This document shows, one piece after another, positions 1 through 64,000 of a stretch of DNA of 64,000 nt. Within the stretch, counting starts at the first letter, position 1, and each line of letters opens with the position of its first letter. The position numbers and the translations under genes were made by a program. The stretch is from Loxodes magnus. Lineage: Eukaryota; Ciliophora; Karyorelictea; Loxodida; Loxodidae. The DNA is taken from NCBI GenBank assembly GCA_946699065.1, contig CAMPDV010000110.1, positions 682,001 through 746,000 of the forward strand, in the 5' to 3' direction. Below the pieces are notes generated by a model. That model worked only from the letters and a program-made list of their open reading frames with translations, made no database searches and was not told where the DNA came from.

Positions 1-241
1 AAAAAGTTCACCTTTAAATTCCTAGAAAAATTATTTGAATAAAATAACCTGAAGAAATAGTAAGAAAACAAAAAAATGCAAAAAAAGGAAAGAGCTGATT
101 AATTTTAGGATGAGACAAACAATGAAGAAGAATCAAGATGAATAGTAATGAACAAAAAAAAATTAATTTTATTAATTAAAATAAAAAACGCATCAAATAA
201 TATGGAAAGTTAATGCGCAAAAAGAATATTTAATAATTCTT
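1..241. other. AT-rich flank of the satellite array
   Basis: Very AT-rich, purine-biased sequence up to the first satellite copy. I see no domain, RNA gene or repeat here. It may be the edge of a gene lying to the left. Confidence 0.4.
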
Positions 242-3200
242 CTATTGTACAAATGAAAAACAGATTTGGTTTTTGTTCATTCTGAATAATTTTTTAAGAT
301 ATTCTTTATGAAATTTTTAAGGAGCCATTTGTTATTTTTATATCTATTAAAAACAGTAAAATAAATTTCTTAGTATAAAACTCTAAAAATAATCAAAACG
401 TTATAATATTTTTTTCCTTGAGAAATAGTTTTAATAGTTTATCACTAAATAAAAGTTTTAAAAATAAAATCTCTCAAAATTTTAGTCGCTAGAAATAATA
501 ACGAAATTAATCTTAAATTTGCCTTACGTTTGTACTAACAAAAATCATTTTGATGAATCCATGAAAAGAATCTTTCATTTTTAATTAGATTTCATTAAAC
601 TGAGTTTTTTAAACGAAAAGAAACTTATTAAACTTTTTAAGAAGGTATAAAGTTTATAGTTAAACAGTATTTTTTCATAGAGTTTAATTTAAAAATTTAT
701 GTTCGTTTATCTGTTTTAAACGCGATAAAATTCGAAAAAAAAATTTAAAATAAAAAAAAAACTTAAATTCAAAAGTAAAAAGATAATAAAATTATTCATT
801 TAATAATAGAAAAATTAATTATCCTATTATACGATTAATGATTATACTTTATATTTATTTGCAATTTTCCCTTTCGCCCAATTCTTTTGCGACAGTATTT
901 TTTAATAAATTTTGTTCTAAATTATTTTAAAAGGCAAAATTTTAATCATTAACATTTAGTTTTTAGACGATATTTAAACGTTAGTTCCCAATAAATTTAT
1001 AAATTAATATTCAATCTAAATCTTTCATTATTAAGTTTTTTTATAATTTCGTTACGATTGTTAACAAAATTATTCTCAAAAAGTATTTTCCTTAAACATA
1101 AAATGTCTCTAAAATGAAAAATATTTTTTTCATTTTATAATATGGATCATTAAATATTTTACTTTGATTGTAGTTTCTGTAAAATATTTAAAAACATAAA
1201 TAATGTATTTTAATATTTTATAAAATATTCGAAGTTTCAAAATCTTACTATTTTGGTTTCTTTATTTTTACCAATAATTATTTATTAAATTTATTTGCTC
1301 TTTAGTTCATAATATTTTTTCAAGTTTTTATTAACTCTTGGTTTCTAGTTGGACCTATTGTACAAATGAAAAACAGATTTGGTTTTTGTTCATTCTGAAT
1401 AATTTTTTAAGATATTCTTTATGAAATTTTTAAGGAGCCATTTGTTATTTTTATATCTATTAAAAACAGTAAAATAAATTTCTTAGTATAAAACTCTAAA
1501 AATAATCAAAACGTTATAATATTTTTTTCCTTGAGAAATAGTTTTAATAGTTTATCACTAAATAAAAGTTTTAAAAATAAAATCTCTCAAAATTTTAGTC
1601 GCTAGAAATAATAACGAAATTAATCTTAAATTTGCCTTACGTTTGTACTAACAAAAATCATTTTGATGAATCCATGAAAAGAATCTTTCATTTTTAATTA
1701 GATTTCATTAAACTGAGTTTTTTAAACGAAAAGAAACTTATTAAACTTTTTAAGAAGGTATAAAGTTTATAGTTAAACAGTATTTTTTCATAGAGTTTAA
1801 TTTAAAAATTTATGTTCGTTTATCTGTTTTAAACGCGATAAAATTCGAAAAAAAAATTTAAAATAAAAAAAAAACTTAAATTCAAAAGTAAAAAGATAAT
1901 AAAATTATTCATTTAATAATAGAAAAATTAATTATCCTATTATACGATTAATGATTATACTTTATATTTATTTGCAATTTTCCCTTTCGCCCAATTCTTT
2001 TGCGACAGTATTTTTTAATAAATTTTGTTCTAAATTATTTTAAAAGGCAAAATTTTAATCATTAACATTTAGTTTTTAGACGATATTTAAACGTTAGTTC
2101 CCAATAAATTTATAAATTAATATTCAATCTAAATCTTTCATTATTAAGTTTTTTTATAATTTCGTTACGATTGTTAACAAAATTATTCTCAAAAAGTATT
2201 TTCCTTAAACATAAAATGTCTCTAAAATGAAAAATATTTTTTTCATTTTATAATATGGATCATTAAATATTTTACTTTGATTGTAGTTTCTGTAAAATAT
2301 TTAAAAACATAAATAATGTATTTTAATATTTTATAAAATATTCGAAGTTTCAAAATCTTACTATTTTGGTTTCTTTATTTTTACCAATAATTATTTATTA
2401 AATTTATTTGCTCTTTAGTTCATAATATTTTTTCAAGTTTTTATTAACTCTTGGTTTCTAGTTGGACCTATTGTACAAATGAAAAACAGATTTGGTTTTT
2501 GTTCATTCTGAATAATTTTTTAAGATATTCTTTATGAAATTTTTAAGGAGCCATTTGTTATTTTTATATCTATTAAAAACAGTAAAATAAATTTCTTAGT
2601 ATAAAACTCTAAAAATAATCAAAACGTTATAATATTTTTTTCCTTGAGAAATAGTTTTAATAGTTTATCACTAAATAAAAGTTTTAAAAATAAAATCTCT
2701 CAAAATTTTAGTCGCTAGAAATAATAACGAAATTAATCTTAAATTTGCCTTACGTTTGTACTAACAAAAATCATTTTGATGAATCCATGAAAAGAATCTT
2801 TCATTTTTAATTAGATTTCATTAAACTGAGTTTTTTAAACGAAAAGAAACTTATTAAACTTTTTAAGAAGGTATAAAGTTTATAGTTAAACAGTATTTTT
2901 TCATAGAGTTTAATTTAAAAATTTATGTTCGTTTATCTGTTTTAAACGCGATAAAATTCGAAAAAAAAATTTAAAATAAAAAAAAAACTTAAATTCAAAA
3001 GTAAAAAGATAATAAAATTATTCATTTAATAATAGAAAAATTAATTATCCTATTATACGATTAATGATTATACTTTATATTTATTTGCAATTTTCCCTTT
3101 CGCCCAATTCTTTTGCGACAGTATTTTTTAATAAATTTTGTTCTAAATTATTTTAAAAGGCAAAATTTTAATCATTAACATTTAGTTTTTAGACGATATT

Positions 3201-6200
3201 TAAACGTTAGTTCCCAATAAATTTATAAATTAATATTCAATCTAAATCTTTCATTATTAAGTTTTTTTATAATTTCGTTACGATTGTTAACAAAATTATT
3301 CTCAAAAAGTATTTTCCTTAAACATAAAATGTCTCTAAAATGAAAAATATTTTTTTCATTTTATAATATGGATCATTAAATATTTTACTTTGATTGTAGT
3401 TTCTGTAAAATATTTAAAAACATAAATAATGTATTTTAATATTTTATAAAATATTCGAAGTTTCAAAATCTTACTATTTTGGTTTCTTTATTTTTACCAA
3501 TAATTATTTATTAAATTTATTTGCTCTTTAGTTCATAATATTTTTTCAAGTTTTTATTAACTCTTGGTTTCTAGTTGGACCTATTGTACAAATGAAAAAC
3601 AGATTTGGTTTTTGTTCATTCTGAATAATTTTTTAAGATATTCTTTATGAAATTTTTAAGGAGCCATTTGTTATTTTTATATCTATTAAAAACAGTAAAA
3701 TAAATTTCTTAGTATAAAACTCTAAAAATAATCAAAACGTTATAATATTTTTTTCCTTGAGAAATAGTTTTAATAGTTTATCACTAAATAAAAGTTTTAA
3801 AAATAAAATCTCTCAAAATTTTAGTCGCTAGAAATAATAACGAAATTAATCTTAAATTTGCCTTACGTTTGTACTAACAAAAATCATTTTGATGAATCCA
3901 TGAAAAGAATCTTTCATTTTTAATTAGATTTCATTAAACTGAGTTTTTTAAACGAAAAGAAACTTATTAAACTTTTTAAGAAGGTATAAAGTTTATAGTT
4001 AAACAGTATTTTTTCATAGAGTTTAATTTAAAAATTTATGTTCGTTTATCTGTTTTAAACGCGATAAAATTCGAAAAAAAAATTTAAAATAAAAAAAAAA
4101 CTTAAATTCAAAAGTAAAAAGATAATAAAATTATTCATTTAATAATAGAAAAATTAATTATCCTATTATACGATTAATGATTATACTTTATATTTATTTG
4201 CAATTTTCCCTTTCGCCCAATTCTTTTGCGACAGTATTTTTTAATAAATTTTGTTCTAAATTATTTTAAAAGGCAAAATTTTAATCATTAACATTTAGTT
4301 TTTAGACGATATTTAAACGTTAGTTCCCAATAAATTTATAAATTAATATTCAATCTAAATCTTTCATTATTAAGTTTTTTTATAATTTCGTTACGATTGT
4401 TAACAAAATTATTCTCAAAAAGTATTTTCCTTAAACATAAAATGTCTCTAAAATGAAAAATATTTTTTTCATTTTATAATATGGATCATTAAATATTTTA
4501 CTTTGATTGTAGTTTCTGTAAAATATTTAAAAACATAAATAATGTATTTTAATATTTTATAAAATATTCGAAGTTTCAAAATCTTACTATTTTGGTTTCT
4601 TTATTTTTACCAATAATTATTTATTAAATTTATTTGCTCTTTAGTTCATAATATTTTTTCAAGTTTTTATTAACTCTTGGTTTCTAGTTGGACCTATTGT
4701 ACAAATGAAAAACAGATTTGGTTTTTGTTCATTCTGAATAATTTTTTAAGATATTCTTTATGAAATTTTTAAGGAGCCATTTGTTATTTTTATATCTATT
4801 AAAAACAGTAAAATAAATTTCTTAGTATAAAACTCTAAAAATAATCAAAACGTTATAATATTTTTTTCCTTGAGAAATAGTTTTAATAGTTTATCACTAA
4901 ATAAAAGTTTTAAAAATAAAATCTCTCAAAATTTTAGTCGCTAGAAATAATAACGAAATTAATCTTAAATTTGCCTTACGTTTGTACTAACAAAAATCAT
5001 TTTGATGAATCCATGAAAAGAATCTTTCATTTTTAATTAGATTTCATTAAACTGAGTTTTTTAAACGAAAAGAAACTTATTAAACTTTTTAAGAAGGTAT
5101 AAAGTTTATAGTTAAACAGTATTTTTTCATAGAGTTTAATTTAAAAATTTATGTTCGTTTATCTGTTTTAAACGCGATAAAATTCGAAAAAAAAATTTAA
5201 AATAAAAAAAAAACTTAAATTCAAAAGTAAAAAGATAATAAAATTATTCATTTAATAATAGAAAAATTAATTATCCTATTATACGATTAATGATTATACT
5301 TTATATTTATTTGCAATTTTCCCTTTCGCCCAATTCTTTTGCGACAGTATTTTTTAATAAATTTTGTTCTAAATTATTTTAAAAGGCAAAATTTTAATCA
5401 TTAACATTTAGTTTTTAGACGATATTTAAACGTTAGTTCCCAATAAATTTATAAATTAATATTCAATCTAAATCTTTCATTATTAAGTTTTTTTATAATT
5501 TCGTTACGATTGTTAACAAAATTATTCTCAAAAAGTATTTTCCTTAAACATAAAATGTCTCTAAAATGAAAAATATTTTTTTCATTTTATAATATGGATC
5601 ATTAAATATTTTACTTTGATTGTAGTTTCTGTAAAATATTTAAAAACATAAATAATGTATTTTAATATTTTATAAAATATTCGAAGTTTCAAAATCTTAC
5701 TATTTTGGTTTCTTTATTTTTACCAATAATTATTTATTAAATTTATTTGCTCTTTAGTTCATAATATTTTTTCAAGTTTTTATTAACTCTTGGTTTCTAG
5801 TTGGACCTATTGTACAAATGAAAAACAGATTTGGTTTTTGTTCATTCTGAATAATTTTTTAAGATATTCTTTATGAAATTTTTAAGGAGCCATTTGTTAT
5901 TTTTATATCTATTAAAAACAGTAAAATAAATTTCTTAGTATAAAACTCTAAAAATAATCAAAACGTTATAATATTTTTTTCCTTGAGAAATAGTTTTAAT
6001 AGTTTATCACTAAATAAAAGTTTTAAAAATAAAATCTCTCAAAATTTTAGTCGCTAGAAATAATAACGAAATTAATCTTAAATTTGCCTTACGTTTGTAC
6101 TAACAAAAATCATTTTGATGAATCCATGAAAAGAATCTTTCATTTTTAATTAGATTTCATTAAACTGAGTTTTTTAAACGAAAAGAAACTTATTAAACTT

Positions 6201-6842
6201 TTTAAGAAGGTATAAAGTTTATAGTTAAACAGTATTTTTTCATAGAGTTTAATTTAAAAATTTATGTTCGTTTATCTGTTTTAAACGCGATAAAATTCGA
6301 AAAAAAAATTTAAAATAAAAAAAAAACTTAAATTCAAAAGTAAAAAGATAATAAAATTATTCATTTAATAATAGAAAAATTAATTATCCTATTATACGAT
6401 TAATGATTATACTTTATATTTATTTGCAATTTTCCCTTTCGCCCAATTCTTTTGCGACAGTATTTTTTAATAAATTTTGTTCTAAATTATTTTAAAAGGC
6501 AAAATAAATTTAATCATTAACATTTAGTTTTTAGACGATATTTAAACGTTAGTTCCCAATAAATTTATAAATTAATATTCAATCTAAATCTTTCATTATT
6601 AAGTTTTTTTATAATTTCGTTACGATTGTTAACAAAATTATTCTCAAAAAGTATTTTCCTTAAACATAAAATGTCTCTAAAATGAAAAATATTTTTTTCA
6701 TTTTATAATATGGATCATTAAATATTTTACTTTGATTGTAGTTTCTGTAAAATATTTAAAAACATAAATAATGTATTTTAATATTTTATAAAATATTCGA
6801 AGTTTCAAAATCTTACTATTTTGGTTTCTTTATTTTTACCAA
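242..6842. repeat. Tandem array of a 1,113-bp satellite, six copies
   Basis: The same unit starts at 242, 1355, 2468, 3581, 4694 and 5807, an exact 1,113-bp step each time. I saw no base differences between the copies compared by eye, except a small insertion near 6,505 in copy six. Copy six is cut short: homology stops at about 6,842, inside the last 80 bases of the unit. The unit is about 80% AT, carries A-runs and shows no recognisable coding or RNA signal in any frame. Near identity in non-coding DNA points to recent amplification or strong homogenisation. A single further copy lies at 30,851-31,911. Confidence 0.97.
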
Positions 6843-6917
6843 CTCATCTTTCATCAGAACTTCATTAACTAAGAAAACTCCTATTACTAATAAAGTTTAT
6901 TTCAAAAGGTTACCCCG

Positions 6918-7650
6918 ATGACACTAACTGAAGAGGAAGGACTTAGAAAGGTGCTGGAGACGCAAGAAACAACAGCCGTTCGAGAGTTTGCGATGCCATA
7001 GTTTCATGAAGAATTGGAATAAATTTTAGTCGCATTCTCTGACTTTTAAGGTGGAAGTGAAGAGGCTACGACTAGAGAATAGAGCTCTAAAAAATCAAGT
7101 TACTGAGCTCAAGGAATGGAAAGAAAGCTTCTGGGAAGTCTACGATCGAGAGTAAAACACTTTCTCAGGGAAATGGGATTGCAGCAGCAGAGAACAACTG
7201 TGCTTGAAGAGAATAACAAGTAGTAACAGTAGTAGGAATTCAAAGTTAGGACAATTCAAGATACAATGGACTTAGAAGGAGCTAATAATTTACCGAGGAG
7301 TGCAGTCAAGAAATGAATTAGGAATAAACCAAGATGCTTTGTATGCAAACAAACTGGACATAAATATAGACAATGTTAGAAATTGAAATTAATTAAATAA
7401 TAGTACTGGAATAGAAAATAATAAGAAAAATAATAGTACTAATATTAGGATAAGATTAGACGAGAATTCTGTAACTAATTTTATCCGTCAGGAGGTCAAA
7501 TCTACAAACCGAAGTGGTACACAATCCAAGGCGACTGAAGAAAGAATTCTGAAGGGAGCTGGTTCCAGCCAGGTTATCAAACTACTCCTGTGAACACGAG
7601 GTTGAAAGTCCTCCAAGTTCACTAAACTCCAATTTAAACTTTTTAATTTA
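6918..7650 (+). mobile_element. Gag-like zinc-knuckle element remnant
   Basis: Read with TAA/TAG as Gln and TGA as Trp, this stretch gives a Gln-rich, coiled-coil-like region and then a clean CCHC zinc knuckle (CX2CX4HX4C) at 7,335-7,376. A basic, Trp- and Gln-containing tail follows. A coiled coil followed by a knuckle is the usual order in Gag-like proteins of retroelements. The best frame changes along the element, so it looks broken, with about two breaks. No reverse transcriptase or flanking terminal repeats were recognised, so the family is unknown; a cellular nucleic-acid-binding protein is a weaker alternative. It starts just beyond the satellite array. Related knuckle fragments are scattered at 14.6, 15.6, 20.0, 41.0 and 44.6 kb. 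Confidence 0.55.
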
Positions 7651-8640
7651 ATAATATATATAATAAAGTTTATTTTCATTTAGTATTATATTATGAAGAC
7701 TAGTGCTCTTAGCTTCATCTTACTACTATCTAACTTTTATTTTACTACTTATATTTCTGAGGTTTTAAAGTTGAGCTTTTTAAAATTTAATTTTAAAAGC
7801 TAATCTCCTGATAATACATCTAATCCAACTAATAGTCTAAATGGAGATTCTATTCCTTTCGTATTCGCTATTGTTTGATAAGAGCCTCTAAAAATCTTAG
7901 GTAAAGAACAAATATTTCATTCTCAACTGTACTAGTTTCATTTATAATATAAAAAGTTTAAGTTATGATAAACTACGTTTCTAGGAAAGGCAACCTTTTC
8001 TAAACATAATAAAAAAGAATTGTTGCTTTTTTTTAATTTGCACTACATGCCCAATTGTATTTTTTGAATTATTTTTTACATTGAGTCGAAATATAGATAT
8101 AAATATATGCTATTTTAGTAAGCTAAACGTTAAAAGTTACTTTACTTTTAATTTTCGAAATTTTAGCTTTGATTATAAATGTAATTCCTTCCATAATAGA
8201 AGTAAGTTAAAGCTTCTATAAATTTTCCTTAATGGATTTATTATTTTCTAGATAAATTTATCTTAACTTTAGTTTCAACTAATTGCTTTAAAATATTAGC
8301 TTAAATTAAGAGATGCAAACTAAACTGAAACAAATGGAAACATTAATTTAAAATTAACTCCAACTTTTTTTAATTTCTTAATAGTGGTTATTTTCAGTTA
8401 TACTTCTACTAATAATTATCGATTCCATTATTAAATCCTTAATCTTCTTATAGTTGATGATTAAAATTACTTATACAATAAATAAAAATTAAACCAACTG
8501 CTACGTCAATTTAATTTAGGGTAACTTTTCAGATTAATTTTTGTATGATTATCAATTAGATATGAATTTAGAATTTCAAATATTTTTGGATGAGATGTTC
8601 CTACATCAAGTTTATAAATTACAGAACTTTATGTATATAA

Positions 8641-8804
8641 TGTTGACCCTTTCTTAGATTCATATGCTTTTTCTTGACATGATTCACAATATTTCTAGTT
8701 CTATGCTTCTTTTCTATTTTTTATATTCTTTCATCACAAAGACTACATATTTAAATCTTATTTTCTGATCAATAATATCCTGTGAGTATGGTTTACATTC
8801 CCAT
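8641..8804 (-). mobile_element. BED-like zinc finger fragment
   Basis: A short minus-strand reading that begins at an ATG (8,804) contains CX2C (residues CSLC), a basic stretch and then HX4H (HVKKKH). This spacing resembles the BED finger at the N-terminus of hAT-type transposases. About 55 residues are readable; beyond that no frame is clearly better and no RNase-H-like transposase core was recognised. It could be the left-over N-terminus of a DNA transposon or a chance C2H2-like motif. The rest of 7,650-9,280 is AT-rich, and I could assign nothing in it. Confidence 0.3.
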
Positions 8805-9279
8805 TAATATACTTATTTATTCACTATATTCTCACTTGCACTGCTCTTCTTGAGTTAAATCCCTTTATTTCACTTTATTTTTTCTTATCTTTATTGAAGG
8901 TTTCTAATGTTTTAATTCCAATATATTTTAAATTAGTAGTTTACTTTTATCCTAACTGCTTTAAAATTTAACCTTGTATTTTTTATTTTTTTCAGAATTT
9001 TTTTAATCTTTTTCGCTTGCAAATAAAATGGATTTTTTTACTATTGTTTATCATTTTTTAGTTTGATTAACTTCTACTTAATTTTAACTTTTAGATGTAT
9101 TCTAAGAAACTTTACTTATTTCAATATTTATGCAAAGGATATAAAAATTACCCTACGCTTTGTTAATTTTCTTTTGTGATAATAGATTTAAAAATGAAGT
9201 TTAATGAAAATGATTTTAAATAGAATTTTTCATTTAGTTGCTAATGTTTATTTATATAAAATTATAAAGAAACTCTATA

Positions 9280-12200
9280 TCAAGATATTTTTATTACATT
9301 TTAAGTATTAATTTCGATTTAAATTCTAGAGTTTATTTTTTAGAGTCTAGCTCCTAGCTTCTCAATAAGAAAGTCCAACTTTTTCTCGAGAGAGTCCAGT
9401 TTGGTCATTTTTTTTTCGAGAAAGTCTAACTTGATCATACTTTAATCAATTTTTTAATTGATTTGATCATCAGATTTTTTTATGCATTCTCTTACATCTA
9501 TAACTTTTCCTTCCCATCCAAAGTTATCTTCTTTATAATAATTATCACATACATGAAGAAATTTTTCCTTATTTTCTGGTTTTAAAATTGATAAAATCTG
9601 TTCTATTTCAAGAATAACTTCTGTCATGTCTCGATAATCATAATAGACTTACTATATTTAAAACTCATCGAAAGAATCTCCTAGAATTGAGATGATCATA
9701 TTAAGCATTAGTACTACATTTAAAATAACTGCTAGAAGGAATGTAATATACATTATATCAAAATCTTCTTTATCAAAAACTCCTGCATCTCCTGCTATTA
9801 AATCAAACGAGGAAATTCATAAGTTTTTAAATGAAATTTGTTCACCCTTTGCTGTAACATATAGAAGACCAAATGATAATGTAGTATATACCATTATAGA
9901 AAGGAAATATCTTATTTTGTAAAGGGAATCTATAATCAGTTTAATGTAATATCTAGTTGCGGAAAATGCTCTGAAGCCTGTAATTCCACGCAATACGTTT
10001 AAAAGCAATACAATCCAATTAAATATTTCAATTTTTATATCATAATAACAGAAACAGAGTCATGGAATCATGCAAATAAGTCTTGTAATATCAATAAGAT
10101 TCCAAGTACTTTTACAATATTCTAATTTAGCTACTCTTATTTATAGGAACTCTCAAATAAGCAAAACAAGGTTGACTAAAATTAGTAAAAGTCAAGCAAA
10201 GTAAAACAAATAGAAGGATGGTCTAATCATAACAACTACAATTAGGAAAAGATTCATTCATATTAAACAAGAAAAGAAAAGGATTCAATATCATAACTCG
10301 TTTCACTTTAAACTAATATAGCTTCTTATTATTTTATGCTTGTATAATTCTTTATATGAGGAGTCAATAAAAGATTTTAATAGTTCCATGCTTGAATCAG
10401 AACCTGATTCAGAAGGTAACTTGAATAAAGAAGTAGATATTTTAAAATGCTCTTTATTTTTATCATTTTTTCATGATGAGATATTAGAGAACTATTCCTT
10501 GTCCTAGCTAAGTGAAAGTTAGGTAGTTAAATTTTAGTTTTATTATTTTTTAAAAAGAGAAAAGCTTTAGAAATAAGAATCATGAAACTTGAAACGTTAA
10601 TCTTGTTCAATGAGAAGAAAATCACGTTTATCTTTGTTGCAATAAAATAGAGAGTCAAGAAATGAACTTAAATTAAAAGAAGTACTAATAATAAAAGGAA
10701 AATCTGGCTAGACTGCTAAAAAGATAGATCTTTATTTTAGAAACTCGTCAGCTTTCTGTGCAGATAAATAATCCAAAAGAATATCAGTAATTTTTTAATG
10801 TTGGCTAATAATTGAGTAAAATAAGGGAGATCGGCCAAAATTGTCGGTTTGAATCAATATAGGAACTTTATTTTTAAATACATTTTCAATTTCTTTAGTT
10901 TTACCTAAAAAGCAAGCTAAATGTAGAGGAGTGTACAGATAAGAAGTTAATTAAATATTTCAATCCAGAATTTTATCTCAGCAATTAAAGCTAATTTGAT
11001 TCCAAACATTTAAATAAGAAACTAGAGAAGATTTTTAAAGAGGGATAGCAAATACTTTTAGTAATAGATCAAAATATTCCCAAATTTATAAGCACTAATT
11101 ATCTATTCTTTTCATTATCAATTTAAAGTCTTCGAATTTTAGGTTCCATAATCTAATTGTTGAATCTTAAGAAACACTAGTAAGTAAAGATCCGTTAGGA
11201 CTGAAAAAAACACAGTCTACAGGTTCTTAATGTCCTTCAAGAGTTTTAATTTCTGTATAATCTTCAGTATTCCAAATTTTTATAGTTTTGTCACTTGAAG
11301 CACTAGCAAGTAAAGATCCATCAGGACTGAAAGAAACACAATTAACAGGTTTTTAATGTCCTTTAAGAGTGGCAATTTCTTTGAAATTTTGAAGGTTTAA
11401 AATTTTTATATACTAGTCTTAAGTAGAATAAGCAAGCTAAAGTCCATCTTTATTTATTGAAACACAATTAGCATAGCCTTAATCTATTTTATGGCTTCCA
11501 AGTAATTAATAATCATTAAGGTTTCATATTTTTATAGTATTGTCACTAGATGCACTAGCCAGTTTTGATCCGTCAGAACTGAAAGAAATGCAGTTTACAT
11601 AATCTGCATTCACCTACAAAGAGATATATTAACTTTATTCTTTAAGATTTCAAATTTTTATAGTTTTGTCATTTGATCCATAAGCAAACTTAGATCCATC
11701 AAGACTGAAAGAAACACAATTAACAGATTTTTAATGTCCTTTAAGAGTGGCAATTTCTTTGAAATTTTTTAAATTTCATAATTTAATATTATTGTCAATT
11801 AATTCACTTGCAAAAGATCCGTCAGGACTGAAAGTAACATGTTTAAAACAATCCTTGCTATTTTTTAAGGTTAAATTCGCATTATATCCTTTAAGGTTTC
11901 AAAATCTAAGAGTTTTGTCATAAGAAGCACTTACAATATTAAATCCATCGGGACTGAAAGTAACACAGTTAACATGATCTGTATGATTTTCAAGATTGAC
12001 GATTTCTTCGTAATTATTAAGGTTTCAAATTTTTATAGTTTTGTCACTTGAAGCACTAGCAAGTAAAGATCCATCAGGACTGAAAGAAACATTATTAACA
12101 AACCCTTAATGATTTTTTAAAGTGACAGTTTATTCATAATTTTAAAGGTTTCATATTTTTATAGTTTTGTCGTTTGATGCGCCAGCAAGTAAAGATCCAT

Positions 12201-13818
12201 CAGGACTGAAAGTAACATTATTAAAGGGTTCTTATTGTCCTTTAAGAGTTTAAATTTCTGTATAATCTTCAGTGTTCCAAATTTTTATAGTTTTATCGTT
12301 CGATGCACTAGCAAGCTTCAACCCATTAGGACTAAAACAAACACTGTTAACATGATCTTTATGCTTTTCAAGAGATCTAATTTCTGTATAATCTTCAGCG
12401 TTCCAAATTTTTATAGTTTTATCGCTTGAAGCACTAGCAAGCAAAGATCCATCAGGACTAAAACAAACACTATTAACTTGATCTTTATGACCTTCAAGAG
12501 GTCTAATTTCTGTATAATATTCAGTGTTCCAAATTTTTATAGTTTTATCATTTGAAGCGCTAGCAAGCAAAGATCCATCAGGACTAAAACAAACACTATT
12601 AACTTGATTTTTATGGCCTTTAAGAGTTCTAATTTCTGTATAATCTTCAGTGTTCCACATTTTTATAGTTTTGTCTTTTGATCCACTAGCTAATTTAGAT
12701 CCATCAGGGCTGAAAGAAGCACAATTAACGTAATCTCCATGCTTTTGTAAGGTAGCGTATTCTTGTTATCCTTTAAGATTTCATAAATTTATTTTTTTAT
12801 CATACGAAGCGCTGGCAAGTTTCAATCCATCAGAACTGAAAGAAACGCAGTTGATATGATCAGAATGTTCTTCAAGATTGGCAATTTCCTCGTAATTTTC
12901 AAGATTTCATATTTTTATAGTTTTGTCACTTGATGCGCTTGCAAGCAAAGATTCTTTGGAACTGAACGAAACACATTTAACATGATCTTAATGCCCTTAA
13001 AGAGTTTTAATTTCTGTATAATCTTCAGTGTTCCAAATTTTTATAGTTTTGTCACTTGAAGCACTTACAAGTAAAGATCCATCAGAATTAAAAGAAACAT
13101 TGTTAACATGATCTGAATGTCCTTCAGAATTGGCAATTTCCTCATAATTTTCAAGATTTCATATTTTTATAGTTTTATCGTTCGATGCACTAGCAAGCTT
13201 CAACCCATTAGGACTAAAACAAACACTGTTAACATGATCTTTATGCTTTTCAAGAGATCTAATTTCTGTATAATCTTCAGTGTTCCAAATTTTTATAGTT
13301 CTATCGCTTGAAGCACTAGCAAGCGAAGATCCATCAGGACTAAAACAAACACTATTAACTTGATCTTTATGACCTTCAAGAGATCTAATTTCTGTATAAT
13401 CTTCAGCGTTCCAAATTTTTATAGTTCTATCGCTTGAAGCACTAGCAAGCAAAGATCCATCAGGACTAAAACAAACACTATTAACTTGATTTTTATGGCC
13501 TTTAAGAGTTCTAATTTCTGTATAATCTTCAGTGTTCCAAATTTTTATAGTTTTGTCATCTGATCCACTAGCTAATTTAGATCCATCAGGGCTGAAAGAA
13601 ACACACTTAACAGATTTTTAATGTTCTATTATAGTTTTTTTATGAAGATGTTTAATCTTTTATTTGGTTATTAAATTCAAAACGATTCTCGTTACTGTTT
13701 CTATTTATTCTCTAGATTCAAGTTGCTTATGCCTGTTCGCTTTATTTTCGCTTGCTTTCTTTTTATTAATTTTTTAAGGTTGCTACTTCAAAAGTTTTTC
13801 TTTAAGATTACTTTGCAT
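9280..13818 (-). CDS. WD40-ankyrin-cation channel fusion protein (1,512 aa)
   Basis: One frame runs from the ATG at 13,818 to a TGA at 9,280-9,282. After a basic N-terminus (1-65), 20 WD40 repeats of about 42 residues fill roughly 66-900. An ankyrin-like stretch follows (about 960-1,050, with [12 protein letters not shown] and [13 protein letters not shown]). The channel core spans about 1,170-1,390: hydrophobic helices, a pore loop ([15 protein letters not shown], about 1,332-1,346) and an S6 ending [11 protein letters not shown] coiled coil lies at about 1,455-1,495. The core resembles TRP/PKD-type channels and lacks a dense S4 arginine ladder. The blade-closing Trp is TGG in some repeats and TGA in others; Gln is often TAA/TAG. 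The last internal TGA is at 9,817-9,819, 178 codons before the stop. No introns are needed. Likely a membrane cation channel with a large cytoplasmic scaffold. Domains are clear; gating and location are inference. Confidence 0.9.
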
Positions 13819-14045
13819 TTATAAATAAAAAATTTATAATTTGATTTTAAAGAAGGGAATTTATTTCCTAATTATAAAGTATTTTAATATTTAAAAATAA
13901 AGATTTCTTAATGCTTTTAGTAAGCTTTTATAATTATGACTTGCTAACCATTTTTAAATTTATTTAGTTTGCTTTACGAGACTTAAAAGTTTATTTTTAG
14001 CATCTTTAATTATTTGTGATTTTAATTCATATTTTTAACATCAAA

Positions 14046-14830
14046 AATGGAAACTCTCAAGGTGGTCTTCATTTTAGTTAGGAGCAGCATAAAAAGGCTA
14101 ACACTCAAAGTGGAGCGGTAAGGCTATAAAACCATTCATAGGAGGGCATTCTTTTCATCCACTACCTAAAAAGATGAAATAGCGATAGGATGGAGACATT
14201 AAAACTCCCCCAAAAAGTTTAAAATATTCAGATCTAGATTCAATACTTAATATGAACACTGATAATAAAAATCCGAACATTGGAAGAAGATCAAAGTCAA
14301 TAAAAAGAAGAATTTTAACCTAAATTGAAGATAAAAAATCTCGCTTCGGAGGAAAATCTAGAAATATTACAGGACAATAAATGGTAGGAGAATTCTGACA
14401 AAGGAAAATGACATCTCAATTATTAAAGTGCAAGACGAAAAAAATGGGTGTGACAAGAATAAATAAATACAGATTGAAATACAACATGATTAAATCCGGC
14501 AAGAATTCTAAAAGAGGGATTGTGTTTGAATGGAAATAGAGAAAAAAAAGAGCAAACAGAACTAAAACTAAAAGAAATTAGATAACTATGTAATATTTGC
14601 AAAAATCGATGGTACCTATACGGAAATGTTCGTAACGAGGGAAAAAAGAAGAGCAATCTGAACATCGATCTAACGAAAGAAAACGACTTTGTTTCCATCG
14701 AGTAATGAGAAGATTTAAAGGAGAAAACAAGTAAACTGGATGGAAGTCTATATACTGTTAGCAAAAGGATATCTACAAATTTGAAAAGCTTTTCAAATTT
14801 CTAACCGTAAGGCGAACTTTATTTTAAGCT
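14046..14830 (+). mobile_element. Gag-like element remnant (family of 6.9 kb)
   Basis: Purine-rich, Gln-, Lys- and Glu-coding sequence with local domain-like spacing in more than one frame. A knuckle-like motif around 14,600 keeps the spacing of the 7,335 knuckle but is decayed. The last 400 bases resemble, in inverted orientation, 41,400-41,850, so this is a dispersed repeat rather than a single gene. It looks broken, with several breaks. No polymerase domain or terminal repeat was seen. Confidence 0.4.
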
Positions 14831-15329
14831 AATAAGTTGAGTGAAATATTTTTAAGTTTGAAAACTTAAATCTTCTAAAAAGCATGTTCTATTTATAATT
14901 AATAAAGCTTTCTTTAATTTTTTTATCACTTTAATTATGATTATAAAAAAATTAGTTCTTTTAAAAAAATAAATTTTAAGTTTAAAATTTTTTAAACAGT
15001 TTGCTATACTTTTAAACTTGAAGATCTATTACTTAGCTACTTCAGTAAAAAATTTGATTTTAATTAATTTTTTTATGATTTTTATAGATTTAGCGGATAA
15101 GATATTTAGATAGAAAAATTTGATTTTATATTTTTTTATTTCAAGCAAGATTTTTAATAAAAATAAAAACATATTTTGATTAAGCAAAAAAATGATATCA
15201 TAATTAATAGAGATTTTTTATAATTTGTATCCAATTTATTTAAATTAATAGATTTATTTCTATTGTAAATTTATTATAACATAATATAAGTTACTATTCT
15301 AGTGTTACCTTTATTTTACTTACCATATG

Positions 15330-16000
15330 ATAATAATAATAATAATAATGAACTTGCAATAACTGGAATCTCAACCAATTTTTTGCTGCCATTCTTTTAA
15401 CGTGGATGGATACCACGACCGAGTTTTTTACGTGGGAGGAAACCATTAAAAATATTCGGATTTTCCTGCAAATATTTTTCTTTTATAAATTCCTGTTTAA
15501 GTAAAATAAAGTCTATTAAGCGTCCTTCACGTTTTTAATTGTTCTTTGAGTTGGATTTGTTTTCAGCACCACAATTTTTCAAAAAATGTCAGCCAGACTT
15601 GCAATACCAATATTGTTTGATTTATCTTTTCAAAGGTTTTTTCTGAAATACTTTTTTCGAGCTGATTTATTCGTTATACCATGTCTTGGTCAATCTTTTC
15701 ATCTTTCTGTTTTTGTTTAACATTTTTAAAATGAATTCCTTTTCAATAATCATGTCTTGGCTTTGTTAAAGATTTGTTTGAGACTATTAGTATAATTATT
15801 ATTCCGTTACTAAATTATTCTAGATTAACTGAAGTTTAATTATTAACAATTCTTTGTTTTGATCATCTATTCATTAATTCTCTGATTTTTTCTCCTTGGT
15901 TATAAATTATTTCTTGATACTCAGAGATTTTATTTTCATTTAATTGATCTATAAAAAGAGTTCTTATTTCTATTCAATCTTACCTGATTTTTCTGAGCTG
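15330..16000 (-). mobile_element. Gag-like element remnant, minus strand
   Basis: Minus-strand reading gives a basic, Gln-rich region followed around 15,600 by a knuckle-like motif (similar to CX2CX4HX4C but decayed) and a tail rich in Lys, Asn and Pro. The order and spacing match the 6.9-kb element. It looks broken. The 16,000-16,370 stretch beyond it is AT-rich with no clear content. Confidence 0.35.
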
Positions 16001-16375
16001 TTCCTATCATAATTTTACTTTCTGATGAGGAGCTCGATTTCTCTTCTAGTTGCTTGTTTCAATAACTGTTTCGCCACTTTCCTTTTTGCATTTCTAGTTT
16101 ATTTTTTGGAAAGGTGAATAGATTATTCCATCTTTTTTCTCTCCCAATATTTTCTACTTACCATATATTAGAAGACAGAGATCATTGACTACATCCAATA
16201 AGAGCTATTAGGTTTCGTTGGAGAAGTTTGCTAGAGGCCATTTAGATAATATACAAAGCTATAAAATGAAATAATAGTGAAATAACCTTTAAGGAGAAAA
16301 ATGTAGTTATGCTATTAATAAATAAAGTATCATCAGTAAAAAAAGATGTCAAACCTAAGAAAGGGAGAAGTAATC

Positions 16376-17893
16376 TGATCTTAGACTTAATTTACACCAT
16401 CTTAATATGTAAAAATGGAAAAAGAAGCTAACTAAAATTAATTATCCCATATAATTATTCCTTAATATCAAGATTAATAAGAGATTAATACAGATTAAGG
16501 TAAATTTATTAAAAGAATAGAAGATATTGAAAAAAATTAGGAAAAAACACAAAGAACAATTAATAAGAAGGAAATGCTGATATTGTCATTCTAGACGATA
16601 TTTAATTAAAAAATGTTAAAAATTTTAAAAATTATAAAGATAGAAGGAAGGAAAAACATTAAAAGAAATAAAAAGAATTTAACTTAAAAAATCAGAAGTG
16701 TATAAAGTTTTTTAAGAAAACTTATACAAAAAATAAGTTTCCGGATAATCTTCCTTACAAAAAAGACCGTGGAAACCAACCATGTAAAAAATATTTTTTG
16801 CTTCAAGCAGGTAGAAAATCCTGGTAAATTAAAATCTTTTTTTAAACATTTAAGTAAAGTACTTTTATTATTATTTATTCTAAAAAATTAAAAATTATCA
16901 AGTTTTACTAAAGGACTTCTTTATGTTGAATGAATTTAAAAACAAGAAAAATTATTAAAAAAATTAAAGATCTAGATAAGTGTAAAAAGGAAAAAATATA
17001 TACTCTTTTAAATTAATGAAAAATCATTTTATATTCCCAAGCCTTTATTTTTTTTTGCAATTACTTAAAATAAGTTTTCGTCCTAATAAAGTCTTCATCC
17101 TTTTTAAAGCCTGGCGATTTTAATTTTTAACAATGAGATTTAATGATAATTTACTTTTAATAATTATTTTAGTTTTTTATGTATTTATTGTCAAGTTTAT
17201 TTTATTAAAATTTAATTTACAAATATTTTATGAAAGCCCTAAAATAATCGTTTAAGCGTTTAATTTCTTTATGAGGATAATTTTTTGATCTGTATTTAAT
17301 GATTATCTTTTAGACTTATTTTAGATTTATTAAACTTAATTTAAGACTTTTGTTATTAATTTAGTTTATTTTTTAAGAAGCTTTTGATCTGTTTTAATTT
17401 ATAATAAATAGCTTATTTAAACTGGAAGATTTAGTATTAAACTTTTAATTTATTTTCATTTTTTATTGCTCTTTATTTATAAGTATTAATGGTATCGAAA
17501 TATGTTTTGATTGTAAGGTTTGATTGCTTTTCTTATTCTTAATAATTTTTAGTTACTTTAAGATAAAAAATTTTAGATTGCTATGGATTTTGAATAATAG
17601 ACTTTCAATTAAAATTAGTTTTTTCATAATTTTAATTAGAAACGTATAAAATAAATTTTGTAGCTTATTTAAAATAAGTAATAGCTAAGCTATTCGTTTA
17701 GTTTTTAAAGCACTAGATCATAATTAATTAAAGATTTTAATCATAATGTAAGCAATATTTAAGTGCTCTTCAATAGTTTCTCGCAATTTAGTATATCTAA
17801 ATTATTCTCTGAAACATAAACAATTTCCATTATTTTAATCATAACCAACTTTAATACCTTTTATACTACTAATTATTAACTGTTAAGATTTAA
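16376..17893. repeat. Left arm of a 1.5-kb inverted repeat
   Basis: This stretch recurs in reverse complement at 28,786-30,602. The inner part (about 16,873-17,893) is nearly identical to 28,786-29,808, with only a few mismatches around 17,105. The outer part (about 16,376-16,870) is clearly alignable but much more diverged. It carries no coding signal that I recognise. The left arm is uninterrupted where the right arm carries an extra segment of about 0.3 kb, so it preserves the empty site. Confidence 0.92.
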
Positions 17894-18599
17894 GTGCTTT
17901 ATTATAGAACTAAATTTAGCTATATTTAAAAATAATTTTTTTAGAAAAGCTAAATTAACACTTTTTAAATCATTTATTTTCAAACATCATTGCTTTTATA
18001 GAAGAAGCACTTTCTAAATAGAAATCTAATCGAAATTAAACTAATTTGATTCATTTAAAAATACATTCTAGTTAAATAATTAATTAAATGAGTTTCGCTT
18101 CTTTAATTATCAAAAGTCTAAGAATATTTCTATAAAATTTAAATTATTCAAAGCATTAAAATTAGCTGAGATTGTTAAAAATAAAATAGATTAAAATAAA
18201 TTAACTAATCTTAATTAATATCATTAAGTATATTCTAAAACCAAATTTTATTTACATTTTATATCTAGTTTTTCTTTACAATTTTGAATAAAATTTATAG
18301 GTTACTCATATTATAAACGACCCTTTTTTATAATAAAAATATTTACATAATTAAAAACATAAAATTCTGTTGATAAACCGTGTTAGTAAGAAAAATTAAA
18401 ATTTTAATTTCAGTAGAATAATTAAATAAATATTTTATTTACTTTTTTAAACTTTTGAAGATAGAATCACATTTCTTAAATCTGTTTAATTTATTAAATT
18501 TAAAATTATTAGGTTTTATTAAAGCTATTAATCTATTGTAAAAGGACTTTCCATCAATTGAGTTTTTTATTTATTTCAGTAAATTTTTTTATCTGTAAT

Positions 18600-19200
18600 C
18601 CATAGTGGAAATTCTTGGCAGAAACTTGTCAGCCCCTCGTATAATATTTTGTCTTTTTTACCTTTATTTTATCAAAATCTGTTGCAATTTCTCATTAAAT
18701 GCTATTTCAAACTGCAAGTAAATATCGCTTTTTGATTTTTGTCTCTTTTTTCTTGTTTTTTTAGTTTTTTATGTTAAAATTCTGTTGAAATCGCTTTTTT
18801 GATCAATCAAACCTAATTTTGCTTTATCTGTTATTACAAAAATGTTTCTTTTTTAGCATTATATCTTTTTTTAGTCTTATTTAATAGCATCTTTTTTACA
18901 CTATTGAGATATTATGAATTAATCGTATTCTATCTCTTCTATCTTTGTTTGTTACCTTTCTTTGGAGTTAAAGCAAGTTGTGCAAATGTTTCCATCCATG
19001 CCATTCATTTCTAAGTAATGTTATAGTTGCTCCTACTGCTATTCTAAGACTGCAACAGCTCTTATTAATCTAAAATTATTTTTGATGCTTGCTTCTAGTC
19101 TATTCCAAAGATAAGTTCTTTGTCAAGTTGGAAAGATAGTCTACCGTTGTAAATCTTCTAGCATTAGTCTCTTCTGTCATTTTTTTTTTGCTTATTTGAA
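18600..19200 (-). CDS. Gln-rich coding remnant, unassigned
   Basis: The minus strand reads as a hydrophilic, Gln-rich protein with good composition (for example LWNRLEASIKNNFRLIRA, then a Gln run and a CX2C pair, ICTTC). I do not recognise the family. Composition and neighbours suggest another Gag-like fragment; an ordinary ciliate coiled-coil gene is possible. Start and end cannot be set because every frame is open under this code. 17,900-18,600 to its left is AT-rich without recognisable content. Confidence 0.3.
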
Positions 19201-19899
19201 TCTATTTCTGTCTTGATTGAGCTACGTTTGTGTTTACTTATCTATTTTATAGGAGTCTATGTAGTGATTATTGTGAATGTAATATCTCAATTTTCTAATT
19301 TTCTTTCCTACTTGTCAGTTGTAGGTTATAAGAAGGATGGCCCAGTTAAGCTAAGACGTGGTAAGAAGAAATGCTTCTGGTTTTGTCTCCTATTTTGAAA
19401 TGTGGTGTAATAACTCTTCTTGAAGCAAGCTATTTTTATCCTTAATTGTATATAATATTTTTTAATCTTAAATGTAACTTAAATTTAAAAAATATGAAAG
19501 TGTTAGGTACTAAAGTTTTCCTACATCTCCCAAAAGTAGGAACCAACAGAATCCTAGAATCTCTATTACTAGAGAAAAATCATAAAGAAGGTTACACATT
19601 AGATTACGATTTTGATATCTGAAGAAAATCCTATGAAGTAGATTAAAAGTTATTTAAAACAAAAAGTACTAAAATACACAAATAGACAATAAATAAGCAA
19701 TGAATAGCTAGTAAAAGTGATGCTGAACCTCCAGGAAAAGAAAAAGAGCAACAAGAAGTTAATGGAGAATCAAAACATGCAAGAGGAAATTGAATCAAGA
19801 CTCATATCTCAGGAAAGAGCCTTATATACCTTCTGAACCATATTAAAGAACGGGGAAATAATTATTAAAACTTGCAATAGAAGAAGATAGTACTGGGAA

Positions 19900-20420
19900 A
19901 TAAAATAAAAAAATGAAGAAAATTAGCAAAAATCTTAGCGTCAAATGAAACTAAAAGAAAAATATCGATCCAAATGATTGAAAAAGAAACTATTTTAAAA
20001 TCTAAAAGAAATTTGGAAAAATGCTACTATTGCAATTCTAAAATACATACTTGGAAAAGACGTAAAATTTAAAAAAAAATAATTACGACAAAGAAATAAA
20101 GACTTAAATAAACTGTAATATAAATAGAAGAGATAAAGATTCATTTAATTTCTAGAAATCCAGCAAAAATACTTAATCTAAAATAGAAAAATGTAATTAA
20201 AACGAAAGAAAAATGATGAATAAATATTGAAGATAATATGAAAGATTCTACTGTAACTAAATGGGTCTTGTGGAGAAGAAAAGGAAGCAACAAGATTGAG
20301 AGATATATAACATCATGGCATTTCTAAATGGGAAATAGGAGAGAAAGGAACTTTTAAACCTTTTTATTAAACCTCTGGATATTTTGAGAGTTGGCAGGAA
20401 GAAATTCCTCTGAGAACATT
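19900..20420 (+). mobile_element. Gag-like element remnant with knuckle-like motif
   Basis: Lys- and Gln-rich reading with a knuckle-like motif at about 20,022-20,063, spaced as in the 7,335 copy. A short run encoding Glu, Lys and Arg follows. It is purine-rich on the plus strand like the other copies, and looks broken. No other domain was seen. Confidence 0.35.
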
Positions 20421-20469
20421 AAACTTTTAATAGTATTATTTTTATGAATTCATTTTTTTAATGAATTCT

Positions 20470-20660
20470 GGTTTCTAGTCGACTGAGTAGGCAATCTGGT
20501 GCAGTCATGTCTGCACTTCATGTACTCTTGCAATAGATGCCGCCACAAACAAGTAAGGACGGCCTATTGTGTGACCTTACTTATTTGATAGTACTCTCTA
20601 TCGGTACGAGAAGTAGAATAGGGAACCGAAATCCAGATCTCAGAGTTATCTCGATTTTAC
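20470..20660. repeat. Diverged relative of the 38.4/45.0-kb repeat
   Basis: The order of short matches (a GTAGG-AATCTGGTG-AGT block, an ACTAGAT-like block, then CACAA...AAGGA.GG) follows that of the near-identical pair at 38,359 and 44,999, at clearly lower identity. It is GC-richer than its surroundings. It does not fold as a tRNA that I can recognise. Confidence 0.4.
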
Positions 20661-20944
20661 AGTCGCTATTCTGATTAGGAATTTAGAAAACAACAAAGAC
20701 ATGACTGAGATCACAAATAACTATTATCCAGAAGAATTTAACCTAATTGGGTCATTTGATACAAATATTGGAATGTTCTCAAACTCCTTCTAACTCCAGC
20801 CTTTGGAAGAATTACAAGAATTTAAAGAGTGAAGGCAATAATTTAGCTTATAAAAAAGGAGAGAAGAAGATAAGTATCAAAGAGACCAGATGAAGTTAGA
20901 AAAATTTCTAGCCTATTATTAATAATTAAATATGATTTCTTTAT

Positions 20945-21320
20945 TTTTTCGTGGTGAACCAAAAAATGGTGGTACCAGTCTAATTTAATTAATTAATTAA
21001 TTAATTTATATAATTTAATTTTAATAGACTGGTAAATCCTTTCCATTAGAAGAGCTTGGTGCCTTGCAAGGCATTTAGAAGTGATCACTGCTGGAGGATA
21101 AACCTTGAGAAGAATCCAATGTCGCAAGAGATTTTCTGATGGAAGACTCGCAAAATCAAGAACTCTAAAAAACAGAAGAAAATCTACTTCATCATAGATT
21201 GGGAAAGATATGTACCTGTAATCACAGAATGCACTCTATGCTTTTGTAGGCTTGAAAGACAAATTCTCACAGCTTTTAGAAGGTCAATATTTAGAGATAT
21301 TTTAAGTAAAAACTTTTAAT
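20945..21320 (+). mobile_element. Dispersed element fragment, sister of 28.2-28.56 kb
   Basis: Contains a block (GTGAACCAAAAAATGGTGG.ACCAG) that recurs diverged near 28,516, and a coding-like block around 21,215-21,290 (CTLCFCRLE followed by a basic run) that matches CVLCFGKFY at about 28,360-28,440. The two blocks appear in different order in the two places, so each copy is rearranged. The shared CX2C suggests a zinc-binding protein from a transposable element. No catalytic domain was seen. Confidence 0.4.
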
Positions 21321-21795
21321 AGAGTTGCGCTCTGGTAAGGTACTACGTACTCCTTAATCTAATTTTTTATATAAAACTTTAATTTATTTATCAGATATAA
21401 AATAATTTTTAATCATTAATTACATTTTTTTGTTGCATAAGATAAGATGATTAAAGTGATATTTCTAATATTAGGTTTATCACTGATGGATTTATAAGTT
21501 TATGATAGGATTATTTCATTCATTCGATCATAGGATCATTGCAGTCTTCTTCAGAGCTCACTTCTTCTATTGCGTATCGGCTTGTGCAAATTTAGTCTTT
21601 CTTGACTGCAAAAATCTTACTCCAATCTCATTTGGCCCAAAGTTTATTTGGTGCATTTAGCAGGATATTCCATATCTTCGTTCATTTTAATATCATAGCG
21701 GTTATAAAAAAACTCTTACTTAACTAATTAAAGAACTGAATATTTATACTTCTATTTAAAATTATTAGGTTAATTTTTATCTCTTTTATAAAAAA

Positions 21796-21858
21796 CACCC
21801 TTGAACCCGCAATCTCTTTCTTAGGAGGGAAGCGCCTTATCCATTAGGCTACAAGGGC
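21796..21858 (-). pseudogene. tRNA-Arg(CCT) pseudogene, 10-nt deletion
   Basis: Aligns to the intact tRNA-Arg(CCT) at 57,271-57,343 but is 63 nt instead of 73. Ten bases of the T-loop and 3' T-stem are gone, removed between two TCAAG direct repeats that flank the lost bases in the intact gene. One further change in the anticodon stem (G to A in the tRNA) weakens that stem. Without a T-arm it cannot fold as a normal tRNA, so it is probably dead. The CCT anticodon loop itself is kept. Confidence 0.88.
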
Positions 21859-21920
21859 ACTTATAATTAATTGTTTCACTTCTATATAAATATCATTTTT
21901 TTAAGTATTGTGTTCAAAAA

Positions 21921-22001
21921 CGACACCAGCAGGATTTGAACCTGCGCGGGAAAACCCAACAGATTTCTAGTCTGTCGCCTTAACCACTCGGCCATAGTGT
22001 C
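21921..22001 (-). tRNA. tRNA-Ser(AGA)
   Basis: 81 nt, type II tRNA. The acceptor pairs GACACTA with TGGTGTC and the discriminator is G. The D-arm GGCCGAGTGGTTAAGGC is standard, the anticodon loop is CTAGAAA (AGA, reads TCT and by inosine TCC/TCA), the variable arm has a GGG/CCC stem, and the T-loop is TTCAAAT. All arms pair. The inverted duplicate at 57,130 is nearly identical but has a TGA anticodon. Confidence 0.95.
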
Positions 22002-22720
22002 TTATTTTTATATGTTTTACTTCACTTAAAAACATAATAAACTTAGCCCATCTTCTTTAGAATCATTACAGAGAAGCGAAAGTAGAAAAATCAGATTGCT
22101 AAAGCTTAAAAAAAAGTAACAGATTAAGAGAAGAAGATATCTAAAGAATGTAACGCTTATATCATAATCAGAAAATAGTAATTCCACAATTAGAAATATA
22201 TCACACCATAAATATTGATTAATAGCTTTGCTATGAAGATATTCCTAACTGTATGATTGCTTTATATAAATAAAATAAATTGAATTCATTTGTTTAATTT
22301 CCTTTAAAATAAATAGGGATTTTATTATAGAGATTTAAGCAGCTAAATTCATTTTTTTTAATCTAATTATATAACTGAAATAGTAGATATGGACTAAGTT
22401 AAAATAATGGGATGAGATTTTTATAGATTTTACTCTGGTTACCCTTTCAGTGGAAGAATTATTAGCACATTAAAGATTGTCACATATCTTTCTATATAAT
22501 ACTATAAAAAATTTGTCCACAGTGTTAATAAATCAAATATACTTCTCTATCTACAAATAAAACTACAAGCTTAGCAATCAAAAAGCTTGATCTCCTATCT
22601 TTATTTATAACTAAACTCAGTGTCCACAAAAAAAAGCAAAGAGGATTCTAATAATAAATCAAGTATGTTATTCTAATACCTTTCTTATATCTATTAAAGC
22701 ACTAAAAGTTACACATTTAT

Positions 22721-23860
22721 ATGGATATAAAGTATCAAACAATAAAGCTATTCATAGGTAACTTATTTTACCAAGTTTATGAAAGAGAATTATTCACATT
22801 CTAAGATGAGGATATAAAGAAAAAGCTGAATATTTAATTTCATCCTTATAAAATAAGCATTGTAGTTTTTATCCTAAATGGAGATAAAGTAGTCATTATT
22901 AGAGCTAGTTAAACGAAGTACTTTAAATAAAATCTATTAAGCATTGAAATTAGAATTTTAGTACTAAGAACTAGATAAGAAAAAGTTAGTTAATTGACTA
23001 TAAACTAGATTGTAGTAAATGAAGAAAAAGATTTTAATCTTGGCTTAAAGTACTTAATATAGACTAAAACTTTATTTTTTTAATTAAGATCAAAATACAA
23101 GGTTTAACATTGAAAAGGTATAATCTTCTATACTTCCGGGATAAGAAATTAATACAGTAACTTGTATATCTCTAGCTAAGTATGACTTAGCATTGCTCAA
23201 TTTCCTTAAAAGAAATAAAAGAAGTCAGTAGAAAATAGATTTTATTCTACCTTCTTGTTCATCTTCTAGCAGTTATGTATTATATTTAAACTTCATTACA
23301 AGTCAAATTTTTTATATCTATAGCGAGTTATGCATTAAATACCTTGGATGCAATAAATCTAAGGTAGAAGGAAATTGTGCAGCCTCTTAATAAGAAACAT
23401 TCAATTAGATAAAATAGAAATAGTTTGGAACTAATATAATGAATAAGCAGTCATATTTAATAATAATGAGATAGCAACTGATTATTATTACCATAGTATG
23501 AACTAAGTTAATAAGGAAGCACATGCAAGAACTTTAAGTTCGTTATTTGCTTATTGCAAAAGTTTGATATATTTAAGTCACTTAAGTACTCTTTACAACT
23601 CTTATATCCAAAGTGATAAAGCTAGATCTTATAATCCACTGATATATATCTTTCAATTCAAATCACTCAAAAAAGATAGACACTTTCAAGTCTCTTCAAG
23701 ATAGTAGAACAAGGTTGATCTATATTATTATAAAAGGATTATATCAATAAAACTAAAACTAGCTTCATTATATAATCAAAAACATTTACAAGAACTAGGT
23801 ATCATAATTTATGTCTAGTATTAAAAATTATGATTGAAACTCTATTTATATTATTTACAT
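22721..23860 (+). CDS. Probable protein gene upstream of F-box/LRR gene
   Basis: From ATG 22,721 one frame reads well to about 23,090 (hydrophobic-polar alternation such as YKISIVVFILNGDKVVII). A different plus-strand frame reads well from about 23,160 to 23,700 (for example ELCIKYLGCNKSKVEGN and a Cys-containing stretch). The switch between them could be a short GT-AG intron between 23,102 and 23,157, but several acceptors fit and I cannot choose. Style is like the LRR gene that follows, perhaps a diverged paralogue. I do not recognise a domain. 22,040-22,720 shows nothing clear. Confidence 0.35.
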
Positions 23861-24043
23861 TATAAATTACAATTAATATTTGAGTATTTATAAGGATTCA
23901 AATTAAGCAAGATAAAATAAGCTAAAATTAATTTGCCATGTATGAGCAATATTGGGTAAAAGAGATTGCAAGAAAAGGAAGATTTATAAGAAGGGGAAGA
24001 AATATAAAATCGATGGAAAAAAGAGACAAATAATATAGTTTAA

Positions 24044-25320
24044 ATGAGCTGTACAATGCTTAGAATAATTTTTAGCTTTTTAGAAGTAAAAGATACACTA
24101 ATATGCTCAGCTCTTTGTAGATAGTTTTAGTAAGTTGGAGTAGATTATTTAGAATTTGACTATAGAAATTTAAAATATATGTTTGATAAAAGAGGAATCA
24201 AACAAAAAAAAGCTTATTGGTGTGAGTTATTACAAAAGCTGAAATCTAATTTTGATCTTATTAGAAGGAAAAAGCCTAAGCATATCGCAATAAGATTCTG
24301 AAATTTGTAGTAAGAAATGAATGCTTTTAAACTCAAAAGAGTCGATTAATAGTTGAGATACACAATTGAAAATTACTTTGAAAATATGAAATACATAAGA
24401 GAATCAAACATCTCGTAGAAAACCTAAGGTGAACTTATTATTAAGCTTGAACTGCAAGGTTATTTATGAGGTAGCTATTTTCCTCAGTTTTAGATTCTTG
24501 TCCTAACTTATAAACTCTAAAATTAGTTGATTACTTGATTAATGACCATATTTTTAAGAATATCTAGTTAGCTTAAAAACTAAACAAACTACATGTGAAA
24601 GGAGCATATTCAATTATTGACGAGTTTCCTAATCTTATTACTACACAATCTCTATAACCTCTTTCTAGCTTCATTGACATGCTGGGCATACTTCAGATTT
24701 TAAACGATTTCTTTGTATAAAAAGGAAAAGATCTTCTCAAGTTTCGCTTTCCTAATTCCAAATACGAATCATCTGAACTAGAATAAATCTATAGAAAATG
24801 CTTTAACCTGAATAATTCAATGCTCAGTTAGCTTAAAGAAAAGCACTAGCCTTTTCTTCAGTGATTAGGGTTGAATATGAGTAGCTTGAAGACTATAAAG
24901 TTCAGCAAGAATTATTTCGATTTTCATGTGTACAATAAATTCTTTTAATAAACTATCTCTTAGTTTGAAAGAATCGTCTTTGAAGATTGCAACATTGATA
25001 TTTCAACCATAGAAGCATTAACTTTGAAATTTGGAAGGTTGAAAAAATTGTAGGTTAAAGAGTGTAAAGCAAAAGGCTCAAATATTATCCAGCTAGTTCT
25101 AATCAGAGGTTTAAACTTAGAAGCACTGGAACTAATTTCTTTAGACATTTCAAATACGAAACTGACTTTCAAAAACGAATCTAATAAATTTTTTCCAGGC
25201 TTTTCGAACTTAAAGCTATTAAGAATCTAAAATTGCTTGCTGGATCTAGACAGTGGCTCAAAAAGCTAGGTCAAATAGTTAGAAAAAGAGTTTCCATATT
25301 TAAGAGTTATAGTAAAGTGA
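24044..25320 (+). CDS. F-box-like, leucine-rich repeat protein (419 aa)
   Basis: Two exons, 24,044-24,470 and 24,488-25,320, joined across a 17-bp intron in phase 1; the reading ends at TGA 25,318. The N-terminus (IIFSFLEVKDTLICSALCRQF, residues about 7-27) has F-box spacing, though Pro of the F-box is absent. From about residue 140, irregular leucine-rich repeats follow (SCPNLQTLKLVD, FGRLKKLQVKECKA, FSNLKLLRIQNC). TGA is Trp at 24,299, 24,467 and 24,862; none lies in the last 150 codons. Gln is often TAA/TAG. By family, such proteins select substrates for SCF ubiquitin ligases; that role is inferred. The ATG was chosen as the first in frame before the F-box-like segment. Confidence 0.75.
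24471..24487 (+). other. 17-bp spliceosomal intron
   Basis: GTAGCTATTTTCCTCAG, bounded by GT and AG. Removing it joins two frames that are each good only on their own side, giving LWVLDSCPNLQTLKL across the junction. Its length is near that of the tiny introns known in heterotrich ciliates. Confidence 0.75.
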
Positions 25321-25602
25321 AGACATTCTTCATTGATTTAAATTTTATAGCTTAAATATAACTTTATATGATTCTATCCTTTAACTAAGTTTAAGGCTTA
25401 TATATGTGTATATTCATTACTCTTATATGCTAAATATCAAAGTTTGATAGATTAGTGGTTTGCCTTTTATCTTCAAGTGGCTTGAGAATAAAAAGTCTTT
25501 TATAAGATTATTTTTACTCTTTGCTTACTTTGATAAGTTTATGTATTGAAGTAAATTACCTCTCATATAGTTATCATAGAGTATTGAAAAATAAATAAAT
25601 CT

Positions 25603-26150
25603 ATGTTAAGAAGAGGAAATGTGGATTATAAAAAGATCTAAAGCAGATTGTTGTAAGAACTAAGAAAGAAAACCAAGAAATAGCAAACATTTCAATCCCT
25701 CCATCAGTCAATCTAAAGGGGATTTTAAAAAATCTTTATGAGTTTATTAAATTTATACTGTAAGCAAAGAACGAATATGGTCGTTAATATCGAAAAGGAA
25801 TTAAAGTAACATTTTCGAGAGGTAATGTAAATCTATTTTCAGTCCAGATTGAAATAAGAAGCAAAATGAGTTTAAAAAATAAAAGGATTTAAGTTTAGCA
25901 AATGCATGATGAATGTAATAATAAATCCGTTAATCCTTAATAAAGACAATAGGCATAAAAAGAACATAGGCTTTTACATAATTGTCTAATTAAAGTAATC
26001 TAATTTACATACTTTTTGCAAATTTGAAGCTTTTTAAAACATATAAAGAAAAAGAGCAAAATAGCCTTGAAAGTGTTTAACTAATTATATTTACATAGCT
26101 AGTTACTTATATAAGCATATTGGGGTAACTAAAATATTTTAAATTTATAA
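25603..26150 (+). CDS. Possible protein gene, frame uncertain
   Basis: Two plus-strand frames read as plausible hydrophilic protein here, one from ATG 25,603 (MLRRGNVDYKKIQSRL) and one around 25,653-25,940 (ISIPPSVNLKGILKNLYEF). I cannot decide which is real, nor find a domain. It lies between the LRR gene and the 3' end of the VWA gene, which runs towards it. 26,150-26,810 is AT-rich with nothing recognised. Confidence 0.25.
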
Positions 26151-26815
26151 TTAAAGTAAATAAATGATAAACATAATTAAGAGGCTACTAATTACCAATG
26201 TATAACAAACTAATGTTATGAGATATTCTATTATGACTGATAGAAATTAACTTCGATCATGATTTAAGGATATTATATAAAAAAAGCAATGAGACTAGAG
26301 ATTTAAGTCAAGTGTTAAATTGATAATCTCATTATATTTGAATAATTAGATTACTAGTCTGCTATTTAGTTTAGTTTGAAACAATAAGCATTTTATTTGA
26401 AAAAATATTTTGATATAATAACTTAATTTGAAATCATAATTTCTAATATAAATTCATTAATTGTTAAAGCACAAAAATAAAGTAAGCACAGTAAGGATAC
26501 TTTAAGATATTAATGGTATTATTAAGAAATACATCAACACACATACATATTAACATCACTTAATAAAGATATTTAATAATAAGATCCCTAGCAATAAAAA
26601 TGATATACCACTTATATAATAATAACTTTAGAATTTATTATGAGATAACTAAGCATGGACTATAGAAAATATTTATACATAAAAAGAAATTTTATATTAA
26701 ATTGATAAGTTTTCAGTTATATAGAAGCAATCCAAATTTATTTCTATTATCAATATAAAAAATTCAAATGGTTTGATAAGTAATTAATGATAGTTCAAAT
26801 ATAAGAATTTGCTCT

Positions 26816-28120
26816 TCAATAGATAATGCAGCATCCTTTTTTTTGATTAGGTTTTGATTTTGATTTTGAATTTTCATAGTCTCTAGACTGAGATTATGTT
26901 GATTGAGGAACAACATTAAGCTAAATACTTTATCTTTATGATGGTGATAGATTTTCCTTTGGAGTTTAAGCTTTAGTTTGATTTTATTGCTAAGCTTGCT
27001 TTTCAGAAATTTTTGGTTTAAGTTATGATGATTGGGAATTGGGACTGGGTTGGATATTTTATCTTTATAATGGTGATAGATTTATCCTTGGAGTTTAAGC
27101 TTTAGTTTGATTTTATTGCTAAGCTTGCTTTTCAGAAATTTTTGGTTTAAGTTATGATGATTGGGAATTGGGGCTGGGTTGGATATTTTATCTTTATAAT
27201 GGTGATAGGTTTATCCTTGGAGTTTAAGATGTAACTTGCTTTGAAATATCGATAATTTTTGACTCATTGCTAAAAACTATAACTCCCACGAAATCATCTT
27301 AGTCTAATTGCCTTACAAAATAATTTACTGCTTGTTTAACTTATGTCCATCTACTTCCTGCCATTGATCCACTAATATCTAAATTAAAAAGTACAACATA
27401 ATTTACTTTTTGAATAGTTAAAACTGGAATATTTGTAGTTCTACCAGTTATAAATGCTCCTTAAGTGCATTATACAGCTGCTAATTCAGTTCTTTAAACC
27501 ACCCCAAGATTTGCTTTTATTTTTTCGAACACATTTTCTATTTCCCTTGCATCGTTAGCTGAAATAAATTAAGAATTTCCCATTCCTAGTGCTGTAATAA
27601 CAGCTATTTCTTTTAAAGCCTGCTCACTTTTTTCAAGATCTACTCCAACAAAAAACGTCTTTAATCTTGAAACTGGTACAGATGCTCCTATTTTCAGCTA
27701 GAGGGCACATACTTCCTCTAAAGTAGCTTTTGACTTGTTATCATCTCCATCAGTTAGAACAATATGAACAAAATTCCAATTATTTTATGCATCAATTAGT
27801 GAAAACTCATCATTCAATTGCAGAATTAGCCCTTAACCTCTTATAATCGAATCTCTCATAGCAGTTCCTCCTGAAGGTGAAATAGAACTCAAGTTTTCGC
27901 TAATAAAGCTATTATGTGCTTCCACGAATCCAATCTTATTTAAAACAGCTGAAGCCAGAGCTTTGCCAATAATTTTTTCAGCAAGTTGCCTTCTTTACAC
28001 AATAGCGATTATACTTGCTTTTTATAAATTACAATATAATTTTTAGTTATATAGTCCTTTTACTCCAATTTATCAAAATTAGAGTAAATACTTTATTTAA
28101 ACTTAATAAGTTATATTCAT
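26816..28120 (-). CDS. von Willebrand A domain protein with CaaX end (434 aa)
   Basis: One frame from ATG 28,120 to TGA 26,816-26,818. Residues about 60-205 are the second half of a vWA fold: the Thr-bearing MIDAS loop (SPSGGTAMRDS) and a later MIDAS loop (VHIVLTDGDDN), but no DxSxS in front. Residues about 245-300 are the first half of a vWA fold: NYVVLFNLDISGSMAGSRW, then helix and DDFVGVIVFSNE. The halves are thus in swapped order, as if cut from a tandem pair or circularly permuted. A Gln/Ser/Pro-rich tail with 43-residue repeats follows, ending KKGCCIIY, a CaaX-type CIIY preceded by Cys, which suggests prenylation and palmitoylation and hence membrane attachment. Internal TGA=Trp appears near the N-terminus only. 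vWA proteins bind partners through a metal site; the partner here is unknown. Confidence 0.8.
26893..27231 (-). repeat. 129-bp in-frame repeat inside the VWA gene
   Basis: The same block recurs at steps of exactly 129 bp (for example from 26,941 to 27,070 to 27,199), about 2.6 copies. Each encodes 43 residues containing TPRINLSPLQRQNIQPSP. Two copies are almost identical; the 3'-most is diverged. It keeps the frame, so copy number can vary without breaking the protein. Confidence 0.9.
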
Positions 28121-28209
28121 ACAAAAGCTTATAAAAGAATTCCTATTTTAATTAAAAAAATAAATTAACTAATATTGTTAAGCTCTAAGATAAGGTAGTT
28201 ATCCTACTT

Positions 28210-28560
28210 TCCGCTTACCACCTTTCTCGGACCGGGAATGTTTGAAAATAGGCACAAAGGAATGGAAGGTCTTTGAAAAAAAGGTTGGATATCTTTGAAA
28301 GAGCTGAATTAAAAGAAATTTCGCTTCATTTTAAGTTGGGAAATTGTATGCATCCATAATTAGCAAATGCGTCCTATGTTTTGGCAAATTTTACATTAAC
28401 AGAGACAAGATTCAGTATCATGAGAAGACAGCAAGAACATTTTTTAAAAGAGTGCATTAGTCATTTGATCCAATGATCTCAATTAAAAATAAGCAAAAAA
28501 TATCTTTTTATATTGGTCAGTCCAAAAATGGTAGAACCAGGTTAAATAATTTATTATTTT
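28210..28560 (+). mobile_element. Dispersed element fragment, sister of 20.9-21.3 kb
   Basis: A coding-like block with KCVLCFGKFYINRDKIQYHE (about 28,355-28,430) matches the CX2C block at 21.2 kb, and the following GGTCAGTCCAAAAATGGTAG block matches 20,955. It is bounded on the right by AT-rich DNA. No catalytic domain was seen. Confidence 0.4.
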
Positions 28561-28785
28561 TAAATTTGGATAAAATTAAAGAAAAACTAGGAGATTGGAA
28601 TATTTGATGATTCTTTTGTCTATTTCTCGCTTGATATGTTAAAGATTGGCTAGAGAGAAGTAGCAGTTTTTTTTTTAAATTCTGATAATTTATAGATTTT
28701 TTGCTCATTTTATGGTTATCTAAATGTTTTAATTAATGATTAATATGAAATCCGTAATTTTTATTTTGATCTAGATCATCAAAGA

Positions 28786-30602
28786 AATCTTAACAGTTAA
28801 TAATTAGTAGTATAAAAGGTATTAAAGTTGGTTATGATTAAAATAATGGAAATTGTTTATGTTTCAGAGAATAATTTAGATATACTAAATTGCGAGAAAC
28901 TATTGAAGAGCACTTAAATATTGCTTACATTATGATTAAAATCTTTAATTAATTATGATCTAGTGCTTTAAAAACTAAACGAATAGCTTAGCTATTACTT
29001 ATTTTAAATAAGCTACAAAATTTATTTTATACGTTTCTAATTAAAATTATGAAAAAACTAATTTTAATTGAAAGTCTATTATTCAAAATCCATAGCAATC
29101 TAAAATTTTTTATCTTAAAGTAACTAAAAATTATTAAGAATAAGAAAAGCAATCAAACCTTACAATCAAAACATATTTCGATACCATTAATACTTATAAA
29201 TAAAGAGCAATAAAAAATGAAAATAAATTAAAAGTTTAATACTAAATCTTCCAGTTTAAATAAGCTATTTATTATAAATTAAAACAGATCAAAAGCTTCT
29301 TAAAAAATAAACTAAATTAATAACAAAAGTCTTAAATTAAGTTTAATAAATCTAAAATAAGTCTAAAAGATAATCATTAAATACAGATCAAAAAATTATC
29401 CTCATAAAGAAATTAAACGCTTAAACGATTATTTTAGGGCTTTCATAAAATATTTGTAAATTAAATTTTAATAAAATAAACTTGACAATAAATACATAAA
29501 AAACTAAAATAATTATTAAAAGTAAATTATCATTAAATCTCATTGTTAAAAATTAAAATCGCCAGGCCCCAAAAAGGATGAAGACTTTATTAGGACGAAA
29601 ACTTATTTTAAGTAATTGCAAAAAAAAATAAAGGCTTGGGAATATAAAAATGATTTTTCATTAATTTAAAAGAGTATATATTTTTCCTTTTTACACTTAT
29701 CTAGATCTTTAATTTTTTTAATAATTTTTCTTGTTTTTAAATTCATTCAACATAAAGAAGTCCTTTAGTAAAACTTGATAATTTTTAATTTTTTAGAATA
29801 AATAATTGATTACAGTGGCTTCGTCATTTTTAGATTAACCATAAGTTTAAATGTTAATTCTGATTAATAATTACATCTTAAAAAAATGGAATCTGGCAGG
29901 TTGCATCTCTTAGGACTACTAAAACCAAAGATCACCCCGTTCCAGGTCCAAGGATTAGCAAAAGTAGAGGAAGATATTATCGATTATGGGTACTTAACTT
30001 CCCGAACCTCCGATAAAGTTATCCTTTTCTTCACCCTTCGATCATGGCTTGTGTGTCAATCAGAGGTTCCACCTGCTAAAGCAAGCTACCAATATCCTAA
30101 AGATTATATTATAATGTTTTATTTAAAGTTTAAAAAAGGATTTTAATTTAGCAGGATTTTAAGCCTGTTTGAAGTAGTCCATAATTTTTGACATGGTTAT
30201 TTTTCACTGTCCTTTTGATAAGGAAGACAATCCGAAAGCTTATTTTTCGTAAAAATTCCTTAAAAAACTTTTCTTTTAATCAATTCTGATTTTAAATGTA
30301 GATTATTGCTAATTCTTTTAATGTTTTTACTTCCTCCTACCTTTTCAGTTTTTTAATTTTTAACAGTTTTTAATTAAATGGGTCTAGAATGACAATATCA
30401 GCATTTCTTTCTGTTAATTGTTCTTTGTGTTTTTTTCTAATTTTTTTAAATATCTTCTATTCTTTTTATAATAGTACCTTAATATTTATTAATTTCTCAT
30501 TAATCTTGATACAGAGGAGAGAGTACATGTGATAATTAATTTTAATCGCTTCTTTCTTCATTTTTACATATTAAGATGATGAAAGTTAAGTCTAAGATTG
30601 AT
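28786..30602. repeat. Right arm of the 1.5-kb inverted repeat
   Basis: Reverse complement of 16,376-17,893. The inner 1.02 kb (28,786-29,808) is nearly identical; the outer part (about 30,110-30,602) is diverged. Between them lies an extra segment of about 0.3 kb absent from the left arm. The two arms bracket 10.9 kb that includes the tRNAs and the F-box and VWA genes, so this is unlikely to be one simple transposon. Confidence 0.92.
29812..30110 (+). mobile_element. Insertion in the right arm, related to the 49.8/63.5-kb repeat
   Basis: Segment missing from the left arm. It is richer in GC and contains a block (AGAGGAAGA.AT..TCGATTATGGGTACTTAACTTCC..AACCTC.GAT) that matches the core of the repeats at 49,840-50,325 and 63,505-64,000 with moderate divergence. 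Read as protein it gives DYGYLTSRTSDKVILFF, matching DYGYLTSPTSDEDDLVV in the 63.9-kb copy, but I cannot show that it is translated. Confidence 0.6.
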
Positions 30603-30850
30603 TTATTCTCGCGTAATATAACTTTTTTTAAAAAAAACCTTTGGGTTAATAAATTTCAATGCTTAGTTTTTCATAATTGTTTAAAATTTTTCAAATCAAT
30701 TTGGAAATAGTAAAGATTGTTTAATACTGATTAACCATGATTATTTAGGTTTAAATTTTTTCCTTTTCTAGATTAGCAGGCTTGTGGATTTTCAATATGT
30801 GTTTACCTTGATAAAGAGATAAAAGCTTGGTGAGTCGATAGACTACAGTA

Positions 30851-31911
30851 TTTATTTGCTCTTTAGTTCATAATATTTTTTCAAGTTTTTATTAACTCTT
30901 GGTTTCTAGTTGGACCTATTGTACAAATGAAAAACAGATTTGGTTTTTGTTCATTCTGAATAATTTTTTAAGATATTCTTTATGAAATTTTTAAGGAGCC
31001 ATTTGTTATTTTTATATCTATTAAAAACAGTAAAATAAATTTCTTAGTATAAAACTCTAAAAATAATCAAAACGTTATAATATTTTTTTCCTTGAGAAAT
31101 AGTTTTAATAGTTTATCACTAAATAAAAGTTTTAAAAATAAAATCTCTCAAAATTTTAGTCGCTAGAAATAATAACGAAATTAATCTTAAATTTGCCTTA
31201 CGTTTGTACTAACAAAAATCATTTTGATGAATCCATGAAAAGAATCTTTCATTTTTAATTAGATTTCATTAAACTGAGTTTTTTAAACGAAAAGAAACTT
31301 ATTAAACTTTTTAAGAAGGTATAAAGTTTATAGTTAAACAGTATTTTTTCATAGAGTTTAATTTAAAAATTTATGTTCGTTTATCTGTTTTAAACGCGAT
31401 AAAATTCGAAAAAAAAATTTAAAATAAAAAAAAAACTTAAATTCAAAAGTAAAAAGATAATAAAATTATTCATTTAATAATAGAAAAATTAATTATCCTA
31501 TTATACGATTAATGATTATACTTTATATTTATTTGCAATTTTCCCTTTCGCCCAATTCTTTTGCGACAGTATTTTTTAATAAATTTTGTTCTAAATTATT
31601 TTAAAAGGCAAAATTTTAATCATTAACATTTAGTTTTTAGACGATATTTAAACGTTAGTTCCCAATAAATTTATAAATTAATATTCAATCTAAATCTTTC
31701 ATTATTAAGTTTTTTTATAATTTCGTTACGATTGTTAACAAAATTATTCTCAAAAAGTATTTTCCTTAAACATAAAATGTCTCTAAAATGAAAAATATTT
31801 TTTTCATTTTATAATATGGATCATTAAATATTTTACTTTGATTGTAGTTTCTGTAAAATATTTAAAAACATAAATAATGTATTTTAATATTTTATAAAAT
31901 ATTCGAAGTTT
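30851..31911 (+). repeat. Isolated copy of the 1,113-bp satellite
   Basis: Starts with the last 65 or so bases of the unit, crosses the head-to-tail junction (TTCTAGTTGGACCTATTG) and continues about 995 bases into the next unit, same orientation as the array at 242. It is essentially identical to the array copies. Containing a junction means it came from an array or a circular intermediate. Confidence 0.96.
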
Positions 31912-34900
31912 GCTTTTTTCGATTATGAGATTCTTAAAGTAAATGATCAAATAGATCTACGATTTATTTTTATGTTTCTTTGATTTTATATTTATCAATT
32001 CAGCGATTTGCTCGCAATAAGATTAAAAGAAAATTAAATTAAATTAGTAATCACAAATATTGCTAGCTAATAGATAACAATAATTTAAAAAATAAGCATT
32101 TTTAATTTAGATAGCTTATTATTTCTAGCTATTATGTTATACTAAATTAAACATCCATAGTTTGTTTAGAAATTTATAAATTGATTTGAAAAGTTCTTTG
32201 AAAATTTCTTTGAAAGATTTTTTGATTAGATCATTTATATGTTTTTAGTTTTTTGTTGTTGTTGAATAAGCAGTTTAAGATTTTACTGTTTTTTTTTCAT
32301 ATTATTTGTACTATCTTTAATAGCGTAGAACAGCATAAAGGTCATTCTTATTTATAATGTACTTAATTGAATAGAAAGTATCAATGCACAGCCATATCAT
32401 TCTTCATGATATCTAAATCGCTTGTAAGAAAAATGACTCCATAGCCTAGCAAGGTCAAATTGATAGAATCTGTTTAAGAAATTAAACAAAATTTGTCGAT
32501 TTTAGGTAATTGCATACAATTTTGTTTCTATTCATCTTTGCAAATGCTGAAAGAGAATAAATAGACAAGCAAATTCTTAAATATATTTTATTAGGAAATA
32601 CCAGATTCTTCTATAGTGTAATTTTTTAAATTTATAAAATAACCATGACGAAGTTTCATAATTTCTAATTCCAGGTTTTTTACTAGCATTCCTTCTAGAG
32701 AAAAAAAAATTCAATAGATCTCAAATTTATTCGAAACTTTTCATTAAAAGTACACAAGTAAATAAATTTGATAAAACTGGGACAGTTCACAGTTTCAGAT
32801 ATTGACTAGATAAGTATAGAATAAAAACTAAAATTGAAAAATATTTTTATATATAATATACTATATTAATTATACCTAAAATATTATATTACTAATTAAT
32901 ATAATCTTTTTTAATATATATAGAGGATATTATCTATAAGTATAACTACTATTGATTATTTAGATTTATATACATAATTTATCATGAGAGATGTAAAATT
33001 ATAATAAGAGAAGAAATAAAGAAATTACTAAAATTTTAATATCTAAAATAATAAGCCAAAGTGAAATGCTAATAACTATTTCTCTATAGATACTAATAAA
33101 ACTAATTAGCTTAATACTTATATTTATTCATTCTTTTTAAACATTTATTTTATAATCTTTTGAGTAAAACTCTTTTTGATTTAGAAGAAATGATAGACAT
33201 AGTTTCTTAATTTACTTATACTATGACTAAGCATTTTAAATTTTTAATATTTAGTTAATTTAAAAAAAAAATGATATTTAGAAAAAAAACTAAAATAGAT
33301 GAAGAAAATAAATAATGTTAAATATTAAAGGTATTTTTATACTTTAGATAGCTTTTATATCCTAAATTTATAAAGGTTAAGATTTCTTTAAAGCAAAAAC
33401 AAAGAATAAACTTATAATTCAGAATTACTTTACAAGTTATTAAGTTTGATAGAAATAAAAATATAGCCTTTTTATGCAATTAGTCGCTAATTCCCTTATT
33501 TGCTTAATTAGCTTTTAAGCGTGTATAAAAGATTTTTAGGAATATAAAATTAAATAATATGATTATTATATTTCCATTAGTATGATAAATTAAAAAGTTT
33601 AGTTTAAATATTAAAGCAGCAATTTTATTGTTTTTTACTAGAAATTTTTAATAAACTAAAAAATTCAAAAATAAAAGCCTCCTAAATAATAAAGAATAGT
33701 AGATTCCATGAGAGTAACTATTAAAGTAGAATATTAATATAAAATAAGAGAAAATAGAATTAGTTTAGAAATAAAAATAATAGTTTCAAAGTTTAATGCA
33801 AAATAAATAAATCTATTATATAAGGCTAAAGGGCTTAAATTAAGAAATATTTAGCAAATTATTTGATTTAATTTCATTATTTTATAATAAATAATTAGAG
33901 AAAATAAAAACAATATTTTAAGATAAGAGTAAAAAGATAAAGAAATATAATTTTTTATTAATTACAAGAAATAAAATAAAAATAAAATTTTATAATGCAA
34001 AATATATAGATTTTTAATATATTTCGTTTGCAAATTTTAAATAATTATAAATAAAATAAAATAAATTAATTGAATCAATTTTTTTTCTTAAAAAAACCTA
34101 ATTAGATGTAATTTAATTATAATATGATAATATTTTAAAGATTTAAAAAATAATTTAAAACTATAGATTAATAAAGATAATAAAAGAAATTATTAATTTA
34201 ATTTAAAAATTAAATTATTGCTCTAAATTAAAATAGACAAAACAGAAAATATTTAAAAACTATTTAGATTAAAATAAACATTTTAACATTCTCTAAAAAT
34301 AAATTAATAGTTTTATCTTTTTCTGTTCATAACAAATAGATTTCTTATTACTTTTTTAAATAAAAAAATAGATTTATTTTTATTATCTAAATATGCTACA
34401 TTATTTTGAAATCTTAAATAAATATAATTATATTTAAAATATTTTTTTTTAGAATTTTATATTAAAAAAATATATTAGTTTTAAATGTTAAAAAGATATA
34501 TAGTCAGAATTTGATTACATCATTTTCAATATTACTCATTATAATCTTTCTATTTAGATTATTTTTTCTAAATAATAATTTTATTGAATATAATTCCATT
34601 AAATTCTTTAATAGTTTTTATTTAGTTAAAACTAAATTTATTGTTAAAGATTAAAACTTTAACTTTTTATATAAAAGAGTATTTAACTATATAAATAAGT
34701 TAAATTAATGATTTTTTTGTTTATAATATAATATTTTAATAAAATTATAATTTAAACTTATTTTAGAATTTTTAAAATTAAAAGTAAGTATAAGTATGCT
34801 AAACGTTTCTCAACGCCCATTTTAATGATTGTATAAAAAAATAAATTAAATAAGATATGAGATAAGATAAGAAAATCTAGCTATTTATATAGTTTTATTT

Positions 34901-35830
34901 CTTACTTAAATACAACTACTAATTAATATTCTTAAAATATATAATTAAAAAAATGATATTTATATTTACTTATTTTTAGCAATTAACCACACGGATGATT
35001 GAAAAAATTTAATATAAATAAGTAAAATTTAATTTTTATTTAAAATTTTATTAAAAATATAATAAAAATGAGAATAATAATAACTGATAATAGTGGTTTA
35101 AACAAATATTCACTACAAAGATTACTTCTATAATTTATTCATCTAGTCCTTAAATTAAAAGCCATTTTATAGTTTTTTTATTAATTTTATTATTTTCTTG
35201 GAGTATTTATATCTCTTTAATCTATTTTATTCTTAATCAAAGTTGAAATTTAAGCAATGTTCATAGAATGATATAGCTATTTAAAGTTTATTTTATTCCT
35301 TTGCTTTCTTTTGAAGTATATCCTCACTTATAATAAGACAAGAGATTTTGAATTAAGGTCTTAAATTAGCCGAAAAGATATTATTTTTCAATTTTACATC
35401 TGAAATTTTTGATTCTTAGATTAATATTATTAAATTAATTTAATTAAAAAAAGAAAAAAAGCAAATTATTAAAAATTTAGCAGATAAATAAAGTTTTAAT
35501 AATTGTAGATTTATAAAATAGAATACTTACTATAAGAGGTAAATGGGACTATTATTTTTTTAATTGAAAGTATATTTTTCAATCATTTTATTAGAGATTG
35601 ATTAAACTTATTTTAAAAAATTTAAGATATTACAATGTAAAAAAGAAAGATAAATATATCAAAATTTAATTATAAATAAAAGATGATAATAAATAAAATG
35701 AATTTCAATTATTTAATTAAGAAAAATTAGAATGTTAAATAATTATTATAATCTAAGTTAATCATATTACTATAAAATTAGATTTTTCTTAATTATTAAA
35801 TTTTTTCTATTCATTTTAAATAGGGAGAAT
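31912..35830. other. 3.9-kb AT-rich stretch without recognisable genes
   Basis: Extremely AT-rich, with many A- and T-runs and low complexity. I found no domain, tRNA or long repeat on either strand. Under this code open frames exist everywhere and prove nothing. Confidence 0.5.
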
Positions 35831-36164
35831 AATCCTCATACTGAATCGATAAGAAATTTGGTGCCAGGAAGTATCTTGAAGTACGATAAACTAATAAAAA
35901 ATCATTGTTCCTGTCAAGAAGTAATTCAAGATTAAAGCAGCAAGTATCAACTGATAAATGATGCTCAGACACTAAGATATCGGGGAGGAATCATTCATTA
36001 TTACACTCTTTTAGAAGATGAGATAATTAAAGGGAATACTAGCAACCAAGAGATATTTAAAAATAATTAAAACTTTAAAAAATTTTTTAAAGAATTGTGC
36101 GCCAGTGCATATTAATTTTTTCATAAAGCTTATAAATTAATAATTAAGCATACTGATTGATAAT

Positions 36165-36412
36165 TGAAAAGATGGTGGGAGCTGAGAATGACCTTCCTGA
36201 CTAAATTTTCTGGTTTTATGGCTAGGAACAAGTTCCTTTCCTGTCGCTGAGAAAATCCCTGGTCAGTGTCATTTTCTGAAGGGAACGCTGTCTTTGAGAT
36301 TATCCGCTCTTGGTAGGAGTTTGAAGCCTGGCTGCTCATAGCGATGGAGCTCTCTAGCAGCTGTGCTTGGAGCACAACAGGATATCCCCGTTTTTCCATA
36401 AAAAGAGAGAGT
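36165..36412 (-). mobile_element. GC-rich dispersed repeat, single copy
   Basis: About 250 bp near 45% GC in a roughly 20% GC setting, homologous to both arms of the palindrome at 48,743-49,376. Shared blocks include AAAGATGGTGGGAGCTGAGA and GGCTAGGAACAAGTTCC. On the minus strand an ATG near its end opens a reading starting MEKRGYPVVLQAQLL and ending VRKVILSSHHLF. It directly abuts the channel-gene fragment that starts at about 36,420, which it seems to truncate. Confidence 0.7.
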
Positions 36413-36419
36413 TGTGTAT

Positions 36420-36700
36420 CAAAAAGTCTGAAGATAAAATAAACGAAAAAGCTGATTAAAACATGAAGAAATTAGATTCTCTTAAAGTAAAAATGAAATT
36501 CATTGATAGAAATACGATATCTGTTGAAGAAAAAATAAAAGAAGTTGAATTACTTAAAGTTCAAACTAATTTCATCGATCAAAAGATGGGTTCTCTTGAA
36601 GCAAAGTTGGACTCACTTATTGGGATGTTAAATGCAAAGTCCTAAAATTAATAACTCTAGATTTAAATTCAAAATAATTGTTTTAAATTATCATAAAAAT
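36420..36700 (+). pseudogene. C-terminal fragment of a WD40-channel paralogue
   Basis: Reads KSEDKINEKADQNMKKLDSL and on through a coiled coil ending EAKLDSLIGMLNAKS and a Gln-rich tail. This aligns with residues about 1,447-1,510 of the channel at 9.3 kb ([20 protein letters not shown]). Only the last 75 or so codons exist: upstream sequence is the GC-rich repeat and nothing of the channel core is found further left. Homology through in-frame TAA codons also supports TAA=Gln. A dead remnant is likely. Confidence 0.7.
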
Positions 36701-36719
36701 GTTTATAAATTAATTTTAA

Positions 36720-37400
36720 TTTGCTTATGCCCTAAGTTTTTTAATGAAGCATAAGAAAATATAAAAATTCATCAATCAATTAAAATAAATGTTTCAAAAT
36801 TTATAAATAAAGACATAATTTAATAATTATAATCTAGGTCTAAAATATTGCAAAATATCCAAATAAATGTTTATAAAAATTAATTAAAGTACTATTATAT
36901 TAAGCATTATAATTATTATAAGCAACATTTTTTACACACATTACTAGAATTTTTAGATTAAATGCTTTAAATCATTTAGAATAGTTACCTTGATTTAAAA
37001 AATAATAAATATACCTTATTATTTTTAAATCGAGTAAAAAGATAGCAAAATACTTCAATAATCTTTAAAATAAAAAATTAATTCAATTTTTTAAAATATA
37101 TTAAAAAAATATTTAGTTTTGGAATAAAAAAAATCATAAAATTAAAAATTAAAAATAAAAGGAAAAATTATGAAAAAATAAATAAGAAAAAACATCAATA
37201 AAATAAAAAAAATTCAAATTTAATATTGCTAAGAAAACGATAAAGCTTTAAAATAAGATAAGATAAGTTAAAACCAAAAAAAATATGGAATAAAATTAAA
37301 CAAAATTTATCTAAAATAACTAGTAGATCAAAAATTAAAAAATTAAGTCAAAATCAATAAAAAAAGAAAGTCTATTTTAAAAGATAAAGAGTAAATAAAA
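36720..37400. other. AT-rich gap
   Basis: A-rich sequence with no recognisable gene, RNA or long repeat. Confidence 0.4.
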
Positions 37401-37419
37401 AAGGGATTAATCTCTTACC

Positions 37420-38050
37420 CCTTAAAGAATTAGCTTAGAAGCCTTAAGAGAAAAGCGGCAAAATAAATGGAAAAAGCAAAAGCAACAAGAGGATTCAAGT
37501 TCTTTCTAAGAAAGTAAAATAATGTTTGAAAATATAGAGATAAGATAACCTAAGAGCAAAGATGATTAAAAACGTTCAACTTAATTAGATTAAATATCAA
37601 AATTAATCTCATTGTATGAAGAAAGAACTTACAAATACAGTGAATAAATAAATGAACATATGAATAACATAGGAGTAGAAAAAAATTAATGATATTTTGA
37701 AGGACACATTCAAAACAATTTGATAACGGAAGAACAACTCTGAACGAAGTAGCAAAAAATATTTAAATATGACATGAAAATGGAAATAGATAAAACACAA
37801 ATTAATTTTAAAGCATAATAAAAAACAGAAAAAATAGCGATTGATATGAACTTATTGTAAAAGTTAAAAAAAATAGAAATAAACTTCTCAAAAAAAAGAA
37901 ATACAAATAAAAAATAAACTCTGCTGGTGTTGTAAATCAAATACCCATTCATTAAGAAACTACTAAAATGAAGGAAAATAAACGAATAAGAGCAGAAGAG
38001 AACATGGAGATAACTTTATAAAACTTTAGATAACATAAACTGAGATCTAT
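37420..38050 (+). CDS. Gln/Lys-rich coding remnant, unassigned
   Basis: Plus-strand reading is hydrophilic and Gln-, Lys- and Asn-rich with scattered Trp from TGA. It resembles the Gag-like fragments in composition and in purine bias. No knuckle or other domain was found and the frame is uncertain. Confidence 0.25.
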
Positions 38051-38358
38051 AAATAAAAGATGACTACAGTAATAACCTCTCACTTAAAAAATGGTTGTAG
38101 AACACATCTATATGTTTAAAATAATATCCACAAGAACTGGTTGAAATTTCAGATAATTTACAACTTTATTAAATTTAATTATAATTTAATTTAAATATAA
38201 AAAGTTTTTAAATAATTTCTTTTATAAAAATAAGCGAAATATATAAACTTTTAAAACATTCAAAAATTTAAAAAAAAATACTAAACTTCTCATATTTAAA
38301 AGTACAAAAATTAAAAAAAATCCTAATAATATTAAAGAATATTACAAAAAAATAAAAA

Positions 38359-38770
38359 AATAAAGATAATTATAGAGAGAGTAACACCTCGTCGGTACGT
38401 AGTTCTTTCAATATTAATATTTAATATTTAAAAAAATTTCTCATGCTTCTTGTTAAAATTCTATTAGTCCAACGAGTCACGTCAACTTCTCCAAATGTCA
38501 ATCTACTTATTAAAGATTATTCTCGAATCTCGAATAAAATGCTCCAATTTTCTTGAATAAGATTCAAATAAGAATTAGTTGTTAAGTCATTAGTAGGCCG
38601 TCAGTCAAACTTTCATACTGTTATCGAGAACTCTCGGGGAAGTTAAGGCTATCTCTTTTGAGCTTTTCCATCCTTCCCTGTGATGATATCTAGTGGGAGA
38701 TTACTCAAAATGGGGTATACACTACACCAGATTACCTACTAGTTCTCCTAATCGCAACCGATATCCATTT
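38359..38770. repeat. Left 0.41-kb inverted repeat
   Basis: Reverse complement of 44,999-45,410, about 98-99% identical by eye. Its outer end carries a hairpin-prone head (GAGAGAGTAACACCTCGTC...GTAGTTCTTTC) that resembles the head of the 42.8/50.3/63.5-kb family. GC is about 35-40%, above the surroundings. Confidence 0.93.
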
Positions 38771-38819
38771 AATTATTTATAATACTAATAATTTATTAAA
38801 GTAACTTCAAAATTATTTG

Positions 38820-39520
38820 GTTTGTAAAATATTAGTTTATGAAGAGAGTTGATTCTCAATAATAATATTCTTCTTCAGAGTAGATTTGTATTATTTCTTG
38901 CTTTCTATTGTTTCTGCCGAGACTCTGCTTTCATAAACTTGCCTACGTCAAATCCGTATTGTCTTTTGTCCCATTTTCTTGCTTCCATTAATATTTGATT
39001 TATTGCTTGAATGATTAATTATTCTTTTCTTCTATGTAATTTTACTTCTTTTTGGAGTATATTCCAAATATTTATTTCATGTCTTTCGTTCTTCTGATTT
39101 TATTTTTTCCTAAATTTTTCAACAATTTCTTACCTTGTGACTTTATTTCTTGCCATATCAGCACCTTATTATCGGTCTTCTGTATGTATAAATTAATGTT
39201 CAATTTATTTCTTTTCTCTCTTTTTTGATCATGTTTCATCATATTTTACATTCCCCAGTTTTTTTCAGAACTTATTCTTAGTAATCTTTATTCAGTCTTC
39301 TGGATTAATGAGTATACTTGCCGATTAGAAGGTCTACTTACAATATCTTATTTTAATCCATTGTTTTCTTGTTTCAGTTAATCAATTTGCTAAATTAGAA
39401 CACAGATTTTGCTTGAAAGTTCTTAGACTACCTATTAGGATTTAAGATTTTCGTTTAATAGATGTTAAAGATCTATTTATATTTCTTATTTTATTTTATT
39501 GGTCTAGTTTGGAGATTATT
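38820..39520 (-). CDS. Gln/Lys-rich protein inside the repeat pair
   Basis: Good minus-strand reading: MARNKVTRQEIVEKFRKK, then a Gln-rich helix-like stretch and WDKRQYGFDVGKFMKAES, all with TAA/TAG as Gln. It runs towards the left inverted repeat. I do not recognise the family; Gag-like N-terminal region of the local element is the best guess. 39,520-40,780 is AT-rich with no assignment. Confidence 0.35.
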
Positions 39521-40789
39521 AATTTTTAAGAGCCTTTTATTAAAATTTAAGGAAATATATAAAAAATCATATTATTAGCGTTTTTATTTAATTTTTTATT
39601 AAAATTGATACTATCTCTTTTAATTCAATATTTTTACTCTGATAGGATTGAAATAAGTTTGGTATAAATTAAACTAGAATTTTTAATATGCTGAAACAAT
39701 ATTTATCATTAATTTTTAAAATCAAAATTCAACTTTTAAAATCTAACTTACTTTGGTAGTAATATTTCTAGCTTATTTAAAAGTATTCATTTACTCATTC
39801 AAAAAAGTAAACTAAGTCAATTATATTTAAATGTTTGAGTTTTTTTCTAAATTAATCTTATATTTTAAATTTGTTGCTTTAATATATTGAATATAAAGAA
39901 AGATTATGCTTTATAATCCTTACCTTTTTAAAAGAAAAGCTAGGATTCATTATTCAAATAACTATTATTTAAAAGACAAAAATCTTTACTTAAAAAAGTT
40001 CTAGATACAAGAAAGTCTGAAATCTACAATTTGAAAAACAATACAGAAAGTTAAAAATAATAAAAGTTATGTTATATAGTTTTTAATATTAATTTGATAT
40101 TTTAATAGAATTCATAATTTCCAGCAACTATTTTGTTTTCGTGGATGATTATAGCCATGCTGTTACAAAACAACAAACATATTACATATATAATGCTTGT
40201 ATTAACTTCTTTCTTCTATGTAGTTCTATGTGAATTAAATAACTACTTTGTCATTGTAATTCATACTCTCATATTTTTAATTTTGAGACTTAAAATCCTT
40301 TTTAAAACTATATTTTTTCTTACTTCAGTAAAAGTACTATTGCTGCATTATTTAATAAGATGTCAGATTGATTTACAAAACATATATTACTTAAACTTTA
40401 TAATTATTAGACTTTAGTAGTTTCTAAATTATTGAGTATTAAACTAAGGGATTATAATTTTATTAATTTATGTGATTAATTAATAAAGATCTGTTGGAAT
40501 TAAATCCCTAATTTTGCTTCTCAGAACAAAGTTACTTAAACTTTTATTGTAATATTTTAATCTACTATACTATGAATTAAATTAAATAAATAACCCCTAA
40601 GATTAGAAAACTAAAGATAATTTTTAATTGGATAGAAATTAAATAAAAGGAAATTTAAATAAGCTTTAAAATCTCGACTTTTCACTTCCTTAATAACGAC
40701 TTAGCAACTTTATGAAAAGCAATAATTAAAATCTATGTAAAAATGAAAATCATGGATAGCTAATAATAGAACAACTTATGAAATCTATA

Positions 40790-41250
40790 CGTAATCTATA
40801 AGAAGAAGTTAAAATATTAAAATAATAAACAAAATTGTTAGAAAAAGTTATCACATGAAGAAAGATTAATAAAACAAGAAATTAAAGTTAAAACATCTTG
40901 GAGAAAAAAGAATAGAATCTTAAATCTAAGAAATTAAATTTAAGTAGAAGACGACAGACAAATAGAGGTAACTAATATTAGGAGGATCACCATAAATGCT
41001 ATTTATGCTAATCAAGATTCTACATATTCAAGAGATGCAGGATATGCAAGGAAAATATGAAGAGAAGTAGCGAAGAAATCTAAAGAAAATTTACAAGACT
41101 ATATGTAAGCAAGAACGGAAGAATATACACGAGGAGAATCTTTTAAGAGAGTATCAAAACCCCAAAAAAGAGATGTCCCGAACATTTTTATTAGACCTAT
41201 AGGAACAAGCTCTGGCTGGCCGTATTGAAATGTTTAAATTCCTGGATATA
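40790..41250 (+). mobile_element. Gag-like element remnant with knuckle-like motif
   Basis: Purine-rich reading with a knuckle-like motif near 40,998-41,040 in the same spacing as at 7,335, followed by an Arg/Glu-rich tail and a Pro/Gly/Trp end. Decayed. It lies within the 38.4-45.4-kb repeat pair. Confidence 0.4.
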
Positions 41251-41399
41251 CAAATTTTTAATTTAATGATTCATAATATATATAATTCTAAGACCTTAAA
41301 AAAGTAACTCAACTTAGAAGCACAATAAAGATAAAACTAAATAAAATTAAATAAAAAAAGTAAAATATTACTAAATTAATTTAAAGTAAGTTTTCCTTT

Positions 41400-42060
41400 C
41401 GGCAAGTTTGAAAAGTTTTAAACATCTATAAGTTCTCTTTTTTTAATAGTTCTTAAGCTTTCATCTGGTGATTCTTGTTTTCTCTGTTAGATCTTCCCAT
41501 CCCTTGATGGAATGAAAGTCATTGCTTTGCGTAAAATCGATCTACAAATTGATCTTCTTACTTTCTCTAGCTACGGACTTTTCCGTTATAGGTTCTTTTG
41601 AGATTGCAAATGTTGCGTTATTTTCAAATTTAATTTGATCTTAGTTCTTTTAGTTCCTTCGCTATTTTATTTTCTCTATTTCCATTAGAATATAACCTCT
41701 CTATTATGCCTCTTCGGATTTATTCATGCTTTCTCAAAATCTCGGTATTAAATAAATCTTGTCTCACCTAATTTTTTCGTCTTGTTCTTGCAAAATTCAA
41801 AGTCGTTTTCAAAAGAATGAATTCTTTCTTTGACTAATTATTTTTGTTTCTAAATTTTCCACTAAGTGAAGTTTATAGGCTTCAAAGTGAGCTTAAATTT
41901 CTTAATTTTTTGCATTTGTTCCTCTTTCAATGTTCGGACTATTAATATCAGTGTTCATTCCAGCCATAGAACATAGTTGATTTAATATCTTTTATGTTCT
42001 TATTTTCTTAATCATTCTATATATTCCGGAATTAAAATTGCTTTCTCTAGTTATTAAATT
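41400..42060 (-). mobile_element. Gag-like element remnant, sister of 14.0-14.8 kb
   Basis: The reverse complement matches 14,500-14,830 in order and wording, including an ATGGAAATAGAGAAAA block and an ending ...ACTTTTCAAA...AAGG.GAA. Decayed, no polymerase domain. 42,060-42,750 beyond is AT-rich and empty as far as I can see. Confidence 0.45.
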
Positions 42061-42756
42061 GGCGACTTTTAAAACTTTTGAAAAAAGCAATTACAAAAAT
42101 TGGAAAGAAAAAAAGAAAATAAAAAAGGATTATGCAAGTAAATTTAACAAAATTTAACAAAATCATTAAAATTCAGAAACATCGACAAAGTATAAAAGCT
42201 TTAAATCTATACAAATGAAATAAAATAAAAGATGAATTATCTACTTATAAAATATAAACTTAACAGTATAAAGTAATGATGCAAATTTGATATAAATTTA
42301 ATATAATGATTTGATTATCATTAGCTATAATATTATTATAATAAGAAATAATTTTTCAATAATTGTAAAATTAAAAAATTTATCATAAAAAATATGAAAT
42401 ATTTAAAATAATGATTTTAAATTGTAATATTTCTAAATAAAATTTTCTTAATTTTTGTACAAAAGGGTTCTAAAAACTAATTTTCATAATCTTATTTTTT
42501 TATAATGTAAAAATACTATATTCTATATGAAATATTTATTTGTAATTCATTAATTAAATAAAGAAAATTCATAAGATCGAGATAATAATTAACTTTTTAT
42601 TAAATTTATTTCTTATAAGAAAATATATTCTTATAAGAAATAAAAAGCTTTATTTAATATATTTGTATTACTATTTATTTTATAGAAAATAAGTCTATGT
42701 TTCCTTTAATAAATTAAAATATATTAATTTTATTAATAAATAATAAATAAATTAGC

Positions 42757-43090
42757 TTATAGAGCGCGTAGCACTCTCATTGGTGCGCAGCTCTTTAAAT
42801 TAATTTTATTTAATGTTGAAAAAATTTTATGGGTCTCTATATCCTTGTTTTCTCTTATGTCTCTGTAATTTTTCCTTCCAAAGCATAGGATGCAATATGC
42901 GATTACGGGTACATTTCCCCGACCTATGATGAAGAAAGTTTCCTCCTGGCATTCAGAGTTCTCCAGCTTGTCTCATCTTTCTTCTCTTATTATTGGTTTC
43001 TCTTCCTCCCATTTATCCTTCGTCCGCGCTCATTTTTTTGTTGCCTTGCTGGGCCTCCAAGCAGCATCCGAAAAAAAGAAATTTCCATCC
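42757..43090 (+). repeat. Diverged copy of the 49.8/63.5-kb repeat
   Basis: Starts with the same head as the other copies (GAGCGCGTAGCACTCTCATT then GGTGCGCAGCTCTTTAA), almost base for base, then a middle that has lost similarity. A core block AAGCATAGGATGCAATATGCGATTACGGGTACATTTCCCCGACCTATGATGAAG follows the 63.77-kb core at lower identity. GC-rich relative to neighbours. The conserved head with a diverged body suggests that the head is under constraint or was copied more recently. Confidence 0.75.
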
Positions 43091-43479
43091 TATTTAAATT
43101 ATTTAATAAATAAAATTTCGAATTTTTCTACAGTTACATAGTTTATTTTTAATCCTTATTTAAAAAGAAAGATGTAAAATCCATCAGGTAATATCAAGCA
43201 TTTATAAATTATTTTAAATAGCTTAATTTTAAAATACGTATAAAATTTATTATTTATTTAATATATAAAAGAAGCATTTTTTTATTGTCACTTAAACCTT
43301 TGTCTTTTTAAATGTCATTTTAAAATGAGAGGAAACGGAAGGAATCAATTAGCATTTTATTTACTTATCAAAAAACTTGAAGTAAATTAAAATTATTTTA
43401 AGGAATTTTTAGAACTTTTAAAGATTTAACAAAACAGGATTGATTTTATAATTTTATTAAGTAGTCTAAAGTGCTCTAG

Positions 43480-44960
43480 ATGAATCTCTTTCATGATAAC
43501 TTTAGTTAAGATTTATTCTTAAGCATTGAGAGAGCAAGAACAGAAAATTGAGTAAAATTAGAATCGAGATTTCACGAAATTGAATAAAACTTTGTGCTGA
43601 TTTTAATAGCAACCCTTGTAGGTTGAAAATCCAGAAAGAACAGACTAAGAAAAAGATTCTAATTTTATAACTGAATGAAACACTTAAAATCAAAAAGTCT
43701 AAAATAAAAAAGAAGCAACATCATAAGGGGTATTAACTTCTTGGAATTTAAAGAAAGAATGACTGACTTTTAAGCCTCATGAGCATGAAAATTCGGTAGA
43801 AAAAAACAGGTTTAAATTAAGTGCAAGACAAGGAGAAAATAGAATAGTAAATTATTAAACTAACAAATCAAATTTTGGTTTTAAGCCGAAAAATAAACTA
43901 TATTAATGAATAATAAAAACTTAAACTTATTATATTTTTAATTAAGTAATAATGTTTAGATAAGAACAAATAACAAGCAAGGAAAAAATTAATCATAAAG
44001 AAAAGGTAATAGTCATTAAAGTACTAAATAAATAAATCATTGGATAAAAAACTAAGAATTAAAAATAACAAATTTAAGAATAAATTATTTTAAATTGAGC
44101 AAGAAATATAATAGTTAATTTAAATATTAAGTAGGAATAATTAAAAATATATATTGCTGTTTTAGCAAGTGCAAATTCTTAATATTAAGAAAATTAAGAA
44201 AATTTATACTAATAAAAAATGAATTGTATCTCTTCTTCTAAAAATAAAAAATAAATTACTGAATCACTAAAAAGAAATATTAAAACAGTTCTCAGAGAAC
44301 AGAACTCTAAAATCATAAGTCTATGGATTAAACAAAAAAATTAGAACCTTGATATTAACCACAGCGGAGATTAAGCAAAAAAACTAATTAAAAAAGGAAA
44401 TCAGCAGCAAATCGGAAACGTAAGAAATAAATTTTCAACTAAAATAAATAGAAGAAAGATTAAATTAATTTACCATGTAACATAATCAATAGTCTAGGAA
44501 AACCAAAACAATGGAGACCCTATGGATATTGAGAAAAATTAAAATCTTGATTATATCTATAGTCAGAAAAATCTATTAAGACGTTGTTGATTCTGCAAGA
44601 GGAAAAGACACCAAATAAATCAATGTTAACAGTTTAGCATAAAGAAAATATTAGAGGGAAAAAGACTTTGAAGAAAGCCGACCTTAATATATTGTACTCG
44701 AGAAGGTAAAATTTACATAAGAAAATTGTATCAAGGAATATAATTACATTAATCAATAACGAAAGCGAATAAAATAATAATGATAAAATATTAAAAGGAA
44801 TTATAAGACAAATAAAAACAAAAGAGGAAGAAGAGGACTGAAGCATAGAGCAAAATGAAGATAGAAGCGAATAAACAGTAAAACAATAATTCATAAGAAA
44901 ACCGAAAGGAAACAGCAGAAATTTTATAAAAGCTAGAAATTTAATCTAAAAGTAAGTAAC
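43480..44960 (+). mobile_element. Gag-like element remnant with intact knuckle
   Basis: Gln/Lys-rich coding-like sequence with a full CX2CX4HX4C knuckle at 44,585-44,626 (CWFCKRKRHQINQC), where the Trp is a TGA codon. The whole is broken; number of breaks not countable by eye. It ends just before the right inverted repeat at 44,999. Family unknown, no polymerase seen. Confidence 0.45.
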
Positions 44961-44998
44961 CTAATTAATTAAATTCTTTATAATTTATATTATATAAA

Positions 44999-45410
44999 AA
45001 ATGGATATCGGTTGCGATTAGGAGAACTAGTAGGTAATCTGGTGTAGTGTATACCCCATTTTGAGTAATCTCCCACTAGATATCATCACAAGGAAGGATG
45101 GAAAAGCTCAAAAGAGATAGCCTTAACTTCCCCGAGAGTTCTCGATAACAGTATGAAAGTTTGACTGACGGCCTACTAATGACTTAACAACTAATTCTTA
45201 TTTGAATCTTATTCAAGAAAATTGGAGCATTTTATTCGAGATTCGAGAATAATCTTTAATAAGTAGATTGACATTTGGAGAAGTTGACGTGACTCGTTGG
45301 ACTAATAGAATTTTAACAAGAAGCATGAGAACATTTTTTTAAATATTAAATATTAATATTGAAAGAACTACGCGCCGACGAGGTGTTACTCTCTCTATAA
45401 TTATCTTTAT
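44999..45410. repeat. Right 0.41-kb inverted repeat
   Basis: Mirror of 38,359-38,770; the hairpin-prone heads face outward, so the pair looks like terminal inverted repeats of a 7.05-kb unit. The interior, however, is a nest of element fragments in both orientations, and no transposase was recognised. Confidence 0.93.
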
Positions 45411-45847
45411 TTATTATTAAAATATTTTAATATAAAATTTATAATATTTATTTTTTAGCTTATTTCTTGAAGCTTTTTTCGGATTATTATATATTTTTAT
45501 CAAATTTAATTGTAAAAATAAATGCTAACACCTACTAAAATATTTGCTTATTACGTTTTTTAGTAAATAATTAAAAATTGAATAATTTGTTTTATTTTGT
45601 TATTAGTTTTTGTTTTAGATTAAATTTAGTCCTTTTAGTTTTCTAAAATCTTTTTATACCATATTTTAATATTATTTGCTTTTAAACATAAGTTTTATAC
45701 CTTTTCTCCATATTTAAGGGTCAAATAAATGAACATAAATATTTTTTATATTGATACTCCATCATTGACTTGAATCATTTTAATACTAAATAAGCTCAAT
45801 ATCTCAAATAAAAGACTAACCTCTCATAAATATATATAAAAAAGCAG

Positions 45848-48211
45848 TCATCTGCCAATGACTTTCGTATAATTTTAATTGTGAATATAGATGATTGTGG
45901 AGATGTTAGAGATGTGTTGATGTACTGACTTCTTGTTTAACTAAAATGCTCAGTCCAGTAATTTTAAATCTTGTTAAAGCTTAGTTCCTAGGTAAGAATT
46001 AACAGGAATATTCAAATCAACATTTATTTTTATTTAAGGCTGCTCAATGAACTCTTCTAGAGGTTTATAAAATCTCTTTTCGTTTTAAGAAATTAGAGCT
46101 AGATTATTAAACTTAAAGTACTATACTAAAGCTACTAAAGCTTTTCCTTCCTATTCAAAAGTAGGTAGAATATTGAATGCTTGGCTATTTAAGTTATGTA
46201 GGTTATTTCTATAAGCTATTAGAATAATAAAGTTAGGGTTATCTCTTTATATTGTGTTACTATAGACTTCATTATAAGTTATATCCAATACCAGCTTTAT
46301 CTTACCTTCATTTATCTTCTTTATCTTATCTCTTGCTTCAGAAAAATTTTGGAGTGAATACAAAATTGGCTAGTAAGAAGTGTTCTGAAATTATGTTAGA
46401 CTAATTTATTGGGCTAAGTAACTAGCAAGATAAGGAGGAGTAAATTAAGAACTAAGAATACCGATTTAGAAAGCAGAAATAAGTTCAAGACAGAATAGCA
46501 AATGAATTGCATAGCTAATTTAATTCATTTTTAACTTAAAAAAGAAAATATAGCCTATTTATTTTCTATCTATTAACATACCTTTTATATATATCTCTTC
46601 ATTAGGAGAAATTAATTATACTAAATATAGCTTAAATTTAACTATTTTTCAGTTTAAAGACAGAAAGTATATTAAGGGATTGAAATTATTATTAATATAC
46701 TTGCTTGAATCCAATCAACGACTTTAATGTTTATATTTATCTGTTTATTTCCCAATTTAATCCCTAAACCATCTAGTATTAAGATTAACCTTCATCAATA
46801 GAACATAATAAATTATCTTTATTTCTAGCTATTTTATTGTAATTGTAGTAATTGGATTTTTTGATTTATTCAGTTTTAATAAACCATTGCAAGCGCCAAA
46901 TTTTTCTTGAGTAGATGTACAGTCAATTTGTACATAAAGATTATTTCAAAGAAAAGTCTTTTAAACCTTATTTTTCACTTACATCTCAATATTTTATTCT
47001 TGATACTCTCTAAATATTTTCCATGATGCAAGCACCCTAGATATTTCTTAATCAATAATTTGGTAAATTTAGCAGAAGCTTCGATCTAGCAGTTGTCCCT
47101 ATTAAAAAATAATATCTATAAGCACTTTTCTTTTAATCCCTCTAATAGATTTTTGAACTTCTCTTACCTCTCAAATAAAATAGGATTTCTTATGCTTTGC
47201 TTATATCTTTTATTTTAGGTAACTTTAACGTTAATTTATATCTTATATCTAGCCTGGGATTCTCCTATCTATAATAACTTAACTAACACTACTAAAACCA
47301 GGAAGCTAGCTTTTTAATGAAAGATATAATTATACTTCAATGAAAGATAATCAATCATAGGTACTATTTTCAGTATTTCTGGGGAGAAGTTGTAATGACA
47401 TAGCAAAGGGAATAACGAATAATTATTATGCTGCTTTAAACTTATTTTTGCAAAAAGCCTTTTATAAGTTAATGATATACATTACCATAAAAGGTTATAA
47501 ACTCTTAAATTAATTAGCAATTTTATATTAAAATAAGCATGAAGTATATATTACCAAGACAATCAAGAATACTCATATATAAACTCTGACATCGATAAGC
47601 AACTATAGTGTATTAAAAAAAAGAGTCAAAGGGAAAAATTGCTAGATTTAATAAAATGTTGCTAATAATAAAGAATTCTAGGAATATGTTAATTTCTAAC
47701 ACTTTATGTATGATTAGAAACAAAATTTGATGGAAAATAAAGATAGAATAGAATCGTGTATGGTTAAACATCTCATAATCATATTTTAAAGGGGAAAATT
47801 AATCCTATCTAAGGTTATTATCAACTTTTTTAGATTCTAATATCATGTAAGTTCTATTTAAAAAGGTACAGAAAAATGCCTTTTTTAGATTTGGAAGATA
47901 AAAGTGAATAAGTATTTAGATTATATATCCATAGATAGAGAGTACTAAAGTAGACTGTTTGAAAAAGCTGTTTCGATGCCTATAAGAGTATTAATTATTT
48001 TACTGTTTATTTATTTAACACTAGCTCTCAAGGTATTTCAGCGATGAATAGATCTCATACGTATATATGGTACTTATTTACCTACCATCATATACCGTCT
48101 TAATTTATTGAGAAATTTTAATCTACAGGACCTTGGCTTTTGTTTTTTCTTTAGATTATCTTCATTTAGTTTCCAGTCAATAATTACGGAATTATATTTT
48201 TCATTGATCAT
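45848..48211 (-). CDS. Membrane/receptor-like protein (up to 787 aa)
   Basis: A single frame from ATG 48,211 to TGA 45,848 reads with steady protein-like composition over most of its length. Near residues 205-230 is a hydrophobic helix (YIWVFLIVLVIYTSCLF), with helix-rich sequence after it (LASWKIFREYQEQNIEMQ) and a Cys-containing stretch (VQIDCTSTQEKFGACNG). The last 227 residues, which have their own ATG at 46,528 with a signal-like start (AIHLLFCLELISAF), resemble a receptor ligand-binding lobe: GKIKLVLDITYNEVYS and EGKALVALVQYFKFNNLALI. Between 46,550 and 46,900 another frame is equally good, so this may be two genes (about 46.6-48.2 and 45,848-46,528) or one with an intron. Large multi-pass Tmc-type and ANF-receptor-type families are candidates only. 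Confidence 0.5.
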
Positions 48212-48742
48212 TTATAATAGAACATGCAGACATCCGCATTTACATTACGAAATTCGATTTAAAATTATTTAATATTAGTATGGTAATTTATGAGAATTAT
48301 TTTTTTCTAAATATATACAAAGTAAAAAATATTTGTTTTATTATATCTTTAAATTTACAGGTACAGAGGATTTAATTTCTGAAAGAAAGGATGTGATTTT
48401 CTAATTTTATTGTACTTATTTATATAATAAGATCTTCAAGTTAAAAAAATGTCATGAATAATAAAAATCCTTTTTATTTAATTGTTTTTGGAATTTATAA
48501 AATTGCTTCCTTTTTATTTAACTTTAATATATAAATTTATTATTTTTAATTATTGTTATCTATAAAATTTATTTTCAAGTTTTTTATATAAAAATTTAAT
48601 TAAATATTTAATTATTTAAAAATTACATTTTTTTAGTTTTTTACATAATTTTTTTAGTATTATTTAATTTCTTAAACTCTTAATTTTTTACGTTACAACA
48701 ATAAAGTTTTATAATTATTTCATTTTTTTCGGATAATTAAAA

Positions 48743-49376
48743 AGATGGTGGGAGCTGAGATTGACCTTCTGAATCATATTTTCTGGTTTTATGGCTAGGA
48801 ACAAGTTCCTTTCCTGTCGCTGAGAAAGTCCCTGGTCAAAGTCAACCTTTGCAAGGGAATGCCTTCCTCTTGATTATCCACTCTTGGTAGGGGCTTGAAG
48901 CCTGGCTGCCCATAGCGATGGAGCTCCCTGGCAGTTCTTTTCGAAAGCAACAGGATATCCCCGTTATCCCATGAAGGGAGTGTTGGGGTCGTTAAACTGC
49001 AAGAAGTTGCAGTCCAAAACTCTTTTAGTTTAAAATTAATTAATTTCATTTTTTTCTCATATATAATTAATTAATTTCAATTAAAAAAGTTTTTGGACCG
49101 GAAACTCCTTTCCGATTGCACGACCCGACGCTCTCTTTTTATGGAATAACGGGGATATCCTGTTGTGCTCCAGGCACAGCTGCTAGGGAGCTCCATCGCT
49201 ACGAGTAGCCAGGCTTCAAGCCCCTACCAAGAGTGGATAATCAAGAGGAAGGCGTTCCCTTGCAAAGGTTGACTTTGACCAGGGACTTTCTCAGCGACAG
49301 GAAAGGAACTTGTTCCTAGCCATAAAACCAGAAAGTGTTGTCAGGAAGGTCATTCTCAGCTCCCACCATCTTTTTA
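48743..49376. mobile_element. GC-rich palindromic (foldback) element
   Basis: Two arms, 48,743-49,020 and 49,096-49,376, are inverted copies of one another around a 75-bp AT-rich centre. The arms are about 85-95% alike, with highest identity outward and lowest near the centre. Both begin with AAAGATGGTGGGAGCTGAGA at the outer ends. A single arm recurs at 36,165-36,412. No transposase. The structure is like a foldback/MITE-type element, or two insertions head to head. Confidence 0.85.
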
Positions 49377-49379
49377 ATT

Positions 49380-49839
49380 ATTCGCATATATAATTACTTA
49401 AAAGTTTATTTGCTTTCTTAAATTTTTTTATTACAATCATCGACTCGAACATCTTATTTAGGAAGATATCTTTTCATAATGAAGTTTTTTTTATTAATAG
49501 ATTATCTTTCTTCAGTAAAGTTTTATTTTACATTTTTGTTATGTTCTTTTTTTTAATTGAAACTATATTGTTCATACAAAATTTCACGTAATTTTTTTCA
49601 GTATTTATTTATATAATAGTTTGCATAAGTTCAGTATAAATTGAGTATTAATTTTCATATAAAAATTATCAGGTTTTTATTTTGTTAAAATTTTCATTAT
49701 TTGTTAAATTATGCCAATAACTACTAAAATGAAAAATGTATTTTTTTTATTAGATTTTTATTTATTTGTTGAAATACCAAGTTCGTCAATAAAATGTTTT
49801 TTTATTATAAAAAATATTATTTTTTTAAAACCGCCATAG
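49380..49839. other. AT-rich gap
   Basis: T-rich sequence between the palindrome and the next repeat. Nothing recognised. Confidence 0.4.
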
Positions 49840-50674
<835 letters not shown>

Positions 50675-51080
50675 TTTATGAAATTAATTCCATTCAATTC
50701 ATTTAATTATTTTATTTTTTTATTTATATTAGTTTTTTTTTTATTTATGAGTTTAGGCTTTTAATATTAAATTTATAGTTTTTTATTAGTTTTTGATTAA
50801 CTTTAGTGAAATAGGACTATATTTTTGTGCTGCAGTTTTTTATTTTTTTTAATTTAATATCGTTTTGATTTTTAAAATGATTTTTTTAATTTTATTATTA
50901 ATTTCAGTCTATTTTTGAACTTATAATTTTAATAATGCGCAAATTTGAATATAAAAATTTTTAGGTTAAAAATTAAATATTAATTATATGGTGTTCAAGT
51001 GTTTAAAAGTTTTATTTCTAAGTTTAAGAGCTTAATCTAATCTAATAATTTCAGTATATTTTAGTAAATAATAAAAATTT

Positions 51081-53400
51081 ATGATGTCAGAAGCTAGTTA
51101 ATGTTAAGATTGTAAGAGTTTGTTTGATATATAAGTTAAAATTCCAATGATACTTCCTTGTTGTCACAAGTTTTGTTTCGAATGTGTTCAAAGATAACAT
51201 TAGTAGTCAAAGTAAATAAAATGTTCAATGAAAGATTGTGGATAAATTACTAAAATGCATCCTGCCTAGCTTAGAATCGATTAAAATTTATTAAAAATTA
51301 TAAAATAAAACCAAATATCAAGTAATTTAGAATCATTATAAATTCATGAGAAAGAGATAAGTGATCAATTATAAAATTTAAAAGATGAAAAAACTTTTTT
51401 AGTAAATAAGGTTATTTAAGATTTAGAAAATTAGTATATTGCAAATGTTTCATGTGTATAAAAAGAATTGCAAACTTTAATAACATCATATAATTAAGAG
51501 AAAGCTAAATTACTAGATTTTTAAAATAGATTAAAAGCAGGAGATGGAAAAATTGATATTTAGAACTTAGATTTAATGCAATTAAATGAAAAGGCATAAA
51601 ATGAAATTTAAAAGGCATAAGCAGGGATAAGAAATCTTTTGAGCTTTAAGTAAGATATATTTGAATAAAACAAAAAATTAAGAGTTAAAAATTAAAAAAA
51701 TTAAAAAATAATTGAATAGTAATAAGAGTGCATATGTCAGTTAGTAAATTAAGTTTAACAATTATAGAGCTAGTTATTAAATACATTAAAAATAAAAATT
51801 ACAGCGAGAAATTAGTTAGACTAATTGAATTTCAAGATATAAAGGGAATGGGAACTATCGTAGTAAAAGTCAAATTAACATTTATAATAAAGTAAGAAGA
51901 TAGATTTGCAACTTTTATAGAAAATATTTAATGAGATGTAAAAGCATTAAATAAATAAAAAAACAATCATAAATAATCCTATAAACTTAATGGTAATAAA
52001 TCAAAGAACTGAGAATTTGCTTGATTTAGTGCAACTAAAATAAAATAAAAACTAACAGTCATTGTTATAGATCTTGAATTTATCTAAAAATTAACTTTAA
52101 ATGCAATAAGCAGCTTCCAATGCCTTAACTATGTTGAATTTTATGAACTTCTAATTCACATAATAAGATTTCTAAAACCTAGACTTAAATACCGCTGATT
52201 TATCAGATACTACTTTCACTTCATGCAATTTCGCCAACTCCAATCTAACGAAAGCGAACCTCAGAAACACTAAATTCATTAAATGCGATCTCACCAATGC
52301 AAATCTCACCTCTATCTCAACGGAACACCCCCATATTTTCACCGGACACACTAAATGTGTCACTTCCGTAGACATCTCCGCTGATGGTAACTACATCGTA
52401 TCTGGCAGTGGTGAAAAGACAGTGAGATTATGGGATGCCAAGACAGGTACATGTAAGACCATGAGTGGTCACACAAGTTATGCATGTGCTGTAGCTATAT
52501 CCAGTGATTCAGAGTTCATCGTATCGGGAAGTGGTGATACAACGGTGAGACTATGGGACGTCAAGACAGGTACTTGTAAGACCATGAGTGGTCACACAGA
52601 TTCAGTATGGTCTGTGGCTATATCCAGTGATTCACAGTTCATTGTATCGGGAAGTAAAGATAAGACGGTGAGATTATGGAACGTCAAAACAGGTACCTGT
52701 TAGACAATGAGTGGTCACACAAAATCTATAACCGCTGTGGCCATATCCACTGATTCAGAGCTAATAGTATCGGGAAGTTTAGATAAAATGGTGAGAATAT
52801 GAGACGCCAAGACAGATATTTGTAAGACCTTGAGTGGTCACACAGGTTAAGTTAATGCTGTGGCTATTTCAAGTGATTCAGAGTTCATTATATCGGGAAG
52901 TGACGATAATACGGTGAGACTATGGGACGTAAATACTGCTTCTCTTTCAAAGACTCTATCGGGACATTCCTTATGCGTTTTATCGGTTATATTCTCAAGT
53001 GATAACAAATATATCTTATCAGGATCTTAAGATTACACTATAAGAATATGGAATACTTAATCAAGGAAATGTATATGTTCATTAAAAAATTTAAAATATG
53101 TGGGTAGTTTGTCAATTTCAAGAGACAATAAATGGTTGATATCTAGTACAGGTTAATGGTATAATGAAAGATCATCAGGCAATAACATGGTTAAAAGATG
53201 GAACATAGATAGATTAATGAACTGTTTTTAGAATAATGAGTCCAAATAACAAACTTATGTAAGTCTTAACTTTTACTTATTTTCAGAAATAATAGACGAA
53301 TTGGGATAAAATTTATGATGATTATGGGCTGAGATTTTAGAATTGCATAATGGACAACATCATGATGGATGTTGAAAACACAGAAAAATATATAAACTGA
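51081..53400 (+). CDS. RING-coiled coil-pentapeptide-WD40 protein (763 aa)
   Basis: Exons 51,081-53,258 and 53,287-53,400, stop TGA. Order: RING finger (7-52: CQDC, PCCHKFCFEC, CSMKDC); long Gln-rich coiled coil (about 60-340); pentapeptide repeats (about 367-412: DLNTADLSDTTF, NLTKANLRNTKF, DLTNANL); and seven WD40 blades (about 417-725), a complete propeller. TGA 52,800 sits at the blade-closing Trp (VRIWD) where sister blades have TGG, and TAA gives Gln in GHTGQVNAV. No in-frame TGA follows for about 190 codons until the stop. RING plus WD40 suggests an E3 ubiquitin ligase that picks substrates with the propeller; inferred from the domains. ATG 51,081 is the first before the RING. It lies tail to tail with the LRR-like gene at 53.6 kb. 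Confidence 0.92.
53259..53286 (+). other. 28-bp spliceosomal intron
   Basis: GTAAGT at the 5' end, TTTTCAG at the 3' end, phase 0. Removing it gives an acidic C-terminus (DNIMMDVENTEKYIN) ending at TGA. Leaving it in gives a frame with TGA-TGA soon after. Confidence 0.8.
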
Positions 53401-53599
53401 TAATAAAGACTCTATAATAACTTAATATCATAGTTTAAAAAGTTTCTTTTTTCTTAAAATGCAAAAATCTTTTTCTTAAATTTCTTGACGAAAAACTATA
53501 AATTCTACAAAAAAAAATCTTATATAAAGAAGAAATGAAGTCTAAATGAGAAGTTTGTGATCAAAGTGAGAAGAAAAGTAAGAAAAGAGGTAGGAAAAT

Positions 53600-56000
53600 A
53601 AGTTTTGAAGGTAATTCTAAGAAGTTTTAGATCTGAGTCTCGAACTAAGGAAGTTGCTATACTTAGGTGTTTTAATTTAATCATGGCTAATAAGTTTACA
53701 GAGGGATTTTATTTAGATCTAATCCTTTTGTTTAGGGTGTGATCTTCTTCTAATCTTCGAAATTTGGAGATTATTGATATGCTCAATTTTATTCCCCGTC
53801 TTTAATTATACTAAAATTCCTTCGTTATCTGTTAAATCTTCAGGTTTCTACTAAGTGATTTTATCATACGGACACTAAATCTACTTATCAACTCTATAGA
53901 GTCTAATACAGCAGCCCAGACATAAAGTGTGATTACAATCAAGTTTCTTAGGAAGTTTCTAGTCTTAATTAAGCGAGCTTTTGCATTAGGTGCATAATGA
54001 AAGCTTCTAAAAATTTATTTTATAATTACAATGAAAATTAATCTATGAATTTATCTAGAACTAAGCTAAAGTTTCTTTTATAATATTTCAGTCTCGTCAT
54101 AATTCTTTATAAGCCCCTATCTAGTCAATTCTAAGTAGATACTATCTATAGTTCTCTAAATGGTAGAGCTTTATGTTTGCTCTTTTGATGGCAGAGTCTT
54201 ATTATATCAGATTATCAAAGCTGGATTTGTTTTATTTGTTATGTTTATATTAAGAGTACTAATTATACAGTCTATGTAGTGATTACTTTTTCTAGTTTTG
54301 ATATATTGTAAAATAAAAATTATAATATAAGGTTTCTAAATTAGATAAGATATAGAGTAAATTATGTTTGGTAAAGCATTCTAAAATAATTTTTGCTATA
54401 CTTGGCGTTTCCCTTTTATTCCCAAATTATATTTCCACTTGCTTAAAAAAGAGCTTCATGCTTTATGATTTGGAACTAAGAGTTTTTCACTTTCTTTTTT
54501 TGGTTTCTTTTTCTATTTCTTTTACTTCTAGTATCTGTAAACTTCAAAAATGAGATTAATCAAATGTGCACTCGTTTGAAACTGGAACTATAAGTCGATG
54601 ACTTTTATTGCTAGCATTACTTTTTAAAGAAATAGCTTTAATAAGTGTCTATTCAAGTTGATCCGAAAGATGTGGCTAGATAATGATAGTTACACTTCTT
54701 AGTCTTCCTAGTAGCAAAATAATTTACATTATAGATCTAATTTATCCAAATTCTAACTTTTATCAAACTCCTTTTTACCTAAATATCACATACAAAAGCA
54801 TGAGCCAAACCATTTCAAAATAATAACCTTAAAAAGAAAGAACATCTTAAATAAAGGCAGTTTTGAAATACACTACTTTATCGATGAGAGATTATTACTA
54901 ATAGTCTCCTTATCACACGTTATTACCTTATACTCTTTGCTTTAGCTATATCCCATTTATTAACCCTTTCTGCTTATTATTTCATAGCAACTAAATCTTA
55001 TTATTTGTTATCCATACTTCTAGACTATTTAATAGAACTGTATAATCACTCTCACAACTACTGAAAAACACCTTTATTGCTTTATTATATCTACGCGTGA
55101 ACATTTATCTTAGGAGAATTTAGATAAACGAGTTTTGTATAATTTTTGTTCCTTATAAGCTTTAAAGCTTTTTTACCTAATCCAAAAGTATATAAATCTG
55201 GCCATAATGATTAACTAACTTTTATTTCTCTTTTGTTAAGTGACAATCTTTTAATTGGTCTATTTAAATAAGACTGAGATATATATTTCGAAATTGGGTG
55301 AAATATTATAAAAGCAGCTCGAAATAATAAAAGACATTCTAAATAATCCTATCTGCTTGTGAGTATATCAGTGAACCTAGGTTTTATATAACTAACCTTA
55401 GAAACAGTTTAATTTGAATCTATCGAAAGCGTTATACTGAGATAAGCTATATTACTCTACCTCTAATTTCTAAAGCTTTTTTTTCTTTCTTAACTTCATT
55501 GATAACTTTTCTAAACTTTCTACAGTTTGTTCTTTTAGTTATATCACAATTACTCTTATAGATACCTTATTGTATTTCCAAGCCTTTTCGGATTTAATTT
55601 CCAACAAGCCAAAGCTTCTTTATTAGCATCCTTTAACTTTTAAATCTTAGATATTTAAGAGCTTTTTACTATCTAATTTATTCATAATAAGTTCAAAGCT
55701 AAGTTCATTACCACGCTTTAGTAATTCCTTACTGAAGATACTTTATCTACTATCACTTTAATTCCTACTTTTTTAGTAAAGTTAATCATTCTAGATTTGC
55801 AGCTTTTAACATAAAAGCATTTAGTTTAGTAAGTAAAGCGGATTTTCAGAAGCATATTCCTTTAGTTCTTAAACTAACTATTTAGATCGATTTCTTTAAA
55901 CCCTTGAAATTTATCTCTATTTATATCCTTTATATCAGAAAGTGCTCAACTCTTTTAGTAATATCCTTTCCTCTCTTATCTACTTTAAGATTCTCAGAAG
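53600..56000 (-). CDS. Probable leucine-rich repeat protein
   Basis: One minus-strand frame reads as protein over most of this stretch, with LRR-like wording (KLRKKKKLQKLEVEQYSLSQ, MIKLKHLSIATSLVRDS, TSAHLINLIFEVYRYQKQ, ARLIKTRNFLRNLIVITLY). Leu and Ile occur at regular steps and Gln is often TAA/TAG. Composition and style match the F-box/LRR gene at 24 kb, of which it may be a distant relative. I cannot fix either end: another frame is as good above 55.8 kb, and no TGA closes the frame before it runs into the antisense of the RING gene at 53.4 kb, so an unseen short intron or a damaged end is likely. Confidence 0.45.
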
Positions 56001-57090
56001 CTCACTTAAGTATTAAGAAAGCTATATAAAAATACTTAAGACTCTTTGAGTAGAGAATTGCAATTACTTTGGCATGAAAGCATCAACTCTCAACTAAGTT
56101 GAACGATGAATATAACCAATTTGTATCTTTCATTAACTAAACGAATATCTAAAATATTTCTATCTTCTGAAAGTACTAGAAGCTGCTCCTTTTAACCATA
56201 AAGTTATAAATAATAAAGATAAGATTAAGGAAAAAGCATTCGAGAAAAGATAAGCAATATCATACAAAAATCAAGCTTTATGAGATGATATTTCTAACTA
56301 TAGTCTAGCTAAATTTATTTTGCGAAGCTTTTTTAATTTTATACAATGATTCATAACTTTTTAGTCTGTTTTAAAAATTTTAAAGCAGAACTTTTTTATT
56401 TAAAAAGAAAAACCTTAGTAAAGCATATCCTATCAACTTTATTTTTTAGATAGTTTAAAACTAAAATAAAATGAAAGCTTTATTAAGAGAAAATTTGAAG
56501 TTATTTACTTGTGATTTTTTATAACCAAATGCTTAATAGGTTTTTAACAAAATTAAGTGCTATTCATATTTATGCTTTAAAACTGCTTGGAGCTAATCTT
56601 TATTTTTAAATGCTCTTTTATCAATTGCATTTGTTTATATCATGTGTGCTCATAGCAATTATAAGATTTTTATAAACCTAAAAACCAAGAAATATTTGGA
56701 TCATTAAAACGAGAAAGAAAACATTTTTGTGTGCATCTTTTCTAATTTTCATTTCCTTCTTCTCTTATTTTTCTGTTAAATCAAAAACTTAATTTCCTAT
56801 AATAAATTGTATTTTCTCCTCTATAAAAAGAAGCCGAATATTTTCTAATTATTAACTTAAATTTCAACAACTAAAAACCCTCTTGAATTCGCATATTAAG
56901 TATGAAAATCCTTACGAAATATTTGCTTACATTATAAATACTTGAAATGATTCAAGAACGTTTATAAATGCTTTTCGTAGTACTAGTTTGATTTTTGTTA
57001 ACGTAATCAATAGTTAAGCTAAGGTTTCAAAAAATCATTCATTTTATACATTTTATAACTAGATGTAAACTAGTTTATGTCAGAGAACTA
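56000..57090. other. Gap between LRR-like gene and tRNA cluster
   Basis: AT-rich. The left part may hold the 5' end of the minus-strand LRR-like gene; the rest shows nothing I recognise. Confidence 0.35.
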
Positions 57091-57129
57091 CAGTAAGGTT
57101 TTTAAGTGAAGTAAAGCATATAAAAATAA

Positions 57130-57210
57130 GACACTATGGCCGAGTGGTTAAGGCGACAGACTTGAAATCTGTTGGGTTCTCCCGCGCAGGTTCAAATCCT
57201 GCTGGTGTCG
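57130..57210 (+). tRNA. tRNA-Ser(TGA)
   Basis: 81 nt, type II, same fold and nearly the same sequence as the tRNA-Ser at 21,921. Anticodon loop CTTGAAA gives TGA, which reads TCA. Variable arm GGG/CCC, T-loop TTCAAAT, acceptor GACACTA with TGGTGTC. The anticodon change relative to its duplicate is one base (A to T at position 35 of the local motif ACTAGAAA/ACTTGAAA). Confidence 0.95.
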
Positions 57211-57270
57211 TTTTTAGTAAACTCTTAATAAAAAATGATACTTATTGTAGTGAAACAATTAATTATAGAT

Positions 57271-57343
57271 GCCCTTGTAGCCTAATGGATAAGGCGCTTC
57301 CCTCCTAAGGAAGAGATTGCGGGTTCAAGTCCCGTCAAGGGTG
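57271..57343 (+). tRNA. tRNA-Arg(CCT)
   Basis: 73 nt with all four arms: acceptor GCCCTTG paired with CAAGGGT, anticodon stem CTTCC/GGAAG with loop CTCCTAA (CCT, reads AGG), T-stem GCGGG/CCCGT with loop TTCAAGT. Followed by a T-run (TTTTTT) that would end RNA polymerase III transcription. It is the intact partner of the deleted copy at 21,796. Confidence 0.95.
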
Positions 57344-57410
57344 TTTTTTATATAAAATTAAATATTTTGTTAATGAATATATTGATTGCTTAAGTCATAT
57401 AAAAAAAGAT

Positions 57411-57470
57411 GACAGGGATTAGAACCCACGCCCGAAAGACTAGCGTCTTGGACCACTCGGCCACACTGTC
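57411..57470 (-). pseudogene. tRNA pseudogene, Leu/Ser-like
   Basis: 60 nt. Acceptor ends GACAG/CTGTC and a D-arm GGCCGAGTGGTC typical of Leu and Ser tRNAs are followed at once by a short hairpin (AAGAC/GTCTT) and a T-arm (GTGGGTTCTAATCCC) that lacks its last two stem bases. No normal anticodon arm is left. Probably a type II tRNA that lost the anticodon arm by internal deletion. It lies 67 bp beyond the tRNA-Arg, on the other strand. Confidence 0.75.
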
Positions 57471-57479
57471 TTACAAATA

Positions 57480-60370
57480 TAGAAGAAAGAAATTAAAAGA
57501 GTATAAAAAGTCTAAACTTTTTTAATGAGATATTTTGTTGATGTGATAAACCTTAAGAAATCAATATTTTATTTAAATGCAAAGAACTTTTTATATCTAT
57601 AGCTTTGATAACTTTTTACTAGAACTAATTATTTAAAACCTTATAACTATATTATATTCTAATTGTAATAAAATAAATAGTTAATATGATATTTAATAAC
57701 TTTAAATCTAATTAAATGTTAGTTTATTAAAGGATGGCTAAATTAAGATAAATAGACTTAGTTGTATTCTAAATTAAAAATAATTTTTATATATTTCTAT
57801 TCGTTAACTTAATGAGTTAAATATCTCTTTCATTTACAAATTATTAGAAAATGCTTGCTAGTTATATTTAAGATTTTATTAATTTAAATTTTATCTATAA
57901 TTAAAGATATTTCTTAGTTTTATCTAATTTTAGTTTCAAAGCCTATCAAAGTTATTAATGTACCTTATAATGATATTCTATTGATTAAGGTTTAGAAATA
58001 AATTTATTTAATTAAGCATATCATTTATAAGTTCTATTTTTTGTAAAAGAGTTATAAATAGATAAAGTGCTTTATCTTATTACAAAAAGTTTATATTAAA
58101 AAAGAGATAACTACCAAATCATTGTATCTATACCAGATGTTTATTATAAGATGTTTTTATTTAAAAAATAAATATTATTTTTACATTTTAAGCTATAGAA
58201 AATAGATTAAGCATTTATTGCTTCTTTTTATTAAGAAAAAGTGATTTTTATTCTTAAAGTAAAAATGCTATTATGAAAGATATAATTTCAATGTATCTGA
58301 AACATTTCATTAATTTTATTTAAAATTTTAACTTTAATCTTTTCAATGAAAACTTAGATACCTTACATTAATTTTAAATATAGGAAATACTTTTATTTAA
58401 TAATCTTTATAAATTATTCATAACATATCTATTATAAGATTCATTAATATCTATTTCAACTAATTTAATCATGCTTTATCTCTTATTTAAGTAAAATCTA
58501 AATTATAAAATTTTAATTTAATTATTTATAATATGATTTAATTAAATATTCTGGTTATTGGTATATCATTACTAATATTTTAAATAATTAAATATTAGTA
58601 AAAATTAAGTCTATTTATATATGTGTTTCATGGGAATAAATATATAATAAATTTCTTTAATCTATTAGTTAATATTACCTAATAATTTATCATCTAAAAT
58701 CATTATAAAGCTATTAATTTGTACCATCTATTAAATGCTTATTTCTTCTTCTAATATATTATGATTCTCATTAAAATTAAAGTTAAAATAAATATACTGC
58801 GAACATAACTATTAAATGATTAATAAATCTTTTTGTTGTCATATTTCAAATAAATGATTTAACTTTTAGATATAATTTAAAGAAAATTAGGCTTTATATG
58901 CCTCTTTCTTAAAATTAAAGTGAATAAAGTGATGAGAATAAAAAATTATAAGATTAAATAGTAATTTAAAAATGTATATTTATACTAAGAATTTGGGGGT
59001 GAAATGGCCCTATTCACTTATAAAATACCTCTAAAAATTAGTTAGCTTTATGCTTAGAATTATATATAATTTAGTAAAAGAACTAATGAAGTAGACACTA
59101 ATATATAATGATTCATAACTCTAGCTTTAGTTGATTGATTATTTTATATATAAAATATAATAATTTCTTAATCTTCTTAGTTAATTTATAATAAATCTTA
59201 AAGCTTGTTTATTCCTATTGCTATAGTTTATTAATTTAAATCTTTTTAGTTATTATTTTGCTTTATAAATTCTAATATAATGCATAGTTAAATATGCTTT
59301 TTGTCTATTTAAGGCTAAAAGGATAAAATATAAGAGTCATTAGATTCTAGAATTAAGTTTAGCTATTTTCTTATTTTTATCTAAATAGGATGATCCTAAT
59401 TGTATTATAGCTTGATATTTTTAATTTCCCTCTTTTAAACTTAGAATTCGTAAATAAATGTAAAGAGTAGATTTTCTTAATGAGATACATGCTTAAAAGA
59501 ATTGAATTACATTCTAAATAAAAATGAAGCAATTAAGTAAATAAATTCTAAATAGGTAGTAGTTTCTAAAGGTTAGATAATATTAGATAGCTCTATGAGT
59601 TATAGGTAACTATAGTAGCATTGTATATAATAACTAATAATATCTAAATAGTTTAGATATCTGCTTTATATAATGATAGAATTAGCTTTAGAAGTAGATT
59701 AGAGTAATTAATAGTAAATTAGATAAATGTATATAATATAACTCTAAGAACTTAATATAAATGCAAGTATATTCAATAAACCATTTCATTGTTCTCTTTA
59801 TTAGAATCTTTAAAACTTAACTTATAACTATTTACTATTAAGCTTTATTTTTATTATCTATTTCCAAAGCTAGTTATATTATTAATATTATACTACTTAT
59901 TACTTAAATCTAATTATAGTCAGCAATAAATTAAATAATACTATCTTTCTTAGGAGTTAAAGATAGTAACTAAAGAAACTTAGTTAATTATACAAAAATA
60001 CCATACTAGCAATATCAAAACCTATCTAACTTACCTTTGCATAATTTCCTTAATTAAAATATAAAGATATTATACTAAGAATAATTAAGGCTAATACTTT
60101 TATACTATTAGTTTAATCAAAAGAGATATAGCTTATTAAAATAAAGGCTACTAGCATAATTATTATTAAGTTAAGGTTATTTTGACTTTAATATATAAAT
60201 TAAATATATCAAATTAATAATTATTTTACAAAGTACAAATACTTAAGATATATAAACATTTAGCAAATCTTTAAATTTAAATTATTCTCCTTAAGCAATA
60301 TTTAATTATTAACTTGGGCTTTTTATTTAAATTTGTTATCAAAAGATAGGATTTAATTAAAGCAAATTAA
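57480..60370. other. 2.9-kb AT-rich stretch without recognisable genes
   Basis: AT-rich, T/A-run dominated sequence. A short G-run (AATTTGGGGGTGAAATGG near 58,992) stands out but belongs to nothing I can name. No domain, tRNA or repeat recognised on either strand. Confidence 0.45.
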
Positions 60371-60372
60371 GT

Positions 60373-61146
60373 TCATTGCCTAACTTCTACCTAAAAGAAA
60401 ATTGAACACGTTAAAGGATCTTTAACTGAAGCCTATGTAATTATCGTCATATTTCTGTCTAAATGAATATAATGGCTGAAAAATCCTTCCGTATCTACTT
60501 TTATCAAGCTAGCTTCTGGGTAACCTATGAACTTATTATTTGAAGAATTTTTATCGAAAGGTTTATACCAACTCTAAGAGTAAACTAAAACTTAATCTGC
60601 ACAGAAACTTATTTCTTAAACTAAGTACGAATTCGCTTTTCCTGTAGAAAGTTACGCTCTTAAAAATGTAGCTTGTTCGATAAATCCGTTATCAGTTCTT
60701 AATCCAGCTAGAACTGAAACTTTAGGACCTCCTCCTGAACCATAACTATCAAAAATAGATCCTGAAAAAGCACCAATTATAACTGATTTTTTGGTGATAT
60801 ACCTGCATCATATGAGCCTCCATCAATCGAAAACGCTGCATATGGTCTATTATTACTGTCTAAAGTCAATGTTAAACCTCTACAATCAGCTGGAAAAGAA
60901 TTAAAGAAAGTTTTGTAAGTTAAACTCCTTAACTATCTACTTTCCTAATTCAGCAATCTTAATTATTAGAACTAATTTATGAATACCCTACTTCATAAAC
61001 ATTTCCATTTGTATCTCTCATAGATTTGGTACTAAGCCTTTCTTGAGTATAGCTTTACTTTTCCATAAAGAACTTATCTATTCTGTGACTTTGAGAAAAG
61101 CTTATAATAGCCAATATCAGTAAGAAGGAAATTTTAATTTATACAT
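60373..61146 (-). pseudogene. Secreted beta-propeller-like gene with frame breaks
   Basis: Minus-strand readings give a signal peptide (IKISFLLILAIISFSQS), then SBBP-like propeller wording (RDTNGNVYEVGYSQISS, DCWIRKVDSQGVQLTK; LTLTLDSNNRPYAAFSIDGG; VIIGAFSGSIFDSYGSGGGP; SLIKVDTEGFFSHYIHLDRN), ending RQ and TGA at 60,373-60,375. The pieces lie in different frames: the ATG at 61,146 is out of frame with the signal peptide. The frame also changes near 60,915 and again in an A-run near 60,795. About three breaks in 258 codons suggest a pseudogene, homopolymer sequencing errors, or unrecognised tiny introns (a 20-bp GT-AG segment fits at the third place). Role by family: secreted or surface protein, ligand unknown. 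Confidence 0.6.
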
Positions 61147-63504
61147 GTTAAGTACCAAAGTGAATTTATATGGTTTGGAGTAATTTTAAATAACTACGTA
61201 AGCTATTAAAAGAGTTACTTTAAATAATAAAAGAATAATTGAAATTATTTGAAAATTAACTCTATTATTAAATTAAAATATTAAACTGCTTGATAGATAA
61301 TTAAATTGTAATATTAAGGATCTTTTTTTTAACTTTAATATCGATATGTTAATTTAATAGCGAAGCATATATCTATCAGTGCATAATAAAGAAATAAAAT
61401 AAATATTACTAAGTATTTTCGTAATATCGAAAAGAAACTTTAAAATAATAAATTAAGTTAATAAAATAAAGATTTTGCTTTATTTATTATTTGTTGCCAA
61501 AAAGCTCTAATAAATTTTAGAGTATAAATATGACCAAATTTTCTATTTTTATCTTGCTTATAAACATTTTCTTTATATTTTCACTATTTGATCCTCTTTT
61601 CTTACTTTCTTTACTTTCCATTCTTCAAAAAGATCTTTAAATTTCAATTTTAGTTGTTAAATAATTATTCATTTTTCGCTATTAATAACATCAATCTCAC
61701 AGGAATATAAACCTTTAAAATAGTTTAATCAAAGTTTTATCTAAATAGTATTAATAAATTTAGATAAATAAATTTCCCATTTATAACTAAAAATTATTAT
61801 TATGCTTTTAAAATTTAAAAATAAAACAAATCATTAAGCCAATCACAAGCCTTCCATAATAAATAATTATCACATTTAAAAGTAGCTAAAATATAAAAAA
61901 ATAAATAAAGAATAAATATAACTTTATGAATTTAATTGATTTAAGCTACTATAAGTAAGCTTAATATTTATTTATCAATCTGATTATTTATAATTTCTTT
62001 AATTTTAGTTATCTTTATTTATTTAAGTCTATGTAGATTTAATTATTTTCTTATGAAAGCTAGTCTTAAAACAGATAGTAAATATCGTCTACTTTATATT
62101 ATCATTATAATCTTCATACACTTTGTTTCGTAGCTTAAATAAAGTATATAAACAAAATATATTGATTGATAATGTTAGTTGTAAATAAAACATGTAATTT
62201 AAATTAGATATCTAGGAAAACCAAATAAAATGAATCTCATTTTTATATTTCTTCCAATATATCTTAAAATAAGCTTAATAATAAATTATTCTAAATTTAT
62301 ATGCTAAATTTTAGGATTTTAATAATTAAAAAAAAAAATCTATATAAAATGAGAAATTTATATTAATAGATTCAAATAGCTTTCTGATATAGAATAAATG
62401 TAGAAATTTATAATTCCGATTTAATTAAAAAAATCAAAATTTATTATAAAATAAATATGCTTAGTTTTTTTTTAAAAGAAATTAAGCAATACAATTAAGA
62501 AAATTTCATAAAGATAAAATATAAAGCATACTTAGTAGAATTTTATAAACTACCATGAAGATATTTAGAATGCTTATAAAGCTAATAAATATTATTATAT
62601 TTGTTTTTTTAATTAGTATATGGCTTTTATTAGTCTTATATGTTTTTCTTATTTTAATTAAAATTTTTATTTTCATTCAGTTAAATTAAATTTTAATTTT
62701 GTGTTTAATTTTTTTATCTTTTTTAATCTTATTTAATTATTTTTCTTATTTCTAGAATATCTTTATTTTATTTTAGTTTTATATTTTTTTAATTATTTTT
62801 TCTATTTTTTTAAGTAAATTTTATTTATTATTTTCATTTTTATATTTATTAGCATAATATTTTATCTTTTGCTTTATTTTTTATTTTAATATTAATTAAT
62901 TTTTTTTACAATTATTTCATTTTGAGATTACTTCTTAGGATGTTTTAATTTTATTAATATAAGGAATTTTTTTTCAAATCGTTTCTTAGTTTATTTCTTT
63001 AATTTTTTAATTAAATTATATTTTATAGGTTTTAATATTATTTGAAGTTTCAAACAAATAAATTTAACTATCTAATTTTAGATAATTTATTTCATTATTA
63101 TTTATTATTGAATAATTTCCAGGTATTAAATAAAATTTTGTATATAATAAAAAAAAATTGTAATTTATATTTAAGTTTTCAAGTTTTTTTAGATGAATAA
63201 AGATTTTTTATTCTAAATTTTTTAAATATTTTACGTTATATATTAATAAAAAAAATTTACTTCTTATTGTTAAAATAAAAAGTTTTTTTTTAATAATTAA
63301 ATTTTATATTACATACATATCTTATATATTTTCATTCTTTTAAAATTATAAACAATTAATTTGTATTTAATTAATATAAGAATTGCTTTTTTATTTATAA
63401 AAAAGCAATTTATAAATATAATTTAGAGTTTAGTTTTTATTATTATAGTTTTATTTATTTTTATTTTTATCATTTTAAATTTAGTTTTTTAATATTTTTT
63501 GTAT
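61147..63504. other. 2.4-kb AT-rich stretch without recognisable genes
   Basis: Very AT-rich, with long T-runs from 62.6 kb on. Nothing supported as gene, RNA or long repeat. Confidence 0.45.
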
Positions 63505-64000
63505 TATAAATAAATAAATTTTATTATAGAGCGCGTAGCACTCTCATTGGTGCGCAGCTCTTTAAAAAAAATGTTTCGTACTGACAAGAATGTTTGTTAC
63601 TGATAAAATTATCAGATACTGATAAACCTTGTTCAATACTGGTATAATTATTCAGTACTGATAAAAATATTCAATACTGATATAATTTCAGAATACTTGT
63701 AATCTTATCTACTTGTTGGAGGTCCAAGGACATGGCAGGATTGTGTCTCATTGCATCACCAAAGCAGAGGACGACATGTGTCAATTATGGGTACTTAAAT
63801 TCCCCACCTCTGATGAAGCTCGCAATATTATTTCTTTTTCATTCCAGAATTAAATTAAATTTAAACTAAGCCAGTGCCGAAGGTCTAAGAATCTTATGTC
63901 TCGAGGCCAAACCAAAGCAGAGGAAGACATAAAGTCGATTATGGGTACTTAACTTCCCCAACCTCTGATGAAGATGATCTTGTTGTTCACCTTCGAACAA
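63505..64000 (+). repeat. 0.49-kb repeat, inverted copy of 49.84 kb
   Basis: Begins with a short TTTA-like seed and the hairpin head (GAGCGCGTAGCACTCTCATT, GGTGCGCAGCTC), then the ATCAGTA-rich run and two 65-bp core copies. It reaches the last base of the window with TTGTTCACCTTCGAACAA, where the mirror copy also ends its visible homology. It may continue outside the window. Confidence 0.93.

Follow-up and report, generated by a model that had tools for sequence, protein, structure and literature searches.

Do all three standard stop codons act as sense codons in this part of the Loxodes magnus genome, and which of them still ends a reading frame? The question arises from a stretch of 64,000 nucleotides (the window, meaning the whole stretch of DNA that was analysed), for which a sequence-only reading had proposed that UAR encodes Gln, that UGA encodes Trp and is also the stop, and that the source is a ciliate with a karyorelictid-type code. 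We find that the reassignment of these codons is genuine and corresponds to a code already known from karyorelicts, NCBI table 27. The window is very probably (about 0.95) nuclear DNA of L. magnus or of a very close karyorelict, with UAA and UAG encoding Gln, and UGA encoding Trp internally and stop near the mRNA end. Organism class and code had thus been read correctly, and a very rare genetic code was recovered from raw sequence alone; the high novelty given to it is not upheld, because table 27 has already been published for L. magnus. The new lead is narrow and consists of named genes in which UAA rather than UGA may end translation.

Genome-wide searches covered an assembly of 705,730,643 bases in 7,843 contigs. 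A mitochondrial origin was rejected on the nuclear type of the genes and the 706-Mb assembly; we know of no mitochondrial code table in which UAR is Gln. In its accessible parts, the 2024 genome paper (PMC11441545) gives the L. magnus MAC assembly as 706 Mbp, assigns karyorelicts to table 27 with UGA as sole stop and as Trp, and describes tiny introns (mode, 17 bp) that are difficult to model, short GC-poor 3′ untranslated regions (UTRs), and a depletion of coding UGA and UAA over ~20 codons ahead of the stop. Its authors wrote a gene caller for table 27, so nearly every gene need not be missed, as had been expected of ordinary callers. Further accounts of karyorelict codes are available (excerpts of PMC11687900, PMC10553269, and PMC4967479). 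Features of the window are listed in Table 1.

Table 1. Features located in the window, in window coordinates
Feature	Position	Strand	Remarks
Tandem array, period 1113 bp	242-6106	+	300-nt reference piece six times, 100% identity
CCHC zinc-knuckle motif	7335-7376	+	By pattern; unsupported by Pfam at E 0.01
First in-frame TGA after the TAA at 9342-9340	9280-9282	-	Stop proposed by the sequence-only reading; GC 0.13 in the 45 nt ahead of it
Candidate stop TAA of the WD40-channel gene	9340-9342	-	In frame; coding character (GC, codon score) ends there
WD40 (20 blades) and ion-channel-like gene	9343-13818	-	ATG 13818 to the codon ahead of TAA 9342-9340
Trp columns of the 20 blades	11146-13539	-	10 TGG, 9 TGA, 1 TTA
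tRNA-Ser(TGA), tRNA-Arg(CCT), tRNA-Ser(AGA), and a weak extra tRNA match	57130-57344; 21796-22001	+; -	
VWA-domain gene	26816-28072	-	Pfam E 1.8e-10; open with TAA/TAG as Gln; TGA 26816-26818 at its end
Coiled-coil C-terminus fragment of the WD40-channel family	36421-36645	+	AKS-TAA end, as in the WD40-channel family
Weak ANF_receptor match	43000-50200	-	E 0.0012, below cut-off
ATTT microsatellite	50321-50748		~105 copies
Gene with WD40 and pentapeptide repeats, weak RING match	51081-53375	+	Likely stop TGA 53373-53375

Both WD40 regions were translated with the three codons marked, the first one in both orientations and the second one on the plus strand; the long gene, for which no strand had been proposed, is on the minus strand. 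Its blades were aligned in register, and the closing Trp codon was tabulated for each. As predicted, this Trp is TGG in some blades and TGA in others, and TGA occurs at 0 of 820 other repeat codons. Fisher's test of this concentration gives p 3e-16, a value that is overstated because the blades are related copies of each other; TGA blades and TGG blades resemble two subtypes. The 1,492 codons ahead of the TAA hold 20 TGA (as Trp), 15 TGG, 37 TAA, and 9 TAG; read on to the TGA at 9280, the gene holds 20 sense TGA, 15 TGG, 40 TAA, and 9 TAG. The C-terminal region bears a weak resemblance to ion transport proteins (Pfam E 0.0026, below cut-off) and contains an ankyrin-like piece (E 2.6e-5). Dense runs of WD40 repeats, many at 126-bp steps and with open frames of up to 2,899 amino acids, were also seen on contigs C1503, C119, C9, C620, C272, C1832, and C6957.

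The plus-strand WD40 gene (RING match, E 0.018) shows the same mixture, with 5 TGG and 1 TGA (position 52800) closing the six blades matched by pattern, one fewer than the seven proposed. Its sense TGA codons are at 52800, 53316, and 53319, and at TGA 53373 GC drops to 0.18 from 0.36; this is the likelier stop, since the TGAs at 53316 and 53319 precede that drop. TAA and TAG are in frame throughout both WD40 genes, as had been stated. The VWA gene, which had been listed as agreeing, contains 30 in-frame TAA/TAG and no TGA ahead of its last codon; it is therefore informative for UAR and silent on sense UGA. A zinc knuckle had been cited as well, and one such motif was located by pattern. The F-box gene proposed alongside it was not found, either by strict pattern or with Pfam (threshold E 0.01), which was run in six frames on long chunks of 6.8-9.3, 14-27, 28-50.2, and 53.4-63.4 kb and in one or two frames on 9.3-14, 27-28, and 50.2-53.4 kb. 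The only row of the six-frame scans at E 0.01 or better was the ANF_receptor match of Table 1, which falls below the Pfam cut-off.

Genome-wide data support each of the three assignments, UAR as Gln, UGA as Trp, and UGA as stop. For the sense meanings, the best 37 of 136 protein kinase rows were aligned after each stop codon had been written as X. Their alignable TGA (19), TAA (154), and TAG (83) codons were best explained by Trp (log-likelihood, +50.1; next Tyr, −3.5), Gln (+30.6; Lys, −4.0), and Gln (+32.3; Lys, +1.3), respectively. The Trp of the DxWS motif is TGG in 22 of these 37 kinases and TGA in 9; the other 6 fall outside the motif pattern, four with D-W-W-S (one with TGA at the first Trp) and two with D-I-Y-G. 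This single column accounts for 9 of the 19 kinase TGA codons, and the others lie in columns of mixed make-up. TGA was further present in 36 of 150 WD40 rows. A search with the channel part of the WD40-channel gene gave 2,105 candidates, of which 72 were scored, the window's own plus 71 more. Every one of these contains between 3 and 11 in-frame TGA. Among 12 distinct channel sequences, TGA again scored as Trp (+72.6) and TAA as Gln (+44.2); TAG is left unsettled by this set because Lys (−12.1) outscored Gln (−13.7). The reading of UGA as Trp inside genes is thus found in the 20 blades, the kinases, and the channel set, and that of UAA and UAG as Gln in the kinases and in tRNA anticodons.

A pattern for tRNA genes with anticodon TTA or CTA, allowing 2 mismatches, matched 256 times, and ARAGORN called such a tRNA in all 5 loci examined (4 TTA and 1 CTA). 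Both anticodons of the tRNA-Gln(UUA/CUA) that the sequence-only reading proposed to look for are therefore present, and these tRNAs probably carry Gln. Rows of tRNA(UUA) and tRNA(CUA) genes are present on contigs C214 and C130. The proposed tRNA-Trp(UCA) gave 0 matches genome-wide to one exact anticodon-to-T-arm pattern, which a divergent gene could escape, versus 125 exact matches for tRNA-Trp(CCA) (139 with a looser pattern); a first, different tRNA-Trp pattern had given 0. The 100 tRNA-Trp(CCA) matches listed form tandem arrays on contigs C67 and C148, with units of ~187 and ~241 bp (L012-L035). In 110 of 110 array copies fetched out of the 125 exact matches, the top anticodon-stem pair is A-C or T-C, leaving 4 pairs; two tRNA-Trp(CCA) on contig C110 have a full 5-pair stem and a mispaired T arm. 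Trp is not alone in having many gene copies, because the tRNA-Arg(CCT) pattern from the window, the one other tRNA compared, has 79 matches genome-wide. Some tRNA-Arg matches on contig C1173 stand in a row, 1,655 bp apart. At one locus (L097, 701-1548), a tRNA-Met and a tRNA-Trp are almost identical in body and have an unusual T arm in common, a resemblance to be expected had either acquired its anticodon arm from the other. The 4-pair tRNA of Loxodes is already in print (cited in the accessible parts of PMC13092985 and PMC12005148).

Histone H4, with its fixed C-terminus, locates the stop: the codon after Gly-Gly is TGA in 9 of 9 loci, and GC drops there from 0.40-0.49 to 0.13-0.20. Both copies of eRF1 end in DEDFL-TGA with further TGA codons shortly behind, and GC falls from 0.36 to 0.18 in one and weakly, from 0.33 to 0.27, in the other. 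The eRF1 of Loxodes carries the motifs RAQNIKS and FLCENTF; those of human eRF1 are TASNIKS and YLCDNKF. A zinc-knuckle-like stretch was noticed in the locus of one H4 gene (L076, codons 107-287, plus strand). In a kynurenine-aminotransferase-like gene (PDB match, E 8.6e-84), the end lies near TAA-Asn-TGA, and this TAA two codons ahead of TGA argues against UAA being strictly excluded close to the stop.

The proposed explanation starts from the codon assignments, the UGA ends of H4 and eRF1, and the tRNA genes, all of which are directly observed. On cytosolic ribosomes, UAA and UAG would be translated into Gln by their cognate tRNAs (anticodons UUA and CUA), and internal UGA would be read as Trp by the tRNA-Trp(CCA) with an anticodon stem of only 4 pairs. 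Close to the mRNA end, eRF1 would outcompete that tRNA and UGA would become termination, a position-based competition that we take from published work.

That UGA acts as a stop is borne out by the H4 and eRF1 loci; that it is the only one may hold less well, as relatives of the WD40-channel gene and pelota lose coding character at an in-frame TAA, mostly with no TGA nearby. The statement that the four best genes all end at TGA is true by construction if TGA is the only stop allowed, and is therefore circular. The coding character of the minus-strand WD40 gene ends at its TAA, and the proposed TGA lies 60 nt beyond, within DNA of GC 0.13-0.16. Members of the WD40-channel family share a conserved C-terminus followed by in-frame TAA codons, soon after which the frame is lost (a 5-base gap separates copies L102/L103 from L104). 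Nine ends were measured (the window gene, its near-copy L100, L101, the similar pair L102/L103, L104, the 36.6-kb fragment, L113, and L114), and across the TAA, GC declines from 0.33-0.47 (preceding 45 nt) to 0.09-0.16. In seven of these ends the next in-frame TGA follows after 20, 20, 188, 92, 92, 20, and 34 codons, and none was found within the short stretch fetched for L113 and L114. In pelota (L036; PDB match, E 1.1e-83), which had been a candidate for eRF1 and was rejected as such, an acidic tail is followed by TAA, where GC drops to 0.18 from 0.47, and no in-frame TGA is reached for another 170 codons. This gene also contains a 17-nt GT..AG intron, the removal of which restores the frame; 17 nt is the modal intron length given in the accessible text of PMC11441545. 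The TAA-end cases are few and partly related (two family ends are near-copies of others), they were read from DNA alone, and the codon score was trained on two window genes.

These genes may fit poorly with UGA as the only stop, and UAA may also terminate in some. We tentatively propose, at clearly less than even odds, two context-dependent terminators: in addition to UGA, UAA would close the genes of the large WD40-channel family (72 rows scored for its channel part) and individual genes like pelota, backed up by further in-frame UAA shortly downstream. Within a single reading frame, this codon would then mean Gln at internal positions and stop at the last one. At one position of the family TAA cluster, however, copies vary between CAA and TAA, an exchange that favours Gln at that position and so argues against a stop at the first TAA. 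The abstract of the 2022 karyorelict code paper reportedly notes UAA as the end of a small fraction of transcripts. A literature search for UAA stops in karyorelicts led only to the 2024 genome paper (PMC11441545), the accessible text of which names UGA only.

The TAA ends could instead be artefacts of unseen introns, assembly errors, or decayed copies, with UGA the only real stop, a reading that we rate at not far below an even chance. The introns described in print are very short and difficult to model (PMC11441545, as excerpted), one base fewer in a T run would put a TGA in frame at the pelota end (by eye), and in three of the nine family ends a TGA follows after 20 codons. A short intron within the family TAA cluster was nevertheless discarded, as no GT..AG is common to the copies (by eye); the TAA-end pattern itself recurs in several distinct copies, and dN/dS in the channel family is low (of 9 pairs compared, 8 gave 0.25-0.38 and the remaining one 0.59).

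A code on the way towards that of Condylostoma magnum (NCBI table 28), with UAA as well as UGA both sense and stop, is rather unlikely. It would account for coding character stopping at an in-frame TAA in the nine family ends and pelota, with the next TGA, where one was fetched, 20 to 188 codons away; against it, 9 of 9 H4 and 2 of 2 eRF1 loci end at TGA, none of the genes examined showed a UAG end, and UGA is the only stop named in the accessible text of PMC11441545.

A Tetrahymena-like code, in which UAR is Gln, UGA is only stop, and genes with internal TGA are pseudogenes, is extremely improbable: sense TGA is indeed absent from the VWA gene and from the 426 eRF1 codons counted, but the column data already contradict it, with TGA confined to the Trp column in WD40 repeats and present in 9 of 31 kinase DxWS motifs and 72 of 72 scored channel rows, and dN/dS well below 1 in the channel pairs tested led us to reject pseudogenes.

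The tests thus confirm the karyorelict code in the window and add the proposal of UAA ends. If UAA termination were borne out by RNA data, Loxodes would be a direct test case for how one codon is distinguished as sense or stop by position.

Known systems to compare are the karyorelict code of L. magnus and Parduczia (table 27), the Condylostoma magnum code, and the Blastocrithidia nonstop code, which is NCBI table 31. The window shares with karyorelicts UAR as Gln, UGA as Trp or stop, a 17-nt intron, and GC-poor DNA beyond gene ends; it differs in that some genes look UAA-terminated, of which the accessible text of PMC11441545 makes no mention. The Condylostoma code is similar in that all three codons are sense and termination is set by position (PMC4967479, as excerpted), and unlike it, the ends fixed by homology here are TGA (H4 and eRF1), with no TAG end in the few genes examined. 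According to the accessible parts of PMC12153298, Blastocrithidia likewise has a tRNA-Trp(CCA) of 4-bp stem, used there for UGA, and an enrichment of UAA after gene ends, whereas UAR there is Glu and UAA is the sole stop.
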